Of a stretch of 64,000 nt of DNA, positions 1 through 64,000 are shown piece after piece. The notes under the pieces are model-generated. The model was not told where the DNA came from. It worked only from the letters and a program-made list of their open reading frames with translations, and made no database searches. Origin of the DNA: Pelagomonas calceolata (Eukaryota > Sar > Pelagophyceae > Pelagomonadales > Pelagomonadaceae). Positions within the stretch are counted from its first letter, which is position 1. The number at the start of each line of letters is the position of its first letter. The position numbers and the translations under genes were made by a program. The DNA lies in the NCBI GenBank assembly GCA_918797485.1, contig CAKKNE010000003.1, positions 1,798,001-1,862,000 on the forward strand, written 5' to 3'.

Positions 1-603
1 GACGGAGTCCACAACGAGTAAAACGCCGTCGACCATGTTCAAAATGCGCTCGACCTCGCCGCCGAAGTCGGCGTGGCCCGGGGTGTCGACTAAATTGACC
101 TTGACTCCTTTGTAATCAATAGCGGCGTTCTTCGCGAGGATCGTGATGCCGCGTTCCCTCTCTTGATCATTAGAATCCATGACGCGCTCCTGGACCTCCT
201 CGTTGTCCCTAAACACGTTCGACTCCTGGAGCAGGGCGTCGACGAGCGTCGTCTTGCCGTGGTCGACCTGCGTGTGGTACGCTTGTTGTATGCTCGACGG
301 CGTGAGGTTGCGCATTGCGTTGCTGTGGGCGGGCGTCGGGAGCCGCGTTGGCTCGACGGCGTGGAGAATGCACGCGTTTCATGCCTGGCATTGCTTGCGG
401 ACGCTGCGTCGCACGTGTGCCACGATCGCGACGTTGCGCAGGCCCTCGAGCGTCGATGCAGCCATCCTGAGAGGGGCGCTGCTGCGGAGCTGCCTCGCCG
501 GACGAGCAACGCGCGGGCGGCCGCGCGACAGCAGCGCCCTCGCCACGCCGGCGAGCATCGTTATTCTTGCAATCGTGCCGCGTCGCATTGTCCGATGCTG
601 CAC
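1..603 (-). CDS. typA: TypA/BipA-family translational GTPase, 5' part, organelle-targeted (partial)
   Basis: Two exons, complement(join(<1..267, 415..603)); the gene runs off the left edge. TypA/BipA is a ribosome-associated GTPase of the elongation-factor class, here probably working in plastid or mitochondrion. Seen directly: exon 1 (63 codons) ends RNVAIVAH and exon 2 continues [13 protein letters not shown], restoring the G1 P-loop; then the switch I region with [14 protein letters not shown], and G3 [19 protein letters not shown] plus FGGEVER is typical of TypA rather than EF-Tu, EF-G or LepA. About 50 residues precede the G domain, rich in Arg and Ala and poor in acids, as in an organellar presequence. 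The start at 603 is the first in-frame ATG of exon 1; internal ATGs at 588 and 558 are alternatives. It shares a 390-bp divergent upstream region with the FEA1-like gene. Confidence 0.88.
268..414 (-). other. Intron of the TypA gene (GT-AG, 147 bp, phase 0)
   Basis: Sense strand begins GTGCGACG after ...GCACAC and ends CACACGCAG before GTCGACCACGG. Removing it rebuilds the invariant AHVDHGKT P-loop exactly. The terminal CACACGCAG resembles the CCACACAG end of the introners elsewhere in this window, and the interior has an ACGCCGTCGA motif close to the introner core, but no 8-bp target duplication is left, so an introner origin is only a guess. Confidence 0.82.
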
Positions 604-992
604 GACTGCAATTTTGTCGATGAGCAGAGCAGCACCTCGTCATTGCCAGCGGGCGGCACTGCTACCCTCGCCAATCCGCGCAAAGAGGCGTGCTTGCACT
701 TCTGTACAGGTCCATGTACCGGATCAAGGAGCCTCAGCAGCAACCGAACGAAGATAGTCAACGCGGGCCGCGGCCGCGCTTCGGCATAGTCGTCGGCCAT
801 GGAGAGAGAACGCAAGTGAACGATTCTAAACTGACGCATCGCCTCCTCTGGTGGGAGAGCTCCCTGTTTCGTGCGGGCAGCCGCACGTGCGCCGCCGCGC
901 CGCCGCCTCCTTCTGGGCAGGCTTGCAATTGGACATTGCCTCACAAAGCCGAGTATTAAGGCCAACATTGGTCGACATCAGGCAGCAAAAAA
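604..992. other. Divergent upstream region between TypA and FEA1-like genes
   Basis: No coding region is convincing here. It must hold both promoters and 5' leaders. The GCTAG palindrome found at many other divergent promoters in this window is not seen. The + side ends in an A-run immediately before the FEA1-like ATG. Confidence 0.5.
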
Positions 993-2849
993 ATGGTCGC
1001 ATGGGCTGGAATCATTGGTGCTGCCCTCTTCGGCCGCGCGGCCGCGCAGGTCGGCTCGTGGCAGACGCTCGCCGGCTATATGTCGGCCTCGGACGTTGAG
1101 CAGCACTCGAAGATCGACCTCGACATGCAAGAGTTTGAAGACAAGGTCGGCGAGTACGACACCAACGCAAACTGGATCACCGAGGCCATGTTTATCTACG
1201 AGAACGGCGGCAACGGCCTTTGCGTGACCGCCAACGAGAACGGCATCGGCTGCGAGGTGGGTTGGCCCCGGGGCAATTCCCTCAAGGCCACCTCGATCCG
1301 CACGCTCAAGGGCTTCGCGATCAAGGATTACTCGACGGACAAACTCACTGGCGCGGATGGTGGCAAGTACGGCGAGCAGTTGCCCCCGATCTACACGGCG
1401 TACTGGGCGGCCAACGGCTACAGCGCGACGGAAGCCGCCTTTTGGGCCGATACGTTCATCACGAAGGACTACTCCGCGATATCCAAGGACAGCGGGACGA
1501 ACCAGCTGATTAAGAAGGGCGCCAACTACCAGGCGGTCTGGATGTACGTGATCCACGAGCTCGAGGACGCCATTGGCGACTGCTTCGCCGGCGACATCAC
1601 CGCCAACGACGGCACCCCGACCGGCGGCGCGCCGCACGCGTGGGACGAGGCCTGGGCCTTCTACGCCGGCTCTCAGGTCGCGGCGACGGCGGCCGACTCC
1701 GTCGTGGACGACGGTACGCTGATCTGGGAGCTCGCGGAGAAGCGCGGCAAGGATTTCGGCACCACATACGCCACTGGCCCCGCCACGGTGAATGTCAATC
1801 TCCTAGCCAAATTTATTGAGGGCCGCGATCGCATCATTGCTGGCCAGTGCCTCGAGGCCGAGCCCATCGTTGATGAAATCATCAAGCAGATGTCGATCCC
1901 GCTCATCCAGGGCACGCTCAAGTACGCGTACCAGGCGGACCCGGCCAACTCCGCCGGCGATTGCGCCGGCGATGCCGGCAAGAACGCCCTGACCGCTACC
2001 GACGGTTGCGTCAAGTCGTGGGCCGAGGGCTGGGCCTTCGCCGCGGCCATTCTCCCGCGGATCGACCAGTGCTCCTCGACGGCGGCGGCCACGATCAAAA
2101 CGAACATCGACATCGCGGCGGCGACGCCGATGGCGGGCGGCTTCGCGGCGGTCCAGTCGGCGATCGAGTCGACGTACGCGTGCCTGGGCATCACGTGCGC
2201 CGACGTCGGCACGCGAAGCGGCTTCGCGGCGTGCATCGACCCAACCAACAACGACTGGGGAACTGGAAATGGCTGGTGCATGTCTGACCTCGACAAAATG
2301 ATTGGCAGCACGTCAGATGCCGGCGCCTGCTGGACAATGTGCGAGAATACGTATGGCTCCGACCTCGTGGCCATCGACTGGACGCCGGACGGGGATTGCT
2401 ACTGCCAAGACGCCTGCGAGTGCATGGACGACACGGAGGACAGCGATCATCACGTCATCACGTCGAGCGCCGTCGCATCGCTTCCCAACGAGTGCGTGTC
2501 GGCGTGTCCCGCGGAAGAGACGGCTTTCCAAGACTGCGCCAGCAAGCAACGAAGCCTCGACGACGACTTCTTTGCCGACGACGACGGCGACAACGACGAC
2601 AACTTTTCGCCGAATACCTGCGCCGACGTACAGCAACATCTCTCGAACGGAGAGTGCGAGGGGCCCGCCGTCTGCCAAACGGAGTACCAGGCGTGGGTCG
2701 AGTGTCATTATGAGGACATGGCCCAGAGCTTCCTAGGCCTCACGTGCGACTTATCCTGCTCCGGCAACCTCGGCAGCGACGCCGCTCAGCGAACTACCGC
2801 TGCCCTGGGCACCCTCCTCGGCACCACCGTTCTCCTCCTCGCGTTGTGA
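993..2849 (+). CDS. FEA1/H43-like low-iron-inducible secreted protein with Cys-rich C-terminus and probable GPI signal
   Basis: 618 residues. The N-terminus is a signal peptide (hydrophobic to residue 18, small residues before GlnVal). Residues about 40-400 are an all-helical domain resembling the FEA1 family of algal periplasmic iron-assimilation proteins, with motifs AVWMYVIHELEDA, HAWDEAWAFYAGS, LAEKRGKDFGT, and a repeated SWAEGWAFAAAILP that echoes the first WDEAWAFY segment, as in the internally duplicated FEA1 fold. Residues 405-595 are Cys-rich (CWTMCENTYG, CYCQDACECM), loosely WSC- or EGF-like. The last 20 residues are hydrophobic after a small-residue stretch, suggesting a GPI anchor. 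Family assignment is by remembered motifs; the role in iron uptake or sensing is inferred. FEA1 genes are typically induced by iron limitation. Confidence 0.65.
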   Translation: MVAWAGIIGAALFGRAAAQVGSWQTLAGYMSASDVEQHSKIDLDMQEFEDKVGEYDTNANWITEAMFIYENGGNGLCVTANENGIGCEVGWPRGNSLKATSIRTLKGFAIKDYSTDKLTGADGGKYGEQLPPIYTAYWAANGYSATEAAFWADTFITKDYSAISKDSGTNQLIKKGANYQAVWMYVIHELEDAIGDCFAGDITANDGTPTGGAPHAWDEAWAFYAGSQVAATAADSVVDDGTLIWELAEKRGKDFGTTYATGPATVNVNLLAKFIEGRDRIIAGQCLEAEPIVDEIIKQMSIPLIQGTLKYAYQADPANSAGDCAGDAGKNALTATDGCVKSWAEGWAFAAAILPRIDQCSSTAAATIKTNIDIAAATPMAGGFAAVQSAIESTYACLGITCADVGTRSGFAACIDPTNNDWGTGNGWCMSDLDKMIGSTSDAGACWTMCENTYGSDLVAIDWTPDGDCYCQDACECMDDTEDSDHHVITSSAVASLPNECVSACPAEETAFQDCASKQRSLDDDFFADDDGDNDDNFSPNTCADVQQHLSNGECEGPAVCQTEYQAWVECHYEDMAQSFLGLTCDLSCSGNLGSDAAQRTTAALGTLLGTTVLLLAL

Positions 2850-2980
2850 GCACGACAATTCAACGAAGGTCAAGAATTCAAGTTCTTCATCGCAGTTCCG
2901 AACTGCCTCTGCGCTTCGACTCTCCCTCAAGTGCCCTCCTCATGTCCAGAGCTAAAATCTAATAAGCTAGATAACTAAAG

Positions 2981-4501
2981 TTAAGACGTCAGCACCAGCG
3001 CCCCGAGCACCGCAACGACCGCGACTAAACAAGCGGGAGAAAACGCCGCCGGCGCCGCGGAGATAAGACCCGGCGCGACCGTCGCACCGGCAAACGCCTC
3101 GAGACCTTCGCCGTCGTAGGATAACGCCGACGCCACCTCGACCGGCCCCGGACTGATCGAAGCGCCCGCGGCCGCGAGCCACCGCCGGTCGCGCTTCAAA
3201 AGTAACTCGCGCGCGCTTTCGGGCGAATCTTTACCAGTAGCGTTCTTGACGGGCGCGAAGTCGTCGCCTCGCGTCCCTTCCAGCACCCGAAACTTGTCCG
3301 CGAACGGAAAAGTGTCAAAAATGAACAGCTCGAGCTTGATGCCGTTTGGCGTGGAAGGCGCACTGTCATGCACATTTGGTATTTTTTTGTGCGCGACGTG
3401 CAGCGGTAGTTTATCAACTAACTCGATACACTTTGCCAGAAATGCGATAGCAAAGTAGTTCACGCAAATATGAGAGGAACCGAACAGCAGGCGGCCCCGC
3501 GCATCGACGCTCTCCGCCGTTTGTTGAGAGATCTCCGAGTACTCGACGACGCGCACTCGACCATCACATTGCGCCAGGACTCCCACTTTTTCGTGCGCGT
3601 GGCCCTTCGGGACGACCTTGCTCGCGCAGTCGGCGCCTTCACTGCCACAGAAGCCGATGAATTCGGGGTCTCCGACCTTGACGAGGGCGTTGTCGACGCA
3701 GTACTGGTAGACGTGCTTTATGTTTCGTGCTTGCATGTCTTGTAACGCGCCCGAGTCGCGGAGCGCGTCATACACACCACCATTCCCGTTCGGCGGGACC
3801 GCTACTCGACATTTCGTCTCCAACGCTATACTACCATCATCGAGAAAGGCCGGCGCGACGCCCTGCTCGAAGAAGAAGACTTGGGTAGGTTTCAGGCCGA
3901 AGAAGCGTTGTTGTCTAAAGTAATTTCTCGTCTCTGCGTCGGTGGCGGCCGAGGTCATGACGTACCAGGGGATCGAGCCGGGTGGAGCCTTCGCTAGGCG
4001 CTCCAACGCCAGCAGCCGCTCACCTTGCAAACGGAATAACGATTTCCTAGATGGGAGTCGCACGTCGAACATGCCCTTGGGCCTGTCGAAACCGAGCCGC
4101 GTGCCCTGGCCGCCCGCTAGGAGTAGAATGGCGACCTCGCCGCGGCGACATGCGTCGAGGCCGGCTTTTCTCCATCCTTCTCGCTTCGCTCGTGGCGCGG
4201 TCGCGAGGCGCTCGATCTGATTTGTGTCGAGCGGTGCCGGTGGCCCTGCCTTATCGGGTGGTGGGTTCTTGGCGCGTTTGTACATCGCCGACGCTTTGGC
4301 GGGGTCTATGCTACTAATTTGGTCCAGCAGTTGCTTTTGTGCGGCGGCGTCGAGCTCGTCGACGTACTGCAGGCAATGCCCTTGGCCGGCTGCGGTCCAT
4401 TGCTGGCGCAATGCATCGATGGACTGCGCCATCGGACGCGGCCGCGTGTTGAGCAATGCGTCTCGTATTTCTGGGATGCACAGGCGAGACGAGCCAGCCA
4501 T
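2981..4501 (-). CDS. UAP1: UDP-N-acetylglucosamine pyrophosphorylase (UAP/UDPGP family)
   Basis: 506 residues, normal for the family. It makes UDP-GlcNAc from UTP and GlcNAc-1-P in the last step of the hexosamine pathway, feeding chitin, glycoprotein and GPI synthesis. Seen: the nucleotide loop LLLAGGQGTRLGFDRPKGMFDV near residues 125-146, IPWYVMTSAATDAET, the PNGNGGVYDAL segment of the sugar pocket, GFCGSEGADCASKVVP and SSHICVNYFAIAFL. All are UAP1 signatures and distinguish it from UDP-glucose pyrophosphorylase. Odd: the C-terminus ends in about 20 hydrophobic residues (SPACLVAVVAVLGALVL), resembling a tail anchor, whereas UAP1 is usually cytosolic. Start is the first ATG; a second ATG at 4432 is possible. 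It shares a divergent promoter with the MgtE-like gene. Confidence 0.9.
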   Translation of the reverse strand: MAGSSRLCIPEIRDALLNTRPRPMAQSIDALRQQWTAAGQGHCLQYVDELDAAAQKQLLDQISSIDPAKASAMYKRAKNPPPDKAGPPAPLDTNQIERLATAPRAKREGWRKAGLDACRRGEVAILLLAGGQGTRLGFDRPKGMFDVRLPSRKSLFRLQGERLLALERLAKAPPGSIPWYVMTSAATDAETRNYFRQQRFFGLKPTQVFFFEQGVAPAFLDDGSIALETKCRVAVPPNGNGGVYDALRDSGALQDMQARNIKHVYQYCVDNALVKVGDPEFIGFCGSEGADCASKVVPKGHAHEKVGVLAQCDGRVRVVEYSEISQQTAESVDARGRLLFGSSHICVNYFAIAFLAKCIELVDKLPLHVAHKKIPNVHDSAPSTPNGIKLELFIFDTFPFADKFRVLEGTRGDDFAPVKNATGKDSPESARELLLKRDRRWLAAAGASISPGPVEVASALSYDGEGLEAFAGATVAPGLISAAPAAFSPACLVAVVAVLGALVLTS

Positions 4502-4810
4502 TTGCCGGCTCGAGGCTCGAGCAGGCTGGCTCTAGTGTCTTACAGCCTGCTAGGTCTGCATGCATCAACCCAATCCTTGCCTCACACGTTCAAGGACGCG
4601 TCTCGGCGCGCGAGACCATTTCGTATCGTGCGGGACTCGAAAATGCAGCATCTGTGGGCCGCACACTCTCCCAATCCCAAGCTGTGCACGGAAGCGCATC
4701 GCTCGAAAACACACCTTTGACATCCGTGCCTGTCCGTCCAGCAACGAAGGGCTGCCTCTTTGGCTCCAGCTGTGGTGGCTGCTAGTCTGAACACAACAGC
4801 ATAGTACATC
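4502..4810. other. Divergent promoter region UAP1 / MgtE-like
   Basis: No gene seen. Contains one copy of the recurrent GCTAG palindrome (4532-4553), 31 bp from the UAP1 ATG and 258 bp from the MgtE-like ATG. Confidence 0.55.
4532..4553 (+). promoter_or_regulatory. GCTAG palindrome, copy 1
   Basis: CTAGTGTCTTACA, then GCCTG, then CTAG. Lies between divergent starts of UAP1 and the MgtE-like gene. Function inferred only from recurrence at promoters across the window. Confidence 0.6.
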
Positions 4811-5446
4811 ATGTCCGCGTCCGCGCCGCTCCTGCCCTCTGTGGCGAAGGAGCTCCCCGACACCGCAAGAGACGCCTACGCGGCAGCCACGGAGGACGTG
4901 CAGACGCGATTAACAAGGCGCCTGCCGCCTCTGGTATTAACGTTGTGTATTGAAATGGGAAATGCGGCCATCATCATGTCCTACAGCGGCGAGCTGCTGC
5001 GATATCCGCTGCTGGTCGGATTTATCCCCGTGATCTCCGCGCTGGGCGGCAACATCGGCCTCCAGTCGTCGTCAATCACGACGCGCGCGCTCTCGCACGG
5101 CCTTGCATCCGCAGATGAAGCGACAGCAACCATACGGCACGAGATGAGCGCCGTCGTGTTTTTGTCGGCGGCGCTGTCCGCGATGCTCTTCGCCATCGCG
5201 GCGACGTGGCGATCGATACAGACCTCGGAACTGGACTTTGGCTTTGGCTTCGTTGTGGCATTATCACAACTCGTGTCAGCTATCATGGGCGGGTTCTTAG
5301 GCGTCCTGACGCCGCTCTTCTACCGGTATATGGACATGGACCCCGCGTCGAATGCCGGGCCGCTGGATACCGCGGTCCAGGACGTGCTCGGCAACAGTCT
5401 TTTCCTCGCGACCGCGGGGTGGCTCCTTAATGTGTTTGGCTATTAG
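4811..5446 (+). CDS. MgtE/SLC41-type magnesium transporter, single membrane domain
   Basis: 211 residues with about five membrane segments. The MgtE membrane-domain signatures are visible: PVISALGGNIGLQSSSITTRAL (residues about 75-96, the GN-x-G-x-Q pore-helix motif) and DPASNAGPLDTAVQDVLGNSLF (residues about 178-199, the DPA...GP...D motif). Role: divalent cation (Mg2+) transport across a membrane. Bacterial MgtE has an added N-domain and CBS domains and animal SLC41 has two such membrane repeats; this protein has one repeat and no regulatory domain, so it probably dimerises. The 52-residue hydrophilic N-terminus shows no clear transit peptide. The 3' end abuts the convergent neighbour: only 5 bp separate the stop codons. 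Confidence 0.8.
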   Translation: MSASAPLLPSVAKELPDTARDAYAAATEDVQTRLTRRLPPLVLTLCIEMGNAAIIMSYSGELLRYPLLVGFIPVISALGGNIGLQSSSITTRALSHGLASADEATATIRHEMSAVVFLSAALSAMLFAIAATWRSIQTSELDFGFGFVVALSQLVSAIMGGFLGVLTPLFYRYMDMDPASNAGPLDTAVQDVLGNSLFLATAGWLLNVFGY

Positions 5447-5451
5447 TCATT

Positions 5452-6423
5452 TTATGTGGGCTTCGGCGTCGGCGCGAACGTCTCGAACGTGGGCACCGGC
5501 GACTCCGAGGGCTGGGCCGTCGTAGGCCCGGGCGTCGGCCGGATCGTCGGCGGCGAGCTGGGCCGCGGCGTCGGTCTAGCTGTCCGAAACAATTCGTCCG
5601 TGGCCGCGCCCCACTCCGGGCCGCAATTACCAGGACCGTGCTTGTCCGGGTAGACGGACCCGCACTGCGTCGCGTTGATGCGGAGGTGCGGCGCGAGGGC
5701 GTGCGGCGTGCCGATCATCGACCCGCGCATCGTGAAGACACTGGAAGGGTCGAAGTCCGCCCACCAGGACTTGATGGAGTTCTCGTCCGCGTCCCTGGAG
5801 AAGAAGCGCGCCGCGCCGTACAAATCGCCTCGACTATTCGCGTCCGGGTCGCCCCGCAATCGTACACAAAAATAGTCGCCCGCGCGAGCCGCGATCCTCA
5901 AGTCGTGCGTAACGTCACAAGACCTAGGATTGCCGTCCCACAGGAGGTCGGGGTCTCCGGTCCACCGACACCGCTCGTGGCCGCCGGTCGGTTGGACGTC
6001 CCAGGCCACCGCGTCCTCCGGGCGTGAAGAATCGCAGCCCGGCTCCACAATTACAACCATGTTCGCCGGGAAGCCGTCCGGCGTGAGTCGCAGCTCCGCT
6101 GACGCGACGGCGTCCTCGGACAGGTCCCTGACATCAAATCTTAAGTAGGTGACCCTATCTCCCATCTCTCTCGCTCCACAAATACCGCTGTCGGCGAAGT
6201 GGTCCGTCGGTTTGCTGTCGTACGAGTGGGAATTGCCTCTTACATACAAGTACGGTTCCGTGTGGTGGAGCTCGAACTTGGCGTAGCAGGCAGAGGCGTA
6301 GGTGTCTCCTTCTGTATACTTCGTGTAGTCGGCCAGGGGCCGCTCGAACTCGTTCTGGCAGCCCTCGGCCGTGCACCATGCTGTTGTTTGTCGGAGGAGG
6401 GTGAGGAGCAGGATGGTCTTCAT
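5452..6423 (-). CDS. Secreted protein with CBM96-like domain and Thr/Pro-rich tail
   Basis: 323 residues. Signal peptide at 1-15 (hydrophobic Leu-rich, then TTAWC). Residues about 50-240 resemble the DNRLRE/CBM96 beta-sandwich: YLYVRG near the start, VTYLRFDVRDL, then VASAELRLTPDG, the pattern of a strand-rich domain found on secreted carbohydrate-active or adhesin-like proteins. Several Cys pairs fit an extracellular fold. The last 45 residues are PTPRPS/PTP repeats, a linker or O-glycosylated stalk typical of stramenopile wall proteins. No catalytic motif is seen. Convergent with the MgtE-like gene; divergent from the SLC35B gene. Domain call is tentative; secretion is better supported. Confidence 0.6.
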   Translation of the reverse strand: MKTILLLTLLRQTTAWCTAEGCQNEFERPLADYTKYTEGDTYASACYAKFELHHTEPYLYVRGNSHSYDSKPTDHFADSGICGAREMGDRVTYLRFDVRDLSEDAVASAELRLTPDGFPANMVVIVEPGCDSSRPEDAVAWDVQPTGGHERCRWTGDPDLLWDGNPRSCDVTHDLRIAARAGDYFCVRLRGDPDANSRGDLYGAARFFSRDADENSIKSWWADFDPSSVFTMRGSMIGTPHALAPHLRINATQCGSVYPDKHGPGNCGPEWGAATDELFRTARPTPRPSSPPTIRPTPGPTTAQPSESPVPTFETFAPTPKPT

Positions 6424-6937
6424 CGGTTCGAATTGCTATCGTCGTCGGGCAGCCATTCGGCTCTGATTCAGCATGAATCGCATCTCGCGCTGCAGCGCTC
6501 TCGGCCGCGCGCTTGGGCAGCTATTTGTGTCTCTGCAGCGGCCCTCTCTTGTCTTGGTGTCCCGCGGCGCGGCTGGCGCTTGCAAAAACCAAGACAGAAT
6601 CCTCATTCGAGCCCTTGCATGAGTGGTTTGGAAGACGAGCACGGCTGAAAAAAATTGTCGGGGTGCGCCGGCGTCGACGCGCCTCAAAAGTTGCCTGTTT
6701 TGCCCCAGCGAGAGGCTAGCGGTGCATGTTAGCATAGCCAACGCAGCGAGTCATAGCAGCGCTCGACGAATTTGCAACTGCTGCATCCAGTCACCGGCGC
6801 CGGGTGCATAACTCAGCCGACGAGGCCACTGTGCAGCAGAGGCTATCGCGGCCGACGCGTGCCGACGCGCGAAGGCCCGCGCCTGACAGCGCCGCCGTCG
6901 CCGCCGACGCCACCGCGCGCGCGGAGAGCGCTGCGCC
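6424..6937. other. Divergent promoter region, secreted CBM96-like / SLC35B
   Basis: No gene seen in 514 bp. A degenerate copy of the GCTAG palindrome lies at 6715-6733 (GCTAGCGGTGCATGTTAGC). The rest is unremarkable GC-rich sequence. Confidence 0.5.
6715..6733 (-). promoter_or_regulatory. GCTAG palindrome, degenerate copy
   Basis: GCTAGCGGTGCATGTTAGC; on the opposite strand it reads GCTAACATGCACCGCTAGC, matching the ACATGC and CGCTAGC part of the consensus but lacking CTAGTGTCTT. Weak. Confidence 0.3.
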
Positions 6938-8020
6938 ATGACGGGCGCTAGCGGCGACGCCGAGCAGCTCACGCCGGACCACGGCTTAGTGTATTGGAGG
7001 TGGCTCGCTTTTTCCTTCTTCGGCATCATGGTGTCGTTCATCTTATATGGGATCGTCATGGAGTACGCGACGAGTGGGGGAAGGAAACTCCACGAGTTAT
7101 CACTCATTTTCGTCACGTCTTCACTCTACACCACAACAGCCTACGTTGGCAAGACCATCCGGGGAGAGCGACCAACTACTGTACCCACATATAAACTATT
7201 CGTGGTCGCCATGCTAAGCATGGGATCGACCTTCTTCTCCGTCCGAAGTTTGAGGTATGTTATCTTCCCGGTGCAAGTATTAGCCAAGTCCTGTAAACCG
7301 ATCCCGGTCATGATCATGGGCGCTTTTTTGGGCAAGAAGTACCCGCTCAAAAAGTACTTAAATGTGTGCGTCATAGTGGTAGGCATCGCGTTGTTCATGC
7401 TCGGTGGGAACGCCGTCAAGGCCGACGACGCGGAGAAGGGCGGCACGACGATGCTGTTGGGCTGCGTCATGCTGTTTCTGAGCTTATCCTTCGACGGAGC
7501 AACAGGAGCCTACGAAGACAAGATCATGCAGCGCGACCACGTCGGGCCCTTTGAGTTGATGTTCAACATTCAACTCGGCAAGGCTATTCTGGCCTTCCTA
7601 TCTCTGGTGATTTTCAATGAGGTCAACTACTTCCTCCAGATGGTCCAGGAGACGGGGCCCGTACTATTGGCTTTGGGGGTCACGGGTGCCATGGGCCAGG
7701 TGTTCATTTTCGTGACCATCGCCAAATTTGGCGCCTTGATGTGCTCGCTGATCGGGCTGGGGCGGAAGATCGTCACTCTGATCGTGTCCATCATCATCTA
7801 CCAGCACCCCGTCGACACGCAGCAGGGCATCGGGCTGTCAATGGCGGTCGGGGCCATGGTCTACAACTTCGCCGATCGAGGAGGGAAGCGCGCGGCAAAG
7901 AAACCAACGGTGGCCGCGCGCGACGTCGAGGAGGCGGATGGGGTGGAGCTCAAGGGTCTGTTGAGCGCTGAAGGGACGTCGGCGGAGGACGAGAGCGTCG
8001 GCGAGCCCTCGGATAGGTAA
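6938..8020 (+). CDS. SLC35B-family nucleotide-sugar / PAPS transporter
   Basis: 360 residues, 8-10 membrane segments, no cleavable signal. The protein belongs to the UAA/SLC35B group of antiporters that carry nucleotide sugars or PAPS into ER or Golgi. Family marks: RYVIFPVQVLAKSCKPIPVMIMG (residues about 104-126), the KSCKPIPVM motif being shared by SLC35B1-B3, and GALMCSLIGLGRKIVTL (about 266-282), matching the TTRKFFT-type segment of the family. Substrate cannot be read from sequence; SLC35B2/B3 (PAPS) and SLC35B1 (UDP-sugar or ATP) are all possible. The C-terminal 45 residues are acidic and cytosolic, without a KKxx retrieval signal. Ends 16 bp from the convergent alpha-SNAP stop. Confidence 0.85.
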   Translation: MTGASGDAEQLTPDHGLVYWRWLAFSFFGIMVSFILYGIVMEYATSGGRKLHELSLIFVTSSLYTTTAYVGKTIRGERPTTVPTYKLFVVAMLSMGSTFFSVRSLRYVIFPVQVLAKSCKPIPVMIMGAFLGKKYPLKKYLNVCVIVVGIALFMLGGNAVKADDAEKGGTTMLLGCVMLFLSLSFDGATGAYEDKIMQRDHVGPFELMFNIQLGKAILAFLSLVIFNEVNYFLQMVQETGPVLLALGVTGAMGQVFIFVTIAKFGALMCSLIGLGRKIVTLIVSIIIYQHPVDTQQGIGLSMAVGAMVYNFADRGGKRAAKKPTVAARDVEEADGVELKGLLSAEGTSAEDESVGEPSDR

Positions 8021-8036
8021 TAATGTGAATTAACGC

Positions 8037-9138
8037 TTACGTAAGATCGGGGAGCTCGTCCGCGTCTTCCAATTTCAAACCCGCGGCGGCCTCGACGACG
8101 GGTTCCGGGAGTTCTACGGAAGCGCACGTGTCCTTGACCGCTAACAATAATTTGGTCGTCCAGGGGTCGAGGCGCTTCACTCTATCATATTCCGCCGCCG
8201 CCGTCGCGACAGCCTCCTCGTCCTGGCTCTCGCACGCCGCGCACAACGCCTCCAGCAAGTCGTGCTCGCGCGTCCCCACGAGCGTGTAGTCTAATGACGC
8301 GTACTCGCCGAGCCTGTGTGGAAATCAACCAGTGAGTTAGGTTATCACACCATCGAGCCGACGCGGCCACGGGGGCAACGTCGCGTCGATGGCGTAGACT
8401 CTTCACGCCATCGCGCAGACGCAGCTACGGAGGCGTGGGGCGCCCGAAATTCGATTTCCACACAGCGCCGAGCAACTTCTGGGCCTTCACCAAATCCTCC
8501 CGCGCCAAACAGCAAAGCACGGAGTACGTGAACCACTTCTTGGCGTTAAATTTGCCGAGGTTCGACTGCAAGGCGGATCGCCCCAAAGCGTCGAACTGTG
8601 TTATAGCGTCGTCATACGCACCTAACCGCGCGGAAATCGTCGCTACTTTCTCCCGACACCCGTCCGCTCTTCTAGGTTGGTTCTCCGCATCGTAAAAATC
8701 CGTAGCTTGTTGATAAGCTTCCACTGCTTCGGGCAACCGGTCCTCGTCGTCATCCTGCTCGATGAGCTCGGCGAGCTTCTTCGACGCGTTGGCCGCCATG
8801 TTGCCCTTGCCCGCACCCGCGAAGACGTCCGCCGCCCGCCTGTAAGCTTCAGAGCACTGTCTTGTGTCCTGCGCCTTCTGGAACGCTTCTCCCGCTCTTG
8901 TTAACACTGAACCGGTATCAAAGTCGGACTTCGTCTTCTCGAACATCTCGGCAGCTCTTAGATAAGCCTTGCCGGCCTCGTCGAAGGACTTGGCCAGCAC
9001 AAACATCTTCCCCGCGTCCTGGAAGCACTCGGCGGCGTCCTCGTACTTCTGGGAACCGCCTCCAAAGAACGAGAACTTCGTGAGGCATTTTTCTCCTTTC
9101 GCCATGAGGTCTACTGCTTTTTTCTGGGCGGCGGCCAT
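8037..9138 (-). CDS. Alpha-SNAP (soluble NSF attachment protein), interrupted by an introner
   Basis: complement(join(8037..8313, 8474..9138)), 313 residues, close to alpha-SNAP of other eukaryotes (about 295). It links NSF to SNARE complexes so that they can be disassembled after membrane fusion. TPR-like helical repeats run through the protein: YEDAAECFQDAGKMF, FDEAGKAYLRAAEMFE, CSEAYRRAADVF, and the C-terminal AEYDRVKRLDPWTTKLLLAVK matches the conserved YDSISRLD.W.T.LLLRIK block that contacts NSF. The acidic leucine tail is present. The frame is broken at codon 222 by 160 bp of intron; splicing restores KLLGEYASLDYTLVGTREHD. A second SNAP-family gene lies at 45256. Confidence 0.92.
8306..8313. 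repeat. Target-site duplication, left (introner in alpha-SNAP)
   Basis: CGCCGAGC directly before the element; the identical 8 bp recur at 8466-8473 directly after it. Confidence 0.92.
8314..8465 (+). mobile_element. Introner element (152 bp, non-autonomous TIR element)
   Basis: Begins CTGTGTGGAAATC and ends GATTTCCACACAG, a 13-bp perfect terminal inverted repeat, flanked by an 8-bp duplication. No coding capacity. Its first 21 bases are identical to those of the element at 42725. It carries the CGCGTCGATGGCGT core (8382-8395) facing a partial inverted copy. Because both termini read CCACACAG outward, either orientation supplies a 3' splice site. The alpha-SNAP gene is on the other strand, so this copy is inverted relative to its host. 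Confidence 0.92.
8466..8473. repeat. Target-site duplication, right (introner in alpha-SNAP)
   Basis: CGCCGAGC, identical to 8306-8313. Confidence 0.92.
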
Positions 9139-9292
9139 GCTGATTTTTCCCTGCTTTGGCTGCAGTGCTTTTTTGCTGCGCTATAGTGTTGCTCGCGCTG
9201 GCTGTTGCGCGTCGCAGGCGTGCGGTGGCGTGCGCCGGCGATCGGTACGCACGTTATGCGGCGGATGCGCGCGAGGTCGAGGAGCCCTCTTT

Positions 9293-9314
9293 CTAGTGTC
9301 TTACATGCGCTAGC
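9293..9314 (+). promoter_or_regulatory. GCTAG palindrome, copy 2
   Basis: CTAGTGTCTTACA, TGCG, CTAGC. Between divergent alpha-SNAP (155 bp) and TrmH (86 bp) start codons. Confidence 0.65.
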
Positions 9315-9399
9315 TGCGCCGCGCGTAGCTCTCATTTCGCTGTGGTTTGCACTGTAAAACGGTCTAATTGGCGACTGCGTATTGCAACGACAGCGCGCG

Positions 9400-10448
9400 A
9401 TGAGCGCTGCACGCCAAGGCTGGCTGCAGGCCGCGCTTGGCGCTGCCGCCGGGGCTGCAGCCACGGCCCTGCTTTTACGCGCGCAGAAGCGATCGAATCT
9501 GCACGCGAGCGAAGAACTAGACAGTGCTGATGACCCGCTGAGAAGGTTCAGAAAAACTGAAGCAGTGATCCGCCGCCGCAACAGCCGCGTCGTCGTCGTC
9601 GTCGAGCGCTGCAACGAGTCCCACAACTGTGCTGCTCAGTGTCACTTCCTGCAATCTTTTGGGCTCGCGTCGATGGCGTCAAGCTCCACGCCATCGATGC
9701 GACGCCATCGACGCGACGGTTCCGTTCCCACACAGACAGCGCCGTCCTGCGCACCGCGGAAGCCCTCGGCTACCACCACGTCTGGGTCGTCGCGCCGCCG
9801 ACGCTGGATATTGATGCGGCCATCGCGAAGCGCCAGCCGCGGCGGGCGAAGAACGTCTGGAAGCAGGACGAGGACGATTTGCGCGAGCACGTGGCCTACG
9901 CGAAGCGGGCGAGCAAGTGGCTCCAGCTGCGGTTCTTCGCGGACTCGGACGCGTGCGTGGAAGCGCTCCGCGCCGATGGCCGCGAGATTTGGGTCACGGA
10001 CCTGTCGCAAGCGGCCGTGTGTCTGACGAACGCGAAGATGCGGCTCCCGGCGCGGTTGGCAGTCGTGATCGGCACGGAGTCCACCGGGTGCTCGCCGACG
10101 ATGCTGAGTGCGGCGGACAGGCGGATCTACATGCCGCTGCACGGGTTCGCGGACTCTCTGAACCTGTCGGTGGCCGCGGCGCTTTTGTTGCAGCGTCTGC
10201 AGGATATTGACGATACGGTGGTGGGGGACATGAGCGAGTCGGAACGGACGGCGCTCCGTAGGGAGTGGTATCCGCTCATGCTCCGGCCCACGGACGATCC
10301 CGAGGAAATAGAGCGCCTCGCGGCATCGGGAGGAGTACCGCCCCTCGGCGACCTCCGCCGGACGTCGTCGCACCGCGCGGGGTGGCTGTCGAAGAGCGTC
10401 GTGAAGAGCAACGCGGCGCGGGGGCAGGCGAACGGGATTGGGTCGTAA
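9400..10448 (+). CDS. SpoU/TrmH-family RNA 2'-O-ribose methyltransferase, organelle-targeted
   Basis: join(9400..9628, 9736..10448), 313 residues. SPOUT enzymes methylate the ribose 2'-OH of tRNA or rRNA using SAM. All three SpoU motifs are visible after splicing: motif 1 VVVERCNESHNYSAVLRTAEALG across the splice junction, motif 2 LAVVIGTESTGCSP (Glu and Gly of the knot), motif 3 YMPLHGFADSLNLSVAAALLL. The catalytic Arg of motif 1 (VLRTAEA) is present. The first 60 residues hold an Ala-rich hydrophobic stretch and Arg residues, suggesting organelle targeting or a membrane anchor. The C-terminal 60 residues are basic. Target RNA cannot be read from sequence. Start is the first ATG after the promoter palindrome; a TTG 18 bp upstream is not preferred. 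Confidence 0.87.
9629..9735 (+). other. Intron of the TrmH-like gene (GT-AG, 107 bp, phase 1), introner-like
   Basis: Starts GTGCTGCTCAGTG after ...CACAACT and ends GTTCCCACACAG before ACAGCGCC. Splicing gives HNYSAVLRTAEALG, the exact SpoU motif 1 pattern; other junctions break it. The CCACACAG end and the internal CGCGTCGATGGCGT (9666-9679) facing ACGCCATCGACGCG (9702-9715) are introner hallmarks, but the 5' terminus and target duplication have eroded. Confidence 0.83.
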
Positions 10449-10628
10449 TTATTGTTGTTGTGGTCCATCCGCTGGCTAGATTTCTCGTCTGTGATCAAAG
10501 CACGGGTTTTGCAGTGACTATTTTTGCCACAGCGTGTGCCGCATCCAGCCTTGGCACGCCGTAGCTTCGTCCAAAGGCGCGCCGGGGACTCCAAATCAGA
10601 GTGCCATCGCGCCCGTAGCACTCCGACC

Positions 10629-11267
10629 ATGTATGCGACAGCTTTGCTGGCATGCAGCTGTGTTGCGACAGCCATGGCGCCGCCGCGGCTCGCGCGCCGT
10701 CGATTCATCGGTGCTGCCACATCATTCGTGCCGGGTGTTGCCGTCGGAGCGAATTTGCCGTCCGATAATGGCGCAAAAGGCGACCAGCGCGGGACGGTTA
10801 CAGCGTTGGTACCGATTGTCCGCGTCGCCAGCGGCATCGCGCAAGCAAGTCGCGCCGTACAGGCGGGAAAGCTACAAGACGCACAAAAAGCACTGGACGC
10901 GATACCAGTTGCCGAGAAGCCGTTCAAGCGGCTCTTCGACGAGTACAGCGAGCCCGTTTCTTACAAGCAAAAATACAAAGATTCCAACGCGTTTGTCGTC
11001 TACTATACGCAAGGCTTCGACGGCGCGGGCCGCCCGGGCATCGAAGCGCCGGACGCGAAGGAGGAGCGGCAAACGCGACAGTACGGATATCGGAACGACG
11101 CCTGGGCGGCCGTCGACGACGCCCGCGCCGAGGTGAAATACTGCATCGAGGAAAAAGCGGAGACGACGGAGCTGGGCTCTATGTTGAAGCGCGCGTCCGC
11201 CGCGCTCGACGGCTACCTCGGCCTCGCTCCATCTAGTGATGTGGCGGCGGCGCGGGCGAAGTTGTAA
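10629..11267 (+). CDS. Predicted thylakoid-lumen protein, helical, twin-Arg signal
   Basis: 212 residues. N-terminus reads as a plastid-lumen presequence: signal peptide (1-17), then a twin-arginine stretch ARRRFIGAATSFVPGVAVGA typical of Tat-routed lumenal proteins. The mature part is predominantly helical with Lys/Asp-rich helices (SRAVQAGKLQDAQKALDAIP, EEKAETTELGSMLKRASAALDGYL) and a middle segment with DSNAFVVYYTQGFDG. Overall plan is reminiscent of four-helix PSII extrinsic proteins (PsbQ/Psb31 type), but no diagnostic motif lets me name it. Start at 10629 is the first ATG that exposes the signal peptide; a longer frame from 10524 reads through likely leader. Confidence 0.55.
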   Translation: MYATALLACSCVATAMAPPRLARRRFIGAATSFVPGVAVGANLPSDNGAKGDQRGTVTALVPIVRVASGIAQASRAVQAGKLQDAQKALDAIPVAEKPFKRLFDEYSEPVSYKQKYKDSNAFVVYYTQGFDGAGRPGIEAPDAKEERQTRQYGYRNDAWAAVDDARAEVKYCIEEKAETTELGSMLKRASAALDGYLGLAPSSDVAAARAKL

Positions 11268-11336
11268 TGTTGTGACTAACGGTACTAGTAAATAAAGTAG
11301 GACCGAAGACGAACACAACATTTTTACAACCCCATA

Positions 11337-12470
11337 CTACTCCGGGCTCTTGCCCGAGAAGGCGCCCGTGACGCCGCTCAGCTTCGACGCCTGCTTCCGT
11401 AGATTTCGCAGGGGCGTACCGGGACGCTCTCCTCCAGGCGATGGCGGTGGACTCTTCCCGGAAAACGCCCCCGTGACGCCCGTCACCCGCGACGCCTGCT
11501 TCCTAAGCGAACGCAGCGGCGTGCCTCCGGGCGGCGGCTCCTCTTCTCCTAAGTCAATCGACAGCTCCATGTACTCCACGTCGGGCCGGATCTCGGCCCT
11601 ATTGAGAGGCAGCGCAACCGATTCACCCGCGTCGAGCGACCCGAAGTGCTTCTCGTCCCACGCGTCGTGCCCAATGGCCACGGCGCGGTTCCAGATCTGC
11701 TCGTCGAAGGACTTCTTGGGCTCGCGCTTTTTACGAGGAGTCCGCGCGGGGCTCCGCGCGGCGGCGGGGCTCCGCAGGTCCGCGACGCGCGCCTTCGGCG
11801 AGAGGGACCGGCCCTTCTCCGTGCCGTCGCCGCGGACGAAGACGAGCTTCTTCGCGTCGCTTTTTGTATGTTGGGCGTAGGCGGCGAAGACGTCGCTCAT
11901 GACCGTCCCGCGCGCCAATCGGATGATCGACCGTTTTCCGGTGCGCTTGTTGAGCGCGACAACGTCCACAAATTCGTCGAGCTCCTCGAGCGACACGCGG
12001 GGCGCGTCGCCGGCGTCGCTCGCGTCGCCGTCCTCCCAGAGCTTCTTTGGCTCGACGTTCGGCTTAGGGCTGCCGAAGAAGCGCTTGGGCGTCCGGCTGG
12101 GGCTGTGCAGCGTCCTCCGGAAGCTCCACGGCCGCGGGCTCTTCGGCTCGGGCGCCGCGGCCGGCTCCAGCTTGTCGGAAACCTCCGCCAGCGCGGCGGC
12201 GAGCTCCTGCGGCGTTTTCCTAGGTGGCGGCGGCGTGCCGGGGTCCTCGAAGGCATCGGCGAGTTTCTCGAACGCGTCGGCAGAATCGTCGGCGCTGCTC
12301 TCGGCAGGCTCTTCCGCCTCGGCGGGCTCCGCGAACGCGTCGGCGGGCGCATCCCACGCGTCAAATGGCGGCGCCGGCGGCGAGACGGGCTCCGCGACCT
12401 CGGCGGGCTTCTCGACCGCGGCGGCGGGCGCCTCGAACGCATAGCCCGGCCGGGGCCGCAGGCGTGGCAT
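11337..12470 (-). CDS. Unknown protein with ubiquitin/SUMO-like domain and C-terminal tandem repeat
   Basis: 377 residues. The first 150 are Pro/Ala/Glu-rich and probably disordered. Residues about 165-235 (VDVVALNKRTGKRSIIRL, then VFAAYAQHTKSDAKKLVFVRGDG, then SLSPKARVADL) have the strand-helix-strand pattern and the F.AYA...KLVF.DG landmarks of a SUMO-like beta-grasp domain. The last 65 residues contain two near-identical units GTPLR(S/N)LRKQAS(R/K)(V/L)(T/S)GVTGAFSGKS separated by a Pro-rich spacer, rich in Ser/Thr-Pro sites. No C-terminal diglycine follows the beta-grasp, so it is not a conjugated modifier. The start at 12470 is preferred; a frame extending to 12581 reads through likely leader. 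Function unknown. Confidence 0.6.
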   Translation of the reverse strand: MPRLRPRPGYAFEAPAAAVEKPAEVAEPVSPPAPPFDAWDAPADAFAEPAEAEEPAESSADDSADAFEKLADAFEDPGTPPPPRKTPQELAAALAEVSDKLEPAAAPEPKSPRPWSFRRTLHSPSRTPKRFFGSPKPNVEPKKLWEDGDASDAGDAPRVSLEELDEFVDVVALNKRTGKRSIIRLARGTVMSDVFAAYAQHTKSDAKKLVFVRGDGTEKGRSLSPKARVADLRSPAAARSPARTPRKKREPKKSFDEQIWNRAVAIGHDAWDEKHFGSLDAGESVALPLNRAEIRPDVEYMELSIDLGEEEPPPGGTPLRSLRKQASRVTGVTGAFSGKSPPPSPGGERPGTPLRNLRKQASKLSGVTGAFSGKSPE

Positions 12471-13045
12471 GGCTATGAAGCTAGATGGGCGCTCGCATCT
12501 TCCGGCGTGGGGGCTGCCCCTGCAGCTTGCCCGGTTGTCCGGGCGGGCGTTTGCCTCCACGCAGCCTCTCCGCGCAGGCAACTGGTCCGCGCTGGCAGCG
12601 GGAACAGTGAATTTCGCACAGCGCTAAGTCTGGCGCTGTCCGCGGAGGCTCGCACGTGGCAAGCGAAAGGAGCGATCGAGGCCCTCTTTGGACGGATCAC
12701 GGGCGCTCTAGAGCTCTGCGTCGGTTTGGTTTAAAACTGCTAGTGTGTCTATACCCAGAGCGGAGCAAGCAAGCAGCCGATTTACGAGCTTGTAGCTGCC
12801 GATTTGTGCGGCATAAAAGGCCTCCGGGCGGGCGAGGGGCTGGTTTTTTATTCGTTTTAGTACTCCTGTCAAACGTGCGGCCCAGGGACATCGCTTTCTT
12901 GTGTGCCAGAGGAGCGGCCCACCTTCCTGCATAACTCTGCTCAGAGGCAGCAGAGGAGGCAGCAGTGGGGAGCGCACGAGCGCGGACAGAGCAGCGAATC
13001 GGTTGCTGGGCGGCCTCGCTCGAAGCACAGCACAGCAAAACAACA
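12471..13045. other. Divergent promoter region, ubiquitin-like-domain gene / RING gene
   Basis: 575 bp with no convincing gene. Includes a partial GCTAG element at 12739-12752 and an ACAACA run immediately before the ATG at 13046. Confidence 0.5.
12739..12752 (+). promoter_or_regulatory. GCTAG element, half copy
   Basis: GCTAGTGTGTCTAT matches the left half of the palindrome; the right GCTAGC arm is missing. Confidence 0.35.
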
Positions 13046-15445
13046 ATGATACGCATCGAGCTCGTCGAGGACGGCCTGCCGGCGGCCGTCCTCTACGCTA
13101 ACATAGACGCGATCGAAGAAGCGATGCTCCGCGAACGCGAGGCCTTCGAGTGGGCGCTCGCGCGGGAAGCGATGTCGCCGTTCTCGGGGTTCCAGAGCCG
13201 GCTCATGGAGAGGCTGCGGCGCGTCGTCGAACGGAGACCGAAGCTCTGCGCCGCGCTGGCCGTCGCCGGCGCCGCGGGCCTGGGCTATTGGCTCTGGTCG
13301 TCGGGAGCGCCCGCCGCCGAGGACGAGGTGCCGGAGAATGCGCGCTGCCCCATCTGCATGGACCGCGCAGTTTCGGCGCACAAGGGCGCGGCGTTCGAGC
13401 CGACCTTCGCGGCGGAGCTGTGCTGCGTCTGTGGCGCGACGACGTGCGCAACCTGCGCCGAGGGCGTCATGCGACACGCGGAGGGCGAGGGCCGCCTCCC
13501 GACCTGTGCGATGTGCCGGACGCGGTTGATGGTCACGGGCGCGGCGCGGCATCTGCGACTGAGGCACCTCGTCGAGAAGCGGCCGACGGGGCCGCACGTC
13601 GCGCAAGCCCTGTACGAACTGGGCTCGATGCGCGCGCGAGGCGACGGCTGCGTCGGCGACGCGACGAAGGCTTTTAAACATTTGGCAGATGCTGCGAAAC
13701 GCGGCCACGCGCGCGCCGCGCTCGCGCTCGCCGCCTGCTTCGCTGAGGGGAAGGGCTGTGCCCGCAATCCGGCCACGTCTCGGCACTGGCTCCTGACGGC
13801 GGCGCGGCGCGGATCTGCCGATGCTTCCAAGATCGCCGCCCACGTTTTGAAGAATGGAGGAACGACGGCCAAGTGCTACGAGCCGTGGAAGAAGCAAGAC
13901 GCGTCGGTCGTCGAGGCAGTCCAAAAGGGACCGAGCGCCGGGCTCGAGGACGTGGCCCACGACGCCTTGAGCCTCGCGGCGCGTATTAGAGATGGCCTGG
14001 GCCTCGTGGCGAACGACGCCAGGAACGGGTCGCGGCTAGCGACCGAAATCGTCAACGATCTCTCGTCCGTGGGCGGGGATTTGAGGGCGGCGCGAGATGC
14101 GTTCCGCGACTATTTGAACGAGGCTGAGGCGGTCCACGGCGATCAGGCGTGGGAAGGGACCACCGCCGAGCGACGGGAGGCCATTCTGCAAGTGTTCCAG
14201 CAGGTCGACTCGATCATCCAGCAGATCCAGCCGCAGGAAGCGCCCGAGGCCACGATGAGGCAGGTCGTGGCAGGCGATGCCGTGGCGTCGGCCGGCGGCT
14301 TCCGCGACGGGTATTGGACGGTGCGCTGGGCGTCCGGCGCCACGGAAGCCATCACGCTTCGCGACGGGTGCTTCAGTGTTTATGGACAGGACTACGAGAT
14401 TGAGGTCGTGGGGGGACGGTATTTCTTCGAGTGGGGCGACGGCACGGTTCAGACGCTGGTGGCCTTCAACAACGGCCGCACGATCACCTGGTCGACGACG
14501 CACCCGGACTACCCTTGCATCTGGTGGGAGCGCCGCGAGCCGACGTTGTTGGAGGCGCAGGCGGCGCGTCGGGGCCGGACCCTGCGCGTCGGGGTCGGCG
14601 GAGGCCTTGAGGAGGTTCCGCTCGAGGAGGAATCGCTACGCATGCGCGGCGAGCACGTCGCGCGTGGACTGGCGCGACGGAGCGCGCGCGGCCTCGCGCT
14701 GGCGACGCAGTCCCATTTGGACCGCGACGCACTCAGCTCCGCCGAAAATGCGATTCGCGCCCCCACGGAGCTGCGATTCGGATCGCCACCGCCGCCGCCG
14801 CCGCGCGCTGGCGACGACGCGACCGCGCAGATGGCCCGCCGCTTCGATCGGGCGCGCGCCCTTTCGGAAGCCGAGCGCGAGGAGGTCTTGGCTGAGGCTG
14901 ATGAGATCGTCCAGCAACGGGCCAGAAGGCGAAGAGAGATGGATCAGCTCGTCAACGCCGTGGAGACGGCCTCGGGGCCGGTCTACACGGAGGCACGCTA
15001 TGCCGCCGTGCAGCTCGAAGGAACGACGCGCGACGAGCGTGTCCAGAGCCTCTGGCGCGTTCTCAGGGCGAACTCCCGCCGCCGCGATCCCCCTCGGCCG
15101 CGCGCGGGCGACGACGGCGACGCCGCCGCGGAGGTGTTGGCGATGGCACGCGACGCCGTCCTTTCGGATGCCGAGCGTGAGGAGCAAATCCGCGAGCTCC
15201 GGACGGAAGCCCGGCGGGCCACGGCGCAAAGCGAGATCGAGGAGAACGCCCGCCGCTGGCTCGAAACGGCCGGGGACGGGGCCGCAGACCAGGCCGCTCG
15301 GGCGTCCGCCTTTGCGGCGGGCGGCTTTCTGGACCCGAGCGACTTCGCGGCGGCGTCGTCGCCGGACTCGGACGTGAGCGACTCGAGCGGCGGCGAGCCG
15401 CTCTTCGGAGCCGTGACAGCACAACGCGTCGAAGCCGACCTCTAA
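13046..15445 (+). CDS. Membrane-anchored RING-like / Sel1-repeat protein, candidate E3 ligase
   Basis: 799 residues. Order: acidic N-terminus; one membrane helix at about 75-91 (ALAVAGAAGLGYWLW); a RING-like zinc site at about 101-165 with CPICMD, CCVCGATTCATC and CAMCR; two Sel1/TPR-like repeats at about 190-265 (ALYELGSMRARGDG, ALALAACFAEGKGC, HWLLTAARRGSADA); a beta-rich Trp-containing domain at about 410-495; and a long charged helical region to the end with two copies of an SEAEREE.../SDAEREE... segment. The arrangement recalls membrane E3 ligases that recruit substrates through Sel1 or TPR repeats, as in ER quality control, but RING spacing is irregular, so ligase activity is inferred. 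Start at 13046 has a good ACAACAATG context; a frame from 12965 is less likely. Confidence 0.65.
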   Translation: MIRIELVEDGLPAAVLYANIDAIEEAMLREREAFEWALAREAMSPFSGFQSRLMERLRRVVERRPKLCAALAVAGAAGLGYWLWSSGAPAAEDEVPENARCPICMDRAVSAHKGAAFEPTFAAELCCVCGATTCATCAEGVMRHAEGEGRLPTCAMCRTRLMVTGAARHLRLRHLVEKRPTGPHVAQALYELGSMRARGDGCVGDATKAFKHLADAAKRGHARAALALAACFAEGKGCARNPATSRHWLLTAARRGSADASKIAAHVLKNGGTTAKCYEPWKKQDASVVEAVQKGPSAGLEDVAHDALSLAARIRDGLGLVANDARNGSRLATEIVNDLSSVGGDLRAARDAFRDYLNEAEAVHGDQAWEGTTAERREAILQVFQQVDSIIQQIQPQEAPEATMRQVVAGDAVASAGGFRDGYWTVRWASGATEAITLRDGCFSVYGQDYEIEVVGGRYFFEWGDGTVQTLVAFNNGRTITWSTTHPDYPCIWWERREPTLLEAQAARRGRTLRVGVGGGLEEVPLEEESLRMRGEHVARGLARRSARGLALATQSHLDRDALSSAENAIRAPTELRFGSPPPPPPRAGDDATAQMARRFDRARALSEAEREEVLAEADEIVQQRARRRREMDQLVNAVETASGPVYTEARYAAVQLEGTTRDERVQSLWRVLRANSRRRDPPRPRAGDDGDAAAEVLAMARDAVLSDAEREEQIRELRTEARRATAQSEIEENARRWLETAGDGAADQAARASAFAAGGFLDPSDFAAASSPDSDVSDSSGGEPLFGAVTAQRVEADL

Positions 15446-15473
15446 TGTTGTTGAAATACTAGTGTTACCAGCG

Positions 15474-15782
15474 TCATCGCCGCGGCTCGTCGATGGCCCG
15501 ACGCGTCTCCGCGAGGCGCCCGAGGGATTTTTCCGTCTCGGCGGCCGCGCGCTCCAAGGCGTCGCCGTGTTCGGAGAGGGCCGTGATCTTGGCCTCCTGG
15601 GCGCCCTTCCGCGCGAGCGCGCCGCCCAACGCGCGGAGCACGAGATCCTTCTCGTCCTCGAGGCGCGCGATGCTCTCGTCGTTCTCGCCCTTGTCAGCGG
15701 AGAGCTTGTCGAGATGTTTACGAGTTGTTCTGAGGGGGTCCTCCCAGGCCTCGGCCGACATTCTCTCGCAGGCGCGCGGCAA
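15474..15782 (-). CDS. Small coiled-coil protein
   Basis: 102 residues (81 if the second ATG at 15761 is used). Almost entirely a charged heptad-patterned helix (residues 20-95: LDKLSADKGE, ARLEDEKDLVLRAL, ALERAAAETEKSLGRLAE). No recognised domain. Size and composition recall small basal-body or vesicle-tethering coiled coils such as SSNA1/DIP13, but spacing of the signature residues does not match. Ends 28 bp from the convergent RING gene and shares a GCTAG palindrome promoter with the NXD1-like gene. Confidence 0.55.
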   Translation of the reverse strand: MPRACERMSAEAWEDPLRTTRKHLDKLSADKGENDESIARLEDEKDLVLRALGGALARKGAQEAKITALSEHGDALERAAAETEKSLGRLAETRRAIDEPRR

Positions 15783-15946
15783 GAGGCGGGCAGTGAAATG
15801 CAGTGGGCAGCTGCACAGCCTTGGGAACGCCTTTAAGCGTCGAGAAGCAGCTTCCTCGATTGTCTGCGGTCACAAAACAGATCGTTTGCAGGGCGGGGGG
15901 CAGCGTTTTCACCCCGCGCTGCCTGCTTAATTTTGCTTTGAGTCTC

Positions 15947-15970
15947 GCTAGTGTCTTACATGCCGCTAGC
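15947..15970 (+). promoter_or_regulatory. GCTAG palindrome, copy 3 (full)
   Basis: GCTAGTGTCTTACA, TGC, CGCTAGC. 165 bp from the coiled-coil ATG and 39 bp from the NXD1-like ATG. One of the most complete copies. Confidence 0.7.
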
Positions 15971-16008
15971 TGCCGCACTGGTTCCAAACGCTAAGACGAG
16001 TCGCATCG

Positions 16009-16977
16009 ATGCACTCGAGGCACTCGGGCTGGATGATACTGCGGCATACATGCTTCCTTGCAACGCTGTGCAGCATCGTCGCGTGGGCGCCGCCACAGAC
16101 CGCGCACCAGCCTCGACCCTGCAGACTCCGTGCTGCACAGCTCGACGCCGACGCGTATCCGCCCGCGCCATGGTCGTTTAGTAACGCAAGAGTGATGTAT
16201 CAACCCACTCTGGTGAGAACATCAGCGGCACGAGCGGTCACGCCGCGCGAAGGCCTGATGTTGCTGTCGTTTTTTGGTTACACGCTAGGAGGCGTCTTCG
16301 TAGTCGATTGGACGGAGTCGCCCGTCGGACCGTACCGCGAGGTCGCCGTGCTGAGCGGGCTGGTCGCGCGGGGCTTGAGCATCGGCGCGTGGGCCTCGCA
16401 CATCGTCGTGACGGCGCCGGCCAGCGTTGGTGGCGGGCGAGCGGTCTTCGGCCTCCCGACCGTGCTGGGAAGCGTCGACTTCAAGGCCGCGGAGGAATCG
16501 GACGGCGAAGCCTGGCGCCGAGAGTTATCAGGGGTGCGAGACCTACTGGAAGACATAGCCGTGGCGTTCAAAGTAGGCATTGGCGCCGCGCAGCCGGGAA
16601 TCGCGGAGCCCGCGGAGCGGCTGCGACGGCGCGTCGAACGCGCGCCAACGACGCGAGGCTTCGATTTTGCCTCGGACACAGATGTTGCGATCAACGGCTG
16701 GGGCGGCTGGCGCGAAGGCGGCGCGCCGGACGACGGACCGAGCATAAGCCTCCCGAGCTTCTCAGGCCGGCTCGAAGAATTTCCTGAGTTGCTGCGGTAT
16801 CCGCTAAAGCTCGGTCCCGCTGGCCGAGTCGCGCTCCGACCATCGATGCCCACACGCGTCGCGGGAGCAGTCGATGACGACCTCGCGGCCGTCTTGGACG
16901 GGCCGCGAGCGTGTCCGTGCATCCAGGTCGACGGCGTTTTTGTGGAAGCGGGGCGGCCCGAGGTTGTGTGTGATTAA
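16009..16977 (+). CDS. NXD1-like (neoxanthin-deficient 1) plastid protein, acetoacetate-decarboxylase-like fold
   Basis: 322 residues. The N-terminus is a stramenopile-style plastid leader: signal peptide (MILRHTCFLATLCSIVA) followed by W-A-P-P. The core matches plant NXD1: APWSFSNARVMYQPTLV, then FFGYTLGGVFVVDWTESPVGPYREVAVLSGLV, then AWASHIVV and VFGLP; plant NXD1 has PPWTFKGSALYQ..., FGYTLGGFFL..DDSPAG..DELVVIAGLVW, CAWAA and EVGLPS at the same spacing. NXD1 is required for neoxanthin accumulation in plants, though it is not shown to be the synthase. In a fucoxanthin-type alga it may act between violaxanthin or diadinoxanthin and fucoxanthin; that is inference. The second ATG (16033) is a plausible alternative start. 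Confidence 0.68.
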   Translation: MHSRHSGWMILRHTCFLATLCSIVAWAPPQTAHQPRPCRLRAAQLDADAYPPAPWSFSNARVMYQPTLVRTSAARAVTPREGLMLLSFFGYTLGGVFVVDWTESPVGPYREVAVLSGLVARGLSIGAWASHIVVTAPASVGGGRAVFGLPTVLGSVDFKAAEESDGEAWRRELSGVRDLLEDIAVAFKVGIGAAQPGIAEPAERLRRRVERAPTTRGFDFASDTDVAINGWGGWREGGAPDDGPSISLPSFSGRLEEFPELLRYPLKLGPAGRVALRPSMPTRVAGAVDDDLAAVLDGPRACPCIQVDGVFVEAGRPEVVCD

Positions 16978-17051
16978 TTCTGTGACGGTGCTACGACTAG
17001 TCGGCGGAGCCCTGGGGAGAGACGGACACCGATCTGAATAAAAAGCTAGTG

Positions 17052-18404
17052 TTAGTACCGCTGCCCCCCACCACCCGCTCCGGGCCCGTACGACGTCGCC
17101 GCGTGCTGCCCGAAGCCCGAAGCTTGCTCGCGCCCGGGCATGGGCGGCGGCGGCGGCCGCCCCGGCGCGCCGAAGCGCGTCCGGTCCGTCGTCGCAAACC
17201 GAGCTTCAGACACCTCCTCCTCCATCTCGATCGGTAGGGGCGGCTCGTACCCGATCGCGTCGGCGCGCGCTCGGACCAAAGCCATCTGCGCATCATCGAG
17301 ATCGGCCTCCGGGTCGTCGCCCGGCCGCGTGCGGCACCAGAACTTGACGCGGTGGTCGTTTGACGCTGTTGCGAGGACGTGGCCTACCGGGTGGAACGCG
17401 AGGTCCCAGACGGCCTGCTCGTGCGCTTGATGCGAGTGGATCGGCCGGTCCAGACCCACCAACCAGTGAGAAACGCGCCCGTCATAGGCACCCGAAGCAA
17501 ACACTCTAGAGTTAAAAGGGTGCCAGGCGCAACTGGTAACTTCGCGGTCGTGTCCTTTAAACGTTTCTGCACCCTTGAGTACGCGTATATCATATAACTT
17601 CAGCGTATGATCTCTCGAGGCAGTTAACAACCAGTTCGGGTCGATGGGGTTCCAGAGCACCTTCATGACCGTGTGCTTGTGACCATACAATGTAGCGCTA
17701 CAACTGCGCTTCCTAGGATCCCACATCTTGACCTGGTTATCTTTTGATCCTGAAGCAATTAACTGATACGTAGGATGCCAGTCGCAGGTCTTCACGTCCC
17801 AGCCGTGTCCTGCCAAGATGCGCTCTTCTTTGAACAATTCCCAATCCCATACCCGAACGGTCCCGTCGTCGGCACAGGAACAGAACTTCGCGTCCGACGG
17901 GGCGAATTTGAGACCACGAACGGCATTGCCGCCGTGCGTGCCCAGTAACTCCTTCACGGGCGTCATCGAACTCTCCCAGTACTTAATTGTTCCTTTCGCA
18001 TCTCCTGACAGGATGGTGGTACCCGAGCGAGACCAGGCTAGAGATCTAACAGCAGAGTTATGGGCCGCGATCAACCCTTCGAAATTAAACGCGGCGCCGT
18101 TCCACAACGTGAATTCGCCGTTCTGATTCGCCGTGACGGCGCGTCGCCCGTCGCGCGCCCAGCATAACGCGTTGACGGGGAATCGCACCTTATTCAGGGA
18201 CTGGTGGGCAATAGTAGCGCAGATCAACTGTCGCGGTAAATCCGCCGTGCCTTTTGGGGTCGACATGGCACCCAATGCCTCCCTGACCGGCAATACGACC
18301 TCTCCGGGCTCTCTCGGTCTTTTACCAAGTACGGATCTACTGGCGAGCTCCCTGATAATTAGTTCCGAGGGGTCGAAGGCTTTTCTTGACTGGGTGTTGT
18401 CCAT
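17052..18404 (-). CDS. WDR33: WDR33/Pfs2/FY, WD40 subunit of the mRNA cleavage and polyadenylation factor
   Basis: 450 residues. In CPSF, WDR33 with CPSF30 reads the AAUAAA-type poly(A) signal. Seen: the conserved N-terminal block RRAVTANQNGEFTLWNG, FNFEGLIAAHNSAVRSLAWS, and seven WD repeats with typical GH...W/D endings (KGTIKYWES, DGTVRVWDWE, DNQVKMWDPR, DHTLKLYDIR, DGRVSHWLV, DHRVKFWCR). The sequence EERILAGHGWDVKTCDWHP and HTVMKVLWNPIDPNWLLTASRD are diagnostic of the Pfs2/WDR33 group. The C-terminus is short and Pro/Gly-rich; the long collagen-like tail of animal WDR33 is absent, as in yeast Pfs2. Shares a palindrome promoter with the SAC3-like gene, another mRNA-processing component. Confidence 0.93.
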   Translation of the reverse strand: MDNTQSRKAFDPSELIIRELASRSVLGKRPREPGEVVLPVREALGAMSTPKGTADLPRQLICATIAHQSLNKVRFPVNALCWARDGRRAVTANQNGEFTLWNGAAFNFEGLIAAHNSAVRSLAWSRSGTTILSGDAKGTIKYWESSMTPVKELLGTHGGNAVRGLKFAPSDAKFCSCADDGTVRVWDWELFKEERILAGHGWDVKTCDWHPTYQLIASGSKDNQVKMWDPRKRSCSATLYGHKHTVMKVLWNPIDPNWLLTASRDHTLKLYDIRVLKGAETFKGHDREVTSCAWHPFNSRVFASGAYDGRVSHWLVGLDRPIHSHQAHEQAVWDLAFHPVGHVLATASNDHRVKFWCRTRPGDDPEADLDDAQMALVRARADAIGYEPPLPIEMEEEVSEARFATTDRTRFGAPGRPPPPPMPGREQASGFGQHAATSYGPGAGGGGQRY

Positions 18405-18747
18405 TTTTTTGATGCGATTGCGTGCTTGCTAATGCGAGGCTGTATGCGTCCGCTGTGCGGCGCTTGCAAGCCGTGTCTCCAGCAGCGCTGCGGCGGCCAG
18501 CGAAGGAGTGAAAAAGCCTTCACAAAGCTGCTGTAAGGCCGAAGGCGGCGTGCACGGCGACCGCGATTACGCGAGTGCTGCTTTTGCTTTGCTAGTGTCT
18601 TACAGTACGCTAGCCAGCTTTGCGACGCGTAAACGCTGCATACGCGCGGCCAGGCACATGTGTGACGCCCGGAGCAGCTACAAGTTATTGCTGTAGGCCA
18701 CCCCAACGAAATCGGGGCGCCACCGCCTGAATCACAGCTCCTGAGCA
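18405..18747. other. Divergent promoter region WDR33 / SAC3-like
   Basis: 343 bp without a gene. Holds a full GCTAG palindrome at 18591-18614. Confidence 0.55.
18591..18614 (+). promoter_or_regulatory. GCTAG palindrome, copy 4 (full)
   Basis: GCTAGTGTCTTACA, GTA, CGCTAGC. 187 bp from the WDR33 ATG and 134 bp from the SAC3-like ATG. Confidence 0.7.
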
Positions 18748-21700
18748 ATGTTTGGAGGAGGCGGCGGCAACAACCCTTTCGCGGGCGGTGGGAACCCACC
18801 CCAGTCGCCGTTCGGCCAAAATAATCCGCCGCAGAGTCCCTTTGGCCAGGGCGCGCCAGCCTTCGGGACCTCGACGCCGTTCGGCTCCGCGCCCGCGCCC
18901 GCGCCAGCCTTCGGGGCGAGCAGCTTCGGCCCCGCGTCGTCCACGCCTTTTGGCGGTGGCGCCGCCTCGTCGCCATCTGGTTTTGCGGCCGCGTCGACCG
19001 CGTTCGGCGGCGGCTCGGCCTTCGGCGGCTCGCCAGCACCCGCACCGGCATTCGGCAGCAGCAGCGCGTTCGGCGCGACGACGCCGTTCGGCGGCGGCGG
19101 CTCGAGCCCGTCATCGAGCGGCTTCGCCAAGGCGTCGTCGACGTTCGGAGCCTTCGGCGGCTCGCCCGCGCCCGCGCCGGCCTTCGGCTCGGCGAGCGCC
19201 TTTGGAGGAGGCGGGACCTTCGGCGGCGCTGCGCCGGCGCCGAGCCCCTTTGGGGGTGCCGCGGCGGCGAAACCGAGCATCTTCGGCGGCGGCGGCTCGC
19301 CACAAACCAAAAAGGGCAAGAAAAAACAGCTCAGCGCGGCGGCGAACCCCTTCGCGCCGGCCGGTGGTGGGAGTGCGCCCTTCGGAGGTGCGGCGGCCGC
19401 GCCGGCGCCGAGTCCGTTCGGAGGTGGTGGTGGATCGACCTTCGGGGGCGCTGCGGCCCCGGCGCCAGCCTTCACCTTCGGCAACGCGCCGGCCGCGGCC
19501 GCCACAAATCCCTTCGCGCCCGCGGCGCCGGCGCCCGCGCGCGGCCGAACGGCGGAACGCGGCAAGGGACGAGGGCGCGGGCGCGGCGCGAGCGCGTCCC
19601 CGGACGACGGCGGCCGCGGCCGGGGCCGCGGCAGGGGCAAAGGAGGGACAACGAGCGCGTCGCCCGACGACGGCCGCGGCCGCGGCCGCGGCCGGGGCAA
19701 GGGCGGCGCGAAGGGTACACAACGGGTCTACTGCGTCAAGGTCCAGCCCATCACCCAAGATGTCGACGACGCGAAGCTCGAACAGCTGTTCAAGGGCACG
19801 GGATGCGCACCGCAGTCTGTGAGGGCCCTCGGCACCTACGGCTACGGCAACTACGCGATGCGTAGGGATGCGGATGCGGCGTGCCAGGCGTTGAGCGGCC
19901 AGGATTTAGGTGCCGGCGCCGTGTACTGTACGGTCAAGGAGAAACAGGCGCCCAAAACACAAGAGGCCCCGGCGCCCGCGCCCGCCCGCACCGGCACAGG
20001 ACAAGGTGCGGACGCGCCCGCACCGGCCCAACACGCGGACAAGGTCTGGACAAGAGCGCCTGCGGCGCCGCAGCCGCGCCTGGACACTGGAGCGGCGTCT
20101 CGTTTTGTGAAAGGCCAGATCGGCGGGCAGGCGCGGCGCGACGACAAAGCCCGGGCGGCCACGACGTTAAGGGTTACGAAGGGCTGCCCCAAGGACGAAA
20201 TTGGCCTCAAAAGTGTCTGCGAGTCCTTCGGGGGTGTGTCAAGCGTTTCCATCGAAGGTGACGTTGGTGTGGTCGTGTTCAAAGATGCTGATGGTTGTAA
20301 ACTCGCCCAGGAGCAGTTGCACGGCATCGACGCCTTCATGGCCGGTACGGTTGAGTGTTCTGTAGGAGCACCAGTACCACAAAAGAAGAAGAAGGCTCCG
20401 CCGAAGACGCCCAATCCCTCGCTAGCAGCTAGAAATGCGGAAAGGTTCGCGGCGCCTCCTAGGCGTACCTCAAGATCACCACCACCCGCGCCCGTACCCG
20501 CTCCGGACGGCACGGACCTCGTGGGCACGTGCCTGCAGTTCTGCCCGACGGCCGAGATCGAGGAGCGCGTCGGGTTTAAGGAGTTAGACGCCTTCGAGAA
20601 ACCCGAAGGTTTTGAACAAATGGACAACGAGACGCTGATTGAGGCCTGTAAGGCCACGGCCCTCAAGAAGTACAAGCGGAGCGATGCCGGCTCCATCCAA
20701 GCGAAACCGGAAATAGTACGACCAGTACATGTGCTGTTAAAAGCCTTCGAGCATCTCAGAGACAATGTGATCGAACGAGCGACTGGTACGCTCGAGGACG
20801 CCATGGCCCGCTACTTATTTCTCTGGGACCGGTTCCGGGCGATCCGGAAAGATTTCATCCTGCAGAACTACACCACTGGTGGTCTTGTAGGGCTAGAAGC
20901 CATCAGGGTCTTCGAGGGCGTCGCGAGGTACTTGGTCGGCATCGAAAAGGAACTACAACATCATGCAGAATGGCGGGAAGGAATAGCCCATGGCAAGCAA
21001 AACGCTGAAAGTCTCTCGGAAACGCTGTCGGCACTCGTGGCCTTCTACGACGCCGCGCGCTGCAAGCCGAACTCAACAGAACTCCTGGAGAACGAGGCCG
21101 AGTTCACGCAGTACTGGCTCGTGTATTTTCTCGATCAAGAGGAAGGTAGTGAGGCAGCGCACATGCTGAATCGCATCGCGCTGGAAAGGCCCGAGCTGTA
21201 CATGACGGAGGAGATCCAGCGGGCGGCTGGTATAAGAAAAGCTAGATTGGATAAGAACTGGGCGCGGTTCTTTGCGGTGGTGCGGGAGGCGCCTTACCTC
21301 ATTAGGTGTTTGATCGTGGCCCAATACGCTGATTCTATGAGAGACGACGCGTTACAAGTTCTGTCAAGGTCTATTCAAAGGTCGGAGCCCTATGCAGCGA
21401 GGGATCTGGCTTTGAGTTTAGGACTGTCAGTCGTGGACTGTCGGCGCCGGGTCGTCGACTGGGGCGGCGGCATCGATGATAAGGGCAACGTGTTATTTCA
21501 AAAGCCGGCGTCTTTTGACGAAGAGGCTTTTGATGCTACGGCCTTCGCTGATGAAAGTGTAGAGCCGCTCTTCGGCGAAGAGTCTGTAACGACGGCCGTG
21601 CGGGGCGACCCCGAGGCTTTAATGAGGGCTCAACAAGCCGCGCGGGAGCGAAAGCGCGTCGCCGAAGAACGAGCGGCGGCCGAGCGATTACAACGGGAGG

Positions 21701-23262
21701 CCGAAGAGCGCCAACGGCAGGCTTTGGCCGAGGAGCGGCGCCGCGCGGCCCAGGAAGCCCAGAAGCGGGAGCAGGAGCGGGCGGCTCGCGAGGCGCAGCA
21801 AAAGGCCGAAGCGGAGCGAATAGAGCGGGAAAGGGCCGAGGCCTTACAAAAAGCCCGGGCCGAGGCCGAGCGAGAAGAACGGGAGCGCGTCGAACGGGAG
21901 GCGAAGATCGCGGCAGAAAAGGAGGCGAAGCGCCAGGCCTGGTTGAAGAAGGAGCAGCAGAAGTTGGAGGACGAGCGAAAACGCAGAGAGGCCGCGGAAA
22001 TTGAAAGGCGCCAACGGCTCGAACGCGAGCGGCGCGAGGAAGCTTTGAGGTTGGAGCGGGAGCGGCTCGCGGAGCTCGAGGAGGAGAAGCGCGATCAAGT
22101 ACGGTGTGAGAAAGCTGCTCGTCATGAATATAGCATGCTGTTCCTGCGGTTCAAGCGGAGATGTGCATTGAGGAAGGCCGCGCGCGCGCGCGCGAAGGTC
22201 CTCGCGGCGGGGCTGTACCTCAAAAGGTGGCGGCGCGCGGCGGCTCAAAGAAGAGGCGCGCGCAAGAGGTACTTCCGGGCGCTGGGGTCGCTCGAGGCGG
22301 CGCCCGCGCCTATTGCTGAAGCGGCGGCTGTCCCGCCTATGCTTTCGTTCGCGTCGCTGGCGCGGGCTGCGCGCGCGGCGCCGTCCTTGTTAGCGGAGCA
22401 GGTCGCGCGGCTGACAAGGCCACCTTTGGATGTGCGCGGCGCCTTTGCCGGAAGCGCGGGCCGCGTCGTCTTAGGCGTCGTCGGCGCCGTCGATGATCCG
22501 TTGTATGAGGCGGTGCTCGCGTGTTTAGAAAAAGGATTAGCGTCGCAGAAAAGAAGGCGCTCTGACGCGCCAGTTGTCGCGCTGCGCAAGGACGGCGTCG
22601 GCTGCTGTGCACTACTGGTGGCGTGTTCGCTCGCGCATGGGCGCGCTGCGGCTTCTAACGCATCTGCGGCGGCGGCGGACGCTGGGGCAGTACCGGTGTG
22701 CGTCCTACACGACGGCGCGGTCCCCGAGCCGCTCGTCGCCGCCCTTGCGCCAGAGACGCGCGCGACCGCGTGTGGTGGCGCACGCGACCCGAAGTTGGTG
22801 GATATCCTGCGCCACTGTTTGAACTTCCTCGGTGAGGCGTCAAAACCGCCACCGCCGCCGTTACTACTCCAAGCCCCAGAACCGGTGCGCGTGCCCGACG
22901 CCTCTCAAGCAAAACGCGCGCGGCGCGCGCTGACGCTCGCAAAGTACGCAAATACACCAGAGCCGCCGCCGCCGAAGCGCGCGCGCGTGAACAAGGCGTT
23001 GAGTGACGCAAAGGCCGCGTCGGACCGCCTCGACGCCTTGTTGCGGGGCGCGCTGGCGCCCTCGCCGCCAACTTATAAACCGCTCCCGCCGCCCGCGCCG
23101 GCGCCTCACCACTACTACCTGAAGCGCATCGAGGCGTCGGCGGGCTGGAAGGCAGCGAAGGAACATGATCATTATGCGGCGCTCGACCAGAGTGATGATG
23201 ATACGGGCTACGACCTGCGGGACGGGACGCACGTCGAGCGGCACGTGGGGTCGCCCCGGTAA
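18748..23262 (+). CDS. FG-repeat / RRM / SAC3-GANP mRNA-export protein
   Basis: 1504 residues in one exon. SAC3/GANP is the scaffold of the TREX-2 complex that couples transcription to mRNA export at the nuclear pore. Order: residues 1-265 nucleoporin-like FG repeats (PAFG, TPFG, SAFG, NPFA); 270-325 RGRGRG-rich basic linker; RRM-like domain at about 328-398 (RVYCVKVQPI... GYGNYAMRRDADAACQAL); second RRM-like domain at about 470-545 (GVVVFKDADGCKLAQEQL); SAC3/GANP helical domain at about 588-890 starting VGTCLQFCPTAEIEERV and including YLFLWDRFRAIRKDFILQN; then a Glu/Arg-rich coiled coil (about 960-1130) and a C-terminal region resembling the GANP tail. Animal GANP also has an FG-like N-terminus and an RRM-like domain; two RRMs and the RGG linker are extra. 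No close relative of the acetyltransferase part is recognisable. Confidence 0.88.
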   Translation: MFGGGGGNNPFAGGGNPPQSPFGQNNPPQSPFGQGAPAFGTSTPFGSAPAPAPAFGASSFGPASSTPFGGGAASSPSGFAAASTAFGGGSAFGGSPAPAPAFGSSSAFGATTPFGGGGSSPSSSGFAKASSTFGAFGGSPAPAPAFGSASAFGGGGTFGGAAPAPSPFGGAAAAKPSIFGGGGSPQTKKGKKKQLSAAANPFAPAGGGSAPFGGAAAAPAPSPFGGGGGSTFGGAAAPAPAFTFGNAPAAAATNPFAPAAPAPARGRTAERGKGRGRGRGASASPDDGGRGRGRGRGKGGTTSASPDDGRGRGRGRGKGGAKGTQRVYCVKVQPITQDVDDAKLEQLFKGTGCAPQSVRALGTYGYGNYAMRRDADAACQALSGQDLGAGAVYCTVKEKQAPKTQEAPAPAPARTGTGQGADAPAPAQHADKVWTRAPAAPQPRLDTGAASRFVKGQIGGQARRDDKARAATTLRVTKGCPKDEIGLKSVCESFGGVSSVSIEGDVGVVVFKDADGCKLAQEQLHGIDAFMAGTVECSVGAPVPQKKKKAPPKTPNPSLAARNAERFAAPPRRTSRSPPPAPVPAPDGTDLVGTCLQFCPTAEIEERVGFKELDAFEKPEGFEQMDNETLIEACKATALKKYKRSDAGSIQAKPEIVRPVHVLLKAFEHLRDNVIERATGTLEDAMARYLFLWDRFRAIRKDFILQNYTTGGLVGLEAIRVFEGVARYLVGIEKELQHHAEWREGIAHGKQNAESLSETLSALVAFYDAARCKPNSTELLENEAEFTQYWLVYFLDQEEGSEAAHMLNRIALERPELYMTEEIQRAAGIRKARLDKNWARFFAVVREAPYLIRCLIVAQYADSMRDDALQVLSRSIQRSEPYAARDLALSLGLSVVDCRRRVVDWGGGIDDKGNVLFQKPASFDEEAFDATAFADESVEPLFGEESVTTAVRGDPEALMRAQQAARERKRVAEERAAAERLQREAEERQRQALAEERRRAAQEAQKREQERAAREAQQKAEAERIERERAEALQKARAEAEREERERVEREAKIAAEKEAKRQAWLKKEQQKLEDERKRREAAEIERRQRLERERREEALRLERERLAELEEEKRDQVRCEKAARHEYSMLFLRFKRRCALRKAARARAKVLAAGLYLKRWRRAAAQRRGARKRYFRALGSLEAAPAPIAEAAAVPPMLSFASLARAARAAPSLLAEQVARLTRPPLDVRGAFAGSAGRVVLGVVGAVDDPLYEAVLACLEKGLASQKRRRSDAPVVALRKDGVGCCALLVACSLAHGRAAASNASAAAADAGAVPVCVLHDGAVPEPLVAALAPETRATACGGARDPKLVDILRHCLNFLGEASKPPPPPLLLQAPEPVRVPDASQAKRARRALTLAKYANTPEPPPPKRARVNKALSDAKAASDRLDALLRGALAPSPPTYKPLPPPAPAPHHYYLKRIEASAGWKAAKEHDHYAALDQSDDDTGYDLRDGTHVERHVGSPR

Positions 23263-23407
23263 GAGGTTGTTGTGTTTATCGTCTCTTCACGCGCGGGTTG
23301 CTGGAAATCGGTTCTTCGGCCGCCGCCCGGCTAGGGCCCACAGATTGGTACTAGACACGAGCACAGATGTCGCTGACCAATCGAGTGGCGTGCGAGGGGT
23401 CCGCGCG

Positions 23408-23429
23408 CTTAGCGGCCTGAGACACTAGG
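23408..23429 (-). promoter_or_regulatory. GCTAG palindrome, copy 5
   Basis: Opposite strand reads CCTAGTGTCTCAGGCC then GCTAAGC. 127 bp before the ATG at 23556; supports that start rather than one at 23433. Confidence 0.6.
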
Positions 23430-23555
23430 AATTTGTATGGCATCATTGGCATGAGCAGAATTGCACCCCCGGCGCCAGCACTGCGCCCCCGCGCTGCCCA
23501 TCGTTCAGGTCAGCCAGAGCACATCTCCACCCCGCGGCCCGCGGCCTGTCCCCCG

Positions 23556-24455
23556 ATGGCGGACGCGGGGAGAGGCGATGGGGAGGCGTCCACAGCATCG
23601 CCTGACCCGGCGCCTGCGCAAGCTCAGTCCGCGCCCATAGATGCCCTGACCGCGGAGCCCGCATTAAACGATGCCCTCTCGCCGCCCCGCGACTTCATGC
23701 TGGACACGACGACGGAGCAGCCCCGACCCGAAGCCGTCGCGCTGACGCCCGTCGTCGCGGAACAAGACGAGACCTGCGTCTACGTCTTCGGCGCGAACGT
23801 GGGCGCGGCGCCCGACGCCGCCACCGCAAAGCTCGCGAAGCGAGTCTTGCAGATCTCGGTCGTGCTGATTTTGTTACAGGCCATCATCGCCGTCGTCTAC
23901 TACGTGAGGGACGAGCCCCTGGCGCTGATACTGATCACGCTCTGCTTCTCGCTCGCGCACCCGACGTGCGGCATCTTCGGGGTCATGAACAAGGATAGAA
24001 GCTTACTATGCATGTTTTGTGGGTATGGCTGCATCCAGTGCGCCGCGGACGCCATTACTTGTGTTTTATGTATAGTCTATGCCGTATCGAAGAGCGGCAA
24101 GAAGCGCCGCGACTTTGCCATGCTGGCGGCGTACTACTTCGTCCAGGGCGTGATCCACTACGTCGTCTTCTACTGGGGCAACAAGTTGTATATTCACAAG
24201 GGCTTCGACGCGCGGGCCGTACATCCTGAAGCTAGGGCGGCGCGGCGGCGGCGCCGGGAAGCAGTGCCCGTCGCCGCCACCTCGCGTCTCGAGGATGACG
24301 GCTTCGCGGCGGCGGCGTACGCCGACGTCGAGGCCGGGCAGCCCTGGGTCATGTCGCCCAAGGTCGGTTCGGCCGACGACGACCGGCCCGACGCCCCGCC
24401 GCCGGCCGCAGAGGCCGTGCCCGCCGTCACGCCCCGCGAAGAACCAGCGGGCTAG
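23556..24455 (+). CDS. Four-transmembrane protein of unknown function
   Basis: 299 residues from the preferred ATG (340 if read from 23433, which lies only 4 bp past the promoter palindrome). A Pro/Ala-rich acidic N-terminus of about 100 residues leads into four hydrophobic helices between about 105 and 225 (ISVVLILLQAIIAVVYYV; LALILITLCFSLAHPTCGIFGVM; CIQCAADAITCVLCIVYAV; FAMLAAYYFVQGVIHYVVFYWG). Cys residues cluster in helices 2-3 (CMFCGYGCIQC). The C-terminus is basic then acidic. The pattern fits a tetraspan membrane protein; no family is recognised. Confidence 0.6.
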   Translation: MADAGRGDGEASTASPDPAPAQAQSAPIDALTAEPALNDALSPPRDFMLDTTTEQPRPEAVALTPVVAEQDETCVYVFGANVGAAPDAATAKLAKRVLQISVVLILLQAIIAVVYYVRDEPLALILITLCFSLAHPTCGIFGVMNKDRSLLCMFCGYGCIQCAADAITCVLCIVYAVSKSGKKRRDFAMLAAYYFVQGVIHYVVFYWGNKLYIHKGFDARAVHPEARAARRRRREAVPVAATSRLEDDGFAAAAYADVEAGQPWVMSPKVGSADDDRPDAPPPAAEAVPAVTPREEPAG

Positions 24456-24490
24456 ATTGTAAAATATTTGTCTGAAACCTGTCCTACTTC

Positions 24491-24513
24491 GTTAGCGCCT
24501 GTAAGACACTAGC
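24491..24513 (-). promoter_or_regulatory. GCTAG palindrome, copy 6
   Basis: Opposite strand: GCTAGTGTCTTACAG, GC, GCTAAC. 139 bp before the MEKHLA gene ATG and 36 bp after the previous stop. Confidence 0.65.
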
Positions 24514-24651
24514 AAGCACCAGCTGACAGCCTGCAACAAAAACGCCATCACGCCATCATCGATTCATAGTTGTCACTTCAAAGGCTTCGCACGCACCACC
24601 CAATTCATTTCTGAGCAGCTTGGCATCCGTGCGCAAGGTTAGGAGGTCGTA

Positions 24652-25446
24652 ATGGCTTGCAGCAGCAGGCTTGCAGTGCTGCTAATATGCGGAACGGCGA
24701 CATCGTTCGTGCTCAGAACCAGCATTCCTTCGCGTCATGCCATGGTCGTCGCTGCGAAAGGCAAGAAAGGCAAGAAAGGCAAGAAGCCGAAGCTGCAGAA
24801 GAAATCAGGCATGGACTGGGCGCGGGATTTTGAGGTTATGCCGTTCGACAGCTCCGTGCTTCGGCCGTTGGCCGACGCCGCCGCCGGCGCGTTCGAGGCG
24901 CGCACGGGCAAGCCCTTGGACGCGTCGCTGGCCGGCGCGGGCGACCTGCCGAAGGCGCTCTACAAGGCGCCCGTCTGCGTGATGGTGGTCTCAGATGAAA
25001 AGATTGCGTACGCCAACGACGCCGCGTGCGAATTTGCGGGCAAAAAGCACACGGAGCTCATCGGCTCGGCAACTACATTGCCGGCGACCGTCGCTGATGG
25101 GTATGATTCGAGCTACGAGAAGAAGCTCGACGGTAACACGATGCAAAAGGCCAAGCGATGGGCCATCAGCAAGATGGCGGTAGTCGACGGCGAATTGGTC
25201 ACGGAGGACCAGGGCGTCGGCTACGCCTTTTCTACTTGGGTCCGCGAGGAGGACGGCGCGCTCTGCAAGCCCGGCGGCGTCGTCGAAGCACCTCCGATAG
25301 ATCCAGCCGAAATTCAGGCGAAGATCGATGCCCAAGCGGCCGTGGTCCGGGACCTCAAGGAGGAGCAGGGCCTCGGCAACAGCGACCCGGAGGTTAAGGC
25401 CGCCGTCGCCGAGCTGCTGAGGCTCAAGGCGCTGCTCGAGGAGTGA
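24652..25446 (+). CDS. Plastid-targeted MEKHLA (PAS-like) domain protein with WHEP-like C-terminus
   Basis: 264 residues. Leader: signal peptide (1-16) then SFVLRTSIPSRH, a bipartite plastid presequence, followed by a Lys/Gly stretch. Residues about 90-200 resemble the MEKHLA domain, a PAS-related sensor known from plant HD-ZIP III proteins and cyanobacteria: ALYKAPVCVMVVSDEKIAYANDAACEFAG, then ELIGSATTLPA. The C-terminal 45 residues (IQAKIDAQAAVVRDLKEEQG, then DPEVKAAVAELLRLKALLEE) match the helix-turn-helix WHEP-TRS motif normally appended to aminoacyl-tRNA synthetases. The combination suggests a small-molecule or redox sensor attached to an RNA- or protein-binding hairpin in the plastid; this is inference. 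Confidence 0.68.
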   Translation: MACSSRLAVLLICGTATSFVLRTSIPSRHAMVVAAKGKKGKKGKKPKLQKKSGMDWARDFEVMPFDSSVLRPLADAAAGAFEARTGKPLDASLAGAGDLPKALYKAPVCVMVVSDEKIAYANDAACEFAGKKHTELIGSATTLPATVADGYDSSYEKKLDGNTMQKAKRWAISKMAVVDGELVTEDQGVGYAFSTWVREEDGALCKPGGVVEAPPIDPAEIQAKIDAQAAVVRDLKEEQGLGNSDPEVKAAVAELLRLKALLEE

Positions 25447-25478
25447 TCGGGATCGCGCCGACGGCGTCACTGCAGGAA

Positions 25479-25493
25479 GACGCCATCGACGCG
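25479..25493 (-). repeat. Introner-core 14-mer outside an intron
   Basis: GACGCCATCGACGCG, 33 bp after the MEKHLA-gene stop, with an upstream inverted partner GACGGCGTC at 25460. Complement of CGCGTCGATGGCGTC. Confidence 0.55.
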
Positions 25494-25553
25494 GGGCTAG
25501 GGTATGTTAAACGTATGTAGTAAAAGGAGAATTACGGCGACGCGCGCGCGGGC

Positions 25554-26366
25554 TCACGCGTAGAGGTAGCGCACGACACGTATGAAGTTTTGCGCCTGGT
25601 TGCCGTTGGCAAGCGTCGAGAAGAGGAAGCGCACGGCCGCCTCGTGCCGCGCCGCCTCGCCGTCGTCGCCGCCGGTCCGCGCCGCCGAGAAGAGCTCGCG
25701 CTTGCGCTTCTGGCCCGCCTGCGGCCCCGACGCCTGGCGCACGAAGTGGGCCCTAATAACGGCCATCTGGCGCTTGAACTCGTGGAGCTTCAGGATCTGG
25801 ACCAGGTCGGGGTGTCTCCGTTCCACGGCGATGGCCTCGGCCGTCTGGCCGTAGTTGTCGAGCGTGCAGGGGTTGCAGCCCAGCAACAATAGCTTCGTCG
25901 CGAGCGCCGTGTCGCCTCCTCTATGAGCCAAATGATGTAAAGCCGTCCGGCCGTCCGCGGACTGCAGTGATCTAGCTTTCGGGTAGGCGTGGATCAATGA
26001 TAAAGCGTCGTCGCCCCGCAAATCCAACCGCACCACTAAATCGTTCGGCTTGGGCACCCTCCGGTGGCGGATGACGATGACGTCGTTCTTGCGCAGGTGG
26101 ACGCTCCGCGGCGTGTCGGAGCCCTCGAGCTCCTGCATGAGCTCCTCCGTGAAGAAGAAGACCAAGGTCTCCTTGTCGACGCCGTTGTGCTTGCCGTAGT
26201 GGCGAAATAATGACGAGAAGTGCTGGTCCCGGAGCATCGAGCACCTATATTCGGTCCCCTTCTTGATGCGGACGGCGCGCCGCTCGCCGGAGGCGAGGTA
26301 GAGGTCCTCGACGGGCTTGCAGACGAACTCGATGAAGTCGTGCTGGCCGTTGTTGTTGTTCGCCAT
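25554..26366 (-). CDS. SUMO-like domain plus ankyrin repeats protein
   Basis: 270 residues. Residues about 10-95 have SUMO-like features: CSMLRDQHFSSLFRHYGKHNGV, ETLVFFF, DTPRSVHLRKNDVIVIRHR, aligning with the SUMO pattern L..L...Y....G.....RFLFDG....DTP..L.M.DGD.I.V. No diglycine follows, so it is an embedded domain (as in NIP45/Rad60), not a conjugated modifier. Residues about 110-200 hold two to three ankyrin repeats (DDALSLIHAYPKARSLQSADGRTALHHLAHRGG, ALATKLLLLGCNPCTLDNYGQTAEAIA). A helical C-terminus follows. Likely a SUMO-pathway adaptor. The start at 26366 sits in a good context (ACAACCATGG); an extension to 26441 is unlikely. Confidence 0.65.
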   Translation of the reverse strand: MANNNNGQHDFIEFVCKPVEDLYLASGERRAVRIKKGTEYRCSMLRDQHFSSLFRHYGKHNGVDKETLVFFFTEELMQELEGSDTPRSVHLRKNDVIVIRHRRVPKPNDLVVRLDLRGDDALSLIHAYPKARSLQSADGRTALHHLAHRGGDTALATKLLLLGCNPCTLDNYGQTAEAIAVERRHPDLVQILKLHEFKRQMAVIRAHFVRQASGPQAGQKRKRELFSAARTGGDDGEAARHEAAVRFLFSTLANGNQAQNFIRVVRYLYA

Positions 26367-27069
26367 GGTTGTGTGGCGTCCGCGCTCCGCGCGGGGCGTC
26401 GTTTTAGGCCTGCGGGAGGATGAGTGAACGGGGCGCCGCAATTATTTTTCTCATGTCGCGCGCCCGCAGTCGCTGGTCCCGCCCACCGGGCGCGCGCGCG
26501 GCATCCAGCGCCGCGGAGAGCAAAAAAATCTACCGACGCGGGCCGCGTACCGGTGCAGGAGCGAACTCGTTCGGTGCCGAGTATTGGTTAACCTAGCTGT
26601 GGCGCGTCGGTTCTCGCAGTTTTTCTTGCTGGCCGCTTTGTATTTTGGATCGGCTGAGAGGAGCAGGCGATGAAAGAGCGGGGCCCAGTGAATTTGGCCT
26701 TTGCGGGACGGCAAAGCCAAGCCCAAAAGCGGCGGGCCAACTCGTCGGCGGTGCCCCGGCTGATGTACACAAGCGTCAACGATCCGTACTCCACGTCTCG
26801 CCCTCCATTCGCCCCGCGGCAGGGGTCGCCGAATCTAGAGCCCGCCCCGCGCAGCGCATCGGCGTCGAGCTGCCAAACGCCCTGCTCTGCACGGGCAACG
26901 CGGGCAGCTCTTTTCGATTGCTGGTACCACAGTGTTCACTGAAGATCACCGCTGGCTGCGCGCGAGCGCCAGCGCGCGCATTGTCTGCTGACCACCAAGG
27001 TTGGCTAGGCACAAGCCAAAGCGTGGAACAGACAACCCTCGACGCAATCGAGGCGTAAACACAACAACA
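26367..27069. other. Divergent promoter region, SUMO-ankyrin / DZIP1 genes
   Basis: 703 bp, the longest non-coding stretch in the window. Several short frames exist but none shows protein-like composition or a family match. No full GCTAG palindrome; CTAGC occurs at 26593-26597 without its partner. Confidence 0.5.
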
Positions 27070-28428
27070 ATGGGAGACGCGCCCCGCTTCCGCCTGCGCA
27101 CGGGCGCGCCGTCGTGGGACCGCATCTGCAGTATTGATATTGATCGCGTCATGGACGGCTTGGGAGCCGGAAGTACTTTATCAGGCATTGTGGATGACGT
27201 GACTTTCGCCAACATCAGTCGACGAGAACTCAAAAGCGCCGGCTACGACGCGGCGGAGTCGCTCGTGAGGCTGCTCCAGCTGTGCGTGGAGTACATGCTG
27301 CACGTGCAGGAGTCGTTGATTAATGATGCCTCAAAAGCGGAGCTCGGCCGCCGGAAGGCGCTGGACGAGGTTTCGGATGTCGAGGCCAAGCTGAGCCTCG
27401 AGAAAGCGAGAAGACGGGCCGCGGCGCGGCAGTGCGTGGACTTCCGCGAAGTAGCACTGGCGCTCGCGGGCGCGGCGCGCGCCGCCGGCGTCGACACGGC
27501 GCGCTGGATCGATTCCTTGCGGGACGGCGAGGCGGCGAACGACGACGAGGCGCTGCTCGAGGCGTACACTGATACGTCTGTTGGCTGCGCGCAGTGCGGC
27601 AAGGGCTTTGTGAGCAAGGAGTACCTCGCGCAACACGTAAAGAGCGTCCATGGTGATGTGGAACGGAAGCCCGTGGGCCTGCCGATGACTGTGATGCGGA
27701 ACGTCGGGAAGAGCCACTCACCTAGGCCAAAACCGCAGAAGAAGAAGCAGGGCTTTTTTTCCTCAATGATGTCTTGGGGAAAAAAGAAGGCGCCGGCGCA
27801 CGTCGAGCGCGTCTGGGACCTCGCGGCGGGCCCGAGCCATTCCAACGTCGAGGGCGCCCAGGAGGAAGCTATCCTGCACGCCGTCGAGGCGGCCAATTTG
27901 GACGCCGACGAGGTCGCCTTCGCCTGCGAGCGGCGCGGCGGCAAGCTCGTGCTGGTTGCTACCGCGCCCGATGATTTCGACGCGTGGGAGTGGCTCGACG
28001 AGGAGCTCCACGCGTGCTTCGGGGGCACAAGCCTCGTCAAGGATTTGAATTTGCGCGGCAAGGCCGTAAAGGCGGGGCCGCGCGAGGAGATGTCCTGGGA
28101 TTTTTCTGGTGGCGATGCGGCCGCGGTGCAGCGTGCGCTTGATGAGGCCAAGCTCGACGCGGACGAGGTCTCGCTGACGGCGTCTGGTAACGTCCTCACT
28201 GGGGTTGCGCCGAAAGGTTTCGACGCGTGGTCCTGGCTCGACGAGGAGGTCCAAAGTACTCTCGCGGGCGTTGTGAAAACGATAGCGTTGCGCGGCGCGA
28301 AGCCGCAGCCCGCCGGGGCGCGCGCTTTGGACGACGCGATCCGGGCGTTGGAGGGCGTCGTGGCGGTCCGGCCGAGCGTCGGGCCGGCGCTCGAGCTGTT
28401 GAAGAAGGAGCGACGAGGGCTGAAGTAA
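27070..28428 (+). CDS. DZIP1: DZIP1 (Iguana)-like ciliary zinc-finger protein with duplicated C-terminal domain
   Basis: 452 residues. DZIP1 acts at the basal body and transition zone in ciliogenesis. The N-terminal DZIP1 domain is clear: PRFRLRTGAPSWDRICSIDIDRVM at 4-27, then LVRLLQLCVEYMLHVQESL; a helical segment; then one C2H2 finger at about 174-196 (CAQCGKGFVSKEYLAQHVKSVH). The C-terminal half contains two tandem units of about 75 residues (AILHAVEAANLDADEVAFAC...DDFDAWEWLDEELHACF and AVQRALDEAKLDADEVSLTA...KGFDAWSWLDEEVQSTL), not part of animal DZIP1 as I know it. A frame starting at 27001 adds residues from the leader; 27070 has the ACAACAATGG context. Confidence 0.8.
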   Translation: MGDAPRFRLRTGAPSWDRICSIDIDRVMDGLGAGSTLSGIVDDVTFANISRRELKSAGYDAAESLVRLLQLCVEYMLHVQESLINDASKAELGRRKALDEVSDVEAKLSLEKARRRAAARQCVDFREVALALAGAARAAGVDTARWIDSLRDGEAANDDEALLEAYTDTSVGCAQCGKGFVSKEYLAQHVKSVHGDVERKPVGLPMTVMRNVGKSHSPRPKPQKKKQGFFSSMMSWGKKKAPAHVERVWDLAAGPSHSNVEGAQEEAILHAVEAANLDADEVAFACERRGGKLVLVATAPDDFDAWEWLDEELHACFGGTSLVKDLNLRGKAVKAGPREEMSWDFSGGDAAAVQRALDEAKLDADEVSLTASGNVLTGVAPKGFDAWSWLDEEVQSTLAGVVKTIALRGAKPQPAGARALDDAIRALEGVVAVRPSVGPALELLKKERRGLK

Positions 28429-28443
28429 GGACTAGTATGAACT

Positions 28444-28458
28444 CGCGTCGATGGCGTC
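28444..28458 (+). repeat. Introner-core 14-mer outside an intron
   Basis: CGCGTCGATGGCGTC, 16 bp after the DZIP1 stop, without introner termini around it. Confidence 0.55.
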
Positions 28459-28613
28459 GATTGGCGCAGCCGAAACCCGTGCAGTCGCGGCTGCGTCGGC
28501 GCGGCGGCGTCGGGCCGCAAACTCAGGCTCAGGCTATTTACGTCGCAGGGTTCCCCGTACCCCTCTCGCTCCCCCCGGGCCCACCCGTCCGGCTGGACTT
28601 AAGGACGCAATTT

Positions 28614-28636
28614 GCTAGTGCCTTACGGCCGCTAGC
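28614..28636 (+). promoter_or_regulatory. GCTAG palindrome, copy 7 (full)
   Basis: GCTAGTGCCTTACGG then CCGCTAGC. 202 bp before the ATG at 28838. Confidence 0.65.
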
Positions 28637-28837
28637 TCGACCCATCGGCCAAACTTGGCCTGTGGGCACAGACGAGCGCAACACGATCCTCAAGACGCTT
28701 GGAAGACACAAGCGATCGCCCAGGACACCTCAGCATCGCATTGGACAACTGGACGCACGCGTACGGCTCAGCAGAGCGTGTCCACTGTTAAGGCCTGATC
28801 ATCATCGCCCATCGACGCGGCGCCGCGACAAGCAGCG

Positions 28838-29488
28838 ATGTCGCAGTGGGGCGCGTTAGACGCGAAATACTCGACGGGCGCCGGCGCGAAGCAACGCGTC
28901 GACGTGCCTACCTGCCAGCAGTGCCTCAACGGCCAGTGCCGCCGCCACCCGAAGCAGGACCACGGCCGCTCCGCCGCGCGGCTGCAGGCCGAGGCCGGCG
29001 CGCAAGCGTCGGGCACGCTCGACCGCATGTACGACGCGCTCGTGGCCCCGCAAATCGCCAAAGCAAAAAAGGACCTCGGAGACTTCGACGAGAAGGCCGA
29101 GCGCGAGTACGCGGCGTCGGCCGCCAAGGACCGCGAGAAGGCTCTGAAGCGGAAGCGCAAGGGCCTCGGCGAGGAAGGGCAAAGATTGGCGGCCTCCGGT
29201 TTACATGGAGGCGTCGTGGGACTCATGACGCGCAGCGACGACGATTCGTCGTCGTCCTCGTCGTCGTCGTCGAGCGGCGACAAGAAACGTCGCAAGAAAG
29301 AGAAGAAAAAATTGAAGAAAAAAGCGAAGAAGGCTCTGAAGAAAGAGAAGAAACGGAAAAAGAAGGAGAAGAAGCGTCGGAAAAAAGAATCCGACGCGTC
29401 TTCGAGCGCGGCGTCGGACGGAGAGGTCTCCGAGCCGCGCGGCGGCACGGTGTCGCCGCCGCCACCACTACCCGGTGTTGAGGAGTAA
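28838..29488 (+). CDS. Lys-rich nuclear-type protein of unknown function
   Basis: 216 residues. The first 55 residues hold a Cys/His cluster CQQCLNGQCRRHPKQDH that could bind zinc. Residues 55-120 are helical and charged. A serine run with acidic lead (DDDSSSSSSSSSS) is followed by about 50 residues of almost pure Lys/Arg/Glu, a strong nuclear or nucleolar localisation feature, then an acidic Pro-rich tail. No family recognised; the composition fits an RNA- or chromatin-associated factor. Ends 18 bp from the convergent CheR-type gene. Confidence 0.55.
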   Translation: MSQWGALDAKYSTGAGAKQRVDVPTCQQCLNGQCRRHPKQDHGRSAARLQAEAGAQASGTLDRMYDALVAPQIAKAKKDLGDFDEKAEREYAASAAKDREKALKRKRKGLGEEGQRLAASGLHGGVVGLMTRSDDDSSSSSSSSSSGDKKRRKKEKKKLKKKAKKALKKEKKRKKKEKKRRKKESDASSSAASDGEVSEPRGGTVSPPPPLPGVEE

Positions 29489-29506
29489 TCCATTGTTGTT
29501 AACATA

Positions 29507-31438
29507 TCAAGGCGGTGCCAACAGAACCTTCGGCTCGCAGTAAGCTCGGCGCAGGAGGGATGTGACGTCCATGCGTTTCGGCCCATGCCGCAATTTTCCG
29601 GACGGCGAGGCCGCGACTTCGACGGCCCCGACCGCGGTGGCCATGCGATACCGCACCGTCGGGCGCGTGGGCGCCACGGGTGCGGTCCGCGCGGACCGCG
29701 GTCGGGCGCATCGCGACGTGTAGCCCTGATCGGTGGTCCGCGGCCTTGTGGGAACAAATTGTCCACGACTGCCAGACGCGCCGGTGCCCGTGCTGAACGC
29801 CAGACGTCCGCTACTACCGCCGCCGGAGGAACCCGAGGACCCCGAAAGAGACGCGGGCGGCGGAGGTGGGCGCCGCGTCGGCGGCGGCGGTCTAGGAGCC
29901 GCAGCGAGGCGCGAGAGATTCTGCAGTCCAACCGCGTCCTCGGCCGTCCGCTCGACGCCGCGCTCGGCGGCAAAAACTGCGTCGCGAATCGCCTTCAGTC
30001 GCTTCTTGCGCTTCGCGTCGGAGCGTCGCAGCCTCGACAGAAAGGAACGCACGGCCTTCTTGCCCTTCTGGCGCCGCCGCCGCTTCGCCGGGCGGAAGTA
30101 GGCCTTCGCGTTGGCCTGCACCCGCTCCTCGCGCCTCGCGCAGTCGGCCGTGTACAGGCGCTCGACGACCTTCCGCGCGTCGGCGGACCTGAGGCTCTTC
30201 CGGGCCGGGGCCACGTACTCCGGCCGCGGCTCCGACTTGATGATCCACGTCGGTCCCGAGTGCGACTTCACCGGGCGCTTTGCCGGGGCGCTCGCGGGCC
30301 GCTGCAGCCGGTCGAAGAGCGCCGCCCGCGCCGCCTCGGGCAGGACCTTCTTCTTCCGCGCGGGCGCGGGCGGCGGCGCCGGCCGCCGCGCCGGTTCGGG
30401 CGGGGCGACGCGCGCGCTGCGGGGCCGCCGCGGCGGCGACGCCGGGAGCGGCCCCGTGCTACCGAAGGCCACGGCCGTCCGCGGTCTCTCTAGATTCTCG
30501 GGCTCCGGCGCGACGCCCATCGACGCCGTCCGCGGGAAGCGGTGTTCCGGGAAGGGGTCCTCGCCCCGCGATGTCTTCTCCAGAATACGGCGGCTGCCGC
30601 GCGACACCGTCACCCTTTTGGGAGGCGGCTCGCGCTTGGTCCCGAGCCGCTCCTCCAATCCCAGAAGCTCCGTGAGCGTCGCCGGGCGGCCGTCGTTCGG
30701 TGATGGCGGCTCGTCCTCGGAGCACCGGTAGACGCCGTTCGGCGCCCCTTGGACACATTGTAGAGCGTGGTCCTGCGGCAAGGAGTCGGAGAGGCCCGTC
30801 ACGAGCGTGCCTTTTAGTACCCTCTGGACCTTCTCCAAGGCTCGCCTCGCGTCCTCCGGCGCGAGGTACAGGAAGAGCGAGTAGCGCGCCAACACGAGGT
30901 CGAAGGGGCCCTCTGGTGGAGAATCGGTGACGGCGTCGCCCTTGGAGAACGAGACGCTCCTTCTAATCTCCTCCGAGAGTTCGTAGCGGCCGTCGTCGAG
31001 GAGCTGGAAGCATGCGGCGACCCATTCCACCGGCAGATTGGCCACGGCGTGGACATCGAAGACGCCGGCCTTAGCTCGTCGCAGCGACATGTCATCGACG
31101 TCCGTCGCAACAATCTCGAGCCGCACGGCCGGGAAGCGCTCCGCCAGCACCGCGCGCCACGCGATAGCCAGCGAGTAGGGCTCCTCGCCGCCGGCGCAGC
31201 CCGCGCTCCAGACGCGGATGACCTTCGTCGTACTCGCGGCGGCGCGAGCCAAGCCGTAGAGGACGTGGTCGATGGTCCAGAAGTAGACCTCGGGGTCCCG
31301 GCCGAAACGCGAGTAGGTCCTGAAGGACTTGGGCTTGCTTTGGTCGAGCTTCTCTCGCACCTTGCCCTGCGGCGTGCGCGTCGGGGCGGCGACCTCCGCC
31401 GGTGGTGCGGCTGGTTCTGCTGCATAGGGGGACCTCAT
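29507..31438 (-). CDS. CheR-type SAM methyltransferase with long basic C-terminal extension
   Basis: 643 residues. Residues about 35-240 form a CheR-like methyltransferase: YSRFGRDPEVYFWTIDHVL, VIRVWSAGCAGGEEPYSLAIAWRAVL (the CheR SAM motif, bacterial form WSAACSTGEEPYS), VATDVDDMSLRRAKAGVF, and DLVLARYSLFLYLAPEDARRALEKVQRVLKG (bacterial form RNVLIYF). In bacteria CheR methylates chemoreceptor glutamates; no such receptor exists in algae, so the substrate is unknown. The remaining 400 residues are basic, Pro/Arg-rich and mostly disordered, with a helical Arg/Lys segment at about 430-520. No RNA or zinc motif seen. Origin by ancient transfer from bacteria is plausible; its base composition is now that of its neighbours. 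Confidence 0.75.
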   Translation of the reverse strand: MRSPYAAEPAAPPAEVAAPTRTPQGKVREKLDQSKPKSFRTYSRFGRDPEVYFWTIDHVLYGLARAAASTTKVIRVWSAGCAGGEEPYSLAIAWRAVLAERFPAVRLEIVATDVDDMSLRRAKAGVFDVHAVANLPVEWVAACFQLLDDGRYELSEEIRRSVSFSKGDAVTDSPPEGPFDLVLARYSLFLYLAPEDARRALEKVQRVLKGTLVTGLSDSLPQDHALQCVQGAPNGVYRCSEDEPPSPNDGRPATLTELLGLEERLGTKREPPPKRVTVSRGSRRILEKTSRGEDPFPEHRFPRTASMGVAPEPENLERPRTAVAFGSTGPLPASPPRRPRSARVAPPEPARRPAPPPAPARKKKVLPEAARAALFDRLQRPASAPAKRPVKSHSGPTWIIKSEPRPEYVAPARKSLRSADARKVVERLYTADCARREERVQANAKAYFRPAKRRRRQKGKKAVRSFLSRLRRSDAKRKKRLKAIRDAVFAAERGVERTAEDAVGLQNLSRLAAAPRPPPPTRRPPPPPASLSGSSGSSGGGSSGRLAFSTGTGASGSRGQFVPTRPRTTDQGYTSRCARPRSARTAPVAPTRPTVRYRMATAVGAVEVAASPSGKLRHGPKRMDVTSLLRRAYCEPKVLLAPP

Positions 31439-31885
31439 GGCAGCACCTTAGCTGCAGAGTCGTGGCACCGCCTCGTGGCAGCGCCAAACTCGCAGATCCG
31501 CGCACGGGCAGCAGGAGGGTCCTCTCTGCGAAAGCCTTGGCCGCGATGCTGCCCGGCAATCGACGCCTGGCGCCGCGCACAAATGCAACGCGCACAGCGC
31601 CAAGCGCCGAGAGCCTAGCAAGAACATCGGCCATAGGGCTCCATACCGTGCTCTCGAGGCCTGGTATGGTTCGGCCGAGGCCTCCTTGAGGCGGCCCCTC
31701 GCTGGCAGAGCGCCTGTTTCGCCTTGCTCCTTGGGCCAATTCGGTGCAATTGCAGGCTCCAAGCGCAACCCCTCGGCCAGAACAGCACCGCGACACTGCC
31801 GCGGCGAGTCGGCAGCAATATAACCTCCACGGGCAGCCCTTAGGCAGCAGTCCTCACCACCAAGGCAGCAGCGCTTGCAACAGCA
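31439..31885. other. Divergent promoter region, CheR-type / AIG1-like genes
   Basis: 447 bp; no gene and no complete GCTAG palindrome seen. Confidence 0.5.
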
Positions 31886-33157
31886 ATGCAGCGCCCGAGG
31901 CGCGCCAAGGCCGATGCGGCCTCGCTAGCCCTCGCGCGGCAGCTCGAGAGCGAAGACGCGCGCCCGCGCCGCGCCGCCGCCAAGCCCCGGGCCAAGTCGC
32001 CGGCGAAGCCGCGCGCGAAATCACCAGCTAAAAAGTCATCAGCAAAACGCGCCGCTAAACAGCCGACGCCGGCGGAGCCCGCCCGCGCCGCCCTCGCGAC
32101 GCTCCTCTTCGCCGTCATGGCCTGCGCGAACTACATGCAGCACCACCTGCCGCAGCCGGTGCCGCGGGCGTGGTACGACGAGACGGGCCGCGACATGGGC
32201 CAGCACGAGATCGAGCTGCGCGCGTACCTAGGGGTCTGGGTCTACCTTACGGCGCAGATCCTGCTCGTGTTGTTAGTGTACCACACGTTGTCCGTCGTAG
32301 CCGCGACGACGGGCAACTACGAGGCCCAGGCCCACGCCGCGGCCCCGGCCTGCCTCGGCCTCGGTCTTGTAGTGTACGGCCTCTTCTTTTTCTTTTACCT
32401 GCTCATGAGATGCTGTAATCCGACGTGGCGCGACCAATGGACCTACCACGAGTCGCTCGGCGTGCCCTACGAGCGCTGGATGCACCTGATGCACACGCCA
32501 CTGTGGCTGTGCCCCTTGCTGGACGTGCTGGGTGTGAAGAAGCGCGACGTCCTCGTGCGGCACGTACCGTCGCCGGTTTCAATTCTCGCGGCAGCAGGTC
32601 TCTACACGGGCTTCTACGGAGCATTGACATCCCTAAACTTCGCGTGGACGGGAGCCTACGTGTACCCCTGGCTCTACGACATCGACGCGTTGGGGTACGG
32701 CGCTTTCGGTCACGTGGCGTACTACGCCGCTCTCTCGTGCCCGGTCGGGGCGGTGTTCATGGCGTGCCGCAAATGGATACTGAGGCGTGGCAACGCTGAA
32801 TTCGCCGTGGGTGCTGCGGTGGAGGCGCGTTGGGAGGACGGGAACTGGTACCCAGGGCGCGTCTCCGGCGGCGGCCCGGGCGGCTATGAGATCGCATTCG
32901 ACGATGGTCACAATGAGGCCAATGTACCAGCGGCACACGTACGTTCCGCTGCTCCCGCACGAACGGCAAAAAAATCAGCAAAAAAGGCGGCGACGCCAGC
33001 CCGCGTGAAGAAGGAGCTGCCCGCGGTCGGCGACCACGTGGCGCTCGCGCTCGACGACGAGGAAGGCATCGTAACAAAGGTCGCGGGCGGCTGGATCTCT
33101 GTAAAGCTTGACGACGGGACGGTGGAAAAGTTCCGGAGCACCGAGCTGCGCTACTAG
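31886..33157 (+). CDS. AIG1/ADTRP-like multipass membrane protein fused to a Tudor-like domain
   Basis: 423 residues. Residues 1-70 are basic with four AK(S/P)PAKPRAKS-type repeats. Residues about 70-300 have six hydrophobic helices with the AIG1/FAR-17a plan: WMHLMHTPLWLCPLLDVL (family: NH..HT......LLE), then a YP/WVYP-like segment GAYVYPWLYDID. AIG1 and ADTRP are membrane threonine hydrolases of branched fatty-acid esters; the family His is present in HLMHT, the nucleophile Thr I cannot assign with certainty. Residues about 307-355 (GAAVEARWEDGNWYPGRV, GYEIAFDDGHNEANVPAAHV) form a Tudor-like module nearly the same as those in the adjacent giant kinase-HECT gene, and a second degenerate one ends the protein (VGDHVALALDDEEGIVTKV). 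Ends 16 bp from that gene's stop. Confidence 0.6.
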   Translation: MQRPRRAKADAASLALARQLESEDARPRRAAAKPRAKSPAKPRAKSPAKKSSAKRAAKQPTPAEPARAALATLLFAVMACANYMQHHLPQPVPRAWYDETGRDMGQHEIELRAYLGVWVYLTAQILLVLLVYHTLSVVAATTGNYEAQAHAAAPACLGLGLVVYGLFFFFYLLMRCCNPTWRDQWTYHESLGVPYERWMHLMHTPLWLCPLLDVLGVKKRDVLVRHVPSPVSILAAAGLYTGFYGALTSLNFAWTGAYVYPWLYDIDALGYGAFGHVAYYAALSCPVGAVFMACRKWILRRGNAEFAVGAAVEARWEDGNWYPGRVSGGGPGGYEIAFDDGHNEANVPAAHVRSAAPARTAKKSAKKAATPARVKKELPAVGDHVALALDDEEGIVTKVAGGWISVKLDDGTVEKFRSTELRY

Positions 33158-33173
33158 TTATAGGTTAACAGTC

Positions 33174-36100
33174 TTAAATTTCGAAGTCCGAAAAGTCGTC
33201 GTCGAAGTTGTAGTCGGTCCCCTCCGTCTGGGGCCGTGAGTCGAAGTAGCCGCCCGCCGTGCCGGCGGTCCCGGGTTTGGAATCAGCGGGCTCGCGCGTC
33301 TCCGGCCGCGAGTCGTAGTTCGAGTAGGAGTACCCGTCCGTGCCCGCCGTGCCGGCGCGGTTGGAGTAGCTCCGCGAGTCGTAGGTGCTCGGCCGCGAGT
33401 CGTCGTAATCCCGGCTGTCCACGGTTGTCGGGCGCGTGCCGGCCGTCCCGGGCTTCACAGCGTCGTCGCTTCCTCCGAAAAGGTCAGCTTCGAGCTCGTC
33501 GTAGTCGAACTCGTCCGTTGGCTTGTCTGCCGCCTTCGGAGGCTCCGCGACGGACGCCGAGTCCAAACCCAGGTCGCCGAGGCCGGCGAGGATGTCCTCT
33601 TCCTGTTCAGGCTGCGCGGCGGCGGGCTCCTCGGCCGGGGGCGTGACCTGCCGCAGCGACACCTCGCCGTCGCTGGAGTCCGACTCGACGTCGGCCAGCA
33701 TACTGCCCATCTGCTTGGCGGGCTTGGGCTCCTCGGCGGGCTCCGGCTCGGCCGCGGGCTCCGGTCGTATGTAGGCCGCGGGCACGTTGTCCTCAGTGTC
33801 CCCGTCATCATACTTGATGAAATGAGTGCCGTCGGGGTGCACGGTGAATATTTTGCCCGGGTACCAGGACTCGCCGCCATTATACCTTGCCTCGACGCGA
33901 GCGCCGATGGCGAACGCCGGCTCCGCCGCCGTGGCCGGCGGCTTGGCCGGCTCCTCTGGCTCCGCCGGCTTCTCGAGGTCGAGGCCGGGCAGATCCTCTT
34001 CCAGATCGGCGAGGATGTCGCCCGCGGGCTCCTCCGCGGCAGGCTCATCGGCCTTTCGCACGTCCGCTGCGGGCACGTTGTCCTGCTCATCTCCATCGTC
34101 AAATCTGATATAGTAGGTGCCGTCGGGGTGTGCTGTGAAGACTTTCCCGGGGTACCAGGCGTCAGAGCCATTAAACCTTGCCTCGATGCGGGCCCCGATC
34201 GCGAACGTCTCCGTTGCGGGGGGAGTTGCCGGCTTGGCGGGAGCAGGCTTGGCGGGCTCGGGCTCGAGCTCCTCTACGTCCGAGAGGTCGTCCGCTGCCG
34301 CAGGCGTCTTTGGCTTGAAGGGCTCAAGTTCTTCGACATCCGACAAGTCGCTCGCCGCCGCGGGCGTCGTCGGCGGTTGCGCGAACGTAGGCGCCTCCTC
34401 GGTCGGTAGCTCCGGTGTTTCGGGGTCTGGTTGCTTGGGTTCTTCTGCGTCGGAGAGCTCCGCAGCTGGCGTCTCGGGGGCGGCCTCAGCCAACCGCTCT
34501 GGCTCCGGTGCCGGAGTGGGCTCGGGTTCCCGCGGCGCCTCCACCGGCTTCTCGAGGTCAAGACCGGGAAGGTCGTCGTCCAAGCCGGCGAGGACGTCGC
34601 TCAGGTCGTCGTCCGACGACGGATTCGCGGGCTGTGAGGGCTCGTCCGCCGGCGTTTCGGACTTCTGGGCTGTCGTGTTTAGGCCCAGTTCGTCCTCGAT
34701 GCCGGCGAGGAAGTCGTCGCCGTCGTCATCGCCCGCGGCAGCGGCGGCGGGTTCCTCCGCGACAGGCTCGGCCTTGCGCACGAACGCGGCCGGCACCCGG
34801 TCTTCCTCGTCGCCGTCGTCGTAGTGAATAACGTAATGGCCGTCGTCGTGCACCGAAAAAACTTTCCCAGGGTACCACTTGTCGCCGCCCTCGAAGCGGG
34901 CCTCGACGCGCGCGCCCACGGCGAACTCCGACGCCGGCTTGGACGGTTCGAGCTCCTCCGCGTCGGACAAATCCTCCGCCGCGGGAGTCTTCGGCAATTG
35001 CGCGGTCTCGAGCTCCTCGACGTCGGAGAAGTCGTCCGCGGCGGCCGGCGTCGTCGGCTGATCGACGGGCTCGGGCGTCGCCGGCCGCCCCGCGGACGAG
35101 AGCGAGTTGCGCCGGGACGGCGCGACGGCGTCGTCGTCCGAGACCTCCTCGTCGAGCACGTCCTCGTTTTGACCTTTGGGCCGCGCCGGGCTCTCCCGCA
35201 GGTCCTGTTCCACGGGCTTGAAGGTCACGCCCAGCTCCTCCTCCGCGAGGTCGTCGTCGCCTCCTCCTAAATCACCCACTGACAGTTCAGCGTCGGGCGA
35301 CGCGGGTCTAGCGTCGCGAATGGGTGACGCCGCCAAGGCGTGGAGGATCTCCAGGTCCACGGAATTGTCCTCCTGCTTCGGCGCATCGAGTAAATCCGGA
35401 ATGTCGTCGTCCGACTGCAGGGACGGCCTCGTCGTCGCGGCGGTGGCCTCCTGCAGCATGGGGATCGGGTCGTCGTCGTCCTCCTTGAGCTCCGGTAGGG
35501 ACGGAATCGACTCCTCGTCGTCGAAGGGGTCGTACTGCGCGTCGTCCGACGCCCGCGCGTCGCGCATCGCCCGCGACGAGGCGAGCAGCGCCGCGGCGGC
35601 CGCGTCGTCCTCGGCCGCCGCGCAAGCTAGGGCGTGCGTCACGTGAGGTTCTAAAGCGTCCAAGCCGTAGCCGACGGCGTTATCCAAAGCCACGAGCAGC
35701 TTCTCCCTCACAATTCTTCGCAGTTCCCTCTCGAGGGCGTTGCACTCGCGCGAGCCCCTCCTAGGTGGCCTGGCTTCATCTGTTTTAGTTTTTAACAAAG
35801 CTTCCCAGTAGTTCGGCAGCTCCAGGATGTTGTCACACGTATGCGACTGGGGCACCATGGCCAGCATCCTCCGTTGCTCGTCGACGCCGAACGGTAAAAA
35901 GGGTAACTCCACCGTCAAAAACTCCGCGTGCCTCGCCGGTAACCGAGACACCCCGGTCACAAAGACAAGTAATTTCCTTCTTTGCGCGGGTGTTAATGGC
36001 TCACAACGCCGCGGTGCCTCTTCACCGGTCAGGTCATCGATCTTCTTCAGCTCGAGGTCGTTGAGCGCGTCGTCCTCCCCATCGACCACCGCCCAGAGCG

Positions 36101-39100
36101 CGTCATGCAAAGGCCGGCAATCCCTTAATTCAGCATCCATGACCACCCGAAACACGTCTCGGAATCGGAAATCTCCCCGAACTTCAGGAGCACCGCACGC
36201 CACGCGCTGCAAATCCCGCGCCGACGGCCGCACCGCCCTCCGCACCTTCTTCGGCATGGCGCGCTCGAAACCTCGCCTCAGCGCGCGCAGCTGCCACTCC
36301 AATTCACGACATCTTTCCAGTGAAGCTTTCCTCGCGACCTCCAAGGCATGATCCTGACTCGATAGCGTGATCCCTTCCATGTCCGCGACACTCTGAATGC
36401 CCGTCGCATCCAAGGCTCGGAGCCCTCGCAAGGCGTCGTCGTAGGACGCGTCCAGGGCCCTTAGGCCCGCGTCGCCCCTCTTGGCGAGGAAATGGTCTAC
36501 TAAATGAGTAGCTGTATCATTCGGTGCGTCCTCTGCGACGCCGAGCACTTCAAAGAAGAGCGGAGGCAGATCTAGGGGCAGCTGGCACTGGTTCGGGACC
36601 GCCGAACCGATCAACAAGCCTAATGTGGCTAACCGTTTGGCGTTCTCGGCGGTCCTAGGCAAGGCCGGATTCGGCCATAGAGCTTCCAAATCCTTCCGAT
36701 GGGCTAGTAGAGGTGCTGCTGAGCGTCTAGCCTCGCAGACCGACCCGGTTAACGCTTCCAACAACTTGGTTTCTGCGTCTTCACTATCACCATACCTCTT
36801 CGCGAGGACGCGCACGGCGGGCGCGTTCGTCGACACCCTCACCACGTTATCAGAGACCTTCTCCACTTGTAGTTCTAACGTGTCGCCTTCAAAGTCCACC
36901 GCGAGACAGTCCCCTGATTTCACAACTTGGGGGTTCGCTTCGTCACAAGTAACTCGTAATGAGCGAGCACCTTCACTTGCTTCGACGCGCAACGGATCAC
37001 CAATAACAGGCGTCCAGGATCTAGTGACGGCACCACCTAATAAAGCAAAGAGTTCCTTGCGCGGGCCTAGGCCTTCGCCCTCCTCGACTGCGCTACCCTC
37101 GACATACTTTTGGCCGAAGGGCACCCGGTAGTAGGGACACACGACAAATGAAGCTTCTCCTTTAATGGGAGGGTCGTCCTCGTCTTCTAACGAAACACTC
37201 TCGTCGTCCGACTCCTCCTCGAGGGCAAATGCGTCATCGGACAGAACCTGTGAAGAAGCTTCCTGCAGCGCGCCGGCGTGCTTCTCCAATAGAGCTTCGC
37301 AGTCCTCCCAGGCCCTCTTGCGGGACGTCACGAGGTTCAGGCGCTGCGCCGGTCGCCTCGCTAGAGCCACATAGAGTAACGCGGCCTTCGAGGCCGGCCG
37401 TAATAAAGCCGCGTGGTCCCTTAGCCGAGGCAATCCTAATAACCCCTCCAACCGTAATAAACCACGAGCCTTCGCCACGCTCGCAACTTCCGAGTCGACG
37501 AGCATGGGCGTGACCACAGCTAAGGCTTCGTTCACCGATCGCACGTGGAACCGCTCCTCGGCGGCGCCCAACGAACTCTCCCCTGGGGCTAACGCGGGCG
37601 TTTCTGTTAATGCAGCACAGCCGACGTCGGACCCGGCCCCCAGATCATTCTTCTCCTCCTGGTTTGATGAATCGGGCTCGCTCAGGTCTTGCAGGACTTT
37701 CGGCGGATTCTCGACCGATGCTTCGGCTAGTAAACAGTAGGCCCTTTGCAGAGCATGAGCGGCCGCAGACGCTCTTTTAGATCCAGTAGCGTCGACCCGC
37801 CCGACTTGGGCCTCGACCGCATCCACGGCTTGCGTCAGCGTCAATTCGCCGCGCTGCTGTTGGGCTAGCACCCAGTCGCGGCACCTTGCCACTCGAGGCA
37901 CGACGGCCGCGTCCACGGACCACCGCAAACACCTTATGACAGACCTCGCGGCCCCCGGCGGCGTGTCCTCCCCCAGAAGGAGTTCTCGGAGCCACGCCGA
38001 GACGCCTTCTCTATTCTCGGATACGGCCTCGGCCAAGGCATCGGCCGCCGCCGCGTACAACTGCTGCGCGTCGGGCACGGCGCGATGCGGTTGGTTCGCA
38101 GATGTCTTGAACGCCGTGGCGCCCGCTTGTACGACGGGCTCCCACGTCTGTTTAAGTCGCTCGCATTCCGACCAGCACTTCAGCGGCGCCTCCTCGACCT
38201 TGGCCGTCGCGGGCCGCATCGCCGCTTGTAACCTAATAACACATTCTGAGGCGGACGGTCGCAAGTTACTGTCGCAGTGGAGCATATCTTTAAGAACGTC
38301 GACGACGGGCTCCGACAAAGCTTTCACCAAAGCTCCTCGTCGCGAAGCTTTCAGACCCGGCGCCGGCCCCGCGTCCAGGCATCTTCGGGGCACGCCCAAA
38401 CCCATCAAGTACTGACCTACTTGCTCGGGAAACGGTCCTAGTACTCTTGACACCCGTCGTAACACGGCATGCTCGTCGTCCCCAGGGAAGAGTGGTTCGC
38501 CCGTAGCTAGTTCAGCCGTGATGCACGCCGCGCCCCAGACGTCCACGGCCACGCCGTATTTCGTCGAGGAGGCCATCATCTCCGGCGCTCGGTACCACCT
38601 ACTCCCAATATAGTGCGTCAGGTCCAGACAGCTCTTCCCCGACACGTCCTCGAGCTTCCGCGCGGCCCCGAAGTCGCACAACCGCAGTTGCGGCCTTTGG
38701 GGATCGTCCCACGATCGCTGTAAATCGTCTTTCGTCGCATCTCTCGATAAAAGCACGTTCTCAGGCTTGACGTCGCGGTGGACAATGCCCAAGGAGTGGG
38801 CATGCGCTAAGCCCGCACACAAGTCTGAGGTTAAACCAACACAGAGACCCTTCGGTAGGGGACCTAACTCTTCCAACGCTTCCAAGCACGTGCTACCAGC
38901 TAGTTCAAAGCATAGCACCGGTGCACTTACTGTTTGTTGTGGTTTTATTTTCACGTCCTCGCGCCACCAATCAACTAAACAAGCTACGTTCTTGTGGTCT
39001 CGCCCCAACAATAATAAGACATCTCGTTCCCTCTCTGCGGTTTGTACGGCATACCGCGCGGCGTCGTCGTCGTCTTCGCCCTCGACCACAACTTTCAACC

Positions 39101-40586
39101 TTTTGACGGCGACCTGCTGGCCCGTCTCCCGGTGGCGAGCCTGTTTCACCTCACCGTAGGCCCCTTCGCCGAGCAACCCCGGCTCGAAGACATACTTCGC
39201 GGCGCCCTCCGCAGTTACAACTTCGTCGAAATCGTCGTCATAATCCTGCGAACTGGTCAAACCGGACGCGCTGTCGCCACCGGGGGCCTGCGTCGGCTCG
39301 TCCGAGACACTTTCATGGTCGTCGTCCGCCCGCCAGATGTCGGGCTCCGCGATGGCCACCGTCTTCTGCGAAGCTGGTGACGTAGCAGTGATCTTTCTCA
39401 GTCTATCTTGTGGTACTTTATCCTCCTCGTCGCCGTCGTCGTACTTGATAAGGAAGGTGCCGTCGTCATTCATTGCTCCAATTTGTCCAGCGTAGAACTC
39501 GCCGAGGCCCTCGAAGTCGCCTTCGACGCGGTCGCCGACTTTGAATAGTGGTGTTGGCTTGGGCGTCGGTTCTTTTGGCTGTTGCGGCGTGGGCTGTTGC
39601 GGCGTCGGCTGGTGAGGCGTCGGCTGCTTAGGTGTCGGTTCTTTTGGCGTCGGCTGGTGCGGTGTGGGCTGTTTAGGAGTCGGCTGCTTCGGCGTCACTG
39701 GCGCCGCGGGCTCCTCAGCAACCGACGCGGCCTGGACCTCCTCGTCGTAGGCCAAGGCCGCCGCCCGGACCTCGGCCAAGCGGCGGCGCGCCGGACCCTC
39801 GCCCGTCCTCATTGGTGTTTTCTTCACCGATGACGGCGTCGCCTCGCCGGTCCGCGCGCTCTTGTACTTCTCTCCAATATCCTCCTCGCGGTCCTCGATC
39901 TTCTCGATTTGACGTCGCTTGCGTCCGGACCGCGCGACGACCTCGTCGGCCTTTTTACGACGCACGACGTCGAGGATGACCACAGAAGCTGCTTGTAATC
40001 TACCAACATCTCGGGCCTTGCCCACGCCCCGGATCTCGTCTCGCGTCAAGAGCAACGGGTTCCCGCGACAGAAACAAGCCAGCCGCCACGCCTCACTGCC
40101 CAAGGCTTCCGACACGAAGTCCAGGTCGTCCGACATCTTGAGGAGGTAGTCGCGCCCGTTCCAGAGGAACGGCCGCGGCCGCGCGCAGTCCTTCGACTCG
40201 ACGAGCACCCAGGCCACGATCTTCTCCACACATCTGAGCCCGGCCGTCCTCAGTTCCGAAGCGACGTTCTTGAGTAAGCGCGCGGCCTCCGCGGCCGATC
40301 GTTGCGCCGACGCTCTACGCGGCCAGTGCAGCACGACGGCGTTCAGCTGCATCAGTAAAGTTTCGCGGTAGCCGACGGCTCTAGCCGCCGCGACCTTGCG
40401 CTGGTAGGCGACCTCCTTGGGCCCGGGCGGCGCCTCTTGAGCGCGGACCGGCTTCTGGTGGTTCTTGACGCGCGGCTTCGCCGGCTGCCCTGGTAAAGGA
40501 CGCATCCTCAAATTCGGCATGCCCGGCGGCGCCTTCTTCCGCCGCGGGCGGCGGCCGCGCTCGGCGGGCTTGTTGTTGCGCCTCAT
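33174..40586 (-). CDS. Giant fusion: CMGC-like protein kinase + HECT E3 ubiquitin ligase + four Tudor-like modules
   Basis: 2470 residues in one uninterrupted exon. N-terminal 290: basic, helical. About 294-341: QPTPK/HQPTP repeats. About 347-396: Tudor-like module 1 (VGDRVEGDF...YAGQIG...IKYDDGDEEDKVP). About 465-795: Ser/Thr kinase with GEGAYGEV loop, AVKRLK lysine, HRDVKPENV (Asp605), CDFGAARKL, HYIGSRWYRAPEMM and DVWGAACITAELATGEPLFPG, the CMGC/CDKL-like pattern. About 1150-1690: HECT domain; N-lobe has GEGLGPRKELFALL, C-lobe has LLVFVTGVSRLP and the catalytic-cysteine motif SHTCDNILELPNYW with Cys1584, then KLLVALDNAVGYGL. About 1700-2470: acidic disordered tail with repeated SDVEELEP motifs and Tudor-like modules 2-4 (about 1888-1942, 2128-2182, 2226-2274), each FA(V/I)GAR(V/I)EAR...WYPGK(V/I)F. 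All key kinase and HECT residues are intact. Confidence 0.85.
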   Translation of the reverse strand: MRRNNKPAERGRRPRRKKAPPGMPNLRMRPLPGQPAKPRVKNHQKPVRAQEAPPGPKEVAYQRKVAAARAVGYRETLLMQLNAVVLHWPRRASAQRSAAEAARLLKNVASELRTAGLRCVEKIVAWVLVESKDCARPRPFLWNGRDYLLKMSDDLDFVSEALGSEAWRLACFCRGNPLLLTRDEIRGVGKARDVGRLQAASVVILDVVRRKKADEVVARSGRKRRQIEKIEDREEDIGEKYKSARTGEATPSSVKKTPMRTGEGPARRRLAEVRAAALAYDEEVQAASVAEEPAAPVTPKQPTPKQPTPHQPTPKEPTPKQPTPHQPTPQQPTPQQPKEPTPKPTPLFKVGDRVEGDFEGLGEFYAGQIGAMNDDGTFLIKYDDGDEEDKVPQDRLRKITATSPASQKTVAIAEPDIWRADDDHESVSDEPTQAPGGDSASGLTSSQDYDDDFDEVVTAEGAAKYVFEPGLLGEGAYGEVKQARHRETGQQVAVKRLKVVVEGEDDDDAARYAVQTAERERDVLLLLGRDHKNVACLVDWWREDVKIKPQQTVSAPVLCFELAGSTCLEALEELGPLPKGLCVGLTSDLCAGLAHAHSLGIVHRDVKPENVLLSRDATKDDLQRSWDDPQRPQLRLCDFGAARKLEDVSGKSCLDLTHYIGSRWYRAPEMMASSTKYGVAVDVWGAACITAELATGEPLFPGDDEHAVLRRVSRVLGPFPEQVGQYLMGLGVPRRCLDAGPAPGLKASRRGALVKALSEPVVDVLKDMLHCDSNLRPSASECVIRLQAAMRPATAKVEEAPLKCWSECERLKQTWEPVVQAGATAFKTSANQPHRAVPDAQQLYAAAADALAEAVSENREGVSAWLRELLLGEDTPPGAARSVIRCLRWSVDAAVVPRVARCRDWVLAQQQRGELTLTQAVDAVEAQVGRVDATGSKRASAAAHALQRAYCLLAEASVENPPKVLQDLSEPDSSNQEEKNDLGAGSDVGCAALTETPALAPGESSLGAAEERFHVRSVNEALAVVTPMLVDSEVASVAKARGLLRLEGLLGLPRLRDHAALLRPASKAALLYVALARRPAQRLNLVTSRKRAWEDCEALLEKHAGALQEASSQVLSDDAFALEEESDDESVSLEDEDDPPIKGEASFVVCPYYRVPFGQKYVEGSAVEEGEGLGPRKELFALLGGAVTRSWTPVIGDPLRVEASEGARSLRVTCDEANPQVVKSGDCLAVDFEGDTLELQVEKVSDNVVRVSTNAPAVRVLAKRYGDSEDAETKLLEALTGSVCEARRSAAPLLAHRKDLEALWPNPALPRTAENAKRLATLGLLIGSAVPNQCQLPLDLPPLFFEVLGVAEDAPNDTATHLVDHFLAKRGDAGLRALDASYDDALRGLRALDATGIQSVADMEGITLSSQDHALEVARKASLERCRELEWQLRALRRGFERAMPKKVRRAVRPSARDLQRVACGAPEVRGDFRFRDVFRVVMDAELRDCRPLHDALWAVVDGEDDALNDLELKKIDDLTGEEAPRRCEPLTPAQRRKLLVFVTGVSRLPARHAEFLTVELPFLPFGVDEQRRMLAMVPQSHTCDNILELPNYWEALLKTKTDEARPPRRGSRECNALERELRRIVREKLLVALDNAVGYGLDALEPHVTHALACAAAEDDAAAAALLASSRAMRDARASDDAQYDPFDDEESIPSLPELKEDDDDPIPMLQEATAATTRPSLQSDDDIPDLLDAPKQEDNSVDLEILHALAASPIRDARPASPDAELSVGDLGGGDDDLAEEELGVTFKPVEQDLRESPARPKGQNEDVLDEEVSDDDAVAPSRRNSLSSAGRPATPEPVDQPTTPAAADDFSDVEELETAQLPKTPAAEDLSDAEELEPSKPASEFAVGARVEARFEGGDKWYPGKVFSVHDDGHYVIHYDDGDEEDRVPAAFVRKAEPVAEEPAAAAAGDDDGDDFLAGIEDELGLNTTAQKSETPADEPSQPANPSSDDDLSDVLAGLDDDLPGLDLEKPVEAPREPEPTPAPEPERLAEAAPETPAAELSDAEEPKQPDPETPELPTEEAPTFAQPPTTPAAASDLSDVEELEPFKPKTPAAADDLSDVEELEPEPAKPAPAKPATPPATETFAIGARIEARFNGSDAWYPGKVFTAHPDGTYYIRFDDGDEQDNVPAADVRKADEPAAEEPAGDILADLEEDLPGLDLEKPAEPEEPAKPPATAAEPAFAIGARVEARYNGGESWYPGKIFTVHPDGTHFIKYDDGDTEDNVPAAYIRPEPAAEPEPAEEPKPAKQMGSMLADVESDSSDGEVSLRQVTPPAEEPAAAQPEQEEDILAGLGDLGLDSASVAEPPKAADKPTDEFDYDELEADLFGGSDDAVKPGTAGTRPTTVDSRDYDDSRPSTYDSRSYSNRAGTAGTDGYSYSNYDSRPETREPADSKPGTAGTAGGYFDSRPQTEGTDYNFDDDFSDFEI

Positions 40587-41025
40587 CGTTGCTGGCTGCC
40601 CCTAGGGCTGGTATGTGTGGCTGGGCAGCCGGCAAAAGCGTTTTGTGTGCGTCAACGTGCGCTGGCGACCACGCCGAGCAGTGCTCTTGGCGTTAGCGCC
40701 AGCAACCCGGCGCTTGAGCGCACGCTTTGCGCGAAACGAGGCGCTCCAACCACCCGAGGCGGGGCGGAGCGAGCCGGGAGGCTGAAGCGTGGCTCGCAGA
40801 GCTCTTCGTACGCACCATCGAACGTTGGGTCTTGGCAGATACGTCTCAGGGGGGATTGCCGGAGGAGCTCTACTCAGGTGTATGCTATTATGAAAGACGC
40901 GGCCCGCGCCGCCCGCCGACGACGCGCGGTGTCTCCCTAGCACCGCAACAGGGATGCGTTGCCTTCTTAAATCACATTCTTGGTCTTATCTCAGGGATCT
41001 CCCGGGGAACGATGACGACAATTCA
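40587..41025. other. Intergenic region upstream of the kinase-HECT gene
   Basis: 439 bp between two minus-strand genes: it holds the kinase-HECT promoter and the 3' flank of the next gene. No gene or GCTAG palindrome seen. Confidence 0.5.
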
Positions 41026-41946
41026 TCACAGGCGGATCTTCGCCGACGCCGCCGGCTCCGAGTCCGCGAGGCCTGGCGCGGCACAAGCGGCCCGGGCGCC
41101 CGCCGCGACGTCGACGACGCGCGCGACGGCCGAGACCGGCGCACAAAAATAATGATTTGCGGCGACGTCGGCGAGCGCCCGGGACGTCTCCGCGGCGGCG
41201 GCGTCGCAGGCCTCGAGGCGGTCGCGCTTCGTGCGGGCGCCGTCGCGGTGCGCGTCGGCAATCTTCTGAACGCAGGCGTTGGCGGCTCGCTCGTTCGACG
41301 CGACGGCTTCGGAAAGGGCCGCCCGTAGCCGCGCCGCGCGCGACGTGCGCCGCTCGAGCTTGCGAGGCAACGTGACCACGGCGCGATGCGTCAGCGCCGC
41401 GATACCTACGGCAGCCAGCACCAATATCAAGAGCAGTCGGTTCGAGGCCCGGTCCGCGCGCGCCGCCTCTTGCCGCGCGGCGTCGACGTCGCGCCGCGCC
41501 TGCGCTCTATGCGCCTCGAGGGCGCAACGAGAAGCTGCGGCAGCTGCGTCCGCTGCGGCCGCGCGTTTTCTCGCGTCCGCGGCCCGGCGCTCGCACCGGT
41601 CGTCGAGTTCTCGCGCGGCGCCCTCGCGGATCTCCGCCACGTCCATGGCGAACTTGGCGCGGGCATTAATCAGCTCGGTCTTCGTGTGCTCCTCGCTTCT
41701 GCGCGCTTGGAGCGCCTCCTGGCGCGCGGCCTCGATCTCGTTGCGCGAGAGCGCGATTTCCCGCTGCTGCTCGGCCATGGCCTGTTCCAACGCCGTCGCG
41801 TAGGCCGGGCCGGCTAGTTTGACCGGTGGCGCGAGGGCCATGGCTCCGGTCTGCTGTGCGGCTGACCCGAGGTCTGGGGTGACCGAGACGAGGGCACGCT
41901 GCTGGTCCGCCGGCTCCACGCTGACTCGCGGCGGTGATTTTTCCAT
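41026..41946 (-). CDS. Coiled-coil protein with one membrane helix, unknown
   Basis: 306 residues. A 60-residue N-terminus is followed by an Ala/Glu/Arg-rich coiled coil (about 50-170), a single hydrophobic helix (about 172-188, LLLILVLAAVGIAAL), then a second helical Ala-rich half. Type II or tail-anchored topology is possible. No family recognised; the extreme Ala content and charged heptads resemble golgins or tethers, but that is only a resemblance. It shares a divergent region carrying a GCTAG element with the introner-interrupted gene at 42234. Confidence 0.55.
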   Translation of the reverse strand: MEKSPPRVSVEPADQQRALVSVTPDLGSAAQQTGAMALAPPVKLAGPAYATALEQAMAEQQREIALSRNEIEAARQEALQARRSEEHTKTELINARAKFAMDVAEIREGAARELDDRCERRAADARKRAAAADAAAAASRCALEAHRAQARRDVDAARQEAARADRASNRLLLILVLAAVGIAALTHRAVVTLPRKLERRTSRAARLRAALSEAVASNERAANACVQKIADAHRDGARTKRDRLEACDAAAAETSRALADVAANHYFCAPVSAVARVVDVAAGARAACAAPGLADSEPAASAKIRL

Positions 41947-42012
41947 CGTGGGCTGCTCCCCGGTGCCGTTACTACGAGGCCTTGCGTCCCAGACTTTTTC
42001 TGAGGCCCCATC

Positions 42013-42033
42013 CTAGTATGTCAGTACGCTGGC
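42013..42033 (+). promoter_or_regulatory. GCTAG palindrome, degenerate copy
   Basis: CTAGTATGTCAGTACGCTGGC: left arm CTAGT, right arm GCTGGC. Between divergent starts at 41946 and 42234. Confidence 0.4.
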
Positions 42034-42233
42034 TTCGGTGCCTTTCGCATTTTTTGCTCTGTCTGGACGCTACTGCCAGTATCGGAGCTCGGAATCGGTT
42101 TGAGGTGACGCATTGACTTGCTGTGCAACTAGTTCCGCATCGCTTTCTGCGACGCTCACCTTGCAGCGTGACAAAAGCAGCACAGGCTTGCAGCGCCACC
42201 CTGAGACGCTTTTTGACGACGACCGCAAAAGCC

Positions 42234-43152
42234 ATGTCCGAGGGCAGCACGCCAAAACGCATACCAGACACGCCTCCTCAGAGGAGATTGAGCGAGCAGA
42301 CTCCGATAGCGTCCGCACCGCCGCTCGACGACGCCAGCACGAACTCGCTGTTGACGCTCGACGACGAAGTAGTGCCCGAGGATGTCTCGCGCGGCTGCGT
42401 GCTGGCCATCTTCGACGCAGTAGCGTTCGTGACCGCGTGCGCCGCGGGTGCGCTCGGCGCAGCCCACGTCATACAGCTCATGGCCTTTGTGGCCGCCCCG
42501 GCTCCAAGAGGCGGCCTGCCTGGCGCCATATTTGCGGCGTCGATTAGCTATCAATTCGCCCTATGCCTCTGTATCGTGGGATTTGAGCTGGGTGTGATTT
42601 CACACGACGATCAGTGGACGGGCCGCTACTGGACCGTCCGTGGGCTTCTGTACGCGTTCCTCGGAGTAATCGCACTGCCAGGCGCGGCGGCAGACGCGGC
42701 CACGAACGAAACGCGAGTCACGATCTGTGTGGAAATCAACCAGTGCGTCGGGTGCACGGCGATGACGCGGCCATCCTGGCTCGGTCGAGCGGTGAGGAAC
42801 CGGCATCGCCACGCCATCGAGCAGGTGCCGCGTCGATGACGTGGAGGACGACGCGATGATTCAGCGAACGCGCCGTAAAATTTTGATTTCCACACAGGTC
42901 ACGATGAAGCAGGGAGAACTCGTCTGCGTGCCTGGCGAAGCCGCAAAGGCGCTCGAAAAGTACCGCGTCGTCGCTGCGTCCGCGGTCATCGCGACCGGCG
43001 CGTTGTACGTCCTGCTGGGCCTGTGTTGCTGTCGCGGGATTCGCCGCGGCGCGCAACTGCGGTACCGGCGGCGCCTCGCCCACGCCGAGTTGCAACGGGC
43101 GTACCTCGCCGAGCGCGCACACAGGACTGGAACGCCTGTGGCCGAGGCCTGA
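42234..43152 (+). CDS. Four-TM membrane protein, interrupted by an introner
   Basis: join(42234..42716, 42898..43152), 245 residues. Hydrophilic N-terminus to about 55, then about four hydrophobic helices: two before the intron (AIFDAVAFVTACAAGALGAAHVIQLM; AASISYQFALCLCIVGFELG), a third around the GRYWTVRGLLYAFLGVIALPG segment, and one after it (VVAASAVIATGALYVLLGLCCC). The R-G-LLY-FLGVIAL motif resembles the COPI-associated/TVP15 group of Golgi membrane proteins, which is a tentative suggestion. Unspliced, the frame stops at 42839 inside the element; splicing joins NETR to VTMKQGELVC in frame. The ATG at 42234 is chosen over an upstream in-frame extension. Confidence 0.72.
42717..42724. repeat. 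Target-site duplication, left (introner at 42725)
   Basis: GTCACGAT; identical to 42898-42905. Supplies the GT 5' splice site. Confidence 0.93.
42725..42897 (+). mobile_element. Introner element (173 bp, non-autonomous TIR element)
   Basis: Starts CTGTGTGGAAATCAA and ends TTGATTTCCACACAG, a 15-bp perfect terminal inverted repeat flanked by an 8-bp target duplication. No coding capacity. Shares its first 21 bases with the element at 8314 and similar internal ACGCCATCGA / GCGTCGATGACG motifs, but interiors differ in length and sequence. The CAG of its right end is the 3' splice site. Confidence 0.95.
42898..42905. repeat. Target-site duplication, right (introner at 42725)
   Basis: GTCACGAT; first eight bases of the downstream exon. 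Confidence 0.93.
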
Positions 43153-43180
43153 AGTTGTTTGTTAATATACAATTGTTACA

Positions 43181-44551
43181 CTATTTCTCGTCCGAGTCTC
43201 GCCGTCGCACAACGGCGAGCCAGTCGAACGGCCGCGCGGCCTTGGGTATTTTTATGTCGAGTTCGGTATCCCAATCGTGCTCGACGCGCTGGATGCGCTC
43301 GACGTCGTACCCCTCCACATTCAGCAATCCGCGCAACACGGCCAGCGAATAACATTGCGTACGGACGCCCCAGCGCTTCCACACCTGAGAATCTACATCC
43401 GGAGCGTTCAGAGGCGTGAAGTCCCGATGCCTGTCGGACCGGCCGAGCTTTTTCTTTTGGGGCAGGCGATGCCGCATGTAGGCGTTGGCCACGGCTCGCG
43501 CCGACTCGTTGGACGGCACGAGGAGCACCAGATAGCCTCCGTTCGCGACGCGTTTGAGCGTCGCCGCGAGGATGGCCTCGCACACGGCGCGGTCGGGTGC
43601 GATCAGGACATTCGCCGAGATCACCAAGTCGTGGCGTTCGACTTCTCCCGGCTCGTCCTTGGTGAGGTCCACAACTCCAAAGCGACAAGGCGCCCGCGGC
43701 CGCCCCGTCGCCGTCACCCTGCCGGGCGAGCCGTAAACTCTTTTCGCCCGCTCGACGAGTTTTTGTGAGCAGTCGATGGCCAAGAGGTCGTCGACGAGCG
43801 AGCCCAGGAAGGGAAGCCACTTGCCCGCGCCGCAGCCCGCATCTAGGGCAAGGATACCGCCTTTCGTCTTCCGCAATTTCCGGCAGCAGTCGCGGAGGCG
43901 CTTCCTCAGCACCTTGCCCTTGTCTTCCGTCAGGGTATCCATTATTTCGCAGTCGTAATCGGCGGCGACGCGCTCCCAGTACGCGCAATTAGTACCGCCG
44001 CCGGGCAGCGCCATTGCAGTATCCTTCTTCACGGTCTCCGGCGGCGGCGGCGGCGGCTTGGGCGTGAACGGGCGCTTCTTGATCGTTTGGGGGGATAGCG
44101 GCAGCGGAGCTGTGTCCTTGAGGCGCGAGGACTGCGATGATCTCCCTGGCGCGTCCTTGAGTCGCGACGACTGCGACGAACGACGGCTCGGCGGCGGCGC
44201 GCGGGCCTCGGGTGCTGCACGGAGCGCCGGCGCCGGGGCAGGTCCCTCGGCCACCGCCGGCACCACGGGCGCATCGATGCGTTTCCGTCGTCGCCGCCGC
44301 CGGCCGTGCAGCCACAGGTTGTTTCGCTCACGCAGACGCTGCTCTGCTTGCTTCTTCGCCCGCGCGCGCGCACCGGCGACGGCCTCGGCGACGTCGCGCT
44401 TGCGTGGCGGCGGCTTCCTCGGGCGTTGTTGTGGATCCAGGTTTTCGACGTCTGGCGATCGCAGCACGGGTGCGACGCGGCTGCCCGCAACGCCCAGAGC
44501 CACAGGAGGAGGCTTGGGGGCCCGCCGGTGCGGCGGGCGCATGATGACCAT
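43181..44551 (-). CDS. Class I SAM-dependent methyltransferase with basic N-terminus
   Basis: 456 residues from the preferred ATG. Residues 1-190 are basic, Pro/Ser-rich and disordered, with two copies of SSQSSRLKD. The methyltransferase domain (about 205-380) has motif I LALDAGCGAGKWLPFL, the acidic post-I loop LLAIDCSQKLVERAK, motif II-like HDLVISANVLIAP and motif III-like VANGGYLVLLVPSNE, the Methyltransf_11/25 pattern. A beta-strand C-terminus follows (WDTELDIKIP, PFDWLAVVRR). Substrate unknown; the D..LVLSNVL...D...A-type loop fits small-molecule or protein methylation. A frame extending upstream to 44701 is probably leader. Confidence 0.75.
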   Translation of the reverse strand: MVIMRPPHRRAPKPPPVALGVAGSRVAPVLRSPDVENLDPQQRPRKPPPRKRDVAEAVAGARARAKKQAEQRLRERNNLWLHGRRRRRRKRIDAPVVPAVAEGPAPAPALRAAPEARAPPPSRRSSQSSRLKDAPGRSSQSSRLKDTAPLPLSPQTIKKRPFTPKPPPPPPETVKKDTAMALPGGGTNCAYWERVAADYDCEIMDTLTEDKGKVLRKRLRDCCRKLRKTKGGILALDAGCGAGKWLPFLGSLVDDLLAIDCSQKLVERAKRVYGSPGRVTATGRPRAPCRFGVVDLTKDEPGEVERHDLVISANVLIAPDRAVCEAILAATLKRVANGGYLVLLVPSNESARAVANAYMRHRLPQKKKLGRSDRHRDFTPLNAPDVDSQVWKRWGVRTQCYSLAVLRGLLNVEGYDVERIQRVEHDWDTELDIKIPKAARPFDWLAVVRRRDSDEK

Positions 44552-44996
44552 TTTGTTATGGTGTGTACAAGCTCGTAGGTGTAGCTCCAGGCAGAAAATC
44601 GGTCCGCAGCAGGGCGATTGCTCCACCGGGGCTGCGCCGGCGGTGCGTGTGGCGCTGCCCGTCCACTGATAGTGGCACAGGCTGCCCAAAAGAGCTTGCA
44701 AGCTCGCACAACGGGTCTGCTGCAGCGCCCAAGCTTCGCGGCCGCCGGCCTTTGGGGTTCGAGTGAGTGATGTGTGCGTGGCGTGTCACGTAGGCGACGC
44801 GTAGGCGAGCGTTCCGTGGACAGTTCTCGAGAGCTAGTGTGTTAACATGACCGCTAGGTCCATTATCCAGCCGCATCGGTCAGGAGCAGCGCTGTATCTC
44901 ACGAGATAGCAAGCCCTCGCCCCCAGAAACCTTCTGGAGAGGAGCTCTGCAACAATCAAAACCGGAAACCCCACCGCTGGCCGGCCCCATGCGAAG
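44552..44996. other. Divergent promoter region, methyltransferase / small Lys-rich ORF
   Basis: 445 bp. Holds a long-spaced GCTAG palindrome at 44833-44857. No gene seen. Confidence 0.5.
44833..44857 (+). promoter_or_regulatory. GCTAG palindrome, copy 8
   Basis: GCTAGTGTGTTAACATGA, CC, GCTAG. 282 bp from the methyltransferase ATG and 140 bp from the small-ORF ATG. Confidence 0.55.
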
Positions 44997-45254
44997 ATGT
45001 GCGACAGCCCCAAGATAAAGACGAGCACACCTACCAAGAAGAAGCCCGAGGACGACGACGAGGAGAAGAAGGAGCCGCCCCTGACGCCGTCGCAGCGCAA
45101 GCGCTCGGAAGAAGAAATCATCCTCAGCGCGCCCGCGTCCGCGCAGTCCGCCAAGAGCAAAGAGAGCCCGGAGAAGGAGCCCAAGTCCAAAAAACAAAAG
45201 CGCCAGTCGGAAAAACTCAAGTGCATTTCCTCGCCGAAGCCGATAGGTATATAG
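44997..45254 (+). CDS. Small Lys/Glu/Ser-rich ORF just upstream of a SNAP gene
   Basis: 85 residues, highly charged, with SP/TP sites (TPTKKKPEDDDEEKKEPPLTP, SPEKEPKSKKQKRQSEK). Low-complexity, nuclear-protein-like. Its stop (45252-45254) is followed by one base and then the ATG of the SNAP-like gene, and no promoter space remains between them. It is either the first cistron of a two-cistron mRNA, a long upstream ORF controlling the SNAP-like protein, or a spurious frame in the leader. The codon use is like that of neighbours. Confidence 0.4.
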   Translation: MCDSPKIKTSTPTKKKPEDDDEEKKEPPLTPSQRKRSEEEIILSAPASAQSAKSKESPEKEPKSKKQKRQSEKLKCISSPKPIGI

Positions 45255-45255
45255 A

Positions 45256-46323
45256 ATGTCATCGATAGGGGCGAGAAAGCAGCTGAAAGCAGCTTTACAT
45301 CACGAACAGGTGGCCAAGTCGTTACTCGCTCGGTTCCGCATCGAGAACGCCCCGTCCCTCAAATATGCGGAAGCGCGCGAGCGCTACGACCGAGCGGCGC
45401 GCGCCTACGCGGCCGCGGGCAAGCCCGAGCGCTGCGCCGACGCCTACGGCAAGTGCGCCGACATGTCTGCAAGGCTCAGTCGGGGTGCGACCGCCGAGGC
45501 CGTCGAATACCATGTCCGGTGCGGCGAGCTGAGCGAGGCCAATGATCCTGATCGAGCAAGAGATCATTATGCGGAGGCCTGCGACCAGTGCTGCGACCTA
45601 GGTAGCTGGGCCACTGCCGCGGAGCTGCGACATCGCGTGGCCCGCTTAGCAGCACGAGACGCGCAGGACGACGAGGAGGGCTGGTCTGAAAGAGTGCTCC
45701 TATTGAGGAGCGCGGCGGACATGTACGGCGCCGCGGCGCGGCGGCTGCACGACGAGACGAAAGCGGCAAAGATGCGCCTCTGCAAGCTCGAGGCGGCGGC
45801 CATCGAGGCCTTGCAGCTCAAGTTGTACTCGCGCGCGGCGGATGCGTTTGAGGCCGTCGCGACGGAGGTCGTCCAGGACAATTTGACGGCTGCGAACGCG
45901 ACTCGACTATTCTTCAAATCAGCACTATGCAGCTTAGTAGGCGGCGAGCACGACTTGATGCGCGGCAAGGTCGAAATCTTCGCTAAAAGAGATCCGGTCT
46001 TCGGCGCGTCGCCGGAAAAGCTGTTCTTGGTGGATGCCAACCGGTGCGCCACCGCCGAAGGGCTGCCGGACTACGATACCTTCGCCGACGCCGCCTACAA
46101 CTTCTGCACCGTGCGTTCATTGGACGCGTGGGACCTGTCCATGCTCAAGGTCTTGAACGACGACATGCGCGTGAAATACGACGCCTACTGGTCTAGGGTC
46201 AAGCGGCGTGCGGCGCGCGAGAAGCGCCGCGCGCAGAAGCGCAAGGAGGAAGAAGAAAGGCAGGCGCGCATGAAGCGCGACGAAGCCCGGAAAAAGAAGG
46301 ACAAGGAGGACGAGTACCTCTAG
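45256..46323 (+). CDS. SNAP-family protein (gamma-SNAP-like) with basic C-terminus
   Basis: 355 residues. TPR-like helical repeats: YAEARERYDRAARAYAAAG, CADAYGKCADMSARL, RARDHYAEACDQCCDLG, YSRAADAFEAVATEVVQDNL followed by TRLFFKSALCSLV, the last matching the SNAP pattern Y..AL...E.V......N.L.....K..FF.A.LC.L. The family links NSF to SNARE complexes. It differs from the alpha-SNAP at 8037: it lacks the YDRVKRLDPW...LLLxIK end, having instead a DTFADAAYNFCTVRSLDAWDLSMLKVLNDD segment and a 40-residue Lys/Arg/Glu helix. Gamma-SNAP is the closest class; a diverged SNAP-like TPR adaptor is the alternative. Confidence 0.72.
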   Translation: MSSIGARKQLKAALHHEQVAKSLLARFRIENAPSLKYAEARERYDRAARAYAAAGKPERCADAYGKCADMSARLSRGATAEAVEYHVRCGELSEANDPDRARDHYAEACDQCCDLGSWATAAELRHRVARLAARDAQDDEEGWSERVLLLRSAADMYGAAARRLHDETKAAKMRLCKLEAAAIEALQLKLYSRAADAFEAVATEVVQDNLTAANATRLFFKSALCSLVGGEHDLMRGKVEIFAKRDPVFGASPEKLFLVDANRCATAEGLPDYDTFADAAYNFCTVRSLDAWDLSMLKVLNDDMRVKYDAYWSRVKRRAAREKRRAQKRKEEEERQARMKRDEARKKKDKEDEYL

Positions 46324-46560
46324 CTTGTCGTCTCTGCGCCTCGGCGGCGCCGGCGGCGTCTCGCGCCATCGAGCAGACGCCTCTGTCTCTTCGCCTCGGC
46401 GGCGGCGCCGTAGTCGCTGTCGTCGGGTAATCAGTTGAAACTGACCACTGCTAGGGGGGCCATCGTCTGGTCCTAACACGTGCCGCGCGCGGCCGCAGCG
46501 AGGCGTGGCAAGTGACAAGACTAACGGTCAAAACGTTTAAGGGGGGTCCGGGAGGCAAAA

Positions 46561-49104
46561 CTAGAGCGCCGCGAGCTTCGCCTCCATCTCGCTCTGCCAC
46601 CGCTCGAACTCCGATCTATGAGAGGGCGCCTCTTCCAGGGAAGAGCTCGCCGTCGTCGAGCTTTCAGGAGGCGGCGGCGGCGGCGGCGGCGCGCGTTGCC
46701 TCATGGATGGCGACGGCGCGCGCCGACCACCCGGCGACGGGGAGCGGCGCGGCGTCCTACGGGGCGACGGCGCCCGGTTGCCGCGCGGCGTCGTCACGCG
46801 CGTCCCGCGGGCCCCAAAGTCCGGCGCCGGTCGGTCCAGGACCTTCGGCCTCGCGTTCATCTCCCGCTGCCGCCGCAGGTCGGCCTTCCTTCTCGCGGGA
46901 TTCACGCCGCCCTTGGCTTTTGATAATGCTGCTAGACGCGCGGGATCGACGCGTGGCGAAACGGGTACACTTCTTGCTTTCCTTTCAGCCTCCGCAGACA
47001 ATCTAGCAGACCGCCTTCGCTCCACCGACGCAGCCCGACGCCGATAGACGTCCTCCTCCAATCTAGATACCGTGTCCTCGACGTGCGACGAAGCCACGGA
47101 CTCGTGCTCCCAGGATTCGCCCCTCGAGCGAGGAGGTCGACCAACCACAGGCTGAAAAGTGCAGCCCTCCAACTCCAAGTCGCGCTTCATCGCCTCCCGA
47201 CGTGAAACACGAGCATAAACTTGATTCTCCGTAGCTAGTAACCGCTCCTCGACCGGTACATCATGAGTCTGCAAAGGTAGGTGTGACTTGTCTCCAGTCG
47301 TAGGTTGAAACGTACACCCGTCGAGCTCTTGCTGCCTTTTTACTTCTTCATACACGGCTTTTTTATCCCTCCCATCGTCCAACAGTCGGTCCCAGGCGTT
47401 TTCGTCGGACTCTGAGAACCGTCGAGGCATCGACGGGCGAAAGGGGCAACTTTCTAACTCCTTCTCGCGTTGCGCTTCCCGCAAGTCCCGCCGTTTCGCT
47501 TCGCGATCCCTCCCCTCGGCGTGCAAGCGCTCGTGGGCCGGCGCCGGGCTCGCGTCGCGCTTCGGGGTCTTCACTTTTCTACTACTGGGAATCTGCGGGC
47601 TGAACGTATGTTGCGCGAGCTGCTCCCGGAGTTTTGCTTCCCTAAATGCGGTTTTTCGAGCCGCCGTGTCCGTTCCCGCCAGTCTGGACGTCGTTCGTGC
47701 CACCGTTCGCGTATCACTAGTGTTCACGGACTCATCGTCTTGCGGTTGCGTGTGGAAGCGCGGCCGGAAGGAGCAGTCCTTCCTCTCCAGAGCGTCACGC
47801 TTCGCTCGGAGTTCTCTTAAGCGTCGCTGCCGTTCGCGTTCGAAGGTCGCCGCCCGCGTCGCGACGTCTCTTCCGCGGGGCGCGGGACTTGCCGACCGCG
47901 CCCTGGTAGCCATGCGCGGCGTGAAGGAGCAGCCCGCGATCTCTCTCTTGCGAGCAGCGTCCCTTTCTCTCACGCGGTTCGCGCGCATCTCCGCGCCCTT
48001 GTTGTGTAGTCTGGTAGACGCGTCGACGCCGCGCCGCGCAGGACTTGCAGACCGCGCTCTTGAGGTAGTAACAGGAGTGAAGGTACAACCTCTAGGCTGC
48101 GACGCTTCCCTTGCTCGTTGGGCGGCGAGGCGGTCCCTAATTGCCGCGGCGTGCGCATGTAACGCGTCCGAGCGCTTTTTGGCGCTCCACTTCGTCGGCT
48201 TGCCCCTTGTCAACATGCGCGGCGTGTGCGCCTGCTTCTCGCGGCGTTGTTGCGTCTCGATCCTTGCTCTTAAAGCCGCTCTGCGTCTCTCCGCGTCTCC
48301 ATGTAAGCGCTCATGTCTAGGCGCCATCGACGCCGCCGCCGCCGCGACCTTCTTCGAGACGGCGTCGATCTTGGGCTGGAACGTGCACTTCGGCGGTCGT
48401 TGTTTTCTTTTTTCTTCGAGCTTCCGTCGGACCTCCGCGGCGCGGTCGTACAAGCGCTGGGCTGCCGGGTCGACCTTGTGTCTCAGAGCGGGGCTCGGCG
48501 CTCGTTTTGGTGTCGCTCCCCGCGTCCGTTGTCTCCCGCGCTCCGGCGCCTTTCTTCTAGGAGATGCCGCTGCCGCGGCGATCGCGCGCTCGTAGATGCT
48601 CTTTTCCGGTACTGGTACGGGTTCCACTACGGGAGGTGGCGGGTCGTCGGCCACGACGCGGCCGAGGGGTTGTTTGGGCGGCATGGGCGGCGTCGGCTTG
48701 AGGTCCTCGGGGTCGTGGCTATACGTTGGAGGCGGCGGCGGCGGCTGTTCAATGGCCGGCGCGGGCGTCGGCGAGGCCGCGGGCGTCACTTCCACGACGC
48801 TCGGCGGCGCGGGCGGCGCGAACGCCGCGGCGTCGTCGCCCCCAAAGACCGCATCTAACAAAGCCGCGGGTGCCGGTTCGGGTGGCGGAGTTGGCGCGGC
48901 CACGTCCCCGTCGCCGCCGAAGACCGCATCTAACAGCGCCGCGGGCTCGGGCTCGGGTGGCGCCGCCGGAGCCGCGGCCACGGGCGGCGGCGGCGCGGCG
49001 GCGAAGGCGTCCCGCACGGGCGCCGGCGCCGGCTGCGCCGCTAGGGCGGTCTTGGACTTCGCCATCACGGCCTTTATCTTTGCTTCGAGGTCCTCTATCG
49101 GCAT
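46561..49104 (-). CDS. CxFxP-repeat cytoskeletal-type protein
   Basis: 847 residues. The first 180 are Ala/Pro-rich and contain a tandem duplication of EPxPAALLDAVFGGD. From about 190 onward the protein is basic and helical, punctuated by at least seven copies of a short motif C(T/S/P)F(Q/T/R)P plus a C-less HTFSPQI, spaced roughly 45-70 residues: KCTFQPKI, GCTFTPVT, GCSFTPRM, DCSFRPRF, SCPFRPSM, GCTFQPTT, GCTFQPVV. Two are followed by RARSASPA(R/P)RG. This C-x-F-x-P signature recurs in coiled coils of flagellated protists linked to basal bodies or axonemes; a microtubule-associated role is inferred. The C-terminus is Ser/Pro/Arg-rich with a poly-Pro stretch. The far end (WQSEMEAKLAAL) is helical. 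Confidence 0.65.
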   Translation of the reverse strand: MPIEDLEAKIKAVMAKSKTALAAQPAPAPVRDAFAAAPPPPVAAAPAAPPEPEPAALLDAVFGGDGDVAAPTPPPEPAPAALLDAVFGGDDAAAFAPPAPPSVVEVTPAASPTPAPAIEQPPPPPPTYSHDPEDLKPTPPMPPKQPLGRVVADDPPPPVVEPVPVPEKSIYERAIAAAAASPRRKAPERGRQRTRGATPKRAPSPALRHKVDPAAQRLYDRAAEVRRKLEEKRKQRPPKCTFQPKIDAVSKKVAAAAASMAPRHERLHGDAERRRAALRARIETQQRREKQAHTPRMLTRGKPTKWSAKKRSDALHAHAAAIRDRLAAQRAREASQPRGCTFTPVTTSRARSASPARRGVDASTRLHNKGAEMRANRVRERDAARKREIAGCSFTPRMATRARSASPAPRGRDVATRAATFERERQRRLRELRAKRDALERKDCSFRPRFHTQPQDDESVNTSDTRTVARTTSRLAGTDTAARKTAFREAKLREQLAQHTFSPQIPSSRKVKTPKRDASPAPAHERLHAEGRDREAKRRDLREAQREKELESCPFRPSMPRRFSESDENAWDRLLDDGRDKKAVYEEVKRQQELDGCTFQPTTGDKSHLPLQTHDVPVEERLLATENQVYARVSRREAMKRDLELEGCTFQPVVGRPPRSRGESWEHESVASSHVEDTVSRLEEDVYRRRAASVERRRSARLSAEAERKARSVPVSPRVDPARLAALSKAKGGVNPARRKADLRRQREMNARPKVLDRPAPDFGARGTRVTTPRGNRAPSPRRTPRRSPSPGGRRAPSPSMRQRAPPPPPPPPESSTTASSSLEEAPSHRSEFERWQSEMEAKLAAL

Positions 49105-49497
49105 TTTTGCGGGACGCTTTTTCTACTGGGATCCAAGCCGCCTTTTTTTGGGGAGCGCGAGGACTGCTGTACAATTCCCGTACCGCTCAGGCGCTTGAGT
49201 GGCGACCGCTGAACAGCACCAGGGGCTCCAAGGGGCCCTTGTGCCCAACCTTGCCAAAAAATGGCAAAACCGGCGAAGCTAGCGTCTTGTAAGACACTAG
49301 CAATCACAAAAACTTAAGCGCGCCGTGGCATTGCTGCGTGTAGTCAAGCCACTGGCACCTGCTGAGGCGTGAAAATCACTACTTTCATATCGTGTGGGCC
49401 GCACATAAGCTCGAGTAGCTTTCACGCCGCGTGCCGCCCTTGGCAAGGAGAGCATTCATATCAGTTTAAAACACTGCGGTGAACGCTGCGGCGAACG
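49105..49497. other. Divergent promoter region, CxFxP-repeat gene / 49498 gene
   Basis: 393 bp, no gene. Contains the most symmetrical GCTAG palindrome of the window (49278-49301). Confidence 0.55.
49278..49301 (-). promoter_or_regulatory. GCTAG palindrome, copy 9 (near-perfect)
   Basis: GCTAGCGTCTTG followed directly by TAAGACACTAGC; the two 12-bp arms are inverted copies with two mismatches. 174 bp from the minus-strand ATG and 197 bp from the plus-strand ATG. Confidence 0.7.
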
Positions 49498-49953
49498 ATG
49501 CGAACGATGCGCACCGCCCTCTACGCCGTCGCCGCGACGTGCGCGACGGCCGCCCCCGCCTCGATGAGCGACGCCGCGCGCCTGCGCAGCCTCGGCTACC
49601 GCGCGTCCGAGATTGCGGCCATCCGGCCGACCGTCGCGAGCGTTGTGGCAAGGAGAGGCCTGCCGCGGCCCCGCTCCGGCATGCCGCCGTCCTGGGTCGA
49701 CGAGTCGTACGACCCCTACGAGGAGCCCGAGCCCTCGCCGCTCGAGAACGTGGCGCGGTTCCTGCGCGGCGTCGCGGCGGTGCTCGAGCGCGTCGCACGC
49801 ACGGGGGGGATACCGCTCGGCGTCGTGCTCGCGTTGATGCAGGCGCAGGGCGTCACGATCCCAATTCCGGATTTCTCGGCACCGCGCGGCGACGAACAGT
49901 ACGCCGGCGAGGGCTTCCTCTTCGACGGGCCCTGCGACCCCGCAATGCGGTGA
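49498..49953 (+). CDS. Small secreted or organelle protein, unknown
   Basis: 151 residues; a second in-frame ATG lies at 49507. The first 20 residues form a signal-peptide-like segment (LYAVAATCATAAPAS). A short helical motif follows (ARLRSLGYRASEIAAIRPTVASVV) that could be a UBA-like helix pair, then an acidic Pro-rich stretch, a hydrophobic-amphipathic helix (VARFLRGVAAVLERVA; GIPLGVVLALMQAQG) and an acidic C-terminus. No family recognised. Convergent with the THI5-like gene. Confidence 0.5.
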   Translation: MRTMRTALYAVAATCATAAPASMSDAARLRSLGYRASEIAAIRPTVASVVARRGLPRPRSGMPPSWVDESYDPYEEPEPSPLENVARFLRGVAAVLERVARTGGIPLGVVLALMQAQGVTIPIPDFSAPRGDEQYAGEGFLFDGPCDPAMR

Positions 49954-50021
49954 TCACCTGTACCCTGCGGTAGCGGGACGTAAACTTGTTTTCCTAGACT
50001 TGATACACATCTGCACAGATC

Positions 50022-51041
50022 CTAGAGCGCGAGGCCGTTGGTCCAGTAGCCCGACGAGGCGACCGGATCGCCGTCGATCTGCCCCGTCTCGACGAGCCAC
50101 GCCGCGAGCGCGGACCAGTACTCCTGCGCAAGCGTGTTGTCGTTGACGAAGGCCGGCAGCGTCGCCTCGAACGTGTCCCGCGCGACGCGGGCCTCGCGCA
50201 TGCGCGCGCGCGCCGTCAGCGGGTTCAGGCGCGCGAGGAGCGGGCGGTTCGTACGCGTGTGTTCGAACCAGATGTCGCGAGCACGTGCTGGGTCGCCCTT
50301 GATGAGGCCCGTGGCGCGGCGCACGGCGAGGACTAGTGTCCTCAGGTCCGCCGAGGAAGCCTCGAGCTTCTCCGGCGTCGTAAATAAAACCAGCTGGCAA
50401 AAGTCCGGGACGCCCCAGTCCTTGAGACTAAAGAAGCCCGCGTCGAGGCCTCGGCTCTTCGCTTCGACCATCTCGAAGTTGCTGAAGATCAGCGTGGCGA
50501 CGTCGGCGCCGTTGACGAGCGCGTCGACGTGGTAGAAGCCGCCGTCGTGCTTGCCGAATGGTTCCGAGCACTCGCCGCCGTCGGCCTTGACCATCGTGCC
50601 CACGATCGCGGGGCCACCCGGGCCGGGATAGCCCGGATAGCTGATCTTCTTACCGCACATGTCACTCGGGCGCTCGATGCCGCGATTCTTGAGGTACATC
50701 ACGCCGCCGTCGGTGTGGAGGAAGCGCGAGAAGCCGATGACCGGCTTGCCGCGCGCCGCGTCCTGCGCCAGATGCAACGTCTCCGTCACGGCGACGTCGA
50801 GGCGTCCCGCGATGATCTCTTCTTCCGCTTCCCAGTGGTCCGCAGGCTCGACGAGCGTGACGTGAAGTCCCGCGTCCTTGAAATAGCCCTCTCTCAGCGC
50901 CACCACGAGCGGGAGGTGGTCTGGGTTGAGAAACCACTCCAGGCCGATCTTGATAGGCGTCAGCTCCGACTGCTGCGCTTGCGCCCGCTGCGCCGTCGCA
51001 ACAACCATCAATGCGACGCGTGAAAGCCGTTGAAGGACCAT
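50022..51041 (-). CDS. THI5/NMT1/SsuA-like substrate-binding protein with signal peptide
   Basis: 339 residues from the ATG at 51041. Signal peptide at 1-23 (LSRVALMVVATAQRAQAQ). The rest is a two-lobed periplasmic-binding fold of the NMT1/THI5-like family: IKIGLEWFLNPDHLPLVVALREGYFKDAGLHV, EIIAGRLDVAVTETLHL, then YLKNRGIERPSDMCGKKISYPGYPGPGG. Family members either synthesise the thiamine pyrimidine (fungal THI5) or bind pyrimidines and sulfonates for ABC uptake (bacterial ThiY, SsuA). The fungal CCCFC active-site motif is not visible, and the protein appears to be secreted or organellar, so a binding or uptake role for a thiamine-pyrimidine-like ligand is favoured; this is inference. An upstream ATG at 51104 adds 21 residues and would hide the signal peptide. 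Confidence 0.72.
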   Translation of the reverse strand: MVLQRLSRVALMVVATAQRAQAQQSELTPIKIGLEWFLNPDHLPLVVALREGYFKDAGLHVTLVEPADHWEAEEEIIAGRLDVAVTETLHLAQDAARGKPVIGFSRFLHTDGGVMYLKNRGIERPSDMCGKKISYPGYPGPGGPAIVGTMVKADGGECSEPFGKHDGGFYHVDALVNGADVATLIFSNFEMVEAKSRGLDAGFFSLKDWGVPDFCQLVLFTTPEKLEASSADLRTLVLAVRRATGLIKGDPARARDIWFEHTRTNRPLLARLNPLTARARMREARVARDTFEATLPAFVNDNTLAQEYWSALAAWLVETGQIDGDPVASSGYWTNGLAL

Positions 51042-51479
51042 GCTGCACTTGTGGTGCAGAGAACTCCGCGCGCCAGCAACACTTATGGAAATCGCTTCGC
51101 ACACGTAACCTCCGTATGTTATGCAAGCTCTAGCCGCTGCGCGTGGCTTCGGCGGCCACTTAATGACCGGCCAGCCAAATCCAGCCTTTCTTGCTAGTGC
51201 CTTACATGTCGCTAGCTCCGGTTTTGGCCATTTTGGTGAGATCTCCCGTGCTAGCTAGGTTGCAGCCGCATCGCTCCGGAATTAGGGGCTCCGAGGCCAC
51301 ATCTCTTCGCGTACTTCTTTTCGCAGCTCAATTCGTCAATCCTGCATCGCTGTGATCATTTTTAGCAGTGAGAGACTCAGAGAGCAACCTGCCGCGGCGT
51401 GCATCACTGGATGAAACGGAGAGCCGCAACCGCTGGATCATCAGCGCTTTCTCGTGCAGCAGCACAGCCTCGTCCGCAG
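51042..51479. other. Divergent promoter region, THI5-like / metallophosphoesterase
   Basis: 438 bp with a full GCTAG palindrome at 51193-51216; no gene seen, and no riboswitch-like THI element could be recognised by eye. Confidence 0.5.
51193..51216 (+). promoter_or_regulatory. GCTAG palindrome, copy 10 (full)
   Basis: GCTAGTGCCTTACA, TGT, CGCTAGC. 152 bp from the THI5-like ATG and 264 bp from the phosphoesterase ATG. Confidence 0.7.
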
Positions 51480-52517
51480 ATGTCCAGCACGAAGCGCCGC
51501 GCGATCATTGGCGCGGCCGCCGCGGCCGTCGTCATCTTCACGGCGCTCCGGCTGCCGGAGACTCGGCACGACGTGTATTGGGACAATCACCGCGCACGGA
51601 CCCGGAACCACACGATCGCCGGCCTGGGCCCCGCGGAGGAGGGCACCTGGCGCGGGAGCTTCCATTTCGTGCAGCTCGCGGACCCGCAACTCGGCATGCT
51701 GCATCGCGACGCGTCGTGGCGGGAGGAGCTCGCCATGCTCGCGCTGGCCGTCGAGCATGTAAACCGACTCAAGCCACGCTTCGTGGTCGTCTCGGGCGAC
51801 CTCATCAACGGCTTCCCGGGGAAGCCAGCGGTCCCCGACCAAGTGGAGGCGTTCGAGCGCGCACTCGCGCGCCTCGAACCATCCATACCGCTCGTCCTGG
51901 AGCCGGGGAACCACGACCTGGGACAGAAGCCGACGGAAGCTGCGGTCCGCGAGTACCAGAAACGCTTCGGCGACGACTACCTGCGGTTCTGGGTCGGCGG
52001 CGTGCTGTTTGTGAGTTTGAACTCGCAGCTCATCAAGGCCGCCGTCGCGGCGCGGAGCGCGGCACACGCGTCCTGGGCCGCGGAGGCCTTTGGGACGCGT
52101 GCGGAACGAGTGGTTGTCCTCTCGCACATCTGCCCCTATGTCGGTGCGCCGGACGAGGCCGAGGGGTGGGCCAACTGGCCGCTGCCCGCGCGGCGGGCAG
52201 TCCTGGCGCACGCCACGCGGGCCGGGGCCCGGCTCTGGCTTTGCGGCCACCTCCACGGCAACGCGGTCGCGCGCCACGGGCGGCTCGAGATCGTCACGAG
52301 CTCTGCGGTCGGGTCCATGGTCAACTGGACTCTGACGCCGGCGGAGATAGCTGTCATGTCCAAACCAGATTTCCGCACGACCGTCGGCCGTCCATCCGTC
52401 GTCGCCGGGCCGGAAAGCTCGGGGCTGCGCGTCGTCCGCGTGGACGAAGGCGGCTTCCGCCACCGCTGGTACCCCCTCGCGGACGTGCCGGTCCGCCTCG
52501 ACGACTGTAAGATGTAG
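51480..52517 (+). CDS. CPPED1-like calcineurin-type metallophosphoesterase, membrane-anchored
   Basis: 345 residues from the preferred ATG (372 from 51399). One N-terminal hydrophobic helix (IIGAAAAAVVIFTAL) suggests a type II membrane or lumenal protein. The metal-binding motifs of the calcineurin-like fold appear in order: LADPQLGM, VVVSGDLINGFPGK, LEPGNHDLG, VVLSHICPY and LCGHLHGN, with VSLNSQLI between. This order and the N-G-x-P-G-K segment after GD match CPPED1 (complete S-transactivated protein 1) Ser/Thr phosphatases. All five metal-site motifs are intact. The substrate is not evident. Confidence 0.85.
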   Translation: MSSTKRRAIIGAAAAAVVIFTALRLPETRHDVYWDNHRARTRNHTIAGLGPAEEGTWRGSFHFVQLADPQLGMLHRDASWREELAMLALAVEHVNRLKPRFVVVSGDLINGFPGKPAVPDQVEAFERALARLEPSIPLVLEPGNHDLGQKPTEAAVREYQKRFGDDYLRFWVGGVLFVSLNSQLIKAAVAARSAAHASWAAEAFGTRAERVVVLSHICPYVGAPDEAEGWANWPLPARRAVLAHATRAGARLWLCGHLHGNAVARHGRLEIVTSSAVGSMVNWTLTPAEIAVMSKPDFRTTVGRPSVVAGPESSGLRVVRVDEGGFRHRWYPLADVPVRLDDCKM

Positions 52518-52589
52518 TTGATTGTGTGATCTTGATGTTCGTGAATTTTTCTGTTCGGTGCCAGGACCAGTCGGCGGAATTATTGTTCC

Positions 52590-52609
52590 GCTAGTGTCTA
52601 ACCGCTAGC
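52590..52609 (+). promoter_or_regulatory. GCTAG palindrome, copy 11 (short)
   Basis: GCTAGTGTCTAA then CCGCTAGC, with the TACA centre shortened. 138 bp before the PPPDE ATG. The base at 52590 is read as the G of the left arm. Confidence 0.6.
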
Positions 52610-52746
52610 TGGCAGTCAATAAATCCAACAACTTGTTGCTGCGAGATTGCTGCTTGCGTCGCAAACTTGCAGCATACGAGGCAGACGCACCGGCTACTGA
52701 TTCATCGTAACGCCTGTCGCCGCGGCACAAAGCTCTCTCCACGACG

Positions 52747-53466
52747 ATGTGCCGCTATCTCGCATTGGCTGCAGCAGCCTCCGCCCTCGTGGCGCCGTCG
52801 ATGCCGACGACGAGGCCAAGGACCGCGCTACACGCGCAGACGGCGGAGTTCGCGCAGCCGCTGTGGGGCCGGGATAATTTTGACGACGTCGACGAGTCCA
52901 GTGATACGATGAAATGTACGGTATATAACATCGGCGGCGAGCTGACCCAGGTGCTGTCGCTGACGTGCAGCAAGCAGCTCCCGATGATTCCCCATGTTGG
53001 TGTTAGATTGTACGGCACGGAATACTTTTACAGCGACGTGATCGAGTCGCGGCCCGTCGCCGTGATGCAGGACATGCTCGAGGACTTCCCCCAGGTGTCC
53101 TTTGATTTGGGGCCCGCGACGATCACGGAGCAGGAGCTCGAGGAGTGGATCGCGTCGGACGCTTTGCAAAGCCAGTGGCAGCCCGAGTCGTACAACGTCT
53201 TCGACCACAACTGCAACCACTTCGCGCGCGTCATCTGCGACAAGGTCACGGAGAACGGCCTCGAGGAGTCGCTCATGCGACCAGTCATCGCCGTCACCGA
53301 GGAAATGCTCTCGGAGCTGCCGGAGTGGCGCAAGAACCTGGGCAAGGGCTTCATGAACCAGATCACGCGGCTCGTCGTCGTCTCGTGGGGCCGCGCGACG
53401 CGGGCGAAGAAGAAGGCGCTCGCGGAGCAGAAGAAGCTCGAGGAGGGGGGAAGCATGATGACCTAA
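52747..53466 (+). CDS. PPPDE (DeSI-type) cysteine peptidase, plastid-targeted
   Basis: 239 residues. PPPDE proteins are thiol isopeptidases that remove SUMO or ubiquitin. Leader: signal peptide 1-15 (LALAAAASALVA-P) and a transit-like region (TTRPRTALHA). The PPPDE domain runs from about 56 to 185: CTVYNIGG at the first strand, HVGVRLYGTEYFY with catalytic His83, and FDHNCNHFA with catalytic Cys156. The C-terminus is helical and basic. Plastid location is inferred from the leader; most DeSI enzymes are cytosolic, so this may be a plastid or periplastid variant. Shorter than or equal to usual family length. Confidence 0.82.
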   Translation: MCRYLALAAAASALVAPSMPTTRPRTALHAQTAEFAQPLWGRDNFDDVDESSDTMKCTVYNIGGELTQVLSLTCSKQLPMIPHVGVRLYGTEYFYSDVIESRPVAVMQDMLEDFPQVSFDLGPATITEQELEEWIASDALQSQWQPESYNVFDHNCNHFARVICDKVTENGLEESLMRPVIAVTEEMLSELPEWRKNLGKGFMNQITRLVVVSWGRATRAKKKALAEQKKLEEGGSMMT

Positions 53467-53610
53467 GTTTTTCTGGACTGCGTGCAGCGTCGACCGCACC
53501 CCGCACGATCCACCGCAAACCCTTCGAGGAGACTCTCGCGTGGCACCGCTGTCCGCGGCACGTGCGAAGTCGTGCGTGGTTGCGACGCTGCAGGGCATTA
53601 CTTTGCAGCT

Positions 53611-54357
53611 ATGATGAAGGCCGCAGCAATCGTCGCGCTCGCTTTAGGCGCTGAGGCCTTCCTAAAGCCTGCTGCACCCAAAGCTGCCACACAGCTCGCG
53701 GCCTACGTGCCGAGCGGCATGTCGCCGGAGGAATACGCCAAATTAAAGAAGAGAGAAGCCGACGCCAAAAAAAAGAAGAACTTCGGCGCCGGCGGCGCGC
53801 GCGGCTTCGAGAGCCGGTCAATGGCGTCGTTTATGCGCGCCCAGGAGCGGGGCGAGGCCGAGCACCTGTTCCCCGTCGACCCGGAGAAGGTAAAGACGGG
53901 CGAGATCCCGCTGAAGGACGTGCCGTACATGCAGCGCGGCGGCTCCTGGACGAACTCCGACCTGACGGGCAAGAAGGGCTGGATGAACACGGGCTTCGGC
54001 ATGTACGCCTTCAACGACGGCAAGGCGAAAAAGGCCAAGGCCAACAAGTTCGACGCTATGTACAATCCCGGTTCCAAGCGCGACGGCTTCTCCGTGGGCA
54101 TCTTCGGCGAGGCGGGTGCGCTGGACTGGACGGGCCGCGGCGCGCGGTCGGGCGGCGGCGCCGAGGCCGGATTTAAAGATGGCGTTACCGCGCGCGCGCA
54201 GAAGAACGGCATCTCGGCGGACATGCAGATGTGGCGCGACGCCGGCGCCGTGGACCCGAAGAAGCTCCAGCAGAACCGGTGGGGCCGCGGCGGCGCGCCG
54301 AAGATCGACGTGGCCAAGGCGAAGCAGCCGGAGAAGAAGTTCTTCGGCCTCTTCTAG
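53611..54357 (+). CDS. Conserved-looking plastid protein of unknown function
   Basis: 248 residues. Classic bipartite plastid leader: MKAAAIVALALGAEA followed by F-L-K-P, with cleavage expected before Phe. The mature protein is basic, low in hydrophobic helices, with Gly/aromatic-rich patches (PYMQRGGSWTNSDL, GWMNTGFGMYAFNDG, GFSVGIFGEAGALDWTGRGARSGG). It lacks membrane segments. The segment EYAKLKKREADAKKKKNFG and the phrase SMASFMRAQERGEAEHLFPVDP look conserved, but I cannot name a family. Convergent with the kinase gene. Confidence 0.65.
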   Translation: MMKAAAIVALALGAEAFLKPAAPKAATQLAAYVPSGMSPEEYAKLKKREADAKKKKNFGAGGARGFESRSMASFMRAQERGEAEHLFPVDPEKVKTGEIPLKDVPYMQRGGSWTNSDLTGKKGWMNTGFGMYAFNDGKAKKAKANKFDAMYNPGSKRDGFSVGIFGEAGALDWTGRGARSGGGAEAGFKDGVTARAQKNGISADMQMWRDAGAVDPKKLQQNRWGRGGAPKIDVAKAKQPEKKFFGLF

Positions 54358-54442
54358 ATTCGTTGCGAGTTCTCTTCCGTGACGCGATGTGTACACTAAT
54401 CTTTATTCTTATCACATCACAGCCTCGGTACCGGGAGAACTT

Positions 54443-54456
54443 CGCGTCGATGGCGT
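54443..54456 (+). repeat. Introner-core 14-mer outside an intron
   Basis: CGCGTCGATGGCGT between the convergent stops of the plastid-protein and kinase genes. The same 14-mer or its complement occurs inside introns at 8382, 9666, 9702 and 55823, and in intergenic DNA at 25480 and 28444. Confidence 0.6.
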
Positions 54457-54491
54457 GGGGGCGGACTCGGACAACGCCGTCGACGCGCCAC

Positions 54492-56589
54492 TCAGAGCCG
54501 GATCTCCGCCCCCGCGTCCAGCGCCGGCGTCCAGGCCGACGGCTCCGGAGCCACGTCGTCACCCTTCTCCTCCTCGTCTTCCACAAAATAGTTCTCCACG
54601 TCGCTCTCGTCGGAGTCCTCGGCTTTTTCAATTTTGATAGGCACGCGAGCAGTAACATACGTATACCCGGCGAAGAAGCGGTGGTCGTTGATCGCCTCGA
54701 CGCCGCCCTTGCCGTTACCTAACCTCTTACCTTGGTTCGGCCTCAACAGCAAATGTATAATATTTTCCAAATGACCAGAGCAATGAGGAGGCATCTTGTA
54801 CTTGCCCTCGAGAATTTTCTCGTAGACGTCCATCGGCCGCTCGGCGAAGAACGGTGTCTTCCCGTCGACCATCTCGAAGGCCAACACTCCTAGCGCCCAG
54901 TAGTCCACGGCGCGGTCGTGGCCCTCATTCAAAATGATTTCCGGGGCTAGATAGTCCGGCGAGCCGCAGAGCGTCCACGTCCGCGTGTCGACGACCTTGG
55001 CTAGCGAAAAGTCTACTAGTCGAGGATAGCCTCGCGAATCCAAACAGATGTTCTCCGGCTTCAAGTCTCTATAGGCTACTCGTTTCTCGTGCATGTGCTG
55101 TAGCGCTTGCGTCACGGCGTTCGCGTAGAATTTACAAGTGCTTTCAGAAAAGCGCTGCTGCTTCCGCAGGTAGGCGAAGATCTCGCCACCCGTTAATATC
55201 TCCAACAAAAAGTAGATGTAACACCGGTCTTGGAAGGAGCAATATAATTTAACTATACAAGGGTGGTCGAGCTTCATGAGCATTTCTCTCTCTCGTAAAA
55301 CATGGTCGCAGAGCGAGTTCTCGACGATCATGGCCTTCGACTGATATTTGAGAGCGTAGCTCGTGCCATTCCTCCGGTCCATGACGAGTTGTACTTTCCC
55401 GAAGGCCCCATGACCCAACGTTCGTTGTACATCTAGAACTTCTAGAGTGACGTCCAAAGCTACCCTATCTTCTTGCTCAACAACTTCTACTTCCTCGTTG
55501 GTGCCGTGCTGCACGAGGTCCTCGACGCTTCCCAATAGAGCCACAAAGTCTTCTCGGTCCAACGTGAGCACGCGGCAATCATTCCCGATCGCCGTGCACG
55601 TCGCCGTGCGCTTGTCGTCGGCCACCAAGGCTCGTTCGCCGAAGTAGTCTCCCTCATGAAGCTCGGCTACTTTCCCTACGTCCTTTATCGTGACTTCGAC
55701 GGTACCGGAAGAGATGACGTAGAAGGTCTTGCCCTCGTCGCCCTCCCTAATAATGTCCGTGCCATCCAATTGGTGCCTGCGTGGTTGTTACGGGTCGCGG
55801 CGATGGCGTTCCGACCACTGGCACGCCATCGACGCGAGGCCACGACTGAAGGCGACGTCCGGACGCGGCTCCGCACTCCTCGTCCATCGCACCGGCCAAT
55901 TTCGTCAACTGCGCCTCCGTGATGCAGTCCGTCAGCGGGCGCGTCGGCCCCATGAAGTGTTTGTCCTTGTTCAATATTACTTTCTTCAAAAGCTCCTTGT
56001 AGGCGAGAGCTCTTTTTTTAGCGTGCTTCGCCAGAATCGCGCGAAACGTACTTCGATCAAGGGTCCAGGCCGTGCACTCCGTCGCGGCGATGCAGGAAGC
56101 CGATCGAGGCGTGTTGTACATCAACGCCAACTCGCCAAACCCCCGACCCATGCCGCACGCGCCGACCTTGCCCCTCGATTCCACGTGAAATTCGACAGTA
56201 CCTGACTCGAGCACGTAGAACTCGTCGCCCCGATCGCCCTGTTGTATGATCACGTGTTTCGCATCAAAGTGGACAAACTTGAAAGCTCCGAGCATCTCCT
56301 CCTTCTCCGGCGTCCGACACCGCTTGAAGAAGGGATTCATGGCCATCGCCGCGTGGAGCATTTTTTTGACTGCCAAGGACTTCTCCGTGGGCTGCACATA
56401 CACCGTGGACTTCCTTCTATCATCCTTGACGAGCTCCGCGGCGAGCGCTCGCAGGTTCATCAATTCATTCCGCATCTCCAATTCATCGTCGAAGTCGTCG
56501 GCGTTCCGCCATGCCTCCGTGTTTTTTATCTGGAAGGCGGCTGTGATTTTTTGTTTGTACTCGCTCGGCAGGGAGGAGCCATTGCCCAT
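54492..56589 (-). CDS. Cyclic-nucleotide-dependent AGC protein kinase (PKG-like)
   Basis: complement(join(54492..55776, 55877..56589)), 665 residues. Two cyclic-nucleotide-binding domains precede an AGC kinase, the PKG plan. cNBD1 (about 100-225) has GFGELALMYNTPRSAS; cNBD2 (about 240-350, split by the intron at its start) has YFGERALVADDKRTAT, whose Thr after Arg is the cGMP-type residue. Kinase (about 360-620): GHGAFGKV loop, YALK lysine, YRDLKPENI, then VDFSLAK in place of the usual DFG-phenylalanine, and CGSPDYLAPEI. So the DFG glycine is Ser (codon at 55005-55007). The C-terminal acidic tail has an AGC turn-like FxGYTYV. The N-terminus MGNGSSLP has a Gly2 that could be myristoylated. Both domains and key Lys/Asp residues are otherwise intact. 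Confidence 0.88.
55777..55876 (-). other. Intron of the PKG-like gene (GT-AG, 100 bp, phase 2), introner-like
   Basis: Sense: exon ...GACGAGGA, intron GTGCGGAGCC...CACGCAG, exon GCACCAATTGG. Splicing yields AMDEEHQLDGTDIIREGDEG, the same length as the PKG block LEETHYENGEYIIRQGARG, with no gap. The interior carries the introner core pair CGCGTCGATGGCGT / ACGCCATCG, but ends and target duplication have decayed. Confidence 0.85.
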
Positions 56590-57006
56590 CGTGCGGCCCT
56601 GCGAGTGCCTTGGGGCTGCCTACCTCTTGTACTGTTGCGGAGCGCCGGCCGCGGCGATGGCGCGGGGGCTGCCCGTTATCGATGCGAGGCGTCGCGCGCG
56701 CGCGTCTGTCTTCGTGGTACGCCGTCGTGCGTTAGGTCTAGCCTATAAGCAATCCGCCGAGGCGCTATGGGGCTAGTGCCTTAGCTCCGCTAGCTTTCAG
56801 CCTCGGCGCGCGGCATCTGTTTTTGTGCCGTCCTCCCGTGCAAAGTATAGCCAAAAAGTCGTGCAGGAGTCGTGTCTGCGAACCGTCGAACCGGGCGCTT
56901 ATTGTTCAGTACTGCTGGCACGCGTACAAGCCCGAGAGCATCTCACAAACAGGAGAGCACATTGGCAGACTGCCGCCAAAGCCGGCGCATAGCTCGGCAT
57001 AACAGC
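56590..57006. other. Divergent promoter region, PKG-like / alpha-beta hydrolase
   Basis: 417 bp, no gene. GCTAG palindrome at 56772-56794. Confidence 0.55.
56772..56794 (+). promoter_or_regulatory. GCTAG palindrome, copy 12 (full)
   Basis: GCTAGTGCCTTAGCTC then CGCTAGC. 183 bp from the PKG-like ATG and 213 bp from the hydrolase ATG. Confidence 0.65.
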
Positions 57007-57693
57007 ATGGGAGACTCTGACGAGTTAGCAGTCCTAATCCTCTCCGGCTGGTCCGACGGCCCGCTGCCCGCCCTCGAACACTCCCTCCGCCAGCGCGGCC
57101 TGCGATGCGTGCGCGTGCCGCTGCCGATGCCGCCGTGTGGCGTGTATTGGTGCGCGAATCCGTTTCTGTTATTGCTCGCCGGCGTCGTCTGGCTCGCAAT
57201 CTACGCATGGAACGAATGCACGCTCGAGCCCTTCGTCGTCTTCGCCATCTTAATCATCGCGGCAACCCTCGTGGCCGCGCGGCTCTGCGTCGCCGGCGTC
57301 GTCCGGTTCGCGGAGTGTCACGGCGCGGCCAACGCGAAGCGCCTGCTCGCGCGCCATCGCGTGGCCCTGGTCGTCGGCTTCAGCTGGGGCGGCGGCATCG
57401 CGCATCGGTTGCTGGCGTCGCGGGGCTGGCGAGGGCCGACGCTGCTGTTGGCCCCGACGACGGTGGCGATGGCTCGCTGCGCGCTGCGCTCGCCGCAGCG
57501 CCTCGACGAAGCGCGCGTGAGGGTCGTCCTCGCGAGCGACGACGGCTTCGTTCCGCGCCCCGCGACGGAGAGTCTCTACGAGGCCGTCGCGGTCGTCCAC
57601 GATGATCACCCCCTCTGCGGGCGAGCCGCTAGGGACGCCATCGCGGGCGCTTCCGCGGAGCTGCTGTCCGAGCCGGTAAATTTTGTTAGTTAA
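57007..57693 (+). CDS. Alpha/beta-hydrolase-like protein with two membrane helices
   Basis: 228 residues. Residues 5-35 form the first strand-helix of an alpha/beta fold (LAVLILSGWSDG). Two hydrophobic helices follow (about 55-95: FLLLLAGVVWLAIYAW; FVVFAILIIAATLVAARLCVAGVV). The nucleophile elbow is VVGFSWGGGIAHRLL with Ser126 (G-x-S-x-G). Later strands LLLAPTTVAM and VRVVLASDDGFVP give the acidic residue loop (DDGFVP), and VHDDHPLC a candidate catalytic His. This makes a complete Ser-Asp-His set on a membrane protein. Substrate is unknown. A frame from 56872 reads through leader. The stop lies 10 bp from the convergent Siva-type gene. Confidence 0.7.
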   Translation: MGDSDELAVLILSGWSDGPLPALEHSLRQRGLRCVRVPLPMPPCGVYWCANPFLLLLAGVVWLAIYAWNECTLEPFVVFAILIIAATLVAARLCVAGVVRFAECHGAANAKRLLARHRVALVVGFSWGGGIAHRLLASRGWRGPTLLLAPTTVAMARCALRSPQRLDEARVRVVLASDDGFVPRPATESLYEAVAVVHDDHPLCGRAARDAIAGASAELLSEPVNFVS

Positions 57694-57703
57694 ACACAGA
57701 TTA

Positions 57704-58147
57704 TCACATGTCCATGGCGTCGCCGCTGCTGCGTGCGGACTCCTCGGCGCACGACAGGCAGACGACGCGCTCGTAGCGCGCCTGGTAGTCGACGGTCGAG
57801 CAGACGGCGCAGAACAGGCCGTCGCAGGCCTCGCAGCGCCGCGCGCACCCCTCGCAGGCGGGCCGCTCGCAGTACGCGCAGGCGGCGCACGGCGCGGTCT
57901 TCGCGCAAGACGTGCACGTGGCCGGCGCGGTGGCCGGCGCGGGCGCGGGCGGCAGCACGTGCGCCGCGCTGCAGCGCAGCTGGTCGAGCGGCGACGTGTA
58001 CGTGATTTTGGCGCGCCGCGCGAGCAGCGGCGTCAACCCCGTGCCGCGCGTGCGCTTCGCAGGCGGCAAGCCGTCCTCGCATTTGCGCTTGAGCGGCGTG
58101 CCGGCGCCGTAGTTCGGGCGCGCGACCGTGGTTGTTGTGGAATACAT
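57704..58147 (-). CDS. Siva-family zinc-binding protein
   Basis: 147 residues. Siva proteins are small Cys-rich factors known in animals from TNF-receptor and apoptosis signalling; their role in algae is unknown. The C-terminal Cys pattern matches: CTSCAKTAPCAACAYCERPAC, then CARRCEACDGLFCAVCSTVDY and YERVVCLSCAEE; the human protein has CSSC, [30 protein letters not shown] and YEKVLCTSC at like spacing. The N-terminus PLKRKCEDG...AKRTRGTG is a basic nuclear-localisation-like stretch. Near-average Siva length. Confidence 0.75.
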   Translation of the reverse strand: MYSTTTTVARPNYGAGTPLKRKCEDGLPPAKRTRGTGLTPLLARRAKITYTSPLDQLRCSAAHVLPPAPAPATAPATCTSCAKTAPCAACAYCERPACEGCARRCEACDGLFCAVCSTVDYQARYERVVCLSCAEESARSSGDAMDM

Positions 58148-58659
58148 GACTAGTGCGCGCAGCGACGGCGTGAGTGGCTCTGTAATGCTTAAAGCACTTG
58201 AGCACGCAGCGCTGGCTGTGTATGCTTAAACCAGCGCGCTGGCGCGGGAGAGGCTGTGCCCTGGATCGGTTTCACAGGCAACGCGGCGGACAGGCGAGTT
58301 TGCTGCTTCGACTAGAAGGCCGATGTGAATCCCTGCGCCTGCGTGTGGCCACAAGAGCCAAGCACAATGGCTTTTTAAGCTGGCGCGCCAAGCTCGATGA
58401 GCTAGCGGCCCGTAAGATACTAGGCTACGGCAAAAGTGAGACACCTCGTTCAGGAGCAGGCAACGCATGACTAGGCCTCCAATTACACCTCCCAGAGCCG
58501 AGCTAGTGCAGAGACTCTAGCTAGAGGGACCGGTAGCTTTTGCACACCGCGAAACGAGGCGCACGAAGGCAATCTGGGCAGCCGAAGGGCTGCGAATTGA
58601 TCGAGCGAAGTCATTGCGACGCGCCGCGGGACGCAATCACAGCAGACGGGCTGCGAATC
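58148..58659. other. Divergent promoter region, Siva-type / kinesin
   Basis: 512 bp, no gene. GCTAG palindrome at 58401-58423. Confidence 0.5.
58401..58423 (-). promoter_or_regulatory. GCTAG palindrome, copy 13
   Basis: GCTAGCGGCCCGTAAGATACTAG; opposite strand begins CTAGTATCTTACGGG and ends CCGCTAGC. 254 bp from the Siva ATG and 237 bp from the kinesin ATG. Confidence 0.65.
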
Positions 58660-61600
58660 ATGGCGCCCGGCAGTCGAGCAGAGCTGCCCCACAACCCAAT
58701 AAGGCAATACAAGCCGCCGCTCGCGGAGCGGCTGACCAGCCTCTATGATGAGCCGCCGGCGCCGCCGACGCGCCGGCAGAAGATTGACGCGACTTACGCC
58801 GCTCTCAACCGCGAGCGCTCAATCGCTGAGCAAGAGGCCGCCGCGCGCGAGCGCTCGGCGGCCGCCGAGGAGGCGCGGCTGGAGCGGGCTCTGGAACACG
58901 AGCGGCGCCGGACGCTGGCGGCGAAGCTTGCGTTGGCGCGGTCGCAGCGGGACCTCGCTGCCAGATGGGCGGCGCGGCTCGTGCTCAGGCATCGCGCGGG
59001 CGACCGGCGCTTGGGCGCCTGGGCCATATGGAAGTGCGAAGCGGCGCGGCGGGCGGCAATCGCTCGCGCACTACGACGCGCCGGAGCCATTCTCGTGAAG
59101 GCGGCCAAGCGTGACGCCTGGGCGGCCTGGCGGCGACGCGCGACGCAGCGCCGTGCCTTGGCGCATCTCGCGCGCCGCCTGACGACGCGGGCGGCGCGGC
59201 GCACCTTCCACCGCTGGCGCACCGCTTCTGAAACGGCAGGCGTGCTGCGAGCGGCGGCCCTCGCGGCCACGAGCGTGACGGAGTCGACGGCGCGGCGCCA
59301 CGCCGAGACGATCGCCGAGCTCGAGGCAAAGCTAGCGGCGCAGGTCGCCAAGGCCACCTTCGACGCAGCACAGGCCGCCGACGAGGAGGCGGCATTGCGT
59401 GCGGCCGAGTCCCAGGAATGGGAGCGCCGCGTCGCTGTGGCCGACGCCGCCGCCAAAACGGAGCGAAATCGCGCGGCGGAGGCGGACGCCGCCCGGGCGG
59501 AGGACAGGCGGGTCCGCGACGCACTGCGCCAGACGCTCGAGCATCGCGACGCCGCGAGCGCGGCCGACCGCGACCGTGCGGCCGACGCGGCGGCCGCCGC
59601 GGATGCAGCGTTTGCAGCTGCAAACTCTGCGCGGCGCGCGGCGATACGGCGGGCTGACGCGGCTTGTACCGCGCTGCGAGAAGCAAAGGCGTCGGCGGAG
59701 CGTCGGCGAGACCGACGCGCCGCGAAGGCTCAGAGCGACGCTTTAGAGATGGACCGGCGCGACGCGAGGGTCGCCGCCAGAGACGCGCAACTCGCGCTCG
59801 ACGTGGCCGCGGCGCGGCAAAACGCGGTGACCGAACGGTCGAAGCGCGCTGAAGCTGACGCCAGGGCGGACGAAGCGGCGATCGCGGCGAGTCACGCGAA
59901 GGACGCCCAGCAGCGTTTGGAAGAGGAGATCAAGGTCGCGACCGCGGCTAGAACGAAAGCGGAGGGCCGCGCGGCGCGCGTCGAAATCCAGTCCGCCGCG
60001 GTCGAGGCGGCGCGGGACGACGCTGTAGCTCGGGCGGCGGCGGCTCAGGCGGAGGCGGCACAGGCGCGGACCGCCGCCTCGAAGGCGAGGCTCTGTGCTA
60101 TGCGAGTCGCAACCAGAGCGGCGCGCGACGTCGACCGCGCCACGACCGCAGCCGCGGCCGCCGAGGCGACAGCGACGACGGCCGAGTTGCGTGCCAGCGG
60201 CGCCGAGAAGGCCCGTGACCTTGCACAAGCCGAGGCCGCGCGGTGCCGCAAGGCGGATGAGACGCAGCGCGCCGCGCTCGCTGCCGCGGAGGCGAGGTCA
60301 AGGGATGTGGTCAGAGAGGCGCAGGAGAAATTGGCCGCGGTGGAAGAATGTGTTCGAGATTCTCGCGCGGAACGCGACTCTGCCGTCAACGCGGCACAAG
60401 AGGAACGCGACGCGGCTGTCGCCGCCGCGCAAGAGGAGCGCGACGAGTCAGTTGAGGAGGCGAGGCGCGAACGGGACGCGGCGGTCGCCCAGGCGCGGGC
60501 AGAGTTAGAGAATCTATCGGACGAGGCGGCCGAACACCACGACCGCGGAGCCAAAGCGTTACTGCGATGCGCGGAGCTTGACGTTGCCCTGCGTGAGAGT
60601 GATGCCCAGCGACGCCAGTTGCACGACGCGCTGCAAACGCTCAGAGGTGGCGTTCGCGTCTGCGCTCGGTTGAAACCAGGTGCCGGTGCCATCCGCGCCG
60701 AGGGCCTTGACGCCGTCGTCGTGCCCTCCGCGGCGCGGACGAAGGTCGATGGCGGCGCCGCGCCCTCTGCGAAGCCGCGGTGCGTGCGCCTCGACCGCGT
60801 CTTCGGGCCGGAATCGGCGCAGGGCGAGGTGTACGCTGAGGTGGATGCACTCGTGAGGAGCGCGTTGGATGGCTACGACGTCTGCGTATTGGCCTACGGT
60901 GCGACCGGCTCGGGAAAGACCCATACGATGCTTGGTGAGGACGGCATCGTCCCTTCCGCGGCGAAAGCAATAGCCGCGGCCGCTAGGGACCGGCAGCGGC
61001 GCGGTTGGAGTCTACGAGTCAGGGCTACGGCCGTGGAAGTATACGCCGAGAAGTGCTTTGATCTGCTCGGCGACGACCGCGAGCCGTTGGTGCTCCGCGA
61101 CGACGGCTCCGTTGACGGTGCCAGCGTTCACACGGTATCGGCGGACGACGATCTGGCGGACCTGGTGCGGCGCGCCTCAGACGCCCGACGGACCGCGGCG
61201 ACGGCGCTCAACGACCGGTCGTCGCGGTCGCACGCCCTGGTGCGCGTCGAGTTGGACGGCGACGACGGCCGCGAGCGGCTCACGGGCTCTCTCACGCTCG
61301 TCGACCTCGCCGGCTCCGAGCGGGCGGATCGGGCAGGCACGGCGCAACCAGGAGCATGTGACGTGCGCCTCCGGGAAGCGTGCGCCATCAACCGGAGCCT
61401 CCTCTGTCTCTGCGACGTCTTTCGGGCGCTCGCGCGGCGCGGTCGCGCTTCGGACGACGCGGTCCACGTACCTTATCGGAACTCCGTGCTCACTCGTCTG
61501 TTGCAGCGGCCGCTTTCGGGCACGGGAAAATGCCTCGTCGTGGCGAACGTGGCGCCCGACCAGGCTCAGGAGACAAATGCGACGCTCCGCTTCGCCGCCG

Positions 61601-61710
61601 ATGTCTCAAATATCGCCACGAATGCGCCGACGAAGCACGTCGCGAAGAGGAACGTGCTCCGCGCGCGGTCTGCGAACGTGACGAGGCCCAGGAAACGTAG
61701 TACAAAGTAA
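58660..61710 (+). CDS. Kinesin-14-type C-terminal motor protein
   Basis: 1016 residues. An N-terminal head (1-80) is followed by an Ala/Arg/Glu coiled coil (about 80-640) and a C-terminal motor (about 645-995). Placement of the motor after the stalk, with the neck LQTLRGGVRVCARLKP, marks the minus-end-directed kinesin-14 class. Motor motifs: P-loop GATGSGKTHTM, switch I NDRSSRSHALVRV, switch II LVDLAGSERADRAG, and PYRNSVLTRLLQ..SGTGKCLVVANVAPD. All nucleotide-binding residues are intact. The stalk includes IQ-like basic segments (RRTFHRWRTA, WAAWRRRATQRR) that may bind light chains. The ATG at 58660 is chosen; upstream reading to 58540 starts at TTG. The stop is 3 bp from the convergent neighbour's stop. 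Confidence 0.88.
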   Translation: MAPGSRAELPHNPIRQYKPPLAERLTSLYDEPPAPPTRRQKIDATYAALNRERSIAEQEAAARERSAAAEEARLERALEHERRRTLAAKLALARSQRDLAARWAARLVLRHRAGDRRLGAWAIWKCEAARRAAIARALRRAGAILVKAAKRDAWAAWRRRATQRRALAHLARRLTTRAARRTFHRWRTASETAGVLRAAALAATSVTESTARRHAETIAELEAKLAAQVAKATFDAAQAADEEAALRAAESQEWERRVAVADAAAKTERNRAAEADAARAEDRRVRDALRQTLEHRDAASAADRDRAADAAAAADAAFAAANSARRAAIRRADAACTALREAKASAERRRDRRAAKAQSDALEMDRRDARVAARDAQLALDVAAARQNAVTERSKRAEADARADEAAIAASHAKDAQQRLEEEIKVATAARTKAEGRAARVEIQSAAVEAARDDAVARAAAAQAEAAQARTAASKARLCAMRVATRAARDVDRATTAAAAAEATATTAELRASGAEKARDLAQAEAARCRKADETQRAALAAAEARSRDVVREAQEKLAAVEECVRDSRAERDSAVNAAQEERDAAVAAAQEERDESVEEARRERDAAVAQARAELENLSDEAAEHHDRGAKALLRCAELDVALRESDAQRRQLHDALQTLRGGVRVCARLKPGAGAIRAEGLDAVVVPSAARTKVDGGAAPSAKPRCVRLDRVFGPESAQGEVYAEVDALVRSALDGYDVCVLAYGATGSGKTHTMLGEDGIVPSAAKAIAAAARDRQRRGWSLRVRATAVEVYAEKCFDLLGDDREPLVLRDDGSVDGASVHTVSADDDLADLVRRASDARRTAATALNDRSSRSHALVRVELDGDDGRERLTGSLTLVDLAGSERADRAGTAQPGACDVRLREACAINRSLLCLCDVFRALARRGRASDDAVHVPYRNSVLTRLLQRPLSGTGKCLVVANVAPDQAQETNATLRFAADVSNIATNAPTKHVAKRNVLRARSANVTRPRKRSTK

Positions 61711-61713
61711 ACA

Positions 61714-62220
61714 CTACTTATGCCTCGCCCGCTCCCGCCGCGCGGCGGCCTTCCGCCGTAGCTCGCGGGCCCACGTTTCAAAGTCGTCGACCTCGCGCAG
61801 CAGCGAGACGACCTCGCGGCAGCCATCGCGCGCCCAGGTCCAGCCCTCGCGCTTCTCGATCGTTTCGACGAGGCGCACAAAGCTCTGCGGCGTGTGATGT
61901 GACCTCTCCAGGACGCCCTGCACGTGACCCTCGACCAGGCTCTTGAAAGCATGGTGAAGCTCCGTCCAAACCAAGGGATATTCGCCGTCGCCAGCGTCGT
62001 CGTCGGCCGCCATCGCACGATCCGCGAAGGTCTCGATCTCGTCGCGCAGCGAGTGGCCCTCCTTCGACTCGCACGAGTTCCAGGCGTCGTCATCGCTGCT
62101 GTCGCTCGAGTCGCCGCCACCACCGATGCTTATGGGCTCATAGAGCAGGTCCTCCAGTGAGCCGAGCACTGTCATCACAATCTCTTCGTCTTCGCCATCG
62201 ATCTCCTCGCAGACCGGCAT
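61714..62220 (-). CDS. BART (ARL2-binding-protein)-like domain protein
   Basis: 168 residues. Acidic Ser/Asp-rich loop at 25-50, then helices that follow the BART pattern: VLGSLEDLLYEP (human ARL2BP: VVGYLEDIIMDD), FADRAMAADDDAGDGEYPLVWTELHHAFKSLVEGHV (human: ENKLIYTPIFNEYISLVEKYI), then SFVRLVETI and LLREVDDFETWARELRRKA (human: DMLLTFTDFLAFKEMFLDYR). BART proteins bind ARL2/ARL3 small GTPases and act in ciliary and mitochondrial traffic. Four acidic residues at the middle loop are unusual but tolerated. Short relative to CFAP36 (about 330). The GCTAG palindrome at 62352 lies 132 bp upstream. Confidence 0.62.
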   Translation of the reverse strand: MPVCEEIDGEDEEIVMTVLGSLEDLLYEPISIGGGGDSSDSSDDDAWNSCESKEGHSLRDEIETFADRAMAADDDAGDGEYPLVWTELHHAFKSLVEGHVQGVLERSHHTPQSFVRLVETIEKREGWTWARDGCREVVSLLREVDDFETWARELRRKAAARRERARHK

Positions 62221-62351
62221 CGCTGCCCGCACCGCTGCGCACGGGTATGCGGGCTGCCCCCGGGCAGTTCTCTAGGTCGCGGGCAGTGCTGGAGCTGCCC
62301 AGGCCGGCAAAGGATGCCTCAAAGGCGCTCCATTGCCAGACAGCCCCAAAA

Positions 62352-62374
62352 GCTAGTGCCTTGGATTAACTAGC
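62352..62374 (+). promoter_or_regulatory. GCTAG palindrome, copy 14
   Basis: GCTAGTGCCTTGGATTA, then ACTAGC. 132 bp upstream of the BART ATG and only 10 bp from the end of the filamin-repeat gene. Confidence 0.6.
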
Positions 62375-62383
62375 TAACAAAAC

Positions 62384-63619
62384 TTACCCTCTCCGAAGCC
62401 CCTCGAGCCGCACGGGATCCGCAAGCCCCCAGCGGAAGAGGAGCGCGTTGACGCAGGCCGCATCCGTCGCCAATTCGTCCAGCAAGGCCGCGCGCGCGAC
62501 GAGCGCGAGCAGGTCGAGGAATTGGGCGTACGCGAGGCCGCGCGCCTTTTTTTGCTTTTCGACGACGCGGTACAACGCCAGGAGCGTGTCGGCGTCGACC
62601 AGGCTCGGTGCGATGTCGAAGTCGCCGCAGAGCGCCAGGACGTCCTCGAAGGTCAGGATTTGGACGCCGCGCGTCGGCGACGCCTTGGCGTAGGCGGCGA
62701 AGAGGCCGCGGAGCGCCGCGTCGGCGGACTTGAGTGTAGCCCGCACGTCGGCGTCGCCCCGGACGGCGCTCAGCGCGGCGCGGGACCCAACCGGCCGCCG
62801 CGGCGTCGATGGCGAGAGCGCCACGGGCGGCGCTCGTGGCGGCGCCCCGGGCGGTGGACCCGGCGGCGGCGGTGGTACTCCCGTCGGCGGCGGCGGCTCG
62901 GGCGCTTCCGGTGAGCCAACCGGCGGCGGCGGCGCGGGCACCACGCGGACGCCGACCGGCGAGCCGCGTATCGGCCGGCCATCGCGGGACGCGTGGACGA
63001 GTATCTCGGCGCCGGGAGTGGCGTCAGTTCGGACCACGACGGCGTTCCCCGCCGCCGCCGCTGGCCCCTCGACGCGCAGGTCGAAATCCGCCGCATGGCC
63101 GTAGGCGTCGCGCACGTCGATGTCAATTTTCTCGCCCGGCGCCGCCTCGTTTGGCCCGGCCAGCGCGCAGGGCGCCCCCGCCGCGACGGTTGTTGTGAAC
63201 GGTGATCCGGGCACGGGCACCTCGTCATCCAACAGAATCGAGAGCTCGTAGGGACCCGGCGGCGCCGCGACGAGGTAGGAGCACGCGTAGGTCCCGTCCT
63301 CCTCCACCACATCAAGCTCATAGCGGTGCGTGGCCGACTCCAGCGCGGCGAAGAACTTTAGATTCTTGTGCGGCGCGTCGATGGCGAACGACGCGCACCG
63401 CCCGTTGACGCAGCGCCTCAAACCATCTCCCCGGCAGCGGAACGTCGCGACGGCCCGGCGCGCCTCGAAGGCCGCGGACCGCGCGTCGGCCGAGCGCCGC
63501 TGCGCGCGGACCTTCCCGTCGGCCTTGCGCCGGGCCGCGTCGATGCGCGCCTTCTCGGCGGCGCGCGTCGTGCGGGCGGCCATGTCGTTCAGATTATCCC
63601 GGAGCGGTGTCGGCGGCAT
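62384..63619 (-). CDS. Filamin-repeat protein with EF-hand-like C-terminal domain
   Basis: 411 residues. Residues 1-60 are basic and helical. Residues about 60-150 form one filamin (ABP280) repeat, ending with the characteristic EEDGTYACSYLVAAPPGPYELSILL..EVPVPGSPFTTTV (filamin pattern DGTYSVSY.P...G.Y.V.V...G..IPGSPF...V). Residues about 150-235 form a second, ending GRPIRGSPVGVRV. A Pro/Gly linker follows (about 240-280). The last 120 residues (VQILTFEDVLALCGDFDI; ADTLLALYRVVEKQK; YAQFLDLLALVA) are a helical EF-hand-like domain without obvious calcium-binding loops, as in some ciliary proteins. Likely cytoskeletal, but actin binding is not shown since no calponin-homology domain exists. Confidence 0.68.
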   Translation of the reverse strand: MPPTPLRDNLNDMAARTTRAAEKARIDAARRKADGKVRAQRRSADARSAAFEARRAVATFRCRGDGLRRCVNGRCASFAIDAPHKNLKFFAALESATHRYELDVVEEDGTYACSYLVAAPPGPYELSILLDDEVPVPGSPFTTTVAAGAPCALAGPNEAAPGEKIDIDVRDAYGHAADFDLRVEGPAAAAGNAVVVRTDATPGAEILVHASRDGRPIRGSPVGVRVVPAPPPPVGSPEAPEPPPPTGVPPPPPGPPPGAPPRAPPVALSPSTPRRPVGSRAALSAVRGDADVRATLKSADAALRGLFAAYAKASPTRGVQILTFEDVLALCGDFDIAPSLVDADTLLALYRVVEKQKKARGLAYAQFLDLLALVARAALLDELATDAACVNALLFRWGLADPVRLEGLRRG

Positions 63620-64000
63620 TGGTAGGGCTGCCGCTCGCGCCGCGTGTGAGACTTGCGAGAGTCGTCCGACACGAATGTCGGTCGAGGGCTGCTTTACGTG
63701 CCTTTTTTAGGCGCCCAACCATTGCTCTTTTTGTAAAAGCTGGAGGCAGAGAGATCACAGACCGTCGCTCTAGCGCCGCGCCATCCAAGTCTTTCTTGCA
63801 CAAGAATTGGTGTGCGGCCAAACGACTCCCCAGAAAGCTTCTGGCAACCTCACGGTGGGAAAAGGGCGACGCTGGCTTGCCAAAAGGCTGCCCCAGATGC
63901 TGCTGCCGCGTCGACGGCATCCGGTCGTCCCGTGGTGCAGTGCGGTCCAATGCGCGTGAGAGCAACCAACATGACCTTTCAAACGGTTCGGAACGGCTGA
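63620..64000. other. Upstream region of the filamin-repeat gene, right window edge
   Basis: 381 bp. No gene, repeat or GCTAG palindrome is seen. Confidence 0.45.

Follow-up and report, generated by a model that had tools for sequence, protein, structure and literature searches.

The general regulatory factors of yeast, Reb1, Abf1 and Rap1, have long, specific promoter sites, divergent promoters included, and sites of this length and specificity are usual for factors of that class. Heat-shock factors recognize half-sites of the form GAA. In CpG-island promoters, one study describes the CGCG element TCTCGCGAGA, a 10-bp palindrome with a rigid centre, a single copy of which drives two-way reporter transcription; imperfect palindromes work, and one inserted base abolished activity (PMC6192621). 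Among stramenopiles, an oomycete heat-shock factor binds the heat-shock element TTCTAGAA, which contains CTAG within an inverted repeat (PMC11267843). The introner elements of pelagophytes are reported to be about 210 bp long, intronic and present in many copies in the same genome as that studied here (PMC9481584). The promoter grammar of pelagophytes itself seems to be little known, and no account of it is found among the literature matches listed.

The element considered here recurs in a 64-kb stretch of Pelagomonas calceolata DNA (the window) and throughout the 32.4-Mb assembly of 8 contigs. It is a two-armed palindrome of 20-25 bp with GCTAG half-sites, and its consensus comprises a left arm, ttGCTAGTGTCTTACA, and a right arm, CGCTAGCt. 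Like the CGCG element, whose two-way action was seen in reporters, it is palindromic. It differs from that rigid 10-bp element in its length, its two arms, its variable asymmetric spacer and its stramenopile algal host, and its consensus does not match TCTCGCGAGA. As a long, specific promoter site it resembles those of Reb1, Abf1 and Rap1, whose sequences are unrelated to it; unlike those sites, it lies, by the proxy described below, with its edge at the transcription start. With the oomycete heat-shock element it shares a CTAG in an inverted repeat and a stramenopile host, but a separate CTAG is present in each Pelagomonas arm, and the consensus contains neither a GAA array nor inverted GAA half-sites. 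In its many copies it is comparable to the introners, which are about 210 bp long and lie within genes, whereas the palindrome is much shorter, lies upstream of genes and does not qualify as one of them. Among the literature matches listed, which are open-licence main texts including PMC9481584 and PMC12054182, no earlier description of the palindrome was found, and the text of PMC12054182, which concerns Pelagomonas, does not mention promoter, palindrome, motif or transcription factor. The two papers among the matches that contain a piece of the palindrome sequence concern thalassaemia testing and diphthamide.

A preliminary description had listed 17 copies in the window, and a palindrome-like sequence is present at all 17 places, within 1 bp of the coordinates given. 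The consensus is incompletely symmetric, and its arms stand at variable distances from each other. Of the 17 places, 15 are members by profile score. Ten lie in divergent gaps: on the plus strand at 4529..4555 (score 27.0), 9290..9315 (38.2), 15945..15971 (39.5), 18589..18615 (39.1), 42010..42034 (a diverged copy, 18.6), 44831..44859 (with the widest arm gap, 22.0), 51191..51217 (39.2) and 56770..56795 (27.2), and on the minus strand at 49277..49303 (almost fully symmetric, 42.3) and 58400..58426 (30.1). The other five occupy tandem gaps, at 23407..23431 (minus, 22.4), 24490..24515 (minus, 35.9), 28612..28637 (plus, 34.9), 52588..52610 (plus, the short 20-bp form, 25.2) and 62350..62375 (plus, between two genes on the minus strand, 19.1). 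The claim that the copies lie upstream of start codons, mostly between divergent genes, is thus borne out by all 15 members under ORF-based gene models. The two remaining copies, already called degenerate, fall below the threshold: 6715..6739 yields no profile site, and the copy listed at 12739 (12737..12762, plus strand) retains only the left arm and scores at best 2.5. The list was also incomplete, missing a second, weaker copy at 58501..58523 (minus, 20.0) in the same gap as 58400..58426. A local duplication was rejected as the origin of this pair; the windows that had seemed similar overlapped on one stretch of DNA, and flanks taken independently match at 13 out of 61 and 12 out of 60 positions. 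At up to three mismatches, GCTAGTGYCTTACA has 16 matches in the window as compared to 4.08 expected, a number reached in none of 100 shuffles.

The signal is much stronger genome-wide than within the window. The two-armed pattern GCTAGTGYCTTA-N2..10-GCTAGC occurs 1685 times in the genome and its reversed control not once; with up to two mismatches, 3874 places compare with 114 for the reversed pattern. A profile built from the window only recovered 53 sites in 250 kb of held-out DNA vs 2 in the reversed control, and 64 vs 11 at a threshold of 10; an earlier hold-out at a threshold of 14, in which the arm boundaries of the window sites were taken from the full profile, gave 53 vs 1. The spacing of the arms is restricted, the 20-bp form being found 49 times and the strict 21-bp form four times; the CTAG cores stand 14 or 16-19 bp apart and hardly ever 15.

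For the location of the sites, we examined 71 sites in 314 kb with ORF-based gene models without introns; extrapolation from these gives about 7,000 sites per genome. Divergent gaps hold 42 of the sites, tandem gaps 25 and convergent gaps two, the last counting against a promoter reading, and the remaining two lie within gene models, 137 and 218 bp inside the model start. Copies distributed evenly over coding, intronic and intergenic DNA had been named as an outcome that would speak against a promoter role; instead, 2 of the 71 sites fall in 237 kb of predicted coding DNA and 67 in divergent and tandem gaps totalling 64 kb. Of the 66 divergent gaps 40 are occupied, and of the 67 tandem gaps 24; a site lies upstream of 100 of the 194 gene starts sampled, or about half. 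The 42 sites in the 40 divergent gaps are nearly always single and near the middle: placement at random by length fills 29.3 gaps on average and reached 40 in none of 20000 trials, and relative position has a variance of 0.024, as compared to 0.083 for a uniform distribution, for the 37 sites whose gaps are shorter than 700 bp. The 26 divergent gaps without the element, most of which lack even a weak site, are a further point against the promoter reading. As had been noted, the element occurs in both orientations, 10 of the 25 tandem-gap sites having the same orientation and 15 the opposite one. The recurrent promoter palindrome, a near-palindromic and orientation-independent motif, is confirmed as an observation. 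Codon score did not separate genes that have a site from those that lack one (medians 0.157 and 0.166, p 0.34), and inspection by eye showed no peak of TATA or CCAAT.

Replication origins and recombination hotspots are often at open promoters, and a signal of either kind could coincide with promoters. We regard this as highly unlikely, given that about 7,000 extrapolated sites are many for origins and that the sites track gene starts, tandem ones included. Derivation of the palindrome from a tiny mobile element preferring gene starts, as its footprint or its ends, fares poorly in spite of the thousands of dispersed copies; a footprint of this kind had been among the candidate roles. Direct repeats of 5 bp flank seven sites vs 2.5 expected (a value reached in 2 of 300 shuffles), and six site pairs have flank stretches in common, 236 bp at 76% on a single flank in one pair and 23-75 bp in the other five; three further apparent matches proved to be identical DNA lying in windows that overlap. 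On the other hand, repeats of 4, 6 and 7 bp (11, 2 and 1 vs 9.5, 0.67 and 0.24 expected) are ordinary among shuffles, an 8-bp target-site duplication was found at none of the 71 sites, and no flank position outside the motif exceeds 0.2 bits. Neither a target-site duplication nor sequence shared beyond the ends thus characterizes the 71 sites, and the near-single occupancy of gaps, with central copies, and the presence of equivalent sites in the corresponding gaps of a relative also argue against this origin, which we consider very improbable.

The depletion of upstream ATG, with the same intron-free ORF-based models, served as a proxy for the transcribed leader. This depletion changes strand at the palindrome: for 94 genes, out-of-frame sense upstream ATGs range from 0 to 7.0 per 1000 in the eight gene-side bins and from 11.3 to 16.9 in the five on the far side of the element. 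The wrong-strand fraction was 0.214, as compared to a mean of 0.307 when positions were permuted among gaps (0 of 2000 as low), and was minimal at reference-point shifts of -10 and 0 (0.213 and 0.214); with the start-codon frame omitted it was 0.220 vs 0.308 permuted (0 of 500 as low). The plain midpoint of the same gaps already gives 0.265, between the observed and permuted values, implying that part of the divergent-gap signal follows from the mirror symmetry of the gaps. In tandem gaps, with all frames counted, the gene side has 11 ATG and 52 CAT and the region beyond the element 30 and 24 (Fisher 1.9e-5), or 9 and 37 vs 17 and 16 with the start-codon frame omitted (Fisher 0.004). Since sense ATG is undepleted beyond the element in these gaps, the element itself appears to be where the leader starts. 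Two arms that could pair as RNA might instead suggest a hairpin in the 5' leader; the undepleted sense ATG, the presence of both orientations in tandem gaps and the need, in divergent gaps, for the element to lie within two opposed leaders simultaneously make such a hairpin scarcely credible. The ATG-depletion proxy supports a close link between the element and transcription start. Initiator-like composition gave no sharp signal at any fixed offset from the element.

More serious, yet still unlikely, is a site of the general-regulatory-factor type, whose factor opens promoter chromatin while starts are set separately at variable distances. About one central site per occupied divergent gap, in either orientation and at about half of gene starts, would suit such a factor, as would the varied functions of the ten neighbouring genes scanned. 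However, the 10 bp next to the element already show the ATG switch (2 ATG, 7 CAT), nearer than expected for a site well upstream, though the numbers are low and tens of bases are beyond what the proxy resolves securely.

We favor the reading that the palindrome is a bidirectional core-promoter element, at which a symmetric protein on two half-sites sets RNA starts near either edge, with a probability of about 0.65. A dimeric or two-domain DNA-binding protein would recognize both GCTAG half-sites, with their CTAG cores 14 or 16-19 bp apart, and would position the transcription machinery; RNA would then start close to either edge of the element, as the ATG proxy suggests, and one element could serve a divergent pair on both sides or, in a tandem pair, a single gene. 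Among the three roles put forward in the preliminary description, a core bidirectional promoter element fits best, and its promoter interpretation is supported; a dimer site is compatible with the same reading, as the place where the protein would bind.

More tentatively, and with somewhat less than even confidence, one dominant bipartite palindrome may have replaced or supplemented the usual core-promoter vocabulary in Pelagomonas. It would be the two-way initiator of roughly half of the genes, and the dimeric protein reading it would bind in one of two separate geometries, with the CTAG cores at a distance of 14 bp or of 16-19 bp but hardly ever of 15. Gene annotation would gain from a single sequence rule that locates the start region in about half of the genes, and two-way promoters for engineering would become available. 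The element would also point to a basal or near-basal factor, for which the nearly forbidden spacing would be a direct biochemical handle.

The element is partially conserved in one relative. At 83-94% DNA identity, one 8-kb block of the relative has counterparts for all four Pelagomonas sites, one Pelagomonas counterpart having an extra base in the long arm, and one weak extra site (L092:460) without a Pelagomonas counterpart. A search of bacterial genomes with the gapped form gave 15 matches. Among them, L092 and the alga are collinear; L089 and L093 show partial-length matches to the alga, and L099 matches it in two pieces on two contigs; L095 contains one frame with HAD and ankyrin matches. 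Contigs of the relative carry further sites (L110-L112), in stretches that have matches in Pelagomonas. In viral contigs, the exact 14-mer occurs in 48 stretches, with CTAGC within the next 16 bases in none of them. The gapped form has seven viral matches, which were taken as chance: they comprise one sequence in four copies, a second in two, and a single match of 58% GC.

A repeated 190-bp segment of L099 was considered as a motif-bearing mobile element and rejected. It continues from the palindrome into an open frame and was therefore taken as a multicopy gene start. In 18 of the 38 further matches listed (40/87 candidates scored), the similarity begins at the outer edge of the palindrome, in favor of the promoter reading.

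All 17 places in the window where the preliminary description had claimed a palindrome show the described kind of sequence. Across the Pelagomonas assembly (8 contigs, 32,445,274 bases), GCTAGTGYCTTACA with at most two mismatches occurs at 3874 places, as compared to 114 for the reversed pattern, and the two-armed form, in which the left-arm sequence is separated from GCTAGC by 2 to 10 bases, gave 1685 matches against 0 for the reversed control. A profile composed of the left arm ttGCTAGTGTCTTACA, a variable gap and the right arm CGCTAGCt was applied to a 314-kb sample, made up of the window with the 200 kb that follow it, plus 50 kb of contig 1. After removal of overlaps it detected 71 sites, and the raw count was nearly independent of the threshold, ranging from 71 (threshold 18) to 79 (threshold 8), whereas the reversed sequence gave 0 to 4. 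A profile built from the window only, applied to the remaining 250 kb, found 53 sites with the threshold set to 14 (control, 2) and 64 with it set to 10 (control, 11). Assuming that the sample is typical, the 71 sites in 314 kb extrapolate to roughly 7,000 in the genome. The published account of P. calceolata RCC100 gives 63.6% GC, 32.4 Mb in six nuclear contigs plus plastid and mitochondrion, and 16,667 genes (PMC9481584). The GC content of the window is 64.3%, and its coded eukaryotic proteins include SNAP, SAC3/GANP and kinesin. A 2470-aa open frame at 33174-40586 has matches to protein kinase and HECT together with several to Tudor/Agenet. On contig 1, no two-armed sites fall within about 2.52-2.96 Mb among the matches listed; this is perhaps a low-GC centromere region.

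The sites are far from evenly spread over coding and intergenic DNA, in keeping with the upstream position first proposed for them. Relative to 205 gene models derived from codon statistics over the 314 kb and run out to the first in-frame ATG, the 66 divergent gaps (32.4 kb) contain 42 sites, which occupy 40 of them; the 67 tandem gaps (31.5 kb) contain 25, in 24 gaps; and the 66 convergent gaps (10.8 kb) contain 2, in 2 gaps. The coding models, 237 kb in all, hold 2 sites, as compared to 67 in divergent and tandem gaps. The two coding-model sites lie 137 and 218 bp inside the model start, so that the gene model may begin too early. The 53 held-out sites are distributed likewise: divergent and tandem gaps together account for 49, convergent gaps for 2, and gene models or edges for 2. 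Among gene starts with an upstream gap of at least 60 bp, 100 of 194 have an upstream site, and of the 101 distances between site and start that do not exceed 600 bp, 72 fall within 125-275 bp.

Sites in divergent gaps lie centrally, nearly always one to an occupied gap (42 sites for 40 gaps); only three gaps hold two sites, two of them divergent and one tandem. A local duplication is not supported as the origin of the pair at 58400 and 58501. The near-single occupancy bears on whether the palindrome is a mobile element or its footprint. Direct 5-mer repeats at the edges number 7 against 2.5 expected, a count reached in 2 of 300 shuffles, and six site pairs have some common flank, which in one case extends over 236 bp at 76%. 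However, 6-mers number 2 (0.67 expected), 7-mers 1 (0.24) and 8-mers 0, and no flanking position exceeds 0.2 bits, with the highest values adjoining the motif. On balance, the edge-repeat and flank results, together with the near-single occupancy, argue against a mobile origin.

Upstream ATGs in leaders are under negative selection, and ATG depletion was used as a proxy for the transcribed leader. In 94 genes, bins between palindrome and gene have 0 to 7.0 sense ATGs off the start-codon frame per 1000 positions, as compared to 11.3 to 16.9 in the bins on the far side. The depletion is seen already within 10 bp of the palindrome edge in 37 divergent gaps (2 ATG, 7 CAT). When the reference point was slid off the palindrome, the wrong-strand fraction rose, with its minimum at shifts -10 and 0 (all frames). 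Permuting the relative positions among gaps gave a mean fraction of 0.307, as compared to 0.214 observed, with 0 of 2000 permutations as low; without the start-codon frame, the values were 0.308 and 0.220 (0 of 500). The plain gap midpoint alone reaches 0.265, and mirror symmetry thus accounts for part of the effect. The switch is also present in tandem gaps, where mirror symmetry could not produce it: over all frames, the gene side has 11 ATG and 52 CAT and the far side 30 and 24 (Fisher 1.9e-5), counts from which the reach of the models to the first in-frame ATG removes some gene-side ATGs by construction. Excluding the start-codon frame leaves 9/37 on the gene side and 17/16 on the far side (Fisher 0.004).

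On the simplest reading of this proxy, leaders start at or very close to the palindrome, which we consider, with a probability of about 0.65, to be a bidirectional core-promoter element. A general regulatory factor that binds the site and opens chromatin is the serious rival, if a less likely one, since the ATG proxy cannot prove that the element fixes the start position. The weaker frame-filtered tandem test lowered our estimate for the core-promoter reading from 0.66 and raised that for the chromatin factor equally slightly.

The spacing of the two arms is restricted. Of the 1685 two-armed matches 100 were listed, and of these 64 are 24 bp and 23 are 23 bp long, while 20, 22, 25 and 27 bp account for 5, 5, 2 and 1, and 21 bp for none. 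The profile gap classes -1 to 5 hold 7, 0, 12, 15, 30, 6 and 1 of the 71 sites, and the strict forms occur genome-wide in 4 (21-bp) and 49 (20-bp) copies. Some copies have double TG-type arms, such as TTGCTAGTGTGTCTGTATACACTAGCT. This geometry would be explained by a protein that reads two half-sites and has a preferred, partly forbidden spacing between them. Two-way palindromic promoter elements are an already known kind (PMC6192621). We found no description of this palindrome in the literature searched; the genome paper (PMC9481584) does not use the words motif, palindrom or promoter in its main text, nor did a main-text word search of a later Pelagomonas transcriptome paper (PMC12054182) reveal it. 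The sequence, its split form, the spacing rule and the prevalence appear to be new.

The element is also found in a relative, represented by L092, an 8,293-base contig binned with a Spirochaeta genome. Over the 8,000 bases compared, it is collinear with Pelagomonas contig 6, with matches at 83-94% identity, and each of the four Pelagomonas sites in this block is matched by a site in the corresponding gap. Two counterparts align at the same position; one differs at 1 of 22 bases, and in the other the long arm is one base longer in Pelagomonas. The remaining two, one of them in opposite orientation, lie in poorly aligning gaps and are weak evidence by themselves, given the high site density in such gaps. 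A fifth, weak L092 site has no Pelagomonas counterpart. A repeat of about 157 bp lies at L092:299-455 and 2050-2172, with dozens of Pelagomonas copies among the matches listed; the second copy, which ends 25 bp from a palindrome, is missing from the matching Pelagomonas place. Pelagomonas-nuclear-like stretches are found in four contigs assigned to bacterial metagenome-assembled genomes, L089, L092, L093 and L099, which are probably mis-binned; in L089 and L093, the match is confined to part of the length. A gene-start segment at L099:2087-2278, which by eye continues into a frame with paired cysteines, has at least 38 further Pelagomonas matches (40 of 87 candidates scored), and in 18 of the 38 listed the similarity starts at the palindrome's outer edge (query 2079-2088).

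Other words recur in the gaps of the 314-kb sample. Among divergent gaps, GGGCAGCC/GGCTGCCC, a candidate second promoter word, occurs in 16 of the 40 that contain the palindrome and in 15 of the 26 that lack it; 12 of 67 tandem gaps and 1 of 66 convergent gaps also have it. A word noticed by eye in tandem and convergent gaps, ACGCCATCGACGCGAC (for example at window positions 9667 and 54442), is perhaps a 3'-end or dispersed-repeat element; its core, ACGCCATC, is present in 19 of the 67 tandem gaps and 14 of the 66 convergent ones, as compared to 5 of the 66 divergent ones.
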